From an uncultured Acidimicrobiales bacterium (GTDB lineage Bacteria; Actinomycetota; Acidimicrobiia; Acidimicrobiales; SHLQ01), in the NCBI GenBank assembly GCA_905479685.1, contig CAJQNJ010000166.1, forward strand, positions 1 to 45,552: 45,552 nucleotides of DNA. The letters run 5' to 3'. Each line of letters starts with the position of its first letter. Positions within the stretch are counted from its first letter, which is position 1. The notes beneath the pieces were generated by a model. It did no database searches and had not been told where the DNA came from. It worked only from the letters and a program-made list of their open reading frames with translations. This document shows, piece by piece, positions 1-45,552 of the stretch. The position numbers and the translations under genes are program-made.

Positions 1-703
1 GCTCGATCACGTCGATGAACCCGAGAGAAGACGCAATGTGTGATCTGTCATCGAGCAGTCGAGTGCCGTTGACGCAGCCTGCTCCACCAGGACTCAGGTT
101 CACTTCGCGCAGCGCTGCTGCCAATCGAGCTCCATCGCGTAGCGCTGGTGGGACGAACGAGAGCAGGTAGTGCCCGAATGTCGATGGTTGCGCCTGCTGC
201 AGGTAGGTCTGGTCTGGCATGAGCACATCTCGGTGCGCCGAAGCAACATCGGCTGCAGTGCGTGCGAAGCGACCAGCGTCACCAACAAGTGTTGCCGTCT
301 GCTTCCGAAGCACGATTCGTAAGGCCACTCGAGCTGCCTCGCGACGAGGGCGGCCAGCATGCAGCCAGCCAGCAACGGTGCCCAGACGTTCGGCAAACAG
401 ACGCTCTCGCGAGTTGTACGGCTCACCGAAATTCGGGTCGTATGGAAAGTCTTCGGCAGGTGTTGCATGAGCGATGAGCAGCTCGGCCAAGAGCTGTGCG
501 GCGATGTCCTCAGGAATGATGCTTCGACGGTGAAGATCGAGCACGTGCCCGAGATCGGCGACGTTCAACCCGTCGTGCAGCAACGGAGCGTCGGCGATCT
601 CCCAAGCGAATCCAGCATCGATCAGTTCTTGGGCGGGGCTATCACTCGATGGTCCTGCGACACGAGACGTCAACGGATCCTGGGAGTCGGATTGATTGGT
701 CAT
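1..703 (-). CDS. Argininosuccinate-lyase-like protein, aspartase/fumarase superfamily (3' end cut by window edge; XcbD1-like candidate)
   Basis: The first 234 codons of a leftward gene are visible; the rest lies outside. The ATG at 703 overlaps the TGA of the upstream PLP gene by 4 nt (ATGA), so it is translationally coupled. The protein follows the argininosuccinate lyase layout: YDPNFGEPYNSRER near residue 95, then AGRPRREAARVAL where true lyases have GRSRNDQ, then MPDQTYLQQAQPSTFGHYLL where they have MPGYTHLQ, then a SPGGAGCVNGTRL stretch matching the LGAGAGTG-type loop. The catalytic-region His of THLQ is Tyr and the Asn-Asp of SRND is gone, so ordinary argininosuccinate cleavage is unlikely. 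In Xanthobacter the second superfamily member of coenzyme M synthesis is XcbD1, and gene order here suggests the same role. Family assignment is good; the role is inferred. Confidence 0.75.
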   Translation of the reverse strand, partial: MTNQSDSQDPLTSRVAGPSSDSPAQELIDAGFAWEIADAPLLHDGLNVADLGHVLDLHRRSIIPEDIAAQLLAELLIAHATPAEDFPYDPNFGEPYNSRERLFAERLGTVAGWLHAGRPRREAARVALRIVLRKQTATLVGDAGRFARTAADVASAHRDVLMPDQTYLQQAQPSTFGHYLLSFVPPALRDGARLAAALREVNLSPGGAGCVNGTRLLDDRSHIASSLGFIDVIE

Positions 704-1722
704 AGGTCGCTGTCCTTCTGGTCGATCGGCAGAGGCGCCCGTCGGTAATCTGCTGATGAGACGTCTGGGAAGGCGCCAAGAGCACCTCCGGTCAGCCAGT
801 AGATGACAGGTCCTGTCAACCCGTTACCGTGCTGCGAGAGCCAATGAAGTGGTTTTGTGTTGTAGGTGTGGTCGATCAGTAGACCAGTGGCATCACGTAC
901 GCGTTGGCTGAACGCCACCTCCTCAGCGGTGACCATCCCGAAACCCTCACCGCGACAGTCGACGAGTCGAACGTTGTCCGCGCTCCCAGCATGGGATGCA
1001 GATCCCCCGAGCGCATTGACGGCGTCGCCTGCCTTCGCAACGATTTCGACGGCGGACCCCCTGGCTGGACGCGATACCGATGCGCCGATGATCGACCAAT
1101 CGGCGGTCAGAAGTGCCCGGCCCGCCAACAATCCCGAGATGCTGCCTCCCGACCCGACCGGAAGAACGATAGTCACGTGCTGAAGTCCGGCACTGTCCAT
1201 CTGGTCGGCGAGCTCGGTCGCCGCTGCGACAAATCCGTTGGAACCGACCAGAGTTGCGCCACCACGCGGAATCGCCACTGCCGTTCGGCCGTCTCGGCAC
1301 AACGTATCTGCGACGCTGACAGCCGTGGTCTCCATCGTGTCTCTATCGTCCGAGTTGGTGAAGACAAGCTGCGCCCCAGCCTGCACTGCGACGCGTAGCG
1401 CCGGAGGGTAGACGTCGGGCTCGGATCCGTATGCGACCTGATGTACGACGATGCCGACCTTGCGTCCGGCGGCGGCCATCGTGGCCGCGAAGTTCGAGCT
1501 TGGCCCACCAGATACGACGATGTCGGTGATCCCGCTCTCGAGAGCATCACCGATGAGAAATTCGGCGGTTCGGACTTTGTTTCCACCCCACGAGAAACCA
1601 GTCAGGTCATCTCGTTTCACCCACAGGTCATCGACGCCAAGCACGTCTGCGAGTGCGCTGTTCCGTCGAAGCGGGGTGGGAAAAACACCAAGTTCTGTCC
1701 GTGCGGGAAGGCTCAGCGCCAT
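700..1722 (-). CDS. D-cysteine desulfhydrase / ACC deaminase family PLP enzyme (XcbE1-like candidate)
   Basis: A 340-residue fold-type II PLP enzyme. N-terminal TPLRR and DLWVKRDDLTG are followed by SWGGNKVR, whose Lys is the expected Schiff-base lysine. A GGPSSNFAATMAAAGR segment replaces the QSNH region of D-cysteine desulfhydrases, and PVGSGGSISGLLAG is the phosphate-binding glycine loop. I choose the ATG at 1722, which overlaps the end of the upstream lyase gene by 10 nt; longer in-frame extensions lie inside that gene and look unrelated. The stop overlaps the next start by 4 nt. D-cysteine desulfhydrase homologues (XcbE1) belong to the bacterial coenzyme M set, and the neighbours here are the other members. 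The substrate is therefore probably a sulfonate intermediate rather than D-cysteine; that part is inference. Confidence 0.8.
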   Translation of the reverse strand: MALSLPARTELGVFPTPLRRNSALADVLGVDDLWVKRDDLTGFSWGGNKVRTAEFLIGDALESGITDIVVSGGPSSNFAATMAAAGRKVGIVVHQVAYGSEPDVYPPALRVAVQAGAQLVFTNSDDRDTMETTAVSVADTLCRDGRTAVAIPRGGATLVGSNGFVAAATELADQMDSAGLQHVTIVLPVGSGGSISGLLAGRALLTADWSIIGASVSRPARGSAVEIVAKAGDAVNALGGSASHAGSADNVRLVDCRGEGFGMVTAEEVAFSQRVRDATGLLIDHTYNTKPLHWLSQHGNGLTGPVIYWLTGGALGAFPDVSSADYRRAPLPIDQKDSDL

Positions 1723-3062
1723 GAAGCGGACTCGTTCGAACGACGAGCTTCGGCAGCCGTGACAATCGCGTCCGCCATCTCGACACAACTGCCTGTTTCC
1801 ACCGATGTGAGTTCCTGTAATTCGTCAGGCGTGGCAACGTGACTCAGGGCTTCTGCCAGTGGCTGCTCCGCGCTTCGGGCTACACGATACGCCTCGTGCA
1901 GAGCGGCCTGGGCTGCGTGTTTCCCGAGGCGGGTCGAGAGTCGTCGTAGTAGTTGCTCTGAGTGCACCGACCCGGCGGCGTGAATGTTTGCGAGCATTGC
2001 CTCCGACGAGACGCTGAGGCCGTCGACGAGTTGTCTACTGAGCGCTGTGGTGGCAGTGGCGTAGTGGCAAATCGTCGGAAGGGTCACCCACTCGGCCTTC
2101 CACCCACGCGCATCGCGTTCATGTTCTTGCACCATTGTCTCGGACAGTGACGACGAGTTGCTTCGTACGAGGCGAGCCAAGGTGACTACCTGCTCACTTC
2201 GCTCCGGATTCAGCTTGTGGGGCATCGTGATACTGCCGACGGTGGTCGCCGACGAGGCCTCGATCACCTCGCCGATTTCGGCTCGTTGCAGGGTGAACAC
2301 CTCGTTGGCCATGCGCGCAAGTGCAGCGGTGGCCAGCGTCAGAGTTCCGCCGAACTCGGCCAACCGATCGCGCGCCGTGAGCCACGAGATCCTGGGTTCC
2401 GACAGGTTGATCTCGGTGGCAAAGGCCTTCCGAAGTGGCAAGGCCTGTTCGCCGAAGAAGGCCAGCGATCCGACAGCGCCACCCAGCTGAGCCATGAGAC
2501 ACCGATTCTTCACTTCACCCATGCGCTCGAGGCTGCGACCGATCTCGTCGAGCCAGCTGGCCGTCTTGAAACCAAACGTGATCGGGGCCCCGGGTTGACC
2601 ATGGGTCCGGCCGACCATCGGTGTCGCGCGGTGAGTAATCGTGAGCTGGATCAGCGAGGCCTCGATTGCGCGAAGGTCCGTCCAGATGTATTGGCCGACC
2701 TGTGCCATCTCGAGTGCGGCAGCAGTATCTGTGACGTCCTGCACGGTGGCACCCACGTACACGTGCTCGCGCGCGGTTTCGGGCAGAAGCCGCTGGAGTT
2801 CGCGGATCAGGCCAAGCGTCGAGTGTGATGTCTCGCGTGTCCCTTCGGCGACGCGACGAATGTCGATGTCTTCGGCTCGAAGGTCGGAGATAGCTGCCGC
2901 TGATGCTCCGGGAATGATTCCCACGCTGGCCTGTGCTCTTGCCAGCGCGGCGATCACATCGAGCCACCTGCTGAGCCTGGCGCGTTCGGCGAAGAGCGAC
3001 CTGGAAAACTCGGTGGACCAGAGATCGCCGTAGATCGATGAGTCGATCAGATGGGCGTCCAC
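1713..3062 (-). CDS. Aspartase/fumarase superfamily lyase, adenylosuccinate-lyase/carboxymuconate-cycloisomerase type (XcbC1-like candidate)
   Basis: 449 residues with the complete superfamily signature GSITMPHKLNPERSE near residue 280, the MVGRTHGQPGAPITFG block that carries the catalytic-region His, and an early YVGATVQDVTDTA block. The GTG start at 3062 gives VDAHLIDSSIYGDLWS, a normal family N-terminus. It overlaps the upstream gene by 16 nt and follows a purine-rich GAGG/AGAGGG stretch. In X. autotrophicus Py2, XcbC1 of this superfamily eliminates phosphate from phosphosulfolactate to give sulfoacrylate. A phosphosulfolactate synthase two genes upstream makes that activity the best guess here. 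From sequence alone the protein could be annotated as adenylosuccinate lyase, but it sits in no purine context. Confidence 0.8.
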   Translation of the reverse strand: MDAHLIDSSIYGDLWSTEFSRSLFAERARLSRWLDVIAALARAQASVGIIPGASAAAISDLRAEDIDIRRVAEGTRETSHSTLGLIRELQRLLPETAREHVYVGATVQDVTDTAAALEMAQVGQYIWTDLRAIEASLIQLTITHRATPMVGRTHGQPGAPITFGFKTASWLDEIGRSLERMGEVKNRCLMAQLGGAVGSLAFFGEQALPLRKAFATEINLSEPRISWLTARDRLAEFGGTLTLATAALARMANEVFTLQRAEIGEVIEASSATTVGSITMPHKLNPERSEQVVTLARLVRSNSSSLSETMVQEHERDARGWKAEWVTLPTICHYATATTALSRQLVDGLSVSSEAMLANIHAAGSVHSEQLLRRLSTRLGKHAAQAALHEAYRVARSAEQPLAEALSHVATPDELQELTSVETGSCVEMADAIVTAAEARRSNESASWR

Positions 3063-3967
3063 GTGAAGCCCTCTGCCTCGATGACGGTCTGGATCGCTTC
3101 TCGAACTTCGTGCAGCGACGACCCCCATGGAACGAGCACCGCTCGGTTCTGTTGCTCCATCCCGTGCTGCAAGAGGCAACACCGGGTGATTAGCGGTCCA
3201 GCGTTTCTTCGTTCGGCTGTGATGAATTGCCGCGGGCACGTATCGATTCGAGGCGGGCGATCACCGTAGAACGCCTCGTGAATGTCGGCGGAGCGTTGGC
3301 AACCGAGCAACATCCAGTCCTGCCTCACTGGGCGCTGATCCAGGTAGGCCACGTCGGCATCAGGAAGTGCAACGCCTGCGGTTCTGCAGGGAAGTAGGAC
3401 TGAAGAGGAGTTCGCGGAAGTGCTCGAGCGCAACATGTCGAGGCTGCTGATCTCGTCGGGCACAAGCCCAATCGGCGGGAGGTCCTCGGCGAGGTCGAGA
3501 ATCCTTTGCGCCTGGTCGACGAGTTTGGAAGGTGCGGGAGGAACGATGTCGAGCACGTCGACCCAAAGGGGCTGGGGGTTCAGCAGGAAGCTGACGTGGG
3601 AGTACTTGCCCTCGACGACGAGGCACCGAGCATCAGAGTGATTGGCGCAGAGTTGGGCAAACTGCGAGGCAACACCCACATCGATGCGGTCATCTTCGAT
3701 CCAAACACACTCTGATGCCTCGGCAAGCACTCGAATGGCCGTGATCGGTGTGAACAGCTCGCCTGAGTCCTCCGTGCTGACCTCGGCCAACGCTGTCTCG
3801 CCTTCGACGCGGAGCACGAGAAACCGTGTTCGCATGTATGCATCTCGTCCCACGAAATGTCGTTCGAGTTCAGCCGGTTCGAGGCTCGGCGCGGCATGGC
3901 TGAGCGCAACCTGTCGATACTTTGCCGGAAAGATGTTCTGTGCCGTTGGGTCGAGATCGAATGTCAT
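3047..3967 (-). CDS. Uncharacterised cysteine-bearing protein inside the coenzyme M operon
   Basis: 306 residues that I do not recognise as a named enzyme. The start codon overlaps the comA stop by 4 nt (ATGA), and its own end overlaps the next lyase by 16 nt, so it is a firm operon member. The first half looks like an alpha/beta domain (FLVLRVEGETALAEV, CVWIEDDRID, CLVVEGKYSHVSFLLNP). The second half holds cysteines in short conserved-looking contexts: LLPCRTAG, LLGCQRSADIHEAFYGD, IDTCPRQFITAER and TRCCLLQHGM, followed by AVLVPWGSS. That spacing could serve a metal or Fe-S site, or redox thiols. No signal peptide or membrane segment is visible. By position it may perform a late decarboxylation, thiolation or reduction step of coenzyme M synthesis; this is a guess. 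Confidence 0.65.
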   Translation of the reverse strand: MTFDLDPTAQNIFPAKYRQVALSHAAPSLEPAELERHFVGRDAYMRTRFLVLRVEGETALAEVSTEDSGELFTPITAIRVLAEASECVWIEDDRIDVGVASQFAQLCANHSDARCLVVEGKYSHVSFLLNPQPLWVDVLDIVPPAPSKLVDQAQRILDLAEDLPPIGLVPDEISSLDMLRSSTSANSSSVLLPCRTAGVALPDADVAYLDQRPVRQDWMLLGCQRSADIHEAFYGDRPPRIDTCPRQFITAERRNAGPLITRCCLLQHGMEQQNRAVLVPWGSSLHEVREAIQTVIEAEGFTWTPI

Positions 3968-4770
3968 GCGTGCGCTGTGGCACAGGTCGAATCGGTGATC
4001 CCAATCGTGTCTGCGCGTAGCCCGAGACGCAACGACTCGACGCTCATGACCTCAGAAAGAACGATGTTTCCGACGCTCACATTAGGTCCGATGTGCCGCA
4101 TGAGCCAGGCTTGTTGACTACGACGCGGCGCCTCGTAGATGATCTTCCTCCGGTCAGGGAGTGCCTCGATCGCGGTCACGATGTCTTCGCGAACCCGCCC
4201 GTCGCCTTCATAGAGGCCGACGGTCCCAGATTCTCGGCCTTCAGCGACGACGAATGCCGCGCCGGCGTCGAGGTCGGCCTCAATCTCGTCTGTCCACTGA
4301 GAAGGTGATGCGTAGTTGGTGGGATCTTTGCTTCCCACCTCCGCCAGCACCTCGAAACCACGGCGAGACGCTTCGGTGATGAGAGAACGTTTGACATCCG
4401 AAGCCATGTCGGTCGCACCATTGCTGACCTCGAGTGTGCTGAATCCGACGGCCGCCGCCCAGTCGAAGAACTCTGCCGAGCGTTGTTGCTGCGACGCGAT
4501 CTCCAGAAGAGTTCCGCCTGTGCATGCACGTATGTTGTGGCTTCGGAGTTCGAGAATCTTGCCCGTCACCTCTGGATCGAGATAGGCAGTTCCCCAGCCG
4601 AACTTCCAAATGTCGATGAAGCCAGCGACGGAGAGCATGTATGAACGGAGTTGCTCGAGTGGCATACCCTTGTCGAGCACGTGCGTCAGACCTGAGGAGC
4701 GTGGTTTCGGCGCGCGAGCAGCAGTTGCCAAGAAGTTCGCCTGCTCGGGATTTTCCACCACGGGTTTCAT
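3964..4770 (-). CDS. comA: Phosphosulfolactate synthase, ComA/XcbB1 family
   Basis: A 268-residue TIM-barrel enzyme expected to add sulfite to phosphoenolpyruvate, giving (2R)-phosphosulfolactate, the first step of coenzyme M synthesis. Family motifs are plain: APKPRSSGLTHVLDKGMP near the N-terminus, DIWKFGWGTAYL, ACTGGTLLEIA, STLEVSNGATDM, VLAEVGSKDP, and ARESGTVGLY-like residues (EGRESGTVGLYEGDG). I place the start at the ATG at 4770, because the further in-frame Met at 4845 lies in the promoter gap. The leader begins about 36 nt upstream, after a TATAGT box. It heads the leftward operon and is followed with a 4-nt overlap by the cysteine-bearing unknown. ComA homologues also occur outside coenzyme M pathways (Bacillus sulfolactate), but the company of two fumarase-superfamily lyases and an XcbE1-like enzyme favours coenzyme M. 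Confidence 0.87.
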   Translation of the reverse strand: MKPVVENPEQANFLATAARAPKPRSSGLTHVLDKGMPLEQLRSYMLSVAGFIDIWKFGWGTAYLDPEVTGKILELRSHNIRACTGGTLLEIASQQQRSAEFFDWAAAVGFSTLEVSNGATDMASDVKRSLITEASRRGFEVLAEVGSKDPTNYASPSQWTDEIEADLDAGAAFVVAEGRESGTVGLYEGDGRVREDIVTAIEALPDRRKIIYEAPRRSQQAWLMRHIGPNVSVGNIVLSEVMSVESLRLGLRADTIGITDSTCATAHA

Positions 4771-4810
4771 TCCTGTGTTCTGAGTGGGTCTTCGACGGAA
4801 ATCGGTGAAA

Positions 4811-4842
4811 CTACTATAGGCGAAGGAGTATATCGTATCCGA
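4811..4842 (-). promoter_or_regulatory. Putative promoter/operator of the comA operon (TCGGATA-N17-TATAGTAG)
   Basis: On the minus strand TCGGATA (4842-4836) is separated by exactly 17 nt from TATAGTAG (4818-4811). TATAGT fits a bacterial -10 box, and TCGGATA sits where a -35 element belongs. The same two words at the same spacing occur upstream of the Sll0783-like gene at 10689-10658. The box lies about 40 nt before the comA start. Confidence 0.5.
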
Positions 4843-4876
4843 CACGTTCGGAAGGCAGTGAGGCGCAATCCAGACG

Positions 4877-5770
4877 TCAACTCCGAGACGGCTTCACCAC
4901 CTGTGGGAGACTGGCGCGACGTCCTTTCTCAGTCTGAATGGCTCCTGCTGCGAGGCCGATGCCGGCAAGTAGTGCCGGACCAGAACTGGCGCCAATATTT
5001 TCAATGATCGTGGCGGTTCGTTCGGCGGCGTCTTCGTGACCGATGCCGGCCTGACGTATGAGTCGATGGACCGGCTCGATGCTGTGCCCCCGCCCGGCCC
5101 AGTGCAAGAACCCCCGGCTGAGGTCGCTGGTTGCGGCGGACTGTGCATACATGGCGAGTCGTATGTCGTCTGGTCGCGCGAGCGCACGCAGGAAGAGGAC
5201 CCCTGCCAATACGTCATCGCCGACCGGAGTCAGGCCTGGCCCTCGACCCTCGAGCAGAAGGCGAAGTGACGTCAGATCTTCGTCACGTGATGCCCATTCG
5301 ACGGATCGCCAGTCGACGTCGAGATCTGGTGGTGGAAGAGGTCGGCAGATTCGTTCGAGCACCTCGAGCGAGGATTCGAGGCTCTCGGTGCCAGGGGGAA
5401 GGGGATCCCATCGGGTTGCCCGGCGTAGGTCGATCTCGACCTGCCGTGACCAAAGTCGATCGGGCGACATGGTGATCGGTGAATCAGTGCCGAGCAGAGG
5501 TGGGGGTCCGGCGTAGAGCAGGTGTAGTGGACCGGCATGAATGCGTTCTTGTCCAATCGCAAAGACCGTGGTCCCGAACTTCACGTAGTGGCCGTGACGG
5601 AAACTTGCGAGCACACGACCGTGCTGGTCGTTGCCAGTGCGCGCACGCTGCAGAACTGCGTAGGGTGCGGCTCCGATTGACCGCGCCGTCCGTTGTGGTG
5701 GCCGCCGACTCAGGACGTCGACCGATCGAGTTCGAGAAGTGCGTCGACGAAACACGTGATGGGTGCCCAT
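4877..5770 (-). CDS. ylbF: DUF2877 protein, YlbF/AllH-type subunit of an oxamate-carbamoyltransferase-like system
   Basis: 297 residues. The hallmark GRGPGLTPVGDDVLAGVLFLRAL sits near residue 175 (E. coli YlbF has a GKGPGLTPSHDD-type motif) and is followed by the usual late Gly/Ala-rich SSGPALLAGIGLAAGA segment. The ATG at 5770 overlaps the end of ylbE by 61 nt; a GTG at 5755 is an alternative, and the exact start is uncertain. In E. coli, FdrA, YlbE and YlbF encode an oxamate carbamoyltransferase used in allantoin-nitrogen metabolism with a carbamate kinase. All four partners occur in this locus, but fdrA and the kinase lie about 6 kb away in another unit. The substrate here is unknown. A 106-nt gap with its own promoter-like motif separates it from comA downstream. 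Confidence 0.82.
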   Translation of the reverse strand: MGTHHVFRRRTSRTRSVDVLSRRPPQRTARSIGAAPYAVLQRARTGNDQHGRVLASFRHGHYVKFGTTVFAIGQERIHAGPLHLLYAGPPPLLGTDSPITMSPDRLWSRQVEIDLRRATRWDPLPPGTESLESSLEVLERICRPLPPPDLDVDWRSVEWASRDEDLTSLRLLLEGRGPGLTPVGDDVLAGVLFLRALARPDDIRLAMYAQSAATSDLSRGFLHWAGRGHSIEPVHRLIRQAGIGHEDAAERTATIIENIGASSGPALLAGIGLAAGAIQTEKGRRASLPQVVKPSRS

Positions 5771-7143
5771 GCGACACCTGCACCGACCTGTCCAGATCCG
5801 TCTGATGCATGGACTATGCCGGTGTTCACCGCTGGCGTGATGCCTGACTCGACCACCTTGCGGACATCGACGCCGACCGGCGTGCCGACGTTGTCGAGAA
5901 TCGGTAGTCGAAATCGGCTGCTTTCACCAGCACAGATCCGTTGCATGTTCCGGGTTGCAGCGATCGCATCAGCCATCCGGCCACCGAGGAAACCAGCGAC
6001 CGCTGGTGAATTCGCGGCAGCGGGTCCGCCCAGTCCTACAAGTTCGAGCACTGCGCTGTCTCCGATGTCAGGGGCACTCGTCTCGGGACCGTGGCCGGGG
6101 TAGTACAACGCATCTTGAACAGGTGGACTTGGTGCAAGAAACCACTGGTCATCGCGCCCCGAGAGTCGAATGCCATAGGTTGTGCCGTTGCGACACATCG
6201 TGGTGATGATGCTCGACCCAGCGACCTCACCTGCCCATAGCGTGAGGGCTTTCGCACTCGCCATCGCGATGTTGAGGAACATCAAATGGTTTCCGCTGAG
6301 GAACGACGCAACATCGCCGGCGGCTGCGTGAGTCGAGCGAACAAGATGAGGCAGAAGGTCGCGAAGCATGAGGTTCGTCGTGGCCTGCGTTCGCATGTGG
6401 ACGTCGTCTCCCATGGGGACGCCTTGGGCTGCGAGCGAGAAGGTGTCGGTCGGGCCCATCGATGCGATGGCAGAAGCCAGCACCGGCCCAACACTGTCGC
6501 GAAGGAAACGGAGACGTTCGATCGCCTCATCGCTGTCCACGCCGAACCAGGCGACTTGGCCCGATCCCTGATTGAGCGGAGCGAATGCTTCGGTACCCCC
6601 GAGGTCGTTGCTCACGACGTACATTGGCGAGGAAGGCCCGATGGCCGACGCCATCGGTACGACTGTTCTGTGCAGGTTGGCTGGTGCAAGTTCGACATCT
6701 CCGCCCGCAACGGCCTGTCCTGCTGCAGCCACGTCTGGCGCCCACCCTTCAGCGACGATGACAGCTTGGACCGAGCGTCGTAGCGGGTCGCACATCTCCG
6801 ACCAGCCAATACTGGGACCGCAGTGGAGAATCGTTCGGCTCGACATCGAGGGGATCACCTGTGCTGCCGTCTCGATACCTCGGAGCAGTGGGACGCCATC
6901 GTTCAGCCGCCGGACGACCTCCGTGTTGGCCGTATCGATCGCCGCCGACTTCGGCCCCAGTAGCCGACCGAGCGCAGCCACGCTGTCCGTATCCCCGCCA
7001 GCGGGAATGCGCCAGTCGACACCCACCACTGATGCACCCTGATCGCGGACGGCTTCTTCGAACAGTGGCAGGCCGACGTTGACCACTCGGAGCTCGGTTG
7101 GAAGTTCTACGGTCCTCGCATGATCGGAGTTGGAAATCGACAT
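5710..7143 (-). CDS. ylbE: DUF1116 protein, YlbE/AllG-type subunit of an oxamate-carbamoyltransferase-like system
   Basis: 477 residues. The DUF1116 blocks are clear: TILHCGPSIGWSEMCDPLR followed by IVAEGWA, SLAAQGVPMGDDVHMR, ITTMCRNGTTYGIRLSG, GPAAANSPAVAGFLG, and the C-terminal VGVDVRKVVESGITPAVNTGIVH. The first 60 residues hold an extra module, RVVNVGLPLFEEAVR through VVGVDWRIPAGG. As I recall, E. coli FdrA carries a similar module (INIGLRSF..., VHYQWSPVAGG) at its own C-terminus; here FdrA lacks it and YlbE has it. The gene begins the leftward run from a divergent promoter shared with the AIR-synthase-like gene (57 nt between starts) and overlaps ylbF by 61 nt. Family call is strong; enzymatic partner and substrate are inferred. 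Confidence 0.87.
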   Translation of the reverse strand: MSISNSDHARTVELPTELRVVNVGLPLFEEAVRDQGASVVGVDWRIPAGGDTDSVAALGRLLGPKSAAIDTANTEVVRRLNDGVPLLRGIETAAQVIPSMSSRTILHCGPSIGWSEMCDPLRRSVQAVIVAEGWAPDVAAAGQAVAGGDVELAPANLHRTVVPMASAIGPSSPMYVVSNDLGGTEAFAPLNQGSGQVAWFGVDSDEAIERLRFLRDSVGPVLASAIASMGPTDTFSLAAQGVPMGDDVHMRTQATTNLMLRDLLPHLVRSTHAAAGDVASFLSGNHLMFLNIAMASAKALTLWAGEVAGSSIITTMCRNGTTYGIRLSGRDDQWFLAPSPPVQDALYYPGHGPETSAPDIGDSAVLELVGLGGPAAANSPAVAGFLGGRMADAIAATRNMQRICAGESSRFRLPILDNVGTPVGVDVRKVVESGITPAVNTGIVHASDGSGQVGAGVAWAPITCFVDALLELDRSTS

Positions 7144-7181
7144 CTGCTCGTTCGCTCCATTTCTCTACCGACAAGGATTGT

Positions 7182-7189
7182 TTACTATA
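7182..7189 (-). promoter_or_regulatory. TATAGTAA motif in the divergent ylbE / AIR-synthase-like promoter
   Basis: The minus strand reads TATAGTAA about 40 nt before the ylbE start. The same bases read TTACTATA on the plus strand and give a TACTAT box at 7183-7188, only 12 nt before the ATG at 7201, so the rightward transcript may have almost no leader. No TCGGATA lies at the 17-nt spacing here. An AT-rich GTATCGTAT stretch overlaps the site, unusual in this GC-rich DNA. Confidence 0.4.
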
Positions 7190-7200
7190 CGATACGAGAT

Positions 7201-8184
7201 ATGAGGGCACGCGCGGAAGTTCGCGGATATTCGCTGGACGAGATCGTCGAAACTGTGCGGCACTATGCGGGCGTGTCGGGCAAGGGTCCCATCGCTGCGA
7301 TAGGCGCGTTGATCGATGTCTCCGACCCGATTCACGGCCCTGGCGACGACGGCGCGATCGTCGAGGTCGGCGACCACCATGTGGTCGTTTGTGGCGAGGC
7401 GCTGTCGCCCCCCTTCGTCGAGGCCGATCCCTACGGTGCGGGCATCGCTGCGGTTTTGGCCAACGTGAACGACGTCGCGGCGATGGGGGGTATACCGCTT
7501 GGCATCGTCAACACGCTTGTCGGTCCTGCTGAGGTCACCGCTGAGGTCATGCGGGGAATGGTCGACGCGTCGAAGATGTATGACGTTCCGATCGTTGGTG
7601 GTCATCTGACGGAACGGCCGGGCGATACCTCCGTGTCCGCCTTCGCCGTCGGAGAGGCTCCAGGTGTCCTCTCGATGGCCCATGTCGCCGAAGGACAGAC
7701 GATCCTCTTCGCATGCTTTCTCGACGGCGAGATGCGAACCGACTTTCCCTTCTTTCGATCGATCGATCAGCAGGCACACCGGTTCGCGAACGATGTTCGA
7801 GTGCTGGCCGAGGTCAGCAAGGCTGGAGCTGCAGCATCGGCCAAGGACGTCTCGATGGCGGGTCCGCTGGGGTCACTTGCGATGCTCCTGGAGTTCAAGG
7901 CGCTCGGTGCAGACATCGATCTCGAGCTCTTGCCGGTTCCTGAGAACACGGACTTCTTGCAGTGGTCGATCTGCTTCCCGAGCTATGCGTTCTGGTTGAC
8001 GTGCGAACCCAACACCGTCGAAGCCTGCCGGACGATCTTCCACGACGCCGACTTGCACTGTGAAGTGGTTGGCACGGTCACGACCGACTCGATCATCAGG
8101 CTCTCGGGGGGTGGAGATCAGCTCGACCTTCTCGACTTTCGGTCCGATTCGATCACGGGGCTGTGGGCGTCAGACGTGCGTTAG
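7201..8184 (+). CDS. AIR-synthase-like protein, Sll0787/NitF family (Nit1C-type cluster)
   Basis: 327 residues of the PurM/ThiL/SelD ATP-dependent superfamily. GPGDDGAIVEVGDHHVVVCGEA near residue 60 is the characteristic nucleotide/metal segment, followed by ANVNDVAAMGGIPLGIVNTL and VPIVGGHLTERPGD. The ending VGTVTTDSIIRLSGGG is also typical. These proteins occur in the conserved cluster known from cyanobacteria (Sll0783-Sll0787) and mycobacteria (MSMEG_0565-0572), called Nit1C and linked to nitrogen starvation and cyanide assimilation. The reaction is unknown; the superfamily usually activates an oxygen with ATP for cyclisation, dehydration or transfer. The start is the ATG at 7201, which has no good Shine-Dalgarno but a TACTAT box 12 nt upstream. 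Its stop overlaps the convergent GNAT gene by 15 nt. Confidence 0.85.
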   Translation: MRARAEVRGYSLDEIVETVRHYAGVSGKGPIAAIGALIDVSDPIHGPGDDGAIVEVGDHHVVVCGEALSPPFVEADPYGAGIAAVLANVNDVAAMGGIPLGIVNTLVGPAEVTAEVMRGMVDASKMYDVPIVGGHLTERPGDTSVSAFAVGEAPGVLSMAHVAEGQTILFACFLDGEMRTDFPFFRSIDQQAHRFANDVRVLAEVSKAGAAASAKDVSMAGPLGSLAMLLEFKALGADIDLELLPVPENTDFLQWSICFPSYAFWLTCEPNTVEACRTIFHDADLHCEVVGTVTTDSIIRLSGGGDQLDLLDFRSDSITGLWASDVR

Positions 8185-8706
8185 TAGTGGGCTGAGCGCT
8201 GGTACAGAAACCGGCAGATGAAGCTCTGGTTGTGCGGGAATCTGACTCTGAGCGGACTCCGATCCCGGGAGGTCGATGGCCATCGGCTGATGGGGGAGGC
8301 CATAGTGCGCGGCCACCGGACCATCTCGCTCCCAGCCAAGGCGCTCGAAGAAGCGGGTGTTGGGTACCTGCACGGTTGCGTGCATGATCTTTCCGCCAGC
8401 CGCCGCCGCAGTGGCGACTGCGTAACGCACCAGTCGGGCGCCAACGATCGATGTTCGATATGCGGGAAGCACAGCGAGGCGATCGCCCTTCCAGGTCCCA
8501 TGGTCGTCGAGTTCGTACAGTCGTACGGTTCCGGCCATGTGGTTGCCTGATGCGGCAAGGACATGGTGGGTTTGTGAGTGTCGGTCCCACGCGTCGACGT
8601 CGGTAAACACCATGACACGTTGTTCCTCGACGAACACCTGGTGTCGGATCGCGAAGTGACAAGAGAGATGTGTTTGGTCGGCTGTCCAACAGGCGACCTT
8701 GTGCAT
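8170..8706 (-). CDS. GNAT N-acetyltransferase, MSMEG_0567/Sll0786 (NitE) family
   Basis: 178 residues. The N-terminal CHFAIRHQVFVEEQRVM and TDVDAWD segments, AGTVRLYELDDHGTWKGDRLAVLPAYR, and NTRFFERLGWERDGPVAAHYGLPHQPMAIDL are the pattern of this nitrogen-starvation acetyltransferase family. The ATG at 8706 shares its first base with the TGA of the radical SAM gene (TGATG), so the two are coupled. Longer in-frame starts fall inside the radical SAM gene. It probably acylates a small-molecule amine made by its cluster partners; the substrate is unknown. The last 15 nt overlap the convergent AIR-synthase-like gene. Confidence 0.85.
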   Translation of the reverse strand: MHKVACWTADQTHLSCHFAIRHQVFVEEQRVMVFTDVDAWDRHSQTHHVLAASGNHMAGTVRLYELDDHGTWKGDRLAVLPAYRTSIVGARLVRYAVATAAAAGGKIMHATVQVPNTRFFERLGWERDGPVAAHYGLPHQPMAIDLPGSESAQSQIPAQPELHLPVSVPALSPLLTHV

Positions 8707-9878
8707 CAGGACGCCTCGGTCACCGGGATGAGCTTGCGTCCGGAGGCCTCGAGCTGCAGTGACTGTTCGATCGCCCCGAGGGGTGAGCATGCCTGACAAC
8801 GCGCACAGCCGGCCTGCACCTTGTCGGCGGTGAGGCCGCGTTCGATCAGATATGGCGCCACTTGACGCGCAATGCGGTCGGTGTACTCGGCACTTGGTGG
8901 CGTCACGTCGGACATCAGGCTGCCGGGAACCGGTCGAAGCGGCACGATGAACGGGTAGACGCCGATGTCCGCGGCACGTTTACATCCTTCGACGATCAGC
9001 TCGGGATCTTCGCCCATCCCGAGGATGACGTAGGTGGTCACCTGCCCCTCACCGAACCGTTTGACCGCGTACTCCCAGGCTTCGAAATACCGTTCGATCC
9101 CGGTCCGTGCTTTTGGAGGCGCGATGCGTGCCAAGACCGCAGGATCGAATGTCTCGACGTGGATGCCGAGTGAATTGATACCCATGTCGGCGACCTTGTC
9201 GATCACCGTGAGATCTTCTGGGGGCTCGAACTGCACCTCGACAGGCAGGCCTGATGCTTCGATCACGGCCTTGCCGCACTTTCCGACGTACAAGGCTCCG
9301 CGGTCCTTGCCGTACGTCGATCCTGTCGTGAGCGTGACATCGACGGCGCCGTCGAGCTCCTTGGCGGCCACCGCCACCTCAGCGAGGTGTTCGGGCCGTT
9401 TCACTTTCACGGTGTTGCCAGAATCAAGTGAGACCCCGATGCCGCAGAAATGACACTGGTCATCGTTGCCCCAATAGGCGCAGGTCTGCAGAACGGTGCT
9501 CGCGAGGCTGTCGAGATGCATCAAGGCGATTTGCCAGTACGGAGTTCCATCAGCGGTGGACATGTCGTAATAACGCGGCCGGTCCGCTGGTGCAGCCGAC
9601 GCAACTCGGGTGCCGTCGCGGTAGATGCCGAAGCCAGTGTCCTCGGCCTCCAGGCTGAACGGGGTGCCTGCAACGAACTCGGCGTCGACGGGCACGGTCA
9701 ACGGTTGGCCCTCGACCCAGATCATTCCGGCGTCCGATGGCCCAGCTCCTCCTGGACGACGTTCGAATTCGGTGTTGATCCGAACACCACTCGATTGCAG
9801 CTCCACGATCAGTCGCGAGAGCCGCTCACCGTCTTCCGCAGTTTGAATTGCGCTGCGGACCTGGTCGGTGGTTGACAC
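8706..9878 (-). CDS. Radical SAM protein, MSMEG_0568 (NitD) family
   Basis: 390 residues starting at a GTG at 9878 with a strong GGAGGA six nt upstream. The 4Fe-4S motif is C-x8-C-x2-C (CAYWGNDDQCHFC, Cys133, 142, 145), longer than the canonical C-x3-C-x2-C. It is followed by TLTTGSTYGKDRGAL, VQFEPPED and GIHVETFD, as in radical SAM barrels. A second cysteine group, GCARCQACSP near the C-terminus, could hold an auxiliary cluster. The family is a core member of Nit1C-type loci; its reaction is unknown. It lies 95 nt after the Sll0783-like gene and is coupled to the downstream GNAT gene. The preceding gap holds a variant of the locus motif at 9953-9960. Confidence 0.88.
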   Translation of the reverse strand: MSTTDQVRSAIQTAEDGERLSRLIVELQSSGVRINTEFERRPGGAGPSDAGMIWVEGQPLTVPVDAEFVAGTPFSLEAEDTGFGIYRDGTRVASAAPADRPRYYDMSTADGTPYWQIALMHLDSLASTVLQTCAYWGNDDQCHFCGIGVSLDSGNTVKVKRPEHLAEVAVAAKELDGAVDVTLTTGSTYGKDRGALYVGKCGKAVIEASGLPVEVQFEPPEDLTVIDKVADMGINSLGIHVETFDPAVLARIAPPKARTGIERYFEAWEYAVKRFGEGQVTTYVILGMGEDPELIVEGCKRAADIGVYPFIVPLRPVPGSLMSDVTPPSAEYTDRIARQVAPYLIERGLTADKVQAGCARCQACSPLGAIEQSLQLEASGRKLIPVTEAS

Positions 9879-9952
9879 GTGTGTTCCTCCTCGGCGCTCA
9901 CGAACAACGTGAACCTCGATTGTCCTTCCTAACAGAACGTAGCCGTAGGCGT

Positions 9953-9960
9953 CTACTAAA
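9953..9960 (-). promoter_or_regulatory. TTTAGTAG, a variant of the locus promoter/operator motif, before the radical SAM gene
   Basis: The minus strand reads CCTTTAGTAGACGCC. It shares TAGTAGACG with the site before the Sll0783-like gene and differs at one base in the -10-like hexamer. It lies about 77 nt upstream of the radical SAM start. It is flanked by GGCGT and ACGCC, which could pair into a small stem. It is the weakest of the four sites. Confidence 0.3.
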
Positions 9961-9973
9961 GGAAACGCCCTCG

Positions 9974-10615
9974 TCAGGTCATGGCGTCGATTTGTTCGAT
10001 CAAAGCTGCCCGTGCTTCCAAGAAGACGTCGGCTTCGGCGTGCTCCTGCGTGTCGGCGATGCCGGGGTCGATGTCGACCGGTTCTCCAGTGTCGGAGTTC
10101 ATCCGGATGACCGTCAGTACATGGTTCGCTCGGCCATCGACGGGATTGGGTTCTACCGAAGAAACAATCGCCGCGCCGGTCGCGAGGTGTAGCTGGATCG
10201 CCGAATATGGATCCATGAGTCCGTGGATGAGAGTTCCCTGCTCGTGCAACAGTGCCCACGAGTCACCGTCACTTCGGGCCGCATCGATCGTTGAGACCAG
10301 CTGCAGCTGATGAGCTGCTGCACGGAGTTCGGCATCGCGTAACGCAAACCCCACACCAGCGACGCTTTCTGGTGGGAGGTCGCCTACTGGTACTCCGATT
10401 CGAGCAGCCGCGTCGGCGACGAGTGTCTCGCCGTTGGCCCATTGTTTCGCGAGTGCCGCTTCTGACGTCACGGCTGCGAGTCCATCAGCCACCTCTCGGG
10501 CAAGCCGAATGACTTGCTGATATTTCTCGGGACTCACCGTTGCGAGCGGATAGAGCTTGCGTTCTGCTTCGGTCCAGATGGGGCGGAGCGTCGCAATCTC
10601 AGATGTCGTGTTCAT
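9974..10615 (-). CDS. MSMEG_0572/Sll0783 (NitB) family nitrogen-starvation response protein
   Basis: 213 residues with no known catalytic motif. The ATVSPEKYQQVIRLAREVADGL start, WANGETLVADAAARIGVPVGDL, LLHEQGTLIHGLMDPYSAIQLHLATGAAI, and the ending with ANHVLTVIRMNSDTGEPVDIDPGIAD resemble the Sll0783 family found in every Nit1C-type cluster. I choose the ATG at 10615, preceded by GAGAG. It is divergent from carbamate kinase with 89 nt between starts and leads the radical SAM/GNAT genes. A TCGGATA-N17-TATAGTAG promoter-like element stands about 43 nt before the start. It is probably a cytoplasmic enzyme or scaffold of the cluster; the function is not established. Confidence 0.85.
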   Translation of the reverse strand: MNTTSEIATLRPIWTEAERKLYPLATVSPEKYQQVIRLAREVADGLAAVTSEAALAKQWANGETLVADAAARIGVPVGDLPPESVAGVGFALRDAELRAAAHQLQLVSTIDAARSDGDSWALLHEQGTLIHGLMDPYSAIQLHLATGAAIVSSVEPNPVDGRANHVLTVIRMNSDTGEPVDIDPGIADTQEHAEADVFLEARAALIEQIDAMT

Positions 10616-10657
10616 GGGGCTCTCTCGCTCTTCTTGCCAGGACGGCATATTGTCCGT

Positions 10658-10689
10658 CTACTATAGGACACATACCATTGCCTATCCGA
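10658..10689 (-). promoter_or_regulatory. Putative promoter/operator of the Sll0783-like gene (TCGGATA-N17-TATAGTAG), also facing carbamate kinase
   Basis: The minus strand has TCGGATA at 10689-10683, a 17-nt spacer and TATAGTAG at 10665-10658, identical in words and spacing to the element before comA. The same bases give TACTAT (10659-10664) on the plus strand, about 40 nt before the carbamate kinase start. The site may serve both directions or bind a regulator between the two genes. Confidence 0.5.
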
Positions 10690-10704
10690 TCGGAAATTTC
10701 ATTG

Positions 10705-11709
10705 GTGCCGAAGACTGCAGTCCTTGCGCTTGGAGGAAACGCACTCATCCGTGAGGACGAGCGCGGCACCATCGATGAGCAGTACGACAATGCGCTGGCC
10801 ATGTCGAAGTCAGTCCGGTCGCTCATTCGGAAAGGATGGCGCATCATCATCGTGCATGGCAACGGCCCACAGGTCGGCAACCTTGCGATCCAGCACGCCG
10901 AGAGCATCGATCTCGTGCCTGCGCAACCGTTGTTCGCCCTCGGGGCCATGACGCAAGGTGCGGTGGGAAGCTTGATCTGCTTGGCTCTCCACGAAGTGTG
11001 CGGCGCCGAAATCATGGGTGCCGTATCGGTGATCACGCATATGGAGGTCGATGCCGACGATCCGGCGTTCGATCACCCGACGAAACCGATCGGCCCGTTC
11101 TTCGACGAGGAAGCAGCCAAGACCCTGACCGTCGAACGCGGCTGGACGATGATCGAGGATTCGGGCCGAGGGTTCAGACGAGTCGTACCTTCGCCGGGAC
11201 CCCTTGCCCCGATCGAGGCCGAGGCAATCGAAATGCTCATCGAGTCCGGTTTCGTTGTCGTGGCGGCCGGGGGAGGGGGCATACCTGTCATACGCGATGG
11301 CGACTCGATGCGTGGCGTGGACGCGGTCATCGACAAGGACTTTGCTGCGGAACGTATTGCAGATTCCTCTGGCGCCCAGGTGCTCGTGATGGTCACGGGA
11401 GTGTCGAATGTGAAGATCAATTTCGGCACCCCCGAAGAGGAAACGATCTTCAATCTCACCCCGGAAGAAGCCAAGAAACACATGGCCGACGGTCAGTTTC
11501 CCGCCGGGAGCATGGGGCCCAAGATCAGCGCGGCCGTGCACTTCGTCGAGGGAGCGCGAGTCGGCGTCGAGCGGTTTGCCGCAATCACGACGCCGGAACT
11601 CGTGTATGCCACCGTCGACAACGCACACGGCGCGATACAAGGGCACCGCGGTACCAAGATCAAGCCGCCCAAACCGACATCGTCAGAGAGTGCAGCGATC
11701 AATGCATGA
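10705..11709 (+). CDS. arcC: Carbamate kinase
   Basis: 334 residues of the amino-acid-kinase fold. Hallmarks are LALGGNALI, IIVHGNGPQVGN, FALGAMTQGAVG, FVVVAAGGGGIPV, and DAVIDKDFAAERIA near residue 215, with a C-terminal GSMGPKISAAVHFV. The enzyme moves phosphate between carbamoyl phosphate and ADP to yield ATP and carbamate. I use the GTG at 10705; the TTG at 10702 is possible. It overlaps fdrA by 8 nt. No arcA or argF is present, so the partner is the FdrA/YlbE/YlbF carbamoyltransferase-like system, as in the E. coli allantoin cluster. It stands where one might expect a nitrilase in a Nit1C locus. Confidence 0.93.
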   Translation: MPKTAVLALGGNALIREDERGTIDEQYDNALAMSKSVRSLIRKGWRIIIVHGNGPQVGNLAIQHAESIDLVPAQPLFALGAMTQGAVGSLICLALHEVCGAEIMGAVSVITHMEVDADDPAFDHPTKPIGPFFDEEAAKTLTVERGWTMIEDSGRGFRRVVPSPGPLAPIEAEAIEMLIESGFVVVAAGGGGIPVIRDGDSMRGVDAVIDKDFAAERIADSSGAQVLVMVTGVSNVKINFGTPEEETIFNLTPEEAKKHMADGQFPAGSMGPKISAAVHFVEGARVGVERFAAITTPELVYATVDNAHGAIQGHRGTKIKPPKPTSSESAAINA

Positions 11710-13231
11710 AGTTCAGGTCCTGCGAGACAACTACAAGGACAGCGTCAGACTTCTCGAAGCGACTCGTTCGATGCTCGCAGTTGCAGGCATCGAGTACGCC
11801 TGGGCGCTCATGGGAACGCCGGCCAACCTCGAGACGTTGGCTGGTGAGGGATTCGAGAATCTCGACGAGACTTCGGCGAACGATCTTGTTCTTGCGGTCC
11901 GGTCAGGTGACCCAGAGTCACGGGTCGCTGCGCTCGAACTTGCAAACGACATTCTCTTTGCAGCTGTCCGGTCATCGGGTGGTGACGATGCAGCGCCCCA
12001 AGCCACAGACCTTGCCGGTGCGATGGCGCAGCAAGAAGGATCCAATGTTGCGATCATCTCTGTGCCTGGACAGTACGCATCGCTCGAGGCGCAAAAGGCA
12101 CTCTCGGCGGGGCTCGACGTCTTGTTGTTCAGCGACAACGTGCCCCTCAGCGACGAGATCGCGCTCAAAGAGCGAGCTCGTGACCTCGGCCGCTTGGTCA
12201 TGGGCCCAGGCGCCGGAACGGCGATGATCGCTGGCACCGGACTGGGATTCGCCAATCGGGTGAAGCCTGGGCGAGTTGGGATCGTTGCCGCCGCAGGTAC
12301 GGGAGCACAGGAGGCCATGGCGCTTCTCGACCGGTGGGGCGTCGGCGTTTCTCATGTGATTGGTGTCGGCGGTCGCGACCTCAGCACCGAAGTCGGCGGG
12401 TTGATGGCGCGAGCGGGAATCGGCGCTCTCGAAGCCGATCCGGGGACCGACGCAATCTTGTTGGTCTCCAAGCCGCCGTCGCCAGAGGTCGCCGAATCGC
12501 TGCTTGGGCAGGCACCCTCCAAACCAATGGTCGCAGCCCTCATCGGACTCCGCGAGGACCTCGATGGGGTCCATGACGACATCAAGGTGTGCAACACGCT
12601 CGAGCAAGGAGTGGTCTTGTCGTTGGAGCGGATGGGCGTCGAAATTCCCGATCGAATTGGCGACACGCCTGAGGCGGTCGCCGAGTTGATCACGGCCATC
12701 CCACAGTCTCGCACTCGACTCGTTGGACTCTTCAGCGGCGGCACTCTCTGCTACGAAGCGATGACGATCGCCACGGAGCACATCGGGCCAATTCACTCGA
12801 ACACACCACTCGAGAAGTCTTGGACCGTGCCGGCGCCCGACGGAGCCCACGTCTGTCTCGACCTCGGCGAAGAGGAACACACGCAGGGACTTCCACACCC
12901 GATGATTGACCCCGAAGCGCGGATCGAATGGATGCGGAAGCAAATAGCTGACCCCAGTGTCGCCGTCGTCTTGCTCGACGTTGTTCTCGGTGATGGTTCC
13001 CACGAAGACCCAGCGAGCCTGCTGGCGCCCATCGCTGCGGAGATCATTGCTTCGGGTGCGACCGTCGTTGCGTACGTTCTCGGGACGGAGCTCGATCCTC
13101 AGGGGTTCGAGTACCAACGCAAGACACTCCGCGATGCGGGCTGCATCGTCTCGGAGACTGCGGCTCGGGCGGCGCTCGCAGCTGCGGCGATCGTAAATCG
13201 AGACCCGGCTCTTGTGCACAGTGACTTCTGA
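11702..13231 (+). CDS. fdrA: FdrA/AllF-type subunit of an oxamate-carbamoyltransferase-like system (succinyl-CoA-synthetase fold)
   Basis: 509 residues. The N-terminal LRDNYKDSVRLLEATR and WALMGTPAN match FdrA, followed by an ATP-citrate/succinyl-CoA-ligase-like core: FSDNVPLSDEIALKERAR, LVMGPGAGTAMIAGTGLGFAN, VIGVGGRDLSTEVGG, VGLFSGGTLCYEA, and LPHPMIDPEAR followed by VVLLDVVLGDGSHEDPA. The E. coli protein is longer by about 45 residues at the C-terminus, where it carries an NIGL...WSPVAGG module that is found at the N-terminus of YlbE in this locus. The ATG at 11702 overlaps arcC by 8 nt. The end overlaps the glycosyltransferase if that starts at 13221. It is expected to work with YlbE and YlbF encoded 4.5 kb away. 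Confidence 0.9.
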   Translation: MHEVQVLRDNYKDSVRLLEATRSMLAVAGIEYAWALMGTPANLETLAGEGFENLDETSANDLVLAVRSGDPESRVAALELANDILFAAVRSSGGDDAAPQATDLAGAMAQQEGSNVAIISVPGQYASLEAQKALSAGLDVLLFSDNVPLSDEIALKERARDLGRLVMGPGAGTAMIAGTGLGFANRVKPGRVGIVAAAGTGAQEAMALLDRWGVGVSHVIGVGGRDLSTEVGGLMARAGIGALEADPGTDAILLVSKPPSPEVAESLLGQAPSKPMVAALIGLREDLDGVHDDIKVCNTLEQGVVLSLERMGVEIPDRIGDTPEAVAELITAIPQSRTRLVGLFSGGTLCYEAMTIATEHIGPIHSNTPLEKSWTVPAPDGAHVCLDLGEEEHTQGLPHPMIDPEARIEWMRKQIADPSVAVVLLDVVLGDGSHEDPASLLAPIAAEIIASGATVVAYVLGTELDPQGFEYQRKTLRDAGCIVSETAARAALAAAAIVNRDPALVHSDF

Positions 13232-14438
13232 GAATGTCGGCCGCGTGGCCACTGAGCGGCGCTCGGGGTCAGGGCCGCGAATTGCCCTGACAACGTATTC
13301 GGTCAAGCCACGTGGTGGCGTCGTACACACCCTCGAATTGGCCGAGGCCCTTGCCGATCTCGGCGCCGACGTGACGGTGATCGCAATGGGAGATCCCGAT
13401 GTCGGGTTCTTTCGCGAGGTGGGCGTGCCCACACACATCGTGCAAGCTCCGTCGGGAGGTAGAACGCTTGATGAACGAGTCCCGCTGTGGATCGCGGCCA
13501 TGGCAGAGGGACTCGAGTCGATGCGCGACGACTTCGACATCGTGCACAGTCAGGACTGCATCTCGGCGCGCGCTGCCGCTCGCGTTCGAGATGGCCAGAT
13601 CCGCCGTGGAGAGACGGCGTTCGAGTTGATCCGGACGGTGCACCACGTAGACGACTTCACGACACAGTCACTGATGGATTGCCAAAAAAGGGCGATCCTC
13701 GAACCGGATCGTGTGTTGGTCGTCAGCCAGATCTGGAGGCGACTCCTTCAAGCCGACTACGGGGTCGATGCCGAAGTCGTTGCGAACGGCGTCCGTGCAG
13801 ATCGTTTTGCTCGCCCGATCTCGGCGGAACGGCGCGCCGAACTCCGGTCCCGCGTGGGTGCGACTGACCGATTCCTGTTTCTCACGATCGGCGGAATCGA
13901 ACCCCGAAAGGGATCGACGTTCTTGGTAGATGCGCTCGGTCGTCACAACGCTGCTGGCCATGACGCTGTCCTTGCGGTCATTGGTGGCCACTCGTTCCAG
14001 GACTACCGCCCGTATCGGGAGAGCGTTTTCGACTCACTCGCGACCCACGGCGTGCGTCTCGACGAGGACCTCTATCTTCTCGGCACGGTCGATGACGATG
14101 AGCTTCCCGACTGGTTCCAAGCTGCCGACGCCTTCGTCTTCCCATCGTTGAAGGAGGGGTGGGGGCTCGTGGTCCTCGAAGCAATGGGCGCGGGCCTTCC
14201 CGTGCTCACGTCAGATATCGAGGTCTTTCATGAGTTTCTCGAACACGGCGTCAGCGCACTGATGACAGCGGTTGGCGATGCGGCGTCCATTGCCGATGGC
14301 ATGGCCTTGCTCCAGAACGATCGGGACCTGGTGAGAAGACTGGCGTCGAATGGTGTGTTGGTCGCCACGCAATATTCGTGGGAAGCGTCGGCACGCCAAC
14401 ACCTCGAGATGTATCAGGCGGGTGTCAGAGCCGTCTGA
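13221..14438 (+). CDS. Glycosyltransferase family 4, MSMEG_0565-type
   Basis: 405 residues from a GTG at 13221; a GTG at 13245 is an equally possible start, and no clear ribosome site decides. The GT4 features are RIALTTYSVKPRGGVVHTLELAEAL at the N-terminus (the TYSxKPRGGVVH run is typical of MSMEG_0565 proteins), DIVHSQDCISA, GGIEPRKGSTFLVDAL, LGTVDDDELPDWFQAADAFVFPSLKEGWGLVVLEAMGAG with the EX7E motif, and a final TQYSWEASARQHLEMY. It overlaps the end of fdrA and closes the rightward unit. Its presence suggests that the product of the locus, or an intermediate, is glycosylated. Its tail overlaps the convergent cbtA by 25 nt. Confidence 0.87.
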   Translation: MTSENVGRVATERRSGSGPRIALTTYSVKPRGGVVHTLELAEALADLGADVTVIAMGDPDVGFFREVGVPTHIVQAPSGGRTLDERVPLWIAAMAEGLESMRDDFDIVHSQDCISARAAARVRDGQIRRGETAFELIRTVHHVDDFTTQSLMDCQKRAILEPDRVLVVSQIWRRLLQADYGVDAEVVANGVRADRFARPISAERRAELRSRVGATDRFLFLTIGGIEPRKGSTFLVDALGRHNAAGHDAVLAVIGGHSFQDYRPYRESVFDSLATHGVRLDEDLYLLGTVDDDELPDWFQAADAFVFPSLKEGWGLVVLEAMGAGLPVLTSDIEVFHEFLEHGVSALMTAVGDAASIADGMALLQNDRDLVRRLASNGVLVATQYSWEASARQHLEMYQAGVRAV

Positions 14439-15145
14439 CGATGTTGTTCCAGCTCTGTCTGTCTCGTGAGAAGTGTGCCCATCGTGAGTGACATCACCGC
14501 CCACGTCGCGGCCAACCCGCCCAGAGATGCCAACCGAAAGTTCCAGACCAGGTCTGCTGGTGCGTCGATCTGATCCACGCTTCCGGGGAGTACCAAGAAG
14601 ATGATCGCGAGGCCGAGCGCATAGAGGGTTGTCCCCAACCAGGCCCGCGTCACGGCAGACCGCTCAACACGCTGCACGAAGCTCCAAACCCCGTTCGCCA
14701 ACGCTATGGAGAGACCAAGCAGCGCGAAGTAGAGGACCGTGCGCTCGTTGATCGTGTCCGGGTCACCGACTGCGGGTGGATTTGCTGGATACTTCAGGAA
14801 CGGAACCACAACAACCACGACGAAGCCGATCGCACCGAGTCGGGTGGCGGCGTGGATGGGCGCAACCTGGCCGAGTCGAGGTGACATCGATGCGAGGGTG
14901 ATTGCAAAGATCACGCCGAGCGCAATACCAAAGACGATCAGTCCGATCGCTCCACCGATCTCTTGTACTCCCTGACCAAACAGCGCCTCATGTGTATGGC
15001 TGGCACCCTCGGCTTCATGCGCGAGCGTTTCCTCATAGTCGAGGGCCGCGTTGATCGGGCCACGACCCACGAGGAGCATGTAGGCCGCAAGAGCGATGCC
15101 TCCAGCCAGCCCGGAGATCAAGCCATTCAGCAGAACCCGCTTCAT
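14414..15145 (-). CDS. cbtA: CbtA family membrane protein (putative cobalt transporter subunit)
   Basis: 243 residues with about six hydrophobic segments. The MKRVLLNGLISGLAGGIALAAYMLLVG start, the EIGGAIGLIVFGIALGVIFA segment and the VPFLKYPANPPAVGDPDTI loop are typical of CbtA, predicted to take up cobalt for cobalamin. The start is the ATG at 15145, 31 nt after cbtB. The last 25 nt run into the end of the convergent glycosyltransferase gene. Cobalt specificity rests on comparative genomics of the family and is not shown here. Confidence 0.85.
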   Translation of the reverse strand: MKRVLLNGLISGLAGGIALAAYMLLVGRGPINAALDYEETLAHEAEGASHTHEALFGQGVQEIGGAIGLIVFGIALGVIFAITLASMSPRLGQVAPIHAATRLGAIGFVVVVVVPFLKYPANPPAVGDPDTINERTVLYFALLGLSIALANGVWSFVQRVERSAVTRAWLGTTLYALGLAIIFLVLPGSVDQIDAPADLVWNFRLASLGGLAATWAVMSLTMGTLLTRQTELEQHRQTALTPA

Positions 15146-15176
15146 GTAGTCGAGGTGATCTGCAGGAATTGGACTG

Positions 15177-15386
15177 TCAGTGGCATGGCACCGCGCCGAA
15201 GTGGCGTCCGTGGTGCAAGAACTCGTGGAGCGTGTTCGCCGCACTACCCAGGAGCGCTCCGTTCTCCAGCGTGACGAGATAGATCGCAAAGACGGCGAAT
15301 GCAACGACAAGCCATGCCCAGGCAGGCACCTCGATGGGGGTGATGGCGTCGGTTGTGGACATCGGGGCGGTCGATGAGGAGCTCAT
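15177..15386 (-). CDS. cbtB: CbtB family small membrane protein (putative cobalt-binding subunit)
   Basis: 69 residues with one hydrophobic helix (WAWLVVAFAVFAIYLVTLE) and the hallmark His-rich end HEFLHHGRHFGAVPCH, thought to bind the metal before handing it to CbtA. I take the ATG at 15386, with AAAGGA directly in front; the Met at residue 9 (15362) is an alternative. It is followed by cbtA. The 85-nt upstream gap is too short to hold a full cobalamin riboswitch. Confidence 0.87.
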   Translation of the reverse strand: MSSSSTAPMSTTDAITPIEVPAWAWLVVAFAVFAIYLVTLENGALLGSAANTLHEFLHHGRHFGAVPCH

Positions 15387-15471
15387 TCCTTTAGTGTTTC
15401 ATACGTGTCGCATAGTTGACAAACAAAAGCGGCTGAATCGGCGTGCCGATACGCGATCGCCCGGACTGAAG

Positions 15472-16392
15472 TCACTCGCGTGGTCGGAAGCGATCACGGG
15501 CTGCCCGTGCCCGGTCTGTGACCGCTTCGACTTCACGTACGACGCCGCTTCGGCGCGCGATCACGTCGTTGACTTCGGCACCGACGACCAACACGACGCT
15601 CAACAGGTACATCAACGTGAGTGCCAACAAGACGACGGCCACGCTCGACTGGACCTCGTTGCCTCCCTCGGAGAGCCGTACGTAGTACGCGAACGACTGT
15701 GTGGTGACGACCCATCCGAGTGCCGTGAAGATCGCCCCCGGCACATCGAACCGCCATGGCGTCTTGTGGTTCGGCCCGATGTGGAAGACGGTTGATGCCC
15801 AAACGACCAGCACCGAGATGGCAGCGACCGGGGCCACGAACCTCATGACCGGGTCGAGACCCAACGACGGTAGGACCGCCAGGAACGTCGCCGTGCCGGC
15901 GACAACGACGATCGTCGACACACCGAGCCCGATCGCTACGATTCGCACGTACCAGAACGGGCGTCCCTCCTCGACCTCGTAGGCGATGTCGAGGGCGCGA
16001 ATCAACCCGGCGAATGCCCTCGACAGCGTGAAGAACGCGATGAGCGTCGCGACGATGGCGACACCTGATCCAGACCCGTTGAACAACTCGTCGACGGCGC
16101 GTGACAGCGTTGCGGAGTCGACCAGCGTGTCGCTGATGAATTGCTGGGCCTCCGCCTCGACGTCGGTGGCCAACGACGTCCCGATGACGGGTTCGAGCGA
16201 ACTCAGTGCGCTCACGAATGCCAGCACTGCGGCAGGGATCGAGAGGATCGTCCAGAAGGTGATGGCGGCAGCCAGGTCCGCGACGTTGTCTTTGGAGTAC
16301 TCGTCGAAGACGTCTTTGGTGAGCTGCCAGAGCCAGCGCACCAATGCTCGCGGAGCGAGTGGCGGGGTGGGGGAGAACGGGTCGCTGGTCAT
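15472..16392 (-). CDS. YihY/virulence factor BrkB family membrane protein
   Basis: 306 residues with six hydrophobic segments. It shows the family pattern: an amphipathic start, DNVADLAAAITFWTILSIPAAVLAFVSAL, a loop with FISDTLVD, FFTLSRAFAGLIRALDIAYEVEEGR, and the late PGAIFTALGWVVTTQSFAYYVRL and TLMYLLSVVLVVGAEVNDVIARR. Family function is poorly known despite the old ribonuclease BN name. It lies 34 nt after the phosphofructokinase on the same strand and may be cotranscribed with it. Confidence 0.88.
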   Translation of the reverse strand: MTSDPFSPTPPLAPRALVRWLWQLTKDVFDEYSKDNVADLAAAITFWTILSIPAAVLAFVSALSSLEPVIGTSLATDVEAEAQQFISDTLVDSATLSRAVDELFNGSGSGVAIVATLIAFFTLSRAFAGLIRALDIAYEVEEGRPFWYVRIVAIGLGVSTIVVVAGTATFLAVLPSLGLDPVMRFVAPVAAISVLVVWASTVFHIGPNHKTPWRFDVPGAIFTALGWVVTTQSFAYYVRLSEGGNEVQSSVAVVLLALTLMYLLSVVLVVGAEVNDVIARRSGVVREVEAVTDRARAARDRFRPRE

Positions 16393-16426
16393 TGATCGTG
16401 GAGGACGCTCGGCATGGGGCGCGGTT

Positions 16427-18646
16427 CTACCGGACCGATCCGGCCATCACGTTGGCGACAGCCCGTAGCGCCATCCAGCCCTGCTCGTGCGGCCGCTGCG
16501 CATGGGCCTGTACGAGCGTCGGGAAATCTGCCAGCGGTGTGAATTGGACCTTGCCGTGTTGCAGACCGACCATCGCATTCGTCGGTACATCGGCAACCGC
16601 TTGCTCGACGAGATGTTTGACGCTCTCCCAAGCCAGCCGGGTGGCCTGGATCCGATCGAACGGCGATGGGTCACCGCCCTGCTGGACGTGACCGAGGATC
16701 GCCCCGCGTACATCGAACAAACCCTCGCTCTCGCGCTCGAAGAGCGCCTTGATGAACTCAGTCGTGTACACGTCGTCGGAGTGTTCGCTACGAATGACGA
16801 GACCGAGTCGCTTGCCGCGTTCGAACCCGTCCTTCAACGACTGAAGCTCGATCTCGAGGTCACGCAGCGAGATCCCCTCCTCTGGAAGGTAGACACGCTC
16901 GGCACCGGTGGCGAGCCCACTCATCAGGGCCAGGTATCCACAGTCGTGGCCCATCACCTCGACGATGAAGCTCCGTCGAGAGGCGACCGCTGACTGCTTG
17001 ATCTTGTCGACGTCACTCACGATGCTGTTGAGCGCAGTGTCAGCGCCAATGCTCAGCTCCGAGCCGGGCAGATCATTGTTGATCGATGCAGGCAGGCAGA
17101 CCACCGGGATCCCAAGCGCTGGGTGGACGTCGGACAGGGTCTGCATTTGGTACGCGGACTGATACCCCGCCCACCCACCGACGACCAGAATCCCGTCGAT
17201 CCGGTGAGCCTTGATCTGTTCAGCGACCTCGGCGAGCATCTCGGGACTAGCGACCGTCCGGCTCGTACCGAGCTCGGCCCCGCCGCGGCTGACCCACCCC
17301 GACACGCTCATCCAGTCCATCTCCTCGACGTTGCCGCGAGCCAGCCCGCGGAACCCACGTTTGACGGCGAGCACGGTGTGCCCGAGGTCCATCCCGGCGC
17401 GGAGGGCGACTCTGACTGCGGTGTTCATACCTGGAGCTGGACCACCGCCGTGTAACACGGCGAGCCGGAGCCGGCGATGGCCGGGCGCCGACGAGTGGGG
17501 TTGGGCGCGCACCATCGTGCGCAACATCCGGAACGAATCGCCGAAGCTGCCACCGCGCATCTCCATCGCCGTTTCGTAGTCGTGCTCGGCGATGACATCC
17601 GCGACAGACTTCGTCTTCGCCACGCTCTCCATCAGCGGCGAATGCACGATCTGGTTGCCCCGGATGCCGACCAGTTGCGGCTCGCCGTCGGGGTCTGCGG
17701 CAACATGCTGGACGGCTGCGTAGCCGAGGACGGTGCTCAGGTTCCGGTCGAACGCACTCGGCGAACCACCTCGCTGCACATGCCCGAGACTCGTCACGCG
17801 TGTGTCCTCACCGCTCAGGTCCTCGATCACCTGCTTGACCTGCTCGGCGCTGATCGGGTTGCCGTGCATGTCCTGGGCACCCTCGGCGACGATCACGATG
17901 TTGGAGCGCCGGCCGATTGCCCGGCCGGCCTCGAGTGCTCGGCACATCGACTCCGCCCACTCGTCGGTATCGGGCGGGCTTTCGGGGATCAGCACGAAGT
18001 TTGCCCCCGTAGCGAGCGCGCTCATCAGTGCGAGATAGCCGCAGTTGCGTCCCATCACCTCGATGACGAAAGATCGCTGGTGGCTGGATGCCGTGCTGTG
18101 GATCGCATCGATCGCTTCGGTGATGCGGTGCAGCGCAGTGTCGGTGCCGATCGTCATGTCGGTGCCGAACATGTCGTTGTCGATCGAGCCGACCATGCCG
18201 ACCAACGTCAGGCGGCGGTGTGCGTCGGCTTCGGTCTGGTCGATCTCTCCCCGCTCGACCAATTCACCGAGCAGCTCCGACCATTCGTCTCGGAAGATGT
18301 CGGCGCCGGTGAGACTGCCGTCTCCGCCGATCACCACGAGCGCGTCGATGCCCCGCTCGACCAGGTTCCGCGCCGCCTGGCGCCGGCCGTCGCGGGTCCG
18401 GAACGCCTCGCATCGAGCGGTGCCGAGCACGGTCCCGCCGCGGTACAGGATCCCACCGACATCTTTCGACGTCGTAGGTCGGATCAGGTCACCACCCGCA
18501 ACGAGACCCTGCAGCCCTTCGAGGACCGCGAACACTTCGATCCCCAGGTCCAGCCCGGTCCGCACCACGGCGCGAACGGCAGGGTTCATTCCGGCGGCAT
18601 CCCCGCCGCTCGTCAGTACTGCCAACCTGGTCAGCTGTCTTTGCAT
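16427..18646 (-). CDS. pfkA: Tandem-domain 6-phosphofructokinase with an altered C-terminal half
   Basis: 739 residues made of two phosphofructokinase domains, as in eukaryotic enzymes; usual bacterial enzymes are about 320. The N half has LTSGGDAAGMN, GGDGS near residue 107 (ATP-type, not the PPi-type GGDD), and GSIDNDMFGTD with the catalytic Asp, then EVMGRNCGYLA and GHVQRGG. The C half (from about residue 392) keeps the fold (LHGGGPAPGMN, EVMGHDCGYLA, GHVQQGGDPSPFD), but GGDGS is GGWAG and the catalytic SIDND is SINND. It therefore probably binds effectors instead of catalysing. Predicted step: fructose 6-phosphate plus ATP to fructose 1,6-bisphosphate. The ATG at 18646 starts a plain LTRLAVLTSGGD N-terminus. 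Confidence 0.92.
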   Translation of the reverse strand: MQRQLTRLAVLTSGGDAAGMNPAVRAVVRTGLDLGIEVFAVLEGLQGLVAGGDLIRPTTSKDVGGILYRGGTVLGTARCEAFRTRDGRRQAARNLVERGIDALVVIGGDGSLTGADIFRDEWSELLGELVERGEIDQTEADAHRRLTLVGMVGSIDNDMFGTDMTIGTDTALHRITEAIDAIHSTASSHQRSFVIEVMGRNCGYLALMSALATGANFVLIPESPPDTDEWAESMCRALEAGRAIGRRSNIVIVAEGAQDMHGNPISAEQVKQVIEDLSGEDTRVTSLGHVQRGGSPSAFDRNLSTVLGYAAVQHVAADPDGEPQLVGIRGNQIVHSPLMESVAKTKSVADVIAEHDYETAMEMRGGSFGDSFRMLRTMVRAQPHSSAPGHRRLRLAVLHGGGPAPGMNTAVRVALRAGMDLGHTVLAVKRGFRGLARGNVEEMDWMSVSGWVSRGGAELGTSRTVASPEMLAEVAEQIKAHRIDGILVVGGWAGYQSAYQMQTLSDVHPALGIPVVCLPASINNDLPGSELSIGADTALNSIVSDVDKIKQSAVASRRSFIVEVMGHDCGYLALMSGLATGAERVYLPEEGISLRDLEIELQSLKDGFERGKRLGLVIRSEHSDDVYTTEFIKALFERESEGLFDVRGAILGHVQQGGDPSPFDRIQATRLAWESVKHLVEQAVADVPTNAMVGLQHGKVQFTPLADFPTLVQAHAQRPHEQGWMALRAVANVMAGSVR

Positions 18647-18944
18647 GCTCAGCAGTTCTGATGATTGGTTGGTGTATTCACTTCAGGCGACTGTACATCC
18701 CATCGTTCTCACGCACATACGGACCTTGTCGGTGTTGCGGTTGCGTCGACTGTCCCGGCCTCGTCGAGGCGTACAGCGACCGCGTCGCCTGGGAAGTGGG
18801 TGTGGAGCCCATGGTTCGGATTTACACACCTGGCTTGTGCTGTGAGAATTGGTCAGACGTTGTGATTGGGGGCCGTCCCCGGCATCGTGCTCGACCGGCC
18901 GAACTGGCGGTCATCGCAGCGTTCTCGATTCGAACGGACAACCG
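18647..18944. other. Divergent intergenic region between phosphofructokinase and threonine synthase
   Basis: 298 nt between two divergent starts, so it should hold both promoters. I see short open frames but none with a convincing ribosome site or family resemblance. A GGGGGCCGTCCCC stretch near 18868 could form a small hairpin in the threonine synthase leader. No recognised riboswitch. Confidence 0.4.
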
Positions 18945-20159
18945 ATGAGCTATGTCACCCATCTCGAAGCGGCTATCGACGGGACCCGTCTCGCGTTCGA
19001 TGAGTTGCAGACGCTGCACGAGGGTCGGCCGTTGTGGGTGCGTTATGACCTCGAAGCGGTCGGCGCTGCGATGACCAAACAAGCGGTCGCTGATCGGGCG
19101 CCGACGATGTGGCGATACAAGGAACTCCTTCCCGTTGTCGATGAGTCCAAGATCGCCACCCTCGGCGAGGGGATGTCGCCGATGCTCAGGTGTGATCGAC
19201 TGGGCGCAGCGCTGGGCCTTCGCGACCTCTGGGTCAAAGATGAATCGCAACTTCCGACCGGTTCGTTCAAGAGTCGGGGCCTGGCCATGGCGATCAGCCG
19301 GGCGAACGAGCTCGGTGTCGAGCGCGTGGCCATACCCACGGCCGGCAATGCAGGCGGTGCGATGGCGGCTTATGCGGCCCGGGTTGGTATGGAGGCATAT
19401 GTGTTCATGCCGGCCGACACGCCGATCGTCAACCAGTACGAGGCCGCCTACTACGGGGCCAAGGCGTTCCTCGTCGATGGTCTCATCAACGACTGCGGCG
19501 CCATCGTTCGAGAGGGCATTCCGCACATGGGTTGGTTTGATGTGTCGACGTTGAAGGAGCCGTACAGGATCGAGGGCAAGAAGACGATGGGTCTCGAACT
19601 CGCCGAGCAGTTCGATTGGTCGCTTCCCGATGTGATCTTGTATCCGACCGGTGGTGGTACTGGTCTCATCGGGATGTGGAAGGCCTTTGCCGAGTTGGCT
19701 GAGATTGGTTGGTTGGCCGACGAGCGACGCCCGCGCATGGTGTCGTGTCAGTCAGATGGGTGCGCTCCGATCAGTACGGCGTGGGAGGCGGGGAACCGTT
19801 TCGCGGAGCCGTTTCCAGATGCAACCACCGCGGCGAGCGGTTTGCGGGTGCCGGTCGCGGTTGGTGATTTCATGATCCTCGATGCTGTCAACGAGTCCGG
19901 GGGGCAGGCCAGGTCGTGTCCCGAGCAATCGCTCCTCGATTGGGCCCGGCGTGGCGCCGAGCTCGAAGGGATCGCGTTCGCCCCCGAAACCGGTGCATGC
20001 CTCGGCGTGCTCGAGATGCTGGTTGCCGAGAAGGCGATCGATCCCGATGAGCGTGTCGTCGTGTTCAACACCGGCGCGGCCCAGAAGTATGTCGAGGTCA
20101 TCGGCACCGAACCGTTGCCGCAGCTACCGACCCCTACCGACTGGGATGCCCTCGGCTGA
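18945..20159 (+). CDS. thrC: Threonine synthase
   Basis: 404-residue PLP enzyme converting O-phosphohomoserine to threonine. It has TLGEGMSPML, DLWVKDESQLPTGSFKSRG with the PLP Lys, AIPTAGNAGGAMAAYAAR, IVNQYEAAYYGAK, VILYPTGGGTGLIGMWKAF for phosphate binding, and the final APETGACLGVLEMLV and VVFNTGAAQKYVE. This is the shorter threonine synthase class that begins with a non-catalytic N-terminal segment. ATG at 18945; the longer upstream frame lacks family resemblance. No other threonine or homoserine gene is adjacent. Confidence 0.9.
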   Translation: MSYVTHLEAAIDGTRLAFDELQTLHEGRPLWVRYDLEAVGAAMTKQAVADRAPTMWRYKELLPVVDESKIATLGEGMSPMLRCDRLGAALGLRDLWVKDESQLPTGSFKSRGLAMAISRANELGVERVAIPTAGNAGGAMAAYAARVGMEAYVFMPADTPIVNQYEAAYYGAKAFLVDGLINDCGAIVREGIPHMGWFDVSTLKEPYRIEGKKTMGLELAEQFDWSLPDVILYPTGGGTGLIGMWKAFAELAEIGWLADERRPRMVSCQSDGCAPISTAWEAGNRFAEPFPDATTAASGLRVPVAVGDFMILDAVNESGGQARSCPEQSLLDWARRGAELEGIAFAPETGACLGVLEMLVAEKAIDPDERVVVFNTGAAQKYVEVIGTEPLPQLPTPTDWDALG

Positions 20160-20193
20160 TCCCGTCGGGGCAACCGCAATCTCTTCATCGTTG

Positions 20194-21078
20194 CTAGCTC
20201 GACGAAGCTGGATCTCCGCGTAGATTCGATCGCAGATAGCGGCACACCGCGGCCGCATCCAGATCACCCATCCCTTCGAGAGAAGCATCCTCGTAGACAG
20301 CGAGAGCCGCATCAAGAAGAGGGGTGGGCGCCCCTTGCTCGGTCGCATACCCCTTGATGATGTTGGCGTCCTTCACAATGATGTCGAGACGCCCAGCCGG
20401 GGGTTCATAACTGTCTGCGACCATCATGGGGCCGCGGATGTTCCACATCTCCGAGGCAGCCACGCTGTCACCGATGATTCGCTGGATCTGATCGGAGTCC
20501 ATGCCCGCCGCGATTCCCAGCACATGCGCTTCGGCTGCGGCGACATTGTGGACGGTGACCAGAAGGTTGGCGATGTACTTCATCACCGACCCGTGACCGA
20601 ATTCGGGGAAGTGATACGTGGATTTCCCGATGAGCTCGAACAGCGGCCGAGCCTTCTCGAAACTTGCCGTCGAGCCGGAGGCGAAGACCACCAACGTTGC
20701 ATCCGCCGCCTGATGCCCGGTACCGCTGACCGGAGCGTCAATGAGGTCAGCGCCGACGGCAGCCAACGCAGTGTGGGCTCGAAGCTTTGCCTCCAGCGGG
20801 AGGGTTCCCATCTCTACGGCAACGAGACCAGGGTGGGCAGCGGCGCTCAACTCGGCGGCTACGTGGTCCAAGGCCGCGACGCTCGGTAGCCACAACAGGA
20901 CGACCTCGGACTGTTCGGCCACCGCGAGCACGCTCTGTTCGGGAATCCCACCCATGCCAGCTAGAGCTTCGAGCCGGGAAGAGTCGATGTCGAAACCGCG
21001 TATCGTGTGCCCGCCTTCGAGCAGGTGACCGGCAACCGCCGAACCCATGACTCCCAAACCGATGATTCCAACGTTCAT
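20194..21078 (-). CDS. NAD(P)-dependent oxidoreductase, 3-hydroxyisobutyrate dehydrogenase family
   Basis: 294 residues of the beta-hydroxyacid dehydrogenase family. The Rossmann start MNVGIIGLGVMGSAVAGHLLEGGH, the substrate motif DAPVSGTGHQAADATL, and the catalytic Lys in FGHGSVMKYIANLLV are all in place, followed by KDANIIKGYATEQGAPTPLLDAA. Likely substrates are tartronate semialdehyde, 3-hydroxyisobutyrate or a related short beta-hydroxyacid; sequence alone does not decide. The ATG at 21078 starts exactly at the Rossmann strand. Convergent with thrC, 34 nt apart. Confidence 0.88.
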   Translation of the reverse strand: MNVGIIGLGVMGSAVAGHLLEGGHTIRGFDIDSSRLEALAGMGGIPEQSVLAVAEQSEVVLLWLPSVAALDHVAAELSAAAHPGLVAVEMGTLPLEAKLRAHTALAAVGADLIDAPVSGTGHQAADATLVVFASGSTASFEKARPLFELIGKSTYHFPEFGHGSVMKYIANLLVTVHNVAAAEAHVLGIAAGMDSDQIQRIIGDSVAASEMWNIRGPMMVADSYEPPAGRLDIIVKDANIIKGYATEQGAPTPLLDAALAVYEDASLEGMGDLDAAAVCRYLRSNLRGDPASSS

Positions 21079-21408
21079 TGTGTTCCAACCGTCCCCTGTG
21101 ATCACGACTCGACCGCGATCACGTGATCCTAGGTGAGGCCTGGGTCTCGGTGCACCTGCCTTGGTGTGCGCTCGAGTGGCAATCCTCGCGCCGTCCGTCG
21201 GTCCGGTGCTGGCTGACATGGTCGAGCGCTGGTGGAGGTTTTCGTGGGACGTTGGACTCTTGAATGTGGTGCTTCGGTGGGCGAATGTTGCACGAGAAGC
21301 GAAGATTCCGAACGTGCTGTCAACAGCACTCAGGTGTGGTGCAGCGGTCCCTCGAGAGGAGTGGATCATGACAACTCAGAAACCGGTCGAGCCGAGAGGA
21401 GAGCGCTC
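21079..21408. other. Divergent intergenic region before the haem-binding protein gene
   Basis: 330 nt between divergent starts. Open frames here look unrelated to known proteins. The right end carries a good ribosome site, GAGAGGAGAG, before the ATG at 21409. Nothing else is recognised. Confidence 0.4.
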
Positions 21409-22113
21409 ATGAGGCGGCCCAGGCAACGCTCCGGTCGAGTTCTGGTCGCTGTTGGCATCGCGGCAGCAGGCGTCGGGTTCGCCGTCGTCATCGGCTTGAA
21501 CCTTCTGATCGCTGTAGTTCTCGTCGCTGCGGTTCTGATTCCTGCGGGGATCGCGCAAACCGTGCGGGAGCGCGACACCGGCAAACAGCGTTCGACGTCC
21601 GCGTTCCTGTTCTACAACCTCGCGGCCGCGGTCGTCGTGGCGGTTGGGATCCAGCTGGTTCCGGCCGGTCGCAGTCACACCAATCCGGCTGTGACCGCCG
21701 AACCGCAGTGGGCGGACCCACAAGCCCGAGAACTGATGGTGCGGGCCTGCTTCGGCTGCCACAGCAACGAAGTCGACTGGCCGTGGTACTCCAACGTCGC
21801 ACCACTGTCATGGGCGATCAGCGACCATGTGTCGGAGGGACGAGAGGCGGTCAACTATTCCGAATTTGACCGGCCACAGGACGAAGCTGATGAAACCATC
21901 GAAGTTCTACTCGATGGATCGATGCCCCCGGCCTACTACACCCGGTTCGGTCTGCACCCCGATGCCGACCTCTCAGCGGCCGAGGTCGACGCGCTCGTGG
22001 CATGGCTCCGTCAGACACCAGGGCTTGCGGACGAGGACCACGAATCAGATGACGAAGGCAGCGACGAACGCGAAGACAGCGACGAACGCGAAGAACATGA
22101 CGATGACGACTGA
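21409..22113 (+). CDS. Haem-binding-domain membrane protein with acidic repeat tail
   Basis: 234 residues. Two hydrophobic segments near the N-terminus (about residues 12-46) and one near 66-84 are followed by a haem-binding domain: CFGCHSNE at residues 114-121 (CxxCH), DWPWYSNVAPLSWAISDHVSEGREAVNYSEFD, and MPPAYYTRFGLHPDADLSAAEVDALVAWL. This is the pattern of the c-type haem_bd family. The tail is very acidic (Asp/Glu/Ser, about 27 residues) and comes from an 18-nt DNA repeat. The ATG at 21409 has a GAGAGGAGAG site. It overlaps the P-type ATPase start by 17 nt, so the two are cotranslated. It may supply redox or metal handling to the ATPase; this is inference. Confidence 0.85.
   Translation: MRRPRQRSGRVLVAVGIAAAGVGFAVVIGLNLLIAVVLVAAVLIPAGIAQTVRERDTGKQRSTSAFLFYNLAAAVVVAVGIQLVPAGRSHTNPAVTAEPQWADPQARELMVRACFGCHSNEVDWPWYSNVAPLSWAISDHVSEGREAVNYSEFDRPQDEADETIEVLLDGSMPPAYYTRFGLHPDADLSAAEVDALVAWLRQTPGLADEDHESDDEGSDEREDSDEREEHDDDD
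22049..22096 (+). repeat. 18-nt tandem repeat shared by the haem protein tail and the ATPase start region
   Basis: GACGAACGCGAAGACAGC and GACGAACGCGAAGAACAT are adjacent near-identical units, preceded by a related GACGAAGGCAGC unit. In the haem protein frame they encode an acidic run; in the ATPase frame they encode NAK/TAT residues. Confidence 0.6.
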
Positions 22114-24694
22114 GGCGGCGAGCGGCACCGCAGAGTTCTCCGGCCTGACCGAGATCGAGGCACGGCTTCGTCTGGAACGTGACGGCCCCAACCAACTGGT
22201 TGCCTCTTCGGCCCGGGGCCGGCTCAAACATGCGCTGGGCCCACTCGCCGACCCGATGGTGGCCTTGTTGTTGATCGCCGCTCCCACCTATTTGTTGATC
22301 GGTGAGACCGTGGACGCTGTGGTCGCGCTGGTGGCTCTTGTCCCGGTAGCCGGTGTCGGCTGGGTGCTCGAACGTCGGGCTGAAAAAACGCTCGAACGGC
22401 TCGCCGAGCTCACCGCACCAACCGCGAACACTATTCGGGACGGTGAAACCAGGACGATCGGCACCATCGACTTGGTTGTGGGCGATGTCGTGGTCCTCCA
22501 AGAAGGCGACGTCATCCCCGCCGACGGCAAGATCTGCGCGGCAACCCAACTCTTGGTCGATGAGGCGAGCCTCACTGGCGAGTCGCTTCCCGTTGACAAG
22601 AACGAACCCACCGCCGACGACCCCGAACGCGAGATCGTTTGGGCCGGTACGACGGTTCTGGCCGGACGGGCGATCATCGAAATCACGGCCACCGGGGCAC
22701 GAACTCGGTATGGCAAGATCGGCACGCTGCTGGCAGAAACGACCAATCCCACCACGCCGCTGCAACGAGCGTTGTCGCGTTTGGTGGCCTTGCTTGCGGT
22801 TGCGGCGGCGGTCTTCTGTGCGGCGGTGATGGCAGCTGAACTTTGGCGGGGTAATGGTTGGGGCCAGGCCGTCATCGCTGGTGTCAGCTTGGCCATTGCT
22901 GCAATCCCCGAGGAGTTTGCGCTCGTCTATGCCCTCTACTTGTCGATCGGGGCATGGCGACTCGCCCGCCAAGGCGCATTGGTTCGAAGCCTGCCAGGTG
23001 CCGAGACGCTGGGTTCGACCACCGTCATCTGCACAGACAAAACCGGCACCCTCACCGAAGGTCGGCTCAGCGTCGCAGCGACCGCCAATACAACAGGTGA
23101 AATGACTACCCCGTCCGAGGTCGGGACCACGTGCGAAGCAGACGTCATGCTCCTCACTGCTGGAGTTCTTGCGTGCGAGCCCGACCCCTTCGACCCGCTC
23201 GATCAGGCCATCATCGCGTACGCAGGGCAGCACGGAGTCGACATTGCTTCGGTGCACAGCGCACACCTCGATACAGACTGGCCGTTCGACCCGGTTGACA
23301 AGTACTTGACCCATGTATGGCGACTCCCGGACGGGGGCTACGAGGTCGCAGCCAAAGGCGCCTACGAAGGTATTGCCGTGCATGCATCGATGAGCCCGGC
23401 AACGAAGGTCACGCTCGACGATGCTCACGCTCGTATGACCGAGCAGGCGATGAGGGTCATCGCCGTCGCCGCAGCCCGGGTGCCTGGCCCAACCGGTGTA
23501 CGCAGCCGAGATGAAGCCGACCTCGAGGTTGTCGGACTACTCGCGTTCAACGACCCGATACGCGAAGGCGTCGACGAGGCTCTTGCGGAATGCGCTGCCG
23601 CAGGAATCAGGGTGATCATGATCACCGGCGACCATCCCGCCACAGCCCACGCCATCGCCGAAGGACTCCAGCTTCCACACCAACACAACGATTGCGACCT
23701 GATCGCCACTGGCGATGACCTCGACGAGGCCAACGACGAAGAACTCGATGGACTCGTCTCGCACGCAAACGTGTTCGCCCGAACGCGGCCTGAACAGAAA
23801 CATCGCATTGTCCAAGCGCTCCGTCGCCAAGGCGCCGTTGTTGCCATGACCGGTGACGGCGTCAACGATGCCCCCGCCCTCCGAGCAGCCGATATTGGTA
23901 TCGCCATGGGAAAGCGAGGAACACCTGTGGCACGCGAAGCAGCCACTCTGGTGCTGCTCGACGACAACTTCGCGACAATTGTCGCCGCTACCAGAAACGG
24001 CCGTCGGATCTACGACAACCTCACCCGTGCGTTTGCCTACCTCATCGCGTTCCATCCACCGCTACTGATCGCGGCCCTCCTCGTCCCGATTCTCGGCAAG
24101 CCACTGCTGCTACTGCCGATCCACCTCGTCATCCTCGAGATTCTGCTCCACCCCATCGTGTCGCTGGTCTTCCAGGCCGAACCCGCGGACCCAGACGTCA
24201 TGACGCGACCACCCCGACCAGCCGCGTACGCGCTGTCGGCCCCGGCTCTATGGCGCCCCTATGCCGTAGGTATCACCCTTGCTGTGGGCGTGACCGGGCT
24301 GTACCTCGTAGGGCTCGAGCAGAACTGGCCCGTCGAGCAGGCCAGAGCGCTTGGCTTCGCTACTCTGCTGGTCGCCCAACCACTTCTGCTGCTCATCGAG
24401 CGACGACCCGCTGATGCCTTCTGGCGAACCAGCCTGGACGTGACCAAGGAACTCGTCATCGCCGTGGCCGCCGTTTCGCTCACCACTGCCGGCGTGCTCT
24501 ACTTCCCACCACTCGCCACCATCACCCAACTCGAACCATTTCCTGCCGCCTGGTGGACGGTCGTCGTTGCTGTCGCCGCCATCACCACGCTGTGGTCCGA
24601 GCCGCTCAAGACGAAGGTGCCCAGCCGTATGTACAACTGGCGTCCAGCTCACGAAGCGACGCAATCAGACGCACCATCTTCGACATCGCGTTGA
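22097..24694 (+). CDS. Cation-translocating P-type ATPase
   Basis: About 865 residues of the P-type ATPase superfamily without N-terminal metal-binding CxxC domains. The motifs are VDEASLTGESLPVDK (actuator TGE), AAIPEEFALVYALYL in the fourth membrane helix, VICTDKTGTLTEGRL with the phosphorylated Asp, VMITGDHPATAH, and VVAMTGDGVNDAPALRAADIGIAMGKRGTPVAREAA. The helix-4 PEEFAL replaces PEGL of calcium pumps and CPC of heavy-metal pumps, so the ion is not obvious. The C-terminal hydrophobic part has four or more segments. I use the ATG at 22097; those at 22103 or 22049 are possible, and the upstream gene overlaps all of them. Confidence 0.92.
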   Translation: MTMTTEAASGTAEFSGLTEIEARLRLERDGPNQLVASSARGRLKHALGPLADPMVALLLIAAPTYLLIGETVDAVVALVALVPVAGVGWVLERRAEKTLERLAELTAPTANTIRDGETRTIGTIDLVVGDVVVLQEGDVIPADGKICAATQLLVDEASLTGESLPVDKNEPTADDPEREIVWAGTTVLAGRAIIEITATGARTRYGKIGTLLAETTNPTTPLQRALSRLVALLAVAAAVFCAAVMAAELWRGNGWGQAVIAGVSLAIAAIPEEFALVYALYLSIGAWRLARQGALVRSLPGAETLGSTTVICTDKTGTLTEGRLSVAATANTTGEMTTPSEVGTTCEADVMLLTAGVLACEPDPFDPLDQAIIAYAGQHGVDIASVHSAHLDTDWPFDPVDKYLTHVWRLPDGGYEVAAKGAYEGIAVHASMSPATKVTLDDAHARMTEQAMRVIAVAAARVPGPTGVRSRDEADLEVVGLLAFNDPIREGVDEALAECAAAGIRVIMITGDHPATAHAIAEGLQLPHQHNDCDLIATGDDLDEANDEELDGLVSHANVFARTRPEQKHRIVQALRRQGAVVAMTGDGVNDAPALRAADIGIAMGKRGTPVAREAATLVLLDDNFATIVAATRNGRRIYDNLTRAFAYLIAFHPPLLIAALLVPILGKPLLLLPIHLVILEILLHPIVSLVFQAEPADPDVMTRPPRPAAYALSAPALWRPYAVGITLAVGVTGLYLVGLEQNWPVEQARALGFATLLVAQPLLLLIERRPADAFWRTSLDVTKELVIAVAAVSLTTAGVLYFPPLATITQLEPFPAAWWTVVVAVAAITTLWSEPLKTKVPSRMYNWRPAHEATQSDAPSSTSR

Positions 24695-24951
24695 TCAACC
24701 TGCAACGCTGTACGCGAATCATCAGCGGCACGATCACGAGCTTCGACGGCTGACCGCTCAGAGGCGTCCACACATGTGGGTCAACGACGTCTGTCATCTT
24801 TGTTTACGCACGGAGGTGTGCCCAACAGAATCGTGACGTTGGTCTCTATGACAAAGGAACGGTGCGGAGCAGGATCGACCAACAAGGAGTTCGGATCCCG
24901 CGTCCGTCCGGTTGATCCGACTTCAGATCTCATACTGGAGGAGCTACTCAG

Positions 24952-25716
24952 ATGGCCGTGTCATCCCAACGTAATCTGTCTGCGAGGCCCGCCGTTGGGC
25001 GTGGAGGGTCATCACGATCAGGGCACGACCCAGATCAGCAGTTGAGCCGATGGGGCGGCGTTGCAGGTCTCGCTGGCGTGGTCTTCATGTTTGGTGCGGG
25101 CCTGGTCGTGGGGATCCTGGCCCTGCCAGATGCATCCGATCCCGAGACCCTCAAGGACTTCGCGAACATCGAGACGGGTCGTATTGCCGAGCACTTTCTG
25201 TATCTCGGTGCTCTGGTGCTGTTCGCCTTGCACATCTTCGTCTTGCACCGATTGCTGGCGCACACCCATCGGCCGGCTGCGCTTTTCGGCACCGTTGTTG
25301 CTGCGTTCGGTTTCGTCATCATGGCGGCGAGTTCCCTCCTGCACGTGGCGACATCACCGCTGGCTGAGCTGTATACCGCAGCCGACACACCAGCCGAGGA
25401 TCTCCCCGCGATCGAGTACGCCTGGCATGGCGCGCAAAGTGTGTTCGACACCATGCTCGCCACTGGTGCGTTACTCGTCCCGATCGGGATCGTTCTGCTC
25501 GGCATCGCGATGTGGCGTGCTCCAGGGTTCGGCCCTGGGCTCGCCAAACTCGCGATCGCACTCGGCGCAGTGGGAATCATTGGTGCCGTGATCGCGGTCA
25601 TCGATCCCGGGTCAGCGTTCGTGGCCGCCAGTGTTGTCGCCATCGCGGTGTTCCACCTGACCATCGGTTGGCGGACACTGAAATTGGGGAATCGGGCGAG
25701 CATCGACCTTTCATGA
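24952..25716 (+). CDS. Predicted polytopic membrane protein (DUF4386-like)
   Basis: 254 residues: a 30-residue polar start, then about six hydrophobic helices beginning WGGVAGLAGVVFMFGAGLVVGIL. It has a loop DPETLKDFANIETGRIAEHFLYLGALVLFALHIFVLHRLL and a later EYAWHGAQSVFDTMLATGALLVPIGIVLLGIAMWRAPGFG, which resembles DUF4386-type proteins. Function unknown. The ATG at 24952 is preceded by GGAGGAG at a good distance. The 257-nt gap from the ATPase includes the inverted repeat CCACA-CA-TGTGG at 24768-24779. Convergent with the TadG-like gene. Confidence 0.7.
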   Translation: MAVSSQRNLSARPAVGRGGSSRSGHDPDQQLSRWGGVAGLAGVVFMFGAGLVVGILALPDASDPETLKDFANIETGRIAEHFLYLGALVLFALHIFVLHRLLAHTHRPAALFGTVVAAFGFVIMAASSLLHVATSPLAELYTAADTPAEDLPAIEYAWHGAQSVFDTMLATGALLVPIGIVLLGIAMWRAPGFGPGLAKLAIALGAVGIIGAVIAVIDPGSAFVAASVVAIAVFHLTIGWRTLKLGNRASIDLS

Positions 25717-25766
25717 CCAGAACCAAGCCCGGTCATGGGCGACTCAGCAATTTTGGCGATGAAGGA

Positions 25767-27854
25767 CTACTTGGAGAGCGTGGGCTGAACGAGTACCTCG
25801 AGCTGGGCATGATACGCCTCGGTCCATACGAGCGTTCCGTCGTTGTTCAGGAGAGACGCTGCGGACAGTTTCAGCGACAGGTGTGATTGTGTTTGATCTG
25901 CGACGGAGAGGTCGAGTTCGCCGGTCTCCTTGATTTCAAGGTCTGTGTAGAGTTCGACCCCGTCTGCTTGTACCACGGTCGCCTCAAGGCTGCTGACGAC
26001 GTCTAGCAGTTCGGTCGGCACCGAGAGCATGCCAAAGCGGCTACCCGTGCTGGCGTCGCTGCAGGCGCAGGGAAGGATTTGGATCCAAGTTTCGGCGGTG
26101 TCGCACTTCGTGAGGTTCTCGGCATCGAATGCGAAGAAGATTGCATTGTGTCCCAACCCAGCAATGCAATTGCCCTCGAGGAGTCCAAACGCATAGGGCT
26201 TTGTTGTCTGGCCTGCCAGCGAGGAAGGAAGAAGATCCTGTTGGTTCAGCGACCCACAACTCGCAGCGTCCTCGAAGCTATAGCAGAAGGTCCGATCGCC
26301 TTTGTTGTCTGAGAAGAAGACTCTCTTGCCTTCCCATTCGAGTGCACTGCTGAACTTTCCGGCACCGACGTCCAGCATGTCCGAGTAGCCGGGAAGGCTG
26401 TCGCCCAGGTATGCCCCGTTCGACAATGCGTAGCATCGATGGGTGGTCACCCCTCCGATACAGATGGACGTTGGTGTTTGTGATTGGTCGTACGCAAGGA
26501 ACGTCGCATTTGATTTCGGGTCGGCCATCGTCGGTTCGACAACAGGACTCGACCAGCAGGCGCCTTTCGTCTGAAGGTTCCAGCATTGCAGGACGGACGC
26601 ATTGCTATCCGTTTTATGTACGAAGTAGCCCTTGTCTCCAACAATTCGGGCCTCGATCAGTTCCGAGTCGTCGAAGCGGTCGGGGATTTGTGACAGCGAC
26701 GAGACAGGTGTCACCCAGGTTCCGCAGGTAGACATCGTGGAAGCTTGAACACACGCCAAGGTGCCGTCCTGAAGCATGACGTATAGCTCGGTGGTGCCAG
26801 CTGAGTTCTGCCATGCCCACGGGCCAGTTGCGTTCACTTTCTGATCGCCGTCCCGGCCGTTGTCCCGGAAGAGCGGTTTGAACGCATCGCTGCACCAATT
26901 GCGGGCCGCAACGTCGAAGCATGCAAGACCGGACCAGTCGCTCTCCTCGTTTCCGGTGGCTGGATCCACATAGCTCTCTGTAGATAGCGCTGTGAAATAG
27001 AGCTTGCCGAGATTCTCGTCCAGATGATCCACGCCTTGTTGGGCTGTGAACATCAGACCATCATCTGGAGTGACGAGTGAGAACTGTTGGCCATTCGAAC
27101 GACAGGGAGCACCACTTCGCTTCATGCAGATGATGGAGCCCTTATCGGGTTTGTCGACGTGGTGGTTGACTGCCCACACCTCGTCGGTCCCGTACCGAAG
27201 TGGGGCCCAACCGTCACCTGCTCCGTCAGCTTCGAATCCCTTGGCCGGGGGGCTGATCACGAAGTCGACCGTGCAACGAGCCCCGCAATTCGACATGACG
27301 GCGGCGCCACTCCTGATGATCTCAGGTGCGTCCCGGATAATCGAAGAAAGGTACTGGTTGCCTGTCTTGGTGATCGTCACTCTGAGCTCATCGCCGACGC
27401 GCTCGACGAGCACCTCAGACCCGTCGTCCGCAATGATGATGAAGGTCGAAGACGCTCCGGCAGCTTGAGGTGGCGGTGATAGCTGGGTCATCGTGGCTGT
27501 CGTCGAAAACGAGTAACCACTCACCTCCAACAGGCCTACCACTGTCTCCAAAGCGGTACTCATGGACGCAAGTTCGACTTGAGATCGCCCGGTATTGGTG
27601 AGCTCGGCCCACGAGGCGACGCCCAGCAACTCGAACTCTTCCAATACTGCCCGATTGTACGCCTGTATTCCATTGAGTGCAGCGACGTCAGAGTCCCGCT
27701 GCTGCGTTTGCCCCTGTTGGTACCAAGCGCCCAGATCGGTCGCAAATGCAGCAATGGCCAACAGGAGGGTCATGACCAACGCAGCCATGGCGAGAACTGC
27801 GCCACGTTCAGAGGAAGATGAGCGTTCAGTGGCATCCAACTGCAAATGCGTCAT
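25767..27854 (-). CDS. TadG-like secreted pilus-assembly protein with a repeated Cys-x(7-8)-Cys module
   Basis: 695 residues. The N-terminus has the TadE/TadG-type helix ERGAVLAMAALVMTLLLAIAAFATDLGAWYQQGQTQQRDSDVAALNG, so the rest is probably outside the cell. The middle (about residues 210-600) repeats a module with a cysteine pair: CMKRSGAPC, CFDVAARNWC, CVQASTMSTC, CWNLQTKGAC, CIGGVTTHRC and CYSFEDAASC. Each is followed by Gly/Asp-rich strands, which looks like a beta-propeller with one disulfide per blade. A seventh copy has lost its first Cys (FFAFDAENLTKC). I choose the ATG at 27854, which has AAGG upstream; the ATG at 27896 has no site. It lies 159 nt after the cyclase on the same strand. 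Confidence 0.72.
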   Translation of the reverse strand: MTHLQLDATERSSSSERGAVLAMAALVMTLLLAIAAFATDLGAWYQQGQTQQRDSDVAALNGIQAYNRAVLEEFELLGVASWAELTNTGRSQVELASMSTALETVVGLLEVSGYSFSTTATMTQLSPPPQAAGASSTFIIIADDGSEVLVERVGDELRVTITKTGNQYLSSIIRDAPEIIRSGAAVMSNCGARCTVDFVISPPAKGFEADGAGDGWAPLRYGTDEVWAVNHHVDKPDKGSIICMKRSGAPCRSNGQQFSLVTPDDGLMFTAQQGVDHLDENLGKLYFTALSTESYVDPATGNEESDWSGLACFDVAARNWCSDAFKPLFRDNGRDGDQKVNATGPWAWQNSAGTTELYVMLQDGTLACVQASTMSTCGTWVTPVSSLSQIPDRFDDSELIEARIVGDKGYFVHKTDSNASVLQCWNLQTKGACWSSPVVEPTMADPKSNATFLAYDQSQTPTSICIGGVTTHRCYALSNGAYLGDSLPGYSDMLDVGAGKFSSALEWEGKRVFFSDNKGDRTFCYSFEDAASCGSLNQQDLLPSSLAGQTTKPYAFGLLEGNCIAGLGHNAIFFAFDAENLTKCDTAETWIQILPCACSDASTGSRFGMLSVPTELLDVVSSLEATVVQADGVELYTDLEIKETGELDLSVADQTQSHLSLKLSAASLLNNDGTLVWTEAYHAQLEVLVQPTLSK

Positions 27855-28013
27855 GGGCCTTGTTTCGGCAGGTCTGCGCGAAAACTGAACCGACATGTCA
27901 GCGGGTTTCTGGTCCGACGGGTGTCGTTTTGCGAATGTTCCTGCAATTGCCGCTGCCTCAATATGTGATCCGAGGCGTTCTGGCGGGTCGATTTCGGGTT
28001 GGGTCCGCTGCGG

Positions 28014-29762
28014 TCAGTCTGGCAAGCCCGCCAACCGCAACCCCTCGAGCAGTAGTTCGCAGTCTGCGGTGTTGCGCCACATCCCACGGAAGCCACTTGT
28101 CAGGTCAGCAGAGGTGTTCGCATCGACGGCGATCCCCCTACTTTCCAATTCGGTTCTGCGGAACTGGATGAAGGCGTGAAGTGCCACCTGAGCCTCATCT
28201 TGGCGACCCGACAGAGCATACGCTGCGACGAGAAACGCGTGTGCCAGCGAGTTGAGGAGTGCTTCGCCGATGAGCACCCGGACAACGTCGTCATATCGTC
28301 CCTCGAAGAAGTGGACCTGGCCCAAGATCCAATCGAGCGCCGGAGGGTGCATGGGGTCGAGTCGTATTGCCTCACCAAGTACCTCCGCTGCCTTTTCCTG
28401 CCGGCCGAGCAGGAGAAAGCCATAGCCACACCACGCCATCGACTCAGCTTCGTTGACGATCTGAGACAACGTTCGTTCGAACTGCGCGTCGGCGTCTTCC
28501 CACAGACCGCTACAGAGGTACGCGTATCCGAGTTGGTCCTGAATGAAGACGTCGCGATTGTCGAGCGCGGCGCCCTTGCGGGCGATCTCCAGCGCGTTTC
28601 GAGGCGCATCCGTATCAGCCAACCCGAGCCATGAGTCCACAACGTACGTATCGGCCAAGTACATGTAGACGCGGGCGTAGCTCGGATCGAGCTCGAGAGC
28701 CTTCTCGTAAAGAAGGCGCGCCTTGGCCGTGTCTTGCGCGTTCAATCCATCGCGCAGGGCCTTCCCCTGCAACAGGAGCTCGTACGCCTTCATGTTCGAG
28801 GTCGGTTTTCGGGCAGCTCGGTCGGCGACATCGTGCTGCACCCGACCAGGCAACACGGCCACAATGCTGCTCGCTACCTCGTCCTGTACCGCAAAGACAT
28901 CTTCGACCTCGCGGTCGAAGCGGTCCGCCCAGAGCTGTGTCCCGGTGTCGGTCTCGACGAGTTGGGCGCTGATCCGGACCCGGTTTTCCACCCTGCGAAC
29001 GCTGCCCTCGACCACGTACTGCACGCCGAGTTCGTCGCCGATTTCGGTGATGCTTCGGTTCTGCCCCCTGAAACTGAACGACGAGTTCCGAGCGATCACT
29101 ACGAGGGTCCGAAATCGGGCAAGGCCAGTGATGATGTCCTCGGACACCCCATCACTGAAGTAGTCCTGATCGGGGTCGCCACTCATGTTGGTGAAGGCGA
29201 GAACGGCGATCGACGGCTTCTCGTGAGCATGGGGGCGCCGAGTCACTTCATCGAGCTTCGGAGTGGACTCCGATGCGATGCGAAACACCTGCACTGGCTC
29301 GGCGATGTTCTTGACCGTTGGAAATCCGAGGTCTTCGAACGCGAGGTCGAGCTTGTTCTTCACCTCGGCATGTACCGTGCCCGACACACAGATACCTCCC
29401 GACTCGGCCATCGATTCGAGTCTCGCAGCGACGTTGACGCCGTTGCCGAATATGTCACCGCCTTGCACCATGATGTCGCCGAGGTTGACACCGATCCGGA
29501 ACTCGAATCCGCTCGGATCATCTGCAACTTGCTCTTGCCACGCGGTTGCACATTCGACCGCGTCGACGACGCTCGAGAACTCGGCCAGGACGCCATCGCC
29601 CATCAGCTTCACGATGCGTCCGCGATGTCCGCTGATCAGCGGCTCGATGAGCTCAGCGACGATTCGCGAGACCGAGGCAAGGGTCCCCGACTCGTCCTGT
29701 TCCATCAACGTGGAATAGCCGACCACATCAGCAACCAATATCGCCGCGAGCCTTCGTTCCAC
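28014..29762 (-). CDS. Class III adenylate/guanylate cyclase with C-terminal TPR repeats
   Basis: 582 residues. The cyclase domain (about 1-170) has AAILVADVVGYSTLM and VKLMGDGVLAEF with the two metal Asp residues, and GGDIFGNGVNVAARLESMAE with the transition-state Asn/Arg. A linker domain follows (KPSIAVLAFTNMSGDPDQDYFSDGVSEDIITGLARF, then GVQYVVEGSVRR and LWADRFDRE), common in cyclase-TPR proteins of rhizobia and actinobacteria. After it come TPR-like helices (LLYEKALELDPSYARVYMYLAD, EVLGEAIRLDPMHPPAL). The GTG at 29762 has GGAGG six nt upstream; the ATG at 29768 would have no spacer. Likely a soluble signalling enzyme. Confidence 0.88.
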   Translation of the reverse strand: MERRLAAILVADVVGYSTLMEQDESGTLASVSRIVAELIEPLISGHRGRIVKLMGDGVLAEFSSVVDAVECATAWQEQVADDPSGFEFRIGVNLGDIMVQGGDIFGNGVNVAARLESMAESGGICVSGTVHAEVKNKLDLAFEDLGFPTVKNIAEPVQVFRIASESTPKLDEVTRRPHAHEKPSIAVLAFTNMSGDPDQDYFSDGVSEDIITGLARFRTLVVIARNSSFSFRGQNRSITEIGDELGVQYVVEGSVRRVENRVRISAQLVETDTGTQLWADRFDREVEDVFAVQDEVASSIVAVLPGRVQHDVADRAARKPTSNMKAYELLLQGKALRDGLNAQDTAKARLLYEKALELDPSYARVYMYLADTYVVDSWLGLADTDAPRNALEIARKGAALDNRDVFIQDQLGYAYLCSGLWEDADAQFERTLSQIVNEAESMAWCGYGFLLLGRQEKAAEVLGEAIRLDPMHPPALDWILGQVHFFEGRYDDVVRVLIGEALLNSLAHAFLVAAYALSGRQDEAQVALHAFIQFRRTELESRGIAVDANTSADLTSGFRGMWRNTADCELLLEGLRLAGLPD

Positions 29763-29910
29763 AGTCATCCTCCGGGCTGGGAGTGTACACATCAGCCACG
29801 CGCCCTTCTGTCGATCTCCAGTGCCTTGGGGAACCGGCAGACTCCGAGGTGACGGACGATGTCCAGCGTGCATCTTCAGGACCTTCCGCCCTGATGCCAC
29901 TCGTACGAGG

Positions 29911-29931
29911 GATACATTGTCGTTGTATGGA
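29911..29931. promoter_or_regulatory. Putative ArsR-type operator (ATACA-N7-TGTAT)
   Basis: The inverted repeat ATACA ttgtcgt TGTAT, with 5-nt arms and a 7-nt spacer, overlaps the start of the arsR remnant and stands upstream of the arsenite exporter. It is the size expected for an ArsR-family operator, though the consensus differs. Confidence 0.35.
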
Positions 29932-30040
29932 TGATTCAACGGTGATTGAACTGTGCTGGGATTTCGGTGATCCGGTGCGTTTGGCGATCGTGAACGAGCG
30001 ACGCGGTGGCACCCGGTGGGCTTGTTCGAGCGTTTCCTGA
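29927..30040 (+). pseudogene. Truncated ArsR-like regulator remnant
   Basis: A 37-codon frame from an ATG at 29927 whose centre, [13 protein letters not shown], resembles the ALGDPTRLxIL helix of ArsR regulators. The frame then goes out of family and stops at 30040, overlapping the exporter start by 25 nt. An intact ArsR is about 100 residues, so the DNA-binding wing and recognition helix are missing. It could act only as a leader that couples translation to acr3. Confidence 0.45.
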
Positions 30041-31089
30041 CGGTCTGGGTGGCCGGCGCCATTCTGGCTGGTGTCGGGCTTGGTCTGCTCGTACCAGATG
30101 CGTTCGAGGAGATTGCGGCGATAGAGGTCGCCCAGGTCAACCTGGTGGTGGCGGTGTTGATCTGGTTGATGATCTACCCGATGATGCTCAAAGTCGAGCC
30201 TGACTGTTTGCGCGATGTTGGGCGCCGACCCAAGGGCCTGGCCCTGACCTTGACGATCAACTGGCTGGTGAAGCCGTTCACGATGGCCGGCCTTGCGTTC
30301 TTCTTCTTCCGGTTCGTGTTCGCCGATCTGGTGCCGGCGGCTGAAGCTGAGGAGTACATCGCCGGAATGATCTTGTTGGGGGTCGCACCGTGTACCGCGA
30401 TGGTGTTCGTGTGGAGTCAGCTCACCAATGGCAATGCGAACTACACCCTGGCCCAGGTTTCGATCAACGACCTGATCCTGGTGTTCGCATACGCTCCGAT
30501 CGCCGGCCTGTTGTTGGGGGTCACGGGCCTGACGGTGCCATGGGGAACCCTGATCGCGTCGGTGATGATCTTCGTTGTGGTTCCGTTGGGTGCCGGTCTG
30601 TTTACTCGCTCGTCCCTGCTTCGACGCGGTGACCCTGGCGCTGTTGAAAATCTCGCAGGTCGGTTGAAGGCAACATCGGTGATCGGGCTGTTGTTGACCG
30701 TGGTGTTGTTGTTCGGATTTCAGGCCGAGACGATCGTCGATCAGCCGTCGAGGGTCTTGATGATCGCTGTGCCGCTGCTCATTCAGAGTTATGGGATCTT
30801 CGCCATCGGGTACGGGGCCGCCCGGGCGATCAAGCTTCCCTTCGATGTGGCTGCTCCTGCGGCGATGATCGGCACCTCGAACTTCTTCGAGCTCGCGGTC
30901 GCTGTGGCGATCAGCCTGTACGGGCTGGGATCGGGAGCGGCGCTGGCGACCGTGGTCGGAGTGCTGATCGAAGTCCCGGTGATGCTGTCGCTCGTCTCGT
31001 TCGCCAACCGCACCAAGGGATGGTTCCCCGACCAGAGGGACGCATCTGAACTCCAACTCGATGCGCCGTCGCCAGCGACCGGCAACTGA
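30016..31089 (+). CDS. acr3: ACR3-family arsenite efflux transporter
   Basis: 357 residues with about ten hydrophobic helices. [22 protein letters not shown] is the standard ACR3 start. The [36 protein letters not shown] segment holds the conserved Cys in the helix needed for arsenite transport, and the [19 protein letters not shown] run is also typical. It exports As(III) across the inner membrane. The GTG at 30016 lies within the truncated arsR-like frame, and the family N-terminus begins right there, so the transporter is intact. Convergent with arsJ, 18 nt apart. Confidence 0.9.
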
Positions 31090-31107
31090 TGCCCGTCGAG
31101 TTGGCGT

Positions 31108-32346
31108 TCAGGTGGTCGATGCTCCGGTGTCGATCCCGGGAGACGATGTGATGATCGGGGGGAGTCGCAGCGTGAGGAGCCAGGTGATGGCAACAAACAC
31201 AGCAGATCCCCAGAGCGCTGCTTCGAGGCCGCCCCAAAGGTAGAGCACGCCTGACAGCAAGGTGCCGACGAGGCGGCCAGTTGCGTTCGCGGAGTAATAG
31301 AAACCAACGTCGAGGGAGACTTCGTCGCTGTCCGCGTAGGCAAGGATCAGGAACGAGTGCAGCGAAGAGTTCAGAGCGAACACGATCCCGAACACGATGA
31401 GGCCGCCGACGATGGCAACGGTGGTCGCGAAGTCGGCTGCAACTGCGATGGCAATGATTGCTGAGACCCCAGCGAGAACGAGGGCCCAGGTGCGGGCCGC
31501 ACCTATCTCGGCATCCACGCTCCCCATCGAACGGCGCAGCAGCCTGGGCGCGAACGATTGCACGATGCCGTAGCCGATGATCCAGGCGGCCAAGAATCCG
31601 CCGATGCCTTGGAAGGACCAGCCGAGGACCTCGTCGAGAAAGACCGGCAGCGCCACGACGAACCAGATGTCGCGGGAGCCGAACAGAAAGAACCGGGCTG
31701 TCGCCAGTCGGTTGATGGCCACTGATTTGGACAGGATCGACCGCAGCGGTGGCTTCTTCTTGGACCGGCCAATCTCTTCGTCGAGCAGAATCGCGACTGC
31801 GGCGAGGGCGACGGCGACGAGCCCTGCCATCGCCCACAGGGCGGCGTCATAGCCAATCCAGGACAACAAGGCGGCACCGATGAAGAAGCCGACACCTTTG
31901 AGGGCGTTCTTGGAACCGGTGAGGATCGCCACCAATCGAAACAGGGCACCTTCGCCATCACCAGCCACGAATTTCACCGCGCTCTTGGAGCTCATCTTGG
32001 TCAGGTCTTTGGCCACACCCGACAGAGCCTGAGCGCCCATGACGAAACCGACCGATACCCATTCGCGCCAGCTGGGCTGATGGAACGTGAGCGTGACCAA
32101 AGCAACGATCTGCAGGGCCAGGCCGGTGAGCAGCGTGCGGTTGAGGCCTGCTCTGGCGCCAACCCACCCGCCGATCAGGTTCGTGACAATGCCCATGAAC
32201 TCATAGAGCAGAAAGAGGAACGCGATCGACACTGGCGAGTAGCCGAGGTCGTGGAAGTGGAGGAGCACGAGCATGCGCAGGGCACCGTCGGTCAGTGTGA
32301 ACGCCCAGTAGCCGGCGGTCACGAGGACGTAGTTCCGAAGCTTCAC
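31108..32346 (-). CDS. arsJ: ArsJ, organoarsenical (1-arseno-3-phosphoglycerate) efflux MFS transporter
   Basis: 412 residues with about 11 hydrophobic segments. KLRNYVLVTAGYWAFTLTDGALRMLVLLHFHDLGYSP and FEFMGIVTNLIGGWVGAR-type residues (here LYEFMGIVTNLIGGWVGARAG) are the ArsJ start, and SGVAKDLTKMSSKSAVK is characteristic. It exports the unstable 1-arseno-3-phosphoglycerate made by the partner GAPDH. The GTG at 32346 gives VKLRNYVLV; it stands 13 nt after the GAPDH stop, so the pair is an operon. Confidence 0.92.
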   Translation of the reverse strand: MKLRNYVLVTAGYWAFTLTDGALRMLVLLHFHDLGYSPVSIAFLFLLYEFMGIVTNLIGGWVGARAGLNRTLLTGLALQIVALVTLTFHQPSWREWVSVGFVMGAQALSGVAKDLTKMSSKSAVKFVAGDGEGALFRLVAILTGSKNALKGVGFFIGAALLSWIGYDAALWAMAGLVAVALAAVAILLDEEIGRSKKKPPLRSILSKSVAINRLATARFFLFGSRDIWFVVALPVFLDEVLGWSFQGIGGFLAAWIIGYGIVQSFAPRLLRRSMGSVDAEIGAARTWALVLAGVSAIIAIAVAADFATTVAIVGGLIVFGIVFALNSSLHSFLILAYADSDEVSLDVGFYYSANATGRLVGTLLSGVLYLWGGLEAALWGSAVFVAITWLLTLRLPPIITSSPGIDTGASTT

Positions 32347-32359
32347 GGAGACAGCCCGG

Positions 32360-33382
32360 TCATGCACTGCTCGGGAGCGTAGAGGCCACCTTGGCAGCCA
32401 GGTCGGCCATGCGGAATGCGTAGCCGTATTCATTGTCGTACCAGGCGAGGACCTTCACCATCCGTTTGTCGGTGACCATGGTGGATGGACCGTCCACGAT
32501 GCTGGAGCGGGTGTCATTGACGTAGTCGGCCGACACAAGGGGTCGATCTTCGAAGCCGAGGATTCCCGCGAGGTCGCCGTCGGCCGAAGCGCGGAACAGG
32601 GCATTGATTTCGTCGACGGTGACGTCTCGTTCGACGGCGAACACGGCGTCGGTGAGCGACGCGTTGAGCAGCGGGACTCGTACGGCGATGCCGTCGAGTT
32701 TGCCGGTGAGTTCGGGGTAGATGAGCGTGATCGCCGTGGCCGAGCCGGTCGAGGTCGGGATCAGTGAGTTGAGAGCGGAGCGTGCTCGCCGGAGGTCTTT
32801 GTGGGGAGCGTCGACGACGACCTGGGTGTTGGTTACGTCGTGGATGGTGGTGATGACACCGCGTTCGATGCCGACGCCTTCGTGAATCACCTTCACGACC
32901 GGTGCCAGGCAGTTGGTGGTGCACGATGCAGCGGTGATGATGTGGTCGGTGGCTGGAGCGTAGAGATGATCGTTGCATCCCATCACAACATTGAGCACCC
33001 CGGGGCTCTTCACCGGTGCAGCGACGATGACCTTGCCGACACCGTGGTCGAGGTACGGCTGGAGGACTTCGGTCGTGCGAAACATTCCGGAGCACTCCAG
33101 CACGATGTCAACGCCGTGATCGGTCCATGGCACCGTGGCGGGGGTGGCGTGGGAGCTGTGGGTGACGGTTGTGCCATCGATGGTGATCGTGTCGCCGGCG
33201 GAGGAGATGTCGGCGTCGAAGCGGCCGTGCACTGTGTCGAACTCCAGCAGATGTGCGGACGTCGCGGCGTCTGCGTTGACGTCGTTGACATGGGCGAGCT
33301 CGAGCTCGGAGTCTTGGTGAAGGGCGCGTACGGTCAGGCGGCCGATGCGGCCAAAGCCGTTGATGCCGATGCGGATGGTCAT
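32360..33382 (-). CDS. gap: ArsJ-associated glyceraldehyde-3-phosphate dehydrogenase
   Basis: 340 residues. [21 protein letters not shown] is the NAD-binding start, [12 protein letters not shown] holds the catalytic Cys, and [31 protein letters not shown] and [15 protein letters not shown] are standard. In operons with arsJ this enzyme uses arsenate in place of phosphate to make 1-arseno-3-phosphoglycerate for export. The ATG at 33382 has AGGA four nt upstream. Adjacent acr3 on the other side completes an arsenate/arsenite resistance set. Confidence 0.92.
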
Positions 33383-33478
33383 GTGTTCCTGTCGGAGTTG
33401 GCGGAAATGGGATGAAGTGAACTCAGTAGGCCGTTGGGCTGGGCCGTCCAACGAGTGGCTCTGCGTCGGGCTGATCGG

Positions 33479-33862
33479 TCACGTCGTGCCGTCACGCGTC
33501 TTTGCGGTTTGGGTCGCGAAGATGACTGCTTTGGCAAGTGCACCGAGCATGAGGGCTATCCCGACGATGAGGATCAAGATCAGAAGGTCGTTGTTGCGAC
33601 CCAGTATGGCCACCAAAGCGCCGGTGACTCCGAGTGCGATGGCTGCGACCTGAAGTGCTCGTTGCGCAGCCTGGTGGGCGACCAACCAGGTTTGGTCCGA
33701 GGCCATGATGGAACGAGTTCGGATTCCGACGAACCTGTTGGGGCCAAGCCTCCCGGTCGCTGCTTCTCCTGCCAGTACCCACAGGGTGATGGCGGCGATG
33801 ATCAACAGCGCACCCAACCCAAGCGCATAGCCGATCGAGTTCTCAGTTGCGCTGAATATCAT
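33479..33862 (-). CDS. SdpI family membrane protein
   Basis: 127 residues with about three hydrophobic helices and the SdpI/YfhL-type loop GPNRFVGIRTRSIMASDQTWLVAHQAAQRA. The Bacillus SdpI protein protects from the SdpC toxin and senses it for regulation; actinobacterial members are mostly uncharacterised. No toxin gene is near. Divergent from ilvD. Confidence 0.85.
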   Translation of the reverse strand: MIFSATENSIGYALGLGALLIIAAITLWVLAGEAATGRLGPNRFVGIRTRSIMASDQTWLVAHQAAQRALQVAAIALGVTGALVAILGRNNDLLILILIVGIALMLGALAKAVIFATQTAKTRDGTT

Positions 33863-33983
33863 GGCGAGATCATAACGATTGTCTCGTCGACACCTGTGTC
33901 TCTGACGAGCGACCGTTCACGCGCCAGGAGTAGCGACTCGATTGGCTTCGCCATGTCGGCTCATCTGGGGGCATGATGTTTGC

Positions 33984-35684
33984 ATGCTGGAGCAAAAGGT
34001 CGAACTCAACACCTACTCGTCGCGAATCACGCAGCCGAAGAGCCAGGGGGCATCGCAAGCGATGCTCTTGGCCACCGGCTTGAGTAACGCTGATCTCGAC
34101 AAAGCACAGATTGGAATTGCCTCCTGCTGGTTCGAGGGTAATCCGTGCAACATGCACCTCGCCGACCTCGGAACCGAGGTGAAGAAGGGTGTGGTCGACA
34201 GCGGCCTCATAGGTATGCGGTTCGACACCATTGGCGTGTCCGACGGCATCTCGATGGGCACTGACGGCATGTCCTACTCGCTCCAGAGCCGAGACCTGAT
34301 CGCCGATTCGATCGAGACCGTGATGTCGGCCCAGTGGTATGACGGCCTCGTCGCCTTGCCCGGGTGCGACAAGAACATGCCCGGCGTCGTGATGGCGATG
34401 GGACGGCTGAATCGGCCCTCGATCATGGTCTATGGAGGCACCATCCGGGCCGGTTGCGGTTCGATCGGTGGCGCCGAAACAAAGCTCGACGTCGTCTCGG
34501 CGTTTCAAAGCTACGGACAGTTCCTGGCGGGCACGATCACCGAGGAAGATCGTCAGAACATCGTCGACTGTTCGATCCCCGGCGCTGGGGCATGCGGCGG
34601 CATGTACACGGCGAACACGATGGCCACGGCCATCGAGGCCATGGGCCTCAGCCTTCCGTTCTCGTCGAGCACGCCTGCTGAGGATCCAGCGAAGATCCAA
34701 GAGTGCGTACAGGCTGGTCGGATGATGGAGATGTTGCTCGCGGAGGGTCTGACACCACGGCGCATCGTGACCCGTGCATCGTTGGAGAACGCAATGGTCT
34801 TGACGATGGCGCTCGGAGGCTCCACCAATGCCGTGCTGCACACCATTGCGATCGCTCGAGCGTTCGAGCTCGATCTCACGATCGACGACTGGCTGGCGAC
34901 GAGCGCGAGGATCCCACTGTTGGCCGACCTCAAGCCATCGGGTAAGTACGTAATGGAAGACCTCCACGCCGTCGGCGGTGTGCCTGGAGTGATGCGGTAC
35001 CTGCTCGATGAAGGTCTGCTCGACGGCGATCAGATCACCGTCACCGGTAAGACCCTCGGCGAGAACCTGGAAGGCACCCCCTACCTTGCAGAGGATCAGG
35101 ACGTGGTGTCGAAGCTCGACGTTGCGGTCAAGGCTCGAGGTCACATCTCCATCCTGCGGGGCAACCTCGCGCCGGGTGGAGCGGTAGGCAAGATCACCGG
35201 CAAGGAAGGCCTCCTTTTCTCTGGGCCGGCCCGGGTGTTCGACTGCGAGGAAGACATGCTCACCGGCCTCGAAGAAGGCCGCATCACGTCAGGCGATGTC
35301 ATCGTGATTCGCTACGAAGGGCCCAAGGGCGGGCCCGGGATGCCTGAGATGCTGACACCAACGAGTGCGCTCGCTGGCGCCGGCTTCCTCGAGGATGTCG
35401 CCCTCATCACCGACGGCCGATTCTCGGGCGGCAGTCACGGGTTCATCGTTGGCCACGTCGTGCCCGAAGCGCAAGAGGGTGGCCCGATCGCCCTTGTCAA
35501 AGACGGCGACACGATCACGATCGACGACGAGTCACACGAGATGTCCGTTGACGTCGATGCCGACGAAATGGCGAAGCGGCGCCAGGCGTGGGAGATGCCG
35601 CCCTACAAGGCGACCTCCGGCACCTTGTGGAAGTACATCAAGCTCGTGGAGGATGCGTCGAACGGGTGTGTGACCGATGGTTGA
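33984..35684 (+). CDS. ilvD: Dihydroxy-acid dehydratase
   Basis: 566-residue Fe-S enzyme of valine, isoleucine and pantothenate synthesis, turning 2,3-dihydroxy-isovalerate into 2-oxoisovalerate. It has [62 protein letters not shown] and [20 protein letters not shown]. Cysteines in the first three motifs are the cluster ligands. ATG at 33984; the longer frame adds 14 unlike residues. No other ilv gene adjoins. Confidence 0.95.
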
Positions 35685-35761
35685 TATGCATCCTTGATTG
35701 CTCGTCCTCGGCGTGGCTTCAGGGGTGGGCGCCGCGGTGAACCTCACGTTATCGTTCGTCG

Positions 35762-36796
35762 ATGGTATGGATTCGACGCCACCCGCGGTGGTCTCTCGTG
35801 CTGGGTGTTGTGCTGGTCCTCCTACTGGCGTTCCTCACAGTCGTGTTCACGCCTCTGTTCGACCGCACGATCACCTCCACACCGGATCCCGCCACGACCT
35901 ACGCCGAGGCATCGACGGCCGCGGCGGAGCTCGCCGCAGGTGAAGGCGATGAGATCAACGATCTTTGCCGATCGGTCGTGATCGACTCGGGTGAACGAGT
36001 CGAACGGTCGGTGGTCCTATTGCACGGATTCACCAACTGCCCGCAGCAGTATTCCGCCTTTGCCAAGGCGTACGCAGATGCTGGCTACAACGTCGTCATA
36101 CCCCGTCTGCCCGGTCACGGTGAGGCCGATCGCCTGACAAAGGCGCCCTCCGATGTGGGACCCGATGACCTTGTCGCCGCTGCCGATGAGGCTGTCGACA
36201 TCGCCGCAGGGCTGGGCCGGGACGTCACCGTCGTGGGCCTGTCGGGCGGAGGCACGCTCGCCAGCTGGCTCGCGTACCAACGTGACGAGGTCACCGAGGC
36301 GGTCCTCCTGGCGCCGCTGGTCGCGCCCAAGGCGGTTCCAGATGCCCTCGCCGCACCGATCGCTCGCCTCTCCCGATTCATCCCCGACGAGTACATTTGG
36401 TGGGACGGCGAGCAGAAGGAAGAGTTGGCCTCGCCGCCGTACGCCTATCCCCGCTTTTCGGTGCGGTCCCTGGGCGCGTTCCTCGCGGTCGGACGAGCAG
36501 CCGAGGTGCAGGACTCCCAGCGCACGACTCAACTTCAGCGCCTCGTCGTCGTGACCAACGAGAACGATTTAGCAGTGAGCAATCGGGGCGTTTCCGATAT
36601 CGAGCGACAACTGGAACATGTGCTGGCGGTCGGCCACAACGCCAACTCTGAGGTGAACTACGTCTTCCTCGCCGAGGACGAATACCGGCACGACCTGATC
36701 GATCCTGAAGGTGAGAACGCCGACGTGCTCACCGAGATCTACGCCGAAATCGGCCCTCTCATGGGCTTGGATGCTCTGGAGTCCTACGTACCCTGA
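35762..36796 (+). CDS. Membrane-anchored alpha/beta hydrolase
   Basis: 344 residues. One N-terminal membrane helix (about residues 10-28, SLVLGVVLVLLLAFLTVVF) anchors a serine hydrolase domain facing outward. It has VVLLHGFTNCPQQYSAFAKAYADAGYNVVIPRLPGHGEADR, nucleophile Ser in VVGLSGGGTLASWL, and a late EDEYRHDLIDPEG where the catalytic His is likely. It looks like a carboxylesterase or lysophospholipase type enzyme; substrate unknown. Confidence 0.82.
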   Translation: MVWIRRHPRWSLVLGVVLVLLLAFLTVVFTPLFDRTITSTPDPATTYAEASTAAAELAAGEGDEINDLCRSVVIDSGERVERSVVLLHGFTNCPQQYSAFAKAYADAGYNVVIPRLPGHGEADRLTKAPSDVGPDDLVAAADEAVDIAAGLGRDVTVVGLSGGGTLASWLAYQRDEVTEAVLLAPLVAPKAVPDALAAPIARLSRFIPDEYIWWDGEQKEELASPPYAYPRFSVRSLGAFLAVGRAAEVQDSQRTTQLQRLVVVTNENDLAVSNRGVSDIERQLEHVLAVGHNANSEVNYVFLAEDEYRHDLIDPEGENADVLTEIYAEIGPLMGLDALESYVP

Positions 36797-36871
36797 TCGT
36801 GGCTGGTCGCGCTCCGCTCCGAGACGGCCGCAGTAAGGGGCCTCAGGAGCGTCTCGGATAGAGTCTCCACG

Positions 36872-38269
36872 GTGTCTGACGACCTCGAGCCCGATACCGC
36901 AGAGCGCCGTCGATTGGCGGATGCGTTCATGCTCTATGCAGACGAATACCTCGCAGAGCTGGCGAACACTCCGGCTTCGTATCCTCGGATTGGTCCGGAT
37001 GTGATCGCCACGTTGGCGACTCCTCCGGCCGAAACGGGCACCGAACTTTCGCATCTCTTCGGATTGCTCGATCGCGCCCTGGAGACCGGGATCGATACTT
37101 CGTCAGGCAAGTTCTTGTCGTACATCCCGAGCGGAGGGATATATGCGGCGGCTCTGGGGCGGTTTCTCGGTGCAGTCACCAATCGGTATACCGGAGGCCT
37201 TCACGGCGCCCCGGGGCTGGTGGCGATCGAAAGCGGAGTTGTCGAGTGGATGTGTCGCCTGTTCCAGCTTCCCGATACTGCATCGGGGGTCTTGTTGTCG
37301 GGCGGCTCGATTGCCAACCTCACGGCCACTGTGGCTGCTCGATCCCGGCTCGACCCGGACTTCAGTCGTGGTGTCGTTTATGCATCGACTCGGGCGCATC
37401 ACTCCGTCGTCAAAGCAGCAACGATCGCGGGGATCCACCCTGATCGGGTGCGCATGATCGATGTCGATGATGCGCTGCGGATGGAGATGACGGCCTTGCA
37501 GCGGGCGGTTGCCGATGACCAAGCTGCCGGCTTGGTCCCGATGCTGATCATTGCGAGTGCGGGAACCACCGATACCGGCACGGTGGACCCTCTCGCCGAA
37601 TCAGCCCGCATCGCCGCAGACTGCGGGGCGTGGTTCCATGTCGATGCTGCGTACGGCGGGTTCTTCGTGCTGACCGATCGTGGAAGAGAAGCGATGGTCG
37701 GGATCGAATTGGCCGATTCGATCACGGTCGACGCCCACAAGAGCCTGTTCCTGCCCTTTGGTATCGGTGGGCTACTGGTACGCGACCGAGGCGATCTGAT
37801 TCACTCCATGGAAGGCCGTGGCGCTTACATGCAAGATGTGCCATCCCACGATGTCTTGCCCAATTACTTCTCGATGGGCCCCGAGCTCACCAGGCCGGCT
37901 CGCGGACTCGAGGTTTGGTTGGCGCTCCATCTCTACGGCGTGCAAGCGTTCCGCCAGGAGCTGGATCGAATGCTTGACCTGGCGGCATCGACGGCGGCCG
38001 CGCTGAGGGCTGTCGACGGAATCGAAGTCATGGCCACGCCCGAGCTGTCCATCGTGGCGTTTCGCTCGATCGACGGCGACCAAGCCACCGAGGCAATCGC
38101 CCGACACATCAACGATTCGGGCGATATCCACGTCTCGAGCACCACGGTTGACGGACGGTTCCTCGTTCGGATGGCATTTCTCAGTCAACGGACCGACGCC
38201 ACGACCGCAGCCCGGGCCGTGCAGCTCGTTTCTGAATCCGCCGTCGATCGGCGACGGTCTGCTGGCTGA
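36872..38269 (+). CDS. PLP-dependent amino acid decarboxylase (aromatic-L-amino-acid/glutamate decarboxylase group II)
   Basis: 465 residues. It has SGKFLSYIPSGGIYAAALG, GVVEWMCRLFQLPDTASGVLLSGGSIANLTA, ASTRAHHSVVKAATIAGI, WFHVDAAYGGFFVL, and DSITVDAHKSLFLPFGIGGLLVRD, with the PLP Lys in DAHKS. The late LTRPARGLEVWLALHLYGVQAFRQ is also typical of the group. The GTG at 36872 starts the family N-terminus. Substrate (aromatic amino acid, or another) cannot be told from the sequence. Confidence 0.9.
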   Translation: MSDDLEPDTAERRRLADAFMLYADEYLAELANTPASYPRIGPDVIATLATPPAETGTELSHLFGLLDRALETGIDTSSGKFLSYIPSGGIYAAALGRFLGAVTNRYTGGLHGAPGLVAIESGVVEWMCRLFQLPDTASGVLLSGGSIANLTATVAARSRLDPDFSRGVVYASTRAHHSVVKAATIAGIHPDRVRMIDVDDALRMEMTALQRAVADDQAAGLVPMLIIASAGTTDTGTVDPLAESARIAADCGAWFHVDAAYGGFFVLTDRGREAMVGIELADSITVDAHKSLFLPFGIGGLLVRDRGDLIHSMEGRGAYMQDVPSHDVLPNYFSMGPELTRPARGLEVWLALHLYGVQAFRQELDRMLDLAASTAAALRAVDGIEVMATPELSIVAFRSIDGDQATEAIARHINDSGDIHVSSTTVDGRFLVRMAFLSQRTDATTAARAVQLVSESAVDRRRSAG

Positions 38270-38459
38270 TGTCTCCGAGACTGGGGTAGACGATCTGCGC
38301 TGCGCCTCATGCGTGGCCAGTGCCCACGACCGAACAGCGGGGTGCTCGCCCTTTCTACCGATTCTGATCGCCTGACCAGCGCCGTATTCAACCGGGTACT
38401 CTCGGCGTGAGCCGAGTAGTGTTTGCAGCGGTTGATGGGCAGACGGCTGAGGAGCGAAC

Positions 38460-39125
38460 ATGGTTGCGGCGATAGGTGACATTCTGGGAGCGGCCGTCGG
38501 TGTGGCCATCAGCCCCGTCCCGATCATCGCCGTGATCCTGATGCTGTTCACGTCCAAGGCGACCGCCAACAGCCTCAGCTTCCTCGCCGGCTGGCTGGTC
38601 GGCTTGTCAGCCGCTGGCCTGATCGTGCTGTCCCTCGGTCTCGAGGCCTCGAACGGAGAGGACGCCAACGGCGGCGGCGTGGCCAAGATCGCGATCGGCG
38701 CCCTGTTCGTCGTGTTGGGTGCGAAGCAGTGGTCCAATCGGCCGCGGGGCGACGAGGAACCGCAGCTACCGGGCTGGATGGCGTCGATCGATGAGTTCAA
38801 CGCCGTCAAGGCGTTTGGTCTCGCCTTTGTGCTGTCGGCCGTCAACCCGAAGAACCTGGGACTCACAATCGCTGCTGTCGCCTCGATCGGCTCCCACGGA
38901 CTCGAGACCGGCGAGGAGATCGGCGTGCTCGCGGTGTTCGTCGTGATCGCATCGCTGACCGTCGCCGTACCCGTCCTCCTGAACCTGATCCTCGGATCGA
39001 GGGCGGAGCGGACGTTGACCGAGATGAAGAACTGGTTGGAGGCAAACAACAACACGGTCATGGCCGTGCTGTTCGTGGTCCTCGGTGCGAAGGTGCTGGG
39101 CGACGGGATCGCAGCTATCGCCTGA
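38460..39125 (+). CDS. GAP/LysE-like family membrane protein
   Basis: 221 residues, six hydrophobic segments. AAVGVAISPVPIIAVILMLFTSKATANSLSFLAGWLVGLSAAG is the family hallmark, and KAFGLAFVLSAVNPKNLGLTIAAVASI is the second repeat, as in Sap/GAP proteins related to LysE exporters. Mycobacterial members are linked to export of glycolipids; the role here is unknown. Convergent with the SulP gene. Confidence 0.85.
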   Translation: MVAAIGDILGAAVGVAISPVPIIAVILMLFTSKATANSLSFLAGWLVGLSAAGLIVLSLGLEASNGEDANGGGVAKIAIGALFVVLGAKQWSNRPRGDEEPQLPGWMASIDEFNAVKAFGLAFVLSAVNPKNLGLTIAAVASIGSHGLETGEEIGVLAVFVVIASLTVAVPVLLNLILGSRAERTLTEMKNWLEANNNTVMAVLFVVLGAKVLGDGIAAIA

Positions 39126-39177
39126 CTGGCAGTGGTTGCGTCGGTGCCTTGATCGCCCCGAATTTCAGGCGTGATGA

Positions 39178-40893
39178 TCAGCTCTGGGGGAGCTTGTCCT
39201 CGACAGCGTTGTAGACGTTCCCATACAAGTTGTCCTCGCCCAACTCATCGATCACCCCGTCACGGCGCAACATTGCGATGACGTTGGGTTTGACGCGGGC
39301 GAGCCTCAGCTCGGCGCCGTACGCGCGTGTGAGATCGAGCAGCTCCGAGATCTTGTCTGTCCCTTGGGAGTCGATGAAGTCGACCCCTTCGAAGCTGAGC
39401 ACGACCGTGTGGTATCTCGGGTCTGCATCTTGGGCCAGCTCGCGCAACCTGTCATCGAGTGCGTCCGAGGTCGCGAAGAACAGGCCGGCGTCGAATCGCA
39501 CGATCAGGAGTCCCGGGTACGTCTCGCTTTCGGGATAGTTGTGGAGACTCCGGAAGACTTGCGTGTTGGGCTTGCGGCCCAGTACCGGGATGTTGGGGTT
39601 GGCGGCGATGTACACGAGCCAACCCAACGAGAGTATGACGCCGATGATGACCCCGGCGAGGACACCGGCCGCTATCACCCCAATGATGGCGGCGATCGCG
39701 ATTCGGAAGTCGCCTCGTGCCACCCGGTAGAGGCGACGCATCTCGGCAATATCCATCATGCCGAAGACCACGGCATCGATGATCAACGCTGCGAGCACGG
39801 GCTTGGGAAGGATCGAGAACACCGGGGCCAGGAAGAGCAGCGTGAGCACGATGAGTACGCCGGTCGTGAGCGATGCCAGCGGTGTCTTGGCACCCGACTC
39901 GTCATTGAGAGAGCTGGCCGAGAGGCTGGTCGACACTGGGATTCCCTGCAATACGCCCGAGCCAATGTTGGCCATACCCTGCGCCACCGACTCCTGGTTG
40001 ACGTCGATGCGGTATTGGTGTTTGGACGCGAACGCGCGGGCGTCGCCGGCGGTCTGGGAGAAGCCAATCAGGAGCAGACCGACGGAGGCGGGCCCGATCG
40101 TCGCGAAGTGGTTGACAACGAATTCGAGATCGGGAATCGTCGGCGCGACGAATCCGCGAGGAACGTCGCCGACCACAGCTACGCCGCGGTCCTCGAAATC
40201 GAAGGCGAACGATGCCAGCAGTCCACCGACGACGAGCACGAGGGCACCGGGAACCAGGATCGATGAGAACCGGATGCCGACGATCAACACGAGCGACACG
40301 AGCCCGATCAGGAGTGTCTCTCCGTCGCTGCTGTCGAGGCTGTCGAACCAACTGCCGAGCTTCTGCCAGGCATTGGACCCGTCGGTGTCGGTCCCGGTGA
40401 TCTTGGGCAGCTCACCGACGACAACTTCGATGGCCGCGCCGAACAGGAACCCCGTGATCACCGCTTTAGAAAGGAAGTGCGAAATCCAGCCCATCTTGAA
40501 GACCGCCAGCAGCGCGAACAGCACGCCGGTGACGATCGTGATGGCGGCTACGAGTTTGACTGCCTCCTCATCGGAGACCGAGGCAAGAACAACGGCGCTG
40601 CCTGCTACGGCTGCCAGCGCCGAGCTCGGCCCAGTGGAGATCTGCTTGGCGGTGCCGAACAGCGCGTAGATGATCGTGCCGGCGGCGGCGGCGTAGAGAC
40701 CATGTTGGATGGGTACGCCGGCGATACCTGCGTAGCCGAGCGACTTCGGAACGACCAGGGCGGCGACGGCCAGGCCGGCGACGAGGTCGGAGCGCAGCCA
40801 GGCGCGCTCGTAGCGGGGAGCCCAGTCCATGATTGGCAGGAAGCGGCCCAGCCCTACGGGTTTCCCTGGTTGCGTCTGTGCCGATTCGTCCAC
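39178..40893 (-). CDS. SulP family inorganic anion transporter with STAS domain
   Basis: 571 residues. A transmembrane domain with PRYERAWLRSDLVAGLAVAALVVPKSLGYAGIAGVPIQHGLYAA, TGPSSALAAVAGSAV and SQTAGDARAFASKHQYRIDVNQE is followed by a C-terminal STAS domain (about 460-570, ending VVLSFEGVDFIDSQGTDKISELLDL). Sulfate, bicarbonate and other anions are transported by this family; the ion here is not determined. ATG at 40893. Confidence 0.92.
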   Translation of the reverse strand: MDESAQTQPGKPVGLGRFLPIMDWAPRYERAWLRSDLVAGLAVAALVVPKSLGYAGIAGVPIQHGLYAAAAGTIIYALFGTAKQISTGPSSALAAVAGSAVVLASVSDEEAVKLVAAITIVTGVLFALLAVFKMGWISHFLSKAVITGFLFGAAIEVVVGELPKITGTDTDGSNAWQKLGSWFDSLDSSDGETLLIGLVSLVLIVGIRFSSILVPGALVLVVGGLLASFAFDFEDRGVAVVGDVPRGFVAPTIPDLEFVVNHFATIGPASVGLLLIGFSQTAGDARAFASKHQYRIDVNQESVAQGMANIGSGVLQGIPVSTSLSASSLNDESGAKTPLASLTTGVLIVLTLLFLAPVFSILPKPVLAALIIDAVVFGMMDIAEMRRLYRVARGDFRIAIAAIIGVIAAGVLAGVIIGVILSLGWLVYIAANPNIPVLGRKPNTQVFRSLHNYPESETYPGLLIVRFDAGLFFATSDALDDRLRELAQDADPRYHTVVLSFEGVDFIDSQGTDKISELLDLTRAYGAELRLARVKPNVIAMLRRDGVIDELGEDNLYGNVYNAVEDKLPQS

Positions 40894-40919
40894 AATCTCC
40901 TTCTGGTGTTGGATCGCCG

Positions 40920-42311
40920 CTAGCCGTCGATGTCGTGGACTGCGTGGATGCGACCGCTCGAGATGGCGTCGAGGTGGGCGCGATGATCGCGCTCGGTGAG
41001 GTCGGCGTATCCGTGTGAGAACTCAGCGATCGCTTGATCGAAGGTGTCGTCATCGCCGAGGTATCCAGCGATCATCGATGCGTCGCCGGAGCGGGCGTGG
41101 GCGGCCGCCAGCACGCCGCCGCAGAGTCGTGCGTAGCGGCTCAGACGTTTGCCACCCATCTCATCGATATCGGCGGACCCTTTGCCGTCCCAGAGCTGGC
41201 GGAAGTAGAAGTACTTCGCGTTTCCCTGCTCGTCTGTGTCGTGGGACCAGCCGAGGAAGACGTCGCCCGCCGTCTGGGTGAGCCGTTGTCCCTCGACGAC
41301 TCGTCGACCGGGCTCGAATTTGCTGGCAGCGGTATAGGGCTCGAGTACAGAGGCGGTCGCTTCCTTGAACTGGAGGAACAGCGGATCGCCGTCACCACTC
41401 TCGAGGAGCACGATGAGGCACCGGCTGCCGACACTGCCCACCCCGACGACCTTGTGGGCGATGTCGACGATCCCGTAGCGCTCGAGGAGGAGTCGCCGAT
41501 GCCGTGGGAGCGACGACAGATAGTGCCCGAAGAATCGGCCCATTCGTTCCGCCGCGTCGGGCTCGAGAAGCTGATCGACTCGCGTGATGAGTGGAGGATC
41601 TGGCACGATCATGCGACGGCCGTCGACGATGTCTGTCAGCTTGTCGAGCGCCCGCAAGCTGTTCTTGCGCGTCGCCTTCTTCGTGAGCTTGTCGAGCCGG
41701 GCCCTGGCCTTCTTTTTGTCCCCGGCCGCGTCCTCGATGACTTCTCGCACGCGGTCGAGTTCGAGCCGCCAGTAGTGCACATCGAGTGGACCCAGCTCCG
41801 AGACTCGCTCCAGGGTCTCGCGATACCCCTGCACCGAGTTGCGGACAGCGCGATCGATCTTTTCCTCCGAGAGCCCGTTGTTGCGTCCCGCAACGGCGAC
41901 GCTGGCAGCGAGGCGCTTCACGTCCCATTCGAATGGACCCGGGTGGGTCTCGTCGAAGTCGTTGAGATCGAACACGATCCGCCGGTCCGGGCCGTTGAAC
42001 ACACCGAAGTTCGAAAGGTGTGCGTCGCCGCAGAGCTGCACCGTGAGATCGGTGGTGGGCGTCTGTGACAGGTCCGACGCCATCACAGCTGCCGCGCCTC
42101 GGTAGAAGGTGAACGGCGTCGCGCTCATCCGGCCGTGACGAATCGGGACGAGGTGTTGCAGTCGAAACTCGTCCTGGCCAGCGAGGATCTCGACGGGGTC
42201 GCGCCGGCTTTCAAGGTCGGGCAGTGCCGCATGCGCCTCGAGAGGAACCTGACTCTGCCGGTCGCGCCCAGCTTCGCGCCGAACCCGCCGCGACGCTCGA
42301 TGTTGATGCAT
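40920..42311 (-). CDS. DUF2252 protein
   Basis: 463 residues. Motifs are LVPIRHGRMSATPFTFYRGAAAVMASDL, VQLCGDAHLSNFGVFNGPDRRIVFDLNDFDETHPGPFEWDVKRLAAS, IVDIAHKVVGVGSVGSRCLIVLL and SGDASMIAGYLGD. The fold is kinase-like; the function is unknown. I take the ATG at 42311, with AGGA three nt upstream; ATG at 42338 or 42371 add residues of weak likeness. It lies 26 nt from the SulP start on the same strand. Confidence 0.88.
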   Translation of the reverse strand: MHQHRASRRVRREAGRDRQSQVPLEAHAALPDLESRRDPVEILAGQDEFRLQHLVPIRHGRMSATPFTFYRGAAAVMASDLSQTPTTDLTVQLCGDAHLSNFGVFNGPDRRIVFDLNDFDETHPGPFEWDVKRLAASVAVAGRNNGLSEEKIDRAVRNSVQGYRETLERVSELGPLDVHYWRLELDRVREVIEDAAGDKKKARARLDKLTKKATRKNSLRALDKLTDIVDGRRMIVPDPPLITRVDQLLEPDAAERMGRFFGHYLSSLPRHRRLLLERYGIVDIAHKVVGVGSVGSRCLIVLLESGDGDPLFLQFKEATASVLEPYTAASKFEPGRRVVEGQRLTQTAGDVFLGWSHDTDEQGNAKYFYFRQLWDGKGSADIDEMGGKRLSRYARLCGGVLAAAHARSGDASMIAGYLGDDDTFDQAIAEFSHGYADLTERDHRAHLDAISSGRIHAVHDIDG

Positions 42312-42617
42312 GAGTCCTGCCGGCGTTGAATCCATTGCCGAAGTATTGCGTAGCGAGAGCATCGGGGACAACTGCGCTCACCCGCCCTCGCAGCGTGAGG
42401 GCTTTGGCGAAATGTTCGGGCCGGTTGAGGTCTATGCTCGCGAAGAGCTCGTCGCACCTCGCGTTGGGCTTCTCAGGAAGAGAATCATGAGACGTGTCGT
42501 CAGGCCCGAGCCAGGGGGGTATGCGCCCAACGCGGTGCAGCCCCAGCTGGTACCCGCTGACGACGTTCTCCACCACGTCGTCAGCATCCGAACGAACTAC
42601 GGCGAGCCGGCTCAGCC
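42312..42617. other. Divergent intergenic region between DUF2252 and the quinone-oxidoreductase-like gene
   Basis: 306 nt with both promoters expected. Open frames cross it on both strands. The minus-strand one contains a NRPEHF...YFGNGFNAG run that faintly resembles an acyltransferase of the HxxxD type, but too weakly to call. Nothing else stands out. Confidence 0.35.
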
Positions 42618-43601
42618 ATGAAAGCGATCGTCCAAACCACATTTGGATCCGCCCGAGATGTGTTGAAGCTCACAGAGATCAACACACCCACACCCGACAA
42701 GGCCGACGTGCTCGTGAAGGTGCATGCTGCCTCGATCCATATTGGCGATTACTACACAATCGCAGGTCTGCCCTATGTCATGCGACCGATGTTCTCGTCG
42801 ATGCGGGCCAAGAACCGTGTGCCGGGAATGGACATTGCCGGGACTGTCGAGGCCGTCGGCGAAGAGGTAACCGACTTCCAGCCGGGTGATGAGGTCTTTG
42901 GCTCGTACAAAGGCGGTTTCGCCGAGTACGCGTGTTTCCCCGAACGAACGCTTGCACGGAAGCCTGACAACCTGACGTTCTCGCAAGCATCCACCCTCGG
43001 CGTGTCCGCATTGACGGCGCTTCAGGCCCTTCGCGACCAAGGCAAGGTCGAGCCCGGGCAAAAGGTCCTGATCACGGGCGCATCAGGTGGGGTCGGGACC
43101 TTCGCCGTGCAGATCGCCAGGACATTGGGCGCGGAAGTCACCGGTGTGTGCAGCACGAGGAACATGGAAATGGTCCGGTCGATCGGCGCTGACCACGTCA
43201 TTGACTACAGCGAAGAGGACTTCACCGAGGGTGATCGGCGATATGACTTCATCTTCGACAACGTCGGAAGCCATTCGTTGTCCCAAACCCGGAGGGCTCT
43301 CACTCCGACAGGAAGGCTGCTCGGCAACGGCGCCCAGGTTGGGGGTTGGTTCGGAGGTTTGACCGATCCGATCGCCGCGCTCGTGTCGTCACTGTTCGTG
43401 AGCGGACAGTGTCGCCCGTTCGTGTCGACGTCCAACCCCGAGGATCTTGCTTCGCTCAAGGAACTGGCCGAAGCCGGGAAACTCGTACCGGTGCTCGACA
43501 AGAGCTACCCACTCAGCGACACACCCGATGCCATCACCCACGTCGGAGAAGGACACGCCCAAGGCAAGACCGTCCTGACAGTGGACACGGCTGACGCCTA
43601 G
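42618..43601 (+). CDS. NAD(P)-dependent alcohol dehydrogenase / quinone oxidoreductase (MDR superfamily)
   Basis: 327 residues. MKAIVQTTFGSARDVLKLTEI, VPGMDIAGTVEAVGEEVTDFQPGDEVFG, and GQKVLITGASGGVGTFAVQIARTLGAEVTGVCSTRN with the Rossmann glycines are the zinc-independent quinone oxidoreductase pattern. The structural-zinc Cys group of alcohol dehydrogenases is absent. Likely NADPH-dependent reduction of an unsaturated carbonyl or quinone. ATG at 42618. Confidence 0.9.
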   Translation: MKAIVQTTFGSARDVLKLTEINTPTPDKADVLVKVHAASIHIGDYYTIAGLPYVMRPMFSSMRAKNRVPGMDIAGTVEAVGEEVTDFQPGDEVFGSYKGGFAEYACFPERTLARKPDNLTFSQASTLGVSALTALQALRDQGKVEPGQKVLITGASGGVGTFAVQIARTLGAEVTGVCSTRNMEMVRSIGADHVIDYSEEDFTEGDRRYDFIFDNVGSHSLSQTRRALTPTGRLLGNGAQVGGWFGGLTDPIAALVSSLFVSGQCRPFVSTSNPEDLASLKELAEAGKLVPVLDKSYPLSDTPDAITHVGEGHAQGKTVLTVDTADA

Positions 43602-43658
43602 GGGGCACAACATCATTTCAGGCCAGAAGCCGAGTCACTTGACTTTAGGATTCGATGC

Positions 43659-43964
43659 ATGGACGTGACTCTGTTGTACTTCGACGACTGCCCCAACTGG
43701 CGGGTCGCCAGTGGACACCTCGACGCACTCCATCGCGAGCACCCTGACATCTCGATCACCCGCCATGTCGTGGATACGCACGAAGAAGCAGAACGCACCG
43801 GGTTCCGGGGCTCGCCAAGCATCCTCATCAATGGCACCGACCCGTTCGCGAACCCCGACGACCCAGTTGGACTTTCGTGCCGGGTCTACCAGACACCCAG
43901 TGGCCCATCCGGGTCACCAACCCTCGACCAACTACGCAATGTTCTCGCGCAGAGATGGATGTGA
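43659..43964 (+). CDS. Small thioredoxin-like protein
   Basis: 101 residues. VTLLYFDDCPNWRVASGHL gives the beta-strand and a single Cys (DDCPNW) in place of CxxC, then a GFRGSPSILINGTDPFA cis-proline segment and SCRVYQTPSGPSGSPTLDQLRNVL. It resembles small thioredoxin-family proteins seen with mercury or metal genes. Role unknown. 57 nt after the MDR gene and possibly cotranscribed. Confidence 0.75.
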   Translation: MDVTLLYFDDCPNWRVASGHLDALHREHPDISITRHVVDTHEEAERTGFRGSPSILINGTDPFANPDDPVGLSCRVYQTPSGPSGSPTLDQLRNVLAQRWM

Positions 43965-44005
43965 GTCGCTTTTCGGCTTGGCAGCGTCCCAATTCGCTCA
44001 GCGAT

Positions 44006-44026
44006 ACGCCGAATGATGCTCGGCGT
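44006..44026. terminator. Hairpin between convergent genes
   Basis: ACGCCGA (44006-44012) pairs perfectly with TCGGCGT (44020-44026) around a 7-nt loop. It lies between the ends of the thioredoxin-like and sulfatase genes. There is no T-run, so a terminator role is likely but not certain. Confidence 0.5.
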
Positions 44027-44040
44027 TGCATGCATTCGAA

Positions 44041-45552
44041 CTACTGGATCGCCATAGCGACCCTGAGCCGTTCTTCAGCCGTGATGAAGTGGTCGGCGTC
44101 CTGAGCGTCGTCTCCGAGGTCGATCTGGACCCAGCGCACGCGGCCTGTGAACTTGGTCTCGCTGGCACCCAGGTCATCGGTGACCGAGGTCGCCGAGTCG
44201 TCGCCGACGTCGGTGGTCTCGTCGGCCGAGAAGAGCATCGCTTGCGTCGCATCGACGCGTCCCTCTCCGACGGCGTCACCGTCGACGTACAGGGTGACCG
44301 TGCCTCCCTTTCCGAGCCCGCCGCCGTCGTAGTTGAACTCGGCGCGTATCTGATGTTCGCCCGCAGTGAGGGCAGCATCGCCGTAGATCTTGAACCGCTG
44401 CGCTCCGAACAGGTTGTAGCAGTACGCCGGTTTGCCGTCGTGGACATACATCGCAAATCCGCCAAACGCGCCGCCCTGAGCGACGATCACGCCGCTGCTG
44501 CCGCCGTCGGGGACCACGATCTGCGCCGTCAATGCGTGGCTCTTGTTCTTGATGTTGATCACGCTGTTCTCGGTGAGCCGACCCATCCCACCAAACAGCA
44601 GTTGGGAGTTGCCACTGACGAGGACCGGCCGGCCGGCGATATCGGTGTTGAGACGCTCCACCCGCCGGTCATCGAGGGGCAGCACCTGATAGCGGGCCGC
44701 CTCGATCAGGAACAACTGCTGCAGTTCGCTCAGTTTCTCGGGCATTTCGGCCGCAAGGTCTTGGGACTGCGCCCAATCGTCGGGGCCGTACAGCTCCCAC
44801 TGGTCCCCGGCGATCGGAGTTTCTTCGGCCCCCATCACCCAGGGCACGCTGTGGCGGGTCACGGCGGTCCAACCCTCGTGGTAGATGCCACGGTTCACGA
44901 ACATTTCGAAGTACTGCGTCGTCCGTACCTCGGGCGCAGCTGCATTGTCGAAGCTGCCGGACATGCTCACGCCGTGCAACGGCTCTTGCTGCACACCGTT
45001 GACGAAGGTCGGGTGCGGTAGTCCAGCCGCCTCGAGCACCGTGGTCGCGATGTCGATGACATGGTGGAACTGGGTCCGGGTCTCGCCCCGGCTTGTGAAC
45101 CCGTTGGGCCAGTGCACGATGGTCCCGTTGCGGGTACCACCCCAGTGTGAAGCAACCTGCTTGGTCCACTGGTACGGCGTGTCCATCGCATGAGCCCAAC
45201 CGACTGCGTAGTGGTTGTACGCGTTCGGACCACCGAAGTCGTCGATACGGGACGCCATGAACTCGGCGGTCTCCAGCGCGCTGGCACCGTTGAGGCTGAA
45301 CATTTCGTTGAACGTGCCGTTGATCGTGCCCTCGGCCGACGCACCGTTGTCACCGATGACGTAGTAGATCAGCGTGTCGTCGAGGATGTCGAGGTCCTCG
45401 AGCGCGTCGATCACCCGACCGACCTGATAGTCGGTGTGTTCGAGGAATCCGGCGTAGACCTCCATCTGGCGGGCCAACACCGGCTTCAGTTCGTCGGGCA
45501 TGTCGTCCCAGGCCGGGATCTCGGCAGGACGCGAGGTCAACTGGGCGTCGGG
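44041..45552 (-). CDS. Arylsulfatase (5' end cut by window edge)
   Basis: 504 codons of the C-terminal part, entering from the right edge with PDAQLTSRPAEIPAWDD. AWDDMPDELKPVLARQMEVYAGFLEHTDYQVGRVIDAL, YYVIGDNGASAEGTINGTFNE, and SHWGGTRNGTIVHWPNGF followed by HHVIDIATTVLEAAGLPHP are the standard large-arylsulfatase pattern. A beta-rich C-terminal domain follows (VPDGGSSGVIVAQGGAFGGFAMYVHDGKPAYCYN). The sulfatase signature with the formylglycine Cys/Ser would be upstream, outside the window. Hydrolyses sulfate esters; likely secreted, though the N-terminus is not visible. Confidence 0.92.
   Translation of the reverse strand, partial: PDAQLTSRPAEIPAWDDMPDELKPVLARQMEVYAGFLEHTDYQVGRVIDALEDLDILDDTLIYYVIGDNGASAEGTINGTFNEMFSLNGASALETAEFMASRIDDFGGPNAYNHYAVGWAHAMDTPYQWTKQVASHWGGTRNGTIVHWPNGFTSRGETRTQFHHVIDIATTVLEAAGLPHPTFVNGVQQEPLHGVSMSGSFDNAAAPEVRTTQYFEMFVNRGIYHEGWTAVTRHSVPWVMGAEETPIAGDQWELYGPDDWAQSQDLAAEMPEKLSELQQLFLIEAARYQVLPLDDRRVERLNTDIAGRPVLVSGNSQLLFGGMGRLTENSVINIKNKSHALTAQIVVPDGGSSGVIVAQGGAFGGFAMYVHDGKPAYCYNLFGAQRFKIYGDAALTAGEHQIRAEFNYDGGGLGKGGTVTLYVDGDAVGEGRVDATQAMLFSADETTDVGDDSATSVTDDLGASETKFTGRVRWVQIDLGDDAQDADHFITAEERLRVAMAIQ

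What the first reader, a model, noticed from the sequence alone, without database searches (positions are those of the whole stretch)
1..14438. One locus joins coenzyme M synthesis, an oxamate-type carbamoyltransferase and a nitrilase-less Nit1C set
Fourteen genes in tight, mostly overlapping units combine three modules not known to me to occur together. They are XcbB1/C1/D1/E1-like coenzyme M enzymes, FdrA-YlbE-YlbF-carbamate kinase, and the Nit1C-type AIR-synthase-like, GNAT, radical SAM, Sll0783-like and glycosyltransferase proteins. The gene families are seen in the sequence and their separate pathways are established. That they form one pathway, for example a coenzyme M-dependent route that releases or uses a carbamoyl group, is inference.
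Basis: partly seen in the sequence, partly recalled or inferred. Interest (0 to 1): 0.9.

Follow-up and report, generated by a model that had tools for sequence, protein, structure and literature searches.

The report
Coenzyme M–nitrile–carbamoyl gene cluster
A gene island that recurs in several bacterial groups combines genes for making the rare cofactor coenzyme M, for breaking down nitriles and for moving carbamoyl groups; it probably forms one unrecognised nitrogen pathway and suggests a new use for coenzyme M.

Summary
The window is one whole MAG contig. It carries ComA, XcbA, XcbC (cut at the edge), XcbD and XcbE; AllF, AllG, AllH and carbamate kinase; and AIR-synthase-like, GNAT, radical SAM and glycosyltransferase proteins. 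The "Sll0783-like" gene is another family (Orf213). "Nitrilase-less" is partly an edge effect: contig C175 of the same genome begins with the rest of XcbC, then holds a complete cobalt-type nitrile hydratase (NHase), OsmC, a disulfide-reductase-like enzyme and the true MSMEG_0572/Sll0783 protein. A CbtA cobalt-transporter gene adjoins the cluster.

The combination recurs. In 34 of 80 XcbA loci all three modules lie within 21 kb. Of 50 XcbA genomes, 40 carry the matching AllG and 36 the matching radical SAM. None of 53 such loci has the epoxide-type CoM transferase. NHase, Nit6803 nitrilase and an amidohydrolase largely replace one another. Three genomes have All and Nit1C-like genes but no XcbA.

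So one functional unit is well supported. My best mechanism (nitrile/cyanide nitrogen assimilation with CoM as thiol carrier and AllFGH recovering the carbamoyl group) is unproven. I found no description of the combination in what the literature searches listed.

The parts
2..703 (-). XcbC-like lyase, 3' part cut by the contig edge; continues on contig C175:1-813
   Evidence: NCBIfam XcbC 189.6 bits over 214 residues; L029 XcbC residues 1-220 match window 661-2 and residues 224-493 match C175:1-810
700..1722 (-). XcbE-like PLP enzyme (start by match to L029)
   Evidence: PALP 6.9e-26; NCBIfam XcbE 198.8 bits, under cut-off 450
1713..3062 (-). XcbD-like lyase
   Evidence: NCBIfam XcbD 520.8 bits, cut-off 600; start
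3047..3967 (-). XcbA family protein (DUF7714)
   Evidence: PF24830 277.8 bits; NCBIfam XcbA 315.4 bits, cut-off 150
3964..4845 (-). ComA, phosphosulfolactate synthase (XcbB role)
   Evidence: PF02679 255.5 bits; TIGR03849 242.5, cut-off 280
4877..5770 (-). AllH-like (DUF2877) carbamoyltransferase subunit
   Evidence: PF11392 59.5 bits, cut-off 25
5710..7143 (-). AllG-like (DUF1116) carbamoyltransferase subunit
   Evidence: PF06545 226.8 bits, cut-off 27; solved relative 3clq, E 9.4e-76
7201..8184 (+). AIR-synthase-like protein (Sll0787/NitF-like)
   Evidence: AIRS and AIRS_C; TIGR04049 230 bits, under cut-off 321; solved relatives ThiL and HypE 2z1e
8170..8799 (-). GNAT acetyltransferase (MSMEG_0567/NitE-like)
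   Evidence: TIGR04045 95.5 bits, cut-off 68.5
8706..9880 (-). MSMEG_0568-family radical SAM protein (NitD-like); start not certain (set by the length of relatives)
   Evidence: TIGR04043 363.9 bits, cut-off 303.7
9974..10615 (-). Orf213, family of unknown function (not Sll0783)
   Evidence: no NCBIfam hit; homologues in 33 of 53 type-ii loci
10705..11709 (+). carbamate kinase (AllK/ArcC-like)
   Evidence: TIGR00746 336 bits, cut-off 358; PRK12352 296 bits, cut-off 266
11702..13231 (+). AllF/FdrA-like carbamoyltransferase subunit
   Evidence: Ligase_CoA 108 bits; FdrA model 391 bits, cut-off 433
13212..14438 (+). MSMEG_0565-family glycosyltransferase
   Evidence: TIGR04047 373.7 bits, cut-off 259.9
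14414..15145 (-). CbtA, probable cobalt transporter subunit, convergent with the glycosyltransferase gene
   Evidence: PF09490 173.4 bits, cut-off 30.7; same family beside the cluster in nine other loci

Best explanation
This is one conserved functional unit: a nitrogen-assimilation pathway for a nitrile- or cyanide-type substrate, in which coenzyme M or a near relative made by ComA/XcbA-E acts as a thiol carrier. Proposed steps: (1) cyanide or a cyano group is captured on the CoM thiol or disulfide, giving an organic thiocyanate such as CoM-SCN, perhaps helped by the OsmC-like and MSMEG_0572 cysteine proteins [inferred]. (2) The cobalt NHase beside XcbC hydrates it to an S-carbamoyl (carboxamide) form [enzyme family and metal motif shown; substrate inferred]; other lineages use a Nit6803 nitrilase or an amidohydrolase at this point [near-exclusive distribution shown; shared step inferred]. 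(3) AllFGH moves the carbamoyl group to phosphate and frees the carrier [transcarbamylase family shown; substrate inferred]. (4) Carbamate kinase turns carbamoyl phosphate into ATP, NH3 and CO2 [established for the family]. (5) The CoA-disulfide-reductase-like flavoenzyme recycles CoM disulfide [inferred]. The AIR-synthase, GNAT, radical SAM and glycosyltransferase proteins do here what they do in Nit1C, itself unknown. I put the claim 'one functional unit' at about 0.85; the confidence below is for this mechanism.
For: Recurrence: 34 of 80 XcbA loci hold XcbA, an All subunit and AIRS or rSAM within 20.9 kb. In 50 XcbA genomes AllG (>=56% id) is in 40 and rSAM (>=60%) in 36, 35 shared, p=7e-6. 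Ascertained by rSAM in 396 phylum genomes: XcbA in 9 of the 10 with rSAM >=60%, 0 of 3 at 53-55%, 0 of 15 at 39-48%. Nitrile step: among 40 AllG-positive genomes NHase and amidohydrolase avoid each other ([[3,25],[8,4]], p=7e-4), and 3 of the 4 with neither carry a Nit6803-type nitrilase; no type-ii locus of the 53 holds two of the three enzymes. NHase alpha keeps VCTLCSC in at least 85% of 14 sequences, also in C175, whose beta, alpha and accessory genes are intact; a CbtA cobalt-transporter gene adjoins the window's cluster. None of the called genes of L029 is an amidase (I ran no amidase search). EaCoMT is absent from all 53 type-ii loci, so CoM is probably not used for epoxides there. AmiS/UreI-like channel in 13 of 53. 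Four nitrilase-type organisms, where ammonia would be released directly, show no carbamate kinase in the fetched stretches. Nit1C is linked to cyanide assimilation (PMC11049912, passages); AllFGH catalyses oxalurate + Pi <-> oxamate + carbamoyl phosphate (PMC11326118, abstract and passages).
Against: AllF/AllG persist in nitrilase and amidohydrolase variants, where step 2 would not obviously give a carbamoyl compound. AllFGH is known on an amide nitrogen, not on a thiol. XcbE is missing from 11 type-ii loci that have XcbC and XcbD, so CoM may not be the final product there. G418, G645 and G477 have All and Nit1C-like genes with no XcbA found. The amidohydrolase also sits in Nit1C-like loci without XcbA (G110, G225, G541), so it is not tied to CoM. 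Paraburkholderia elongata has a nitrilase and an NHase-beta-like match in one stretch, against strict exclusion. AIRS, GNAT, rSAM, glycosyltransferase and Orf213 have no role in steps 1-5. The NHase scores as nitrile hydratase, not thiocyanate hydrolase.
Confidence: 0.36

Rival explanations
1. The unit is biosynthetic. It builds an unknown small metabolite or cofactor from a CoM (ethanesulfonate) block. Carbamate kinase and AllFGH install a carbamoyl group, the AIR-synthase activates an amide, and radical SAM, GNAT and glycosyltransferase tailor it; NHase, nitrilase or amidohydrolase is a late tailoring step.
For: The set of AIR-synthase, radical SAM, GNAT and glycosyltransferase looks like small-molecule assembly. 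Alphaproteobacterial loci add a LnmK-like acyltransferase/decarboxylase (Pnap_2097). In G477 an aminotransferase, a luciferase-type (SsuD-like) monooxygenase and a LysA-like decarboxylase sit between carbamate kinase and AllF, and G645 has the same three families beside carbamate kinase plus a TauE/SafE exporter-family protein between GNAT and AIRS, as if one building block replaced another.
Against: No assembly-line enzyme was seen among the genes listed for L029, L036, L078 and the Methylocystis iwaonis plasmid. AmiS/UreI channel and cobalt uptake suit uptake and catabolism. NCBIfam names tie several members to nitrogen starvation (names only).
Confidence: 0.3
2. A nitrogen-scavenging island: CoM, carbamoyl and nitrile modules run separate reactions and are co-inherited because the same regulation suits them.
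For: Modules are separable: dispersed over megabases in P. dioxanivorans CB1190, on two contigs in Sphingobium, and All/Nit1C parts occur without XcbA in three genomes. Genomes whose rSAM is of the canonical kind lack XcbA in 15 of 15 of the phylum sample.
Against: CoM synthesis is not in itself a nitrogen-scavenging function, and no EaCoMT is present in 53 of 53 type-ii loci. Genes of the modules interleave, for example AllH-ComA-XcbA-XcbD-XcbC-NHase (L036).
Confidence: 0.2
3. The Xcb-like enzymes make something other than CoM, for example a different sulfonate or thioether, used by the All/Nit1C part.
For: XcbE is absent from 11 type-ii loci that have XcbC and XcbD; window XcbE scores 199 against a cut-off of 450 and XcbD 521 against 600.
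Against: 38 of 53 type-ii loci keep XcbE, and XcbA is shared with the Xanthobacter Py2 plasmid (35% identity), the organism whose pathway was determined (PMC12068725, passages).
Confidence: 0.1

Closest known systems
Nit1C cluster (NitBCDEFGH; MSMEG_0565-0572 / Sll0783-0787 families)
   Same: MSMEG_0568 radical SAM, GNAT, AIR-synthase-like, MSMEG_0572 (on C175) and MSMEG_0565 glycosyltransferase are present; the Nitrobacter relative carries full-score radical SAM, AIR synthase and Nit6803 nitrilase.
   Different: No NitC nitrilase in the window's locus but an NHase; AIR-synthase under the equivalog cut-off; CoM and All genes interleaved. NitG and NitH were not tested for.
Bacterial coenzyme M biosynthesis locus (Xanthobacter autotrophicus Py2 xcb genes)
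   Same: ComA, XcbA, XcbC, XcbD and XcbE homologues in one run.
   Different: The Py2 locus carries 2-oxopropyl-CoM reductase and SDRs, and EaCoMT is in 14 of 20 epoxide-type loci; type-ii loci have no EaCoMT and sit with nitrile and carbamoyl genes.
AllFGHK oxamic transcarbamylase and carbamate kinase of Escherichia coli
   Same: All four genes are present.
   Different: No allantoin or ureidoglycolate gene among the called genes of L029 (not searched further); partners are CoM and Nit1C-like genes; substrate unknown.
Cobalt-type nitrile hydratase operon
   Same: Alpha, beta and accessory genes over the NCBIfam cut-offs, VCTLCSC motif, CbtA cobalt transporter at the other end of the cluster.
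   Different: No amidase among the called genes of L029; AllFGH-carbamate kinase may stand where an amidase would be expected (inference).

Membership tests
Nit1C cluster | Nit6803/NitC nitrilase in the cluster | tested here: not met
   None among the window or C175 cluster genes; the genome's two CN_hydrolase genes are on other contigs, C6 and C121; draft genome, 85% complete
Nit1C cluster | MSMEG_0568 radical SAM and MSMEG_0567 GNAT at curated score | tested here: met
   363.9 (cut-off 303.7) and 95.5 (cut-off 68.5)
Nit1C cluster | Sll0787-type AIR synthase at curated score | tested here: not met
   230.1 against cut-off 321.3
Nit1C cluster | MSMEG_0572/Sll0783 protein | tested here: met
   On C175, 209.6 bits, cut-off 109.9; not in the window
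Nit1C cluster | NitG and NitH proteins | not tested
   no probe for them was used
Nit1C cluster | function in cyanide assimilation | not testable with these tools
   needs mutants and growth tests
Bacterial CoM biosynthesis | ComA plus XcbA, C, D, E homologues together | tested here: met
   XcbD, XcbE and ComA below the NCBI cut-offs, XcbC cut by the contig edge
Bacterial CoM biosynthesis | production of CoM | not testable with these tools
   needs metabolomics
Epoxide-type CoM locus | epoxyalkane:CoM transferase beside the xcb genes | tested here: not met
   0 of 53 type-ii loci have it, 14 of the other 27 do; none in window bases 1-20000 or C175:1-12000 by the same probes
AllFGHK transcarbamylase | AllF, AllG, AllH and carbamate kinase genes | tested here: met
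AllFGHK transcarbamylase | oxalurate/oxamate as substrate | not testable with these tools
   needs enzyme assay
Cobalt nitrile hydratase | alpha and beta subunits at curated score and CTLCSC site | tested here: met
   alpha 296.4/249.9, beta 204.7/152.2, accessory 72.5/46 on C175; motif in C175 and relatives. That CTLCSC marks the cobalt type is recalled
Thiocyanate hydrolase | gamma-subunit model at curated score | tested here: not met
   184.2 against cut-off 291.5

The most novel reading that the evidence does not exclude
A so far undescribed, widespread metabolic pathway uses coenzyme M outside methanogenesis and epoxide metabolism: as the thiol that carries a cyano/carbamoyl group, so that cyanide or nitrile nitrogen is recovered as carbamoyl phosphate (ATP plus ammonia) through NHase and AllFGH-carbamate kinase, with Nit1C supplying the rest.
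Probability: 0.3. Interest if true: 0.92.

Novelty: new variant of a known kind. Interest (0 to 1): 0.78.

Why it matters
CoM is described as a cofactor of alkane/methane metabolism in archaea and of alkene metabolism in bacteria (PMC12068725, passages). A distinct, recurrent class of CoM loci tied to nitrile and carbamoyl genes would add a further use and give the Nit1C genes, most of unknown chemistry, a set of partners to test. Named strains carry it (Nocardioides soli, Kribbella sp. VKM Ac-2568, Methylocystis iwaonis, Ruegeria sp. THAF57, P. dioxanivorans CB1190), so the question is directly testable.

Tried and rejected
Rejected: (a) 'Sll0783-like' for 9974-10648. (b) A HypE-like forward reaction, in which the AIR-synthase dehydrates S-carbamoyl-CoM to S-cyano-CoM: my first idea (note; the HypE reaction itself is recalled). 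HypE is a solved relative but ThiL ranks higher, and an NHase in the same locus would undo it. (c) Thiocyanate hydrolase for the NHase. (d) My first split of the 80 loci into 34 combined, 40 plain and 6 other was wrong: many 'plain' Pseudonocardia loci carry GNAT, MSMEG_0572, Orf213, OsmC and the XRE-cupin gene and were cut by the 10-kb flank. (e) CbtB for the 69-aa ORF at 15177-15386: looks alike by eye, no Pfam match; the L078 neighbour is itself just under the cut-off.

Limits: the 80 loci were found by XcbA and are the best 80 of 123; the 50 genomes were chosen by me from those 80, dropping near-duplicates and short contigs. The identity cut-offs (AllG 56%, rSAM 60%, NHase 65%) were set after seeing the lists. 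With any NHase match counted, G312 (59%) and G339 (53%) also count as NHase-positive. One of the amidohydrolase matches in an NHase-positive genome (G332) has an in-frame stop. Fisher tests ignore relatedness and were not corrected for number of tests. The rSAM tree is a quick one and most XcbA-positive rows were ascertained by XcbA.
Full report
What is there. The window is a whole contig (C166) of a 3.2-Mb, 246-contig MAG, 85% complete. Fourteen genes at 2-14438 form four units: a minus-strand run XcbC-XcbE-XcbD-XcbA-ComA-AllH-AllG; a plus-strand AIR-synthase-like gene; a minus-strand run GNAT-radical SAM-Orf213; and a plus-strand run carbamate kinase-AllF-glycosyltransferase. Two corrections matter. 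Gene 9974-10615 is not Sll0783: it has no NCBIfam match, and I call it Orf213. Gene 3047-3967 is XcbA/DUF7714. A CbtA gene (probable cobalt transporter) follows convergently at 14414-15145; the 69-aa ORF beyond it resembles CbtB only by eye.

Beyond the edge. XcbC stops at base 2. In the same genome contig C175 begins inside XcbC: residues 1-220 of the L029 homologue match the window and residues 224-493 match C175:1-810, with no exact end overlap. C175 then carries an XRE-cupin regulator, NHase beta, alpha and accessory genes, OsmC, a CoA-disulfide-reductase-like flavoenzyme (CoADR), a short ORF, and the true MSMEG_0572/Sll0783 protein. NHase alpha is 296 bits (cut-off 250) for nitrile hydratase and 184 (cut-off 291) for thiocyanate hydrolase. 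It is the only PF02979 match in this draft genome; the family rang in 0 of 14 control genomes. The contig join is inferred from the split gene and the nearest relative's gene order, not from overlapping reads. A cobalt transporter and an NHase with the VCTLCSC site fit together as metal supply and user.

Recurrence. A class sample of 296 genomes gave XcbA in 13. One of them, G195, in another family, has the whole combination in a different order, with an amidohydrolase instead of the NHase. A scan of the genome collection with an XcbA alignment gave 123 relatives, of which the best 80 were kept. Annotated with 152 representative proteins, 34 of 80 hold XcbA, at least one All subunit and AIRS or rSAM within 20.9 kb. 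By record title these come from Acidimicrobiia, other Actinomycetota (Nocardioides, Kribbella, Pseudonocardia, Planosporangium), Alphaproteobacteria (Methylocystis, Nitrobacter), a Deltaproteobacteria-labelled MAG, and MAGs labelled Dormibacterota and Bacillota. Ruegeria carries the parts within about 40 kb of one contig, Sphingobium on two contigs. In an Anaerolineales MAG AllG, AllF and the Nit1C-like part form one cluster and the CoM genes lie on another contig. Methylocystis iwaonis carries the set on a plasmid, annotated family by family.

Two kinds of CoM locus. Fifty-three of the 80 loci have two or more of the All, Nit1C-like and associated genes ('type ii'); 14 have an epoxyalkane:CoM transferase-like gene (EaCoMT); no locus has both (0 of 53 against 14 of 27, p=1.3e-8). 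OsmC (41 of 53 against 1 of 20 epoxide-type loci), XRE-cupin (34 against 0), Orf213 (33 against 0), MSMEG_0572 (31 against 0) and NHase alpha (17 against 0) mark type ii. Much of this second contrast is by construction: type ii is defined by such genes, and six of the 20 epoxide-type loci were admitted for an SDR gene and the lack of them. EaCoMT was not part of the type-ii definition. Seven loci fit neither kind.

Genome-wide linkage. In 50 of the 80 genomes searched whole, AllG at >=56% identity occurs in 40 and rSAM at >=60% in 36 (35 shared, p=7e-6). Five AllG-positive genomes lack that rSAM: four alphaproteobacterial ones have a 39-42% rSAM, and one (G317) has none found. The test in the other direction starts from rSAM in 396 phylum genomes: 28 have it at E<=1e-50, and XcbA is found in 9 of the 10 with >=60% identity, 0 of 3 at 53-55% and 0 of 15 at 39-48%; with two class genomes added (G221, >=60%, no XcbA; G225, 45%, none), 9 of 11 against 0 of 19, p=3.8e-6. 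In the class sample the combined-clade AllG is in 5 genomes and the combined-clade rSAM in 4 of those 5; XcbA is in 4 of the 5, while the other 9 XcbA genomes have neither. In the rSAM tree one 41-row clade (SH-aLRT 100) holds the window and all actinobacterial type-ii rows included; its only two negatives (G221, G440) are incomplete MAGs whose nearest rows have XcbA. The four alphaproteobacterial rows group elsewhere, beside canonical Nit1C rows, so the association with CoM probably arose more than once (ascertainment biased).

Exchangeable nitrile step. Among the 40 AllG-positive genomes, 25 have the NHase (>=65%) only, 8 the amidohydrolase only, 3 both and 4 neither (p=7e-4). Of the 4, three (Methylocystis, Nitrobacter, Sphingobium) have a nitrilase in the locus (the Nitrobacter one scores 556 bits as Nit6803 type, cut-off 503) and one is G312, whose matches are scattered over small contigs. 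Within the 34 triple loci: 17 NHase, 2 nitrilase, 7 amidohydrolase, 8 none seen within the stretch, and no type-ii locus has two. Against strict exclusion, a Paraburkholderia elongata stretch has a nitrilase and an NHase-beta-like match. The amidohydrolase also occurs in Nit1C-like loci of genomes without XcbA (G110, G225, G541). Four nitrilase-type organisms show no carbamate kinase in the fetched stretches.

A natural contrast. Three genomes of one family (G418, G645, G477) carry carbamate kinase, AllG, AIRS, GNAT, rSAM, amidohydrolase, Orf213 and MSMEG_0572 but no XcbA genome-wide, and no CoADR or XRE-cupin match in the 20-kb stretch. Beside carbamate kinase all three have an aminotransferase; G477 and G645 add a luciferase-type monooxygenase (SsuD-like in G477, 258 bits, cut-off 518) and a LysA-like decarboxylase; G645 also has an OsmC-family protein, missed by my probes, and a TauE/SafE-family protein. 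So the CoM block is a detachable part that another small-molecule block may replace (inference).

How it may work. AllFGH of E. coli exchanges carbamoyl between oxalurate and phosphate (PMC11326118, abstract and passages). Nit1C is linked to cyanide assimilation, with NitC hydrolysing a 2-hydroxynitrile (PMC11049912, passages). An NHase product that can feed a transcarbamylase needs its carbonyl on S, N or O; a thiol made in the same operon, CoM, offers one. Hence the proposal cyanide -> CoM-SCN -> S-carbamoyl-CoM -> carbamoyl phosphate -> ATP + NH3 + CO2. Only the enzyme families, their intact state and their linkage are shown; substrates are inferred. An invariant cysteine in MSMEG_0572 (ACRF, 17 sequences), two conserved in OsmC, and N- and C-terminal cysteine triplets in the radical SAM protein (>=85% of rows) fit sulfur chemistry but do not prove it. 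Two type-ii records carry the name SCNpilot (L033, L053); PMC5458468 (passages) uses that name for genomes of a thiocyanate bioreactor study. The biosynthetic reading remains a serious rival.

Literature. Searches for Nit1C with coenzyme M (none), coenzyme M with nitrile hydratase and carbamate kinase (none), and two of coenzyme M, nitrile hydratase, nit1C, allFGH, fdrA, oxalurate (31 papers, 25 listed) showed no title or abstract start that describes the combination; nor did the listings (15 of 3,846 listed; 15 of 34 listed). Only open-licence PMC papers are held, so this is not proof of absence. PMC12625717 (passages) reports allFGHK in nitrifiers, next to triuret/biuret genes.

Noticed in passing
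L240 (G418), L241 (G645), L242 (G477): Variant cluster with All and Nit1C-like genes but no XcbA in the genome; an aminotransferase in all three, and a luciferase-type monooxygenase and LysA-like decarboxylase in two, lie beside carbamate kinase; L241 also has OsmC- and TauE-family proteins.
   Followed up: partly
window 9974-10615: Orf213: no NCBIfam or Pfam model matched, confident predicted structure (pLDDT 94.1), no clear fold match.
   Followed up: yes
L110 5559-6035 (C175): MSMEG_0572/Sll0783 relative; the L029 homologue has a weak DsrE match just under the Pfam cut-off, and an ACRF cysteine is invariant in 17 aligned relatives, suggesting a sulfur-carrier role.
   Followed up: partly
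L030, L036-L039, L042, L044, L051, L061, L076, L078: XcbC and XcbD present but no XcbE found in the locus; nine of these are Acidimicrobiia/Acidimicrobiaceae MAGs with the same gene order as far as seen.
   Followed up: no
L252 (Methylocystis iwaonis plasmid NZ_AP027143.1): The combination, with nitrilase and without a recognised carbamate kinase, is carried on a plasmid; a second M. iwaonis plasmid also has the XcbA.
   Followed up: partly
L066, L185-L187 (Pseudonocardia dioxanivorans CB1190): Parts dispersed over megabases in one chromosome; AIRS not seen in the stretches fetched.
   Followed up: partly
L029 19583-19855 and 14851-15231: Two short conserved families of unknown function: about 88 aa, in 30 of 53 type-ii loci and 0 of 20 epoxide-type; about 115 aa, in 21 of 53 and 1 of 20.
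   Followed up: no
L046, L058: Record titles look doubtful: L046 is titled Bifidobacterium breve but has the gene order of the UBA actinobacterial loci, and L058 is titled Acidobacteria while the same contig appears in G195, placed in the window's class.
   Followed up: no
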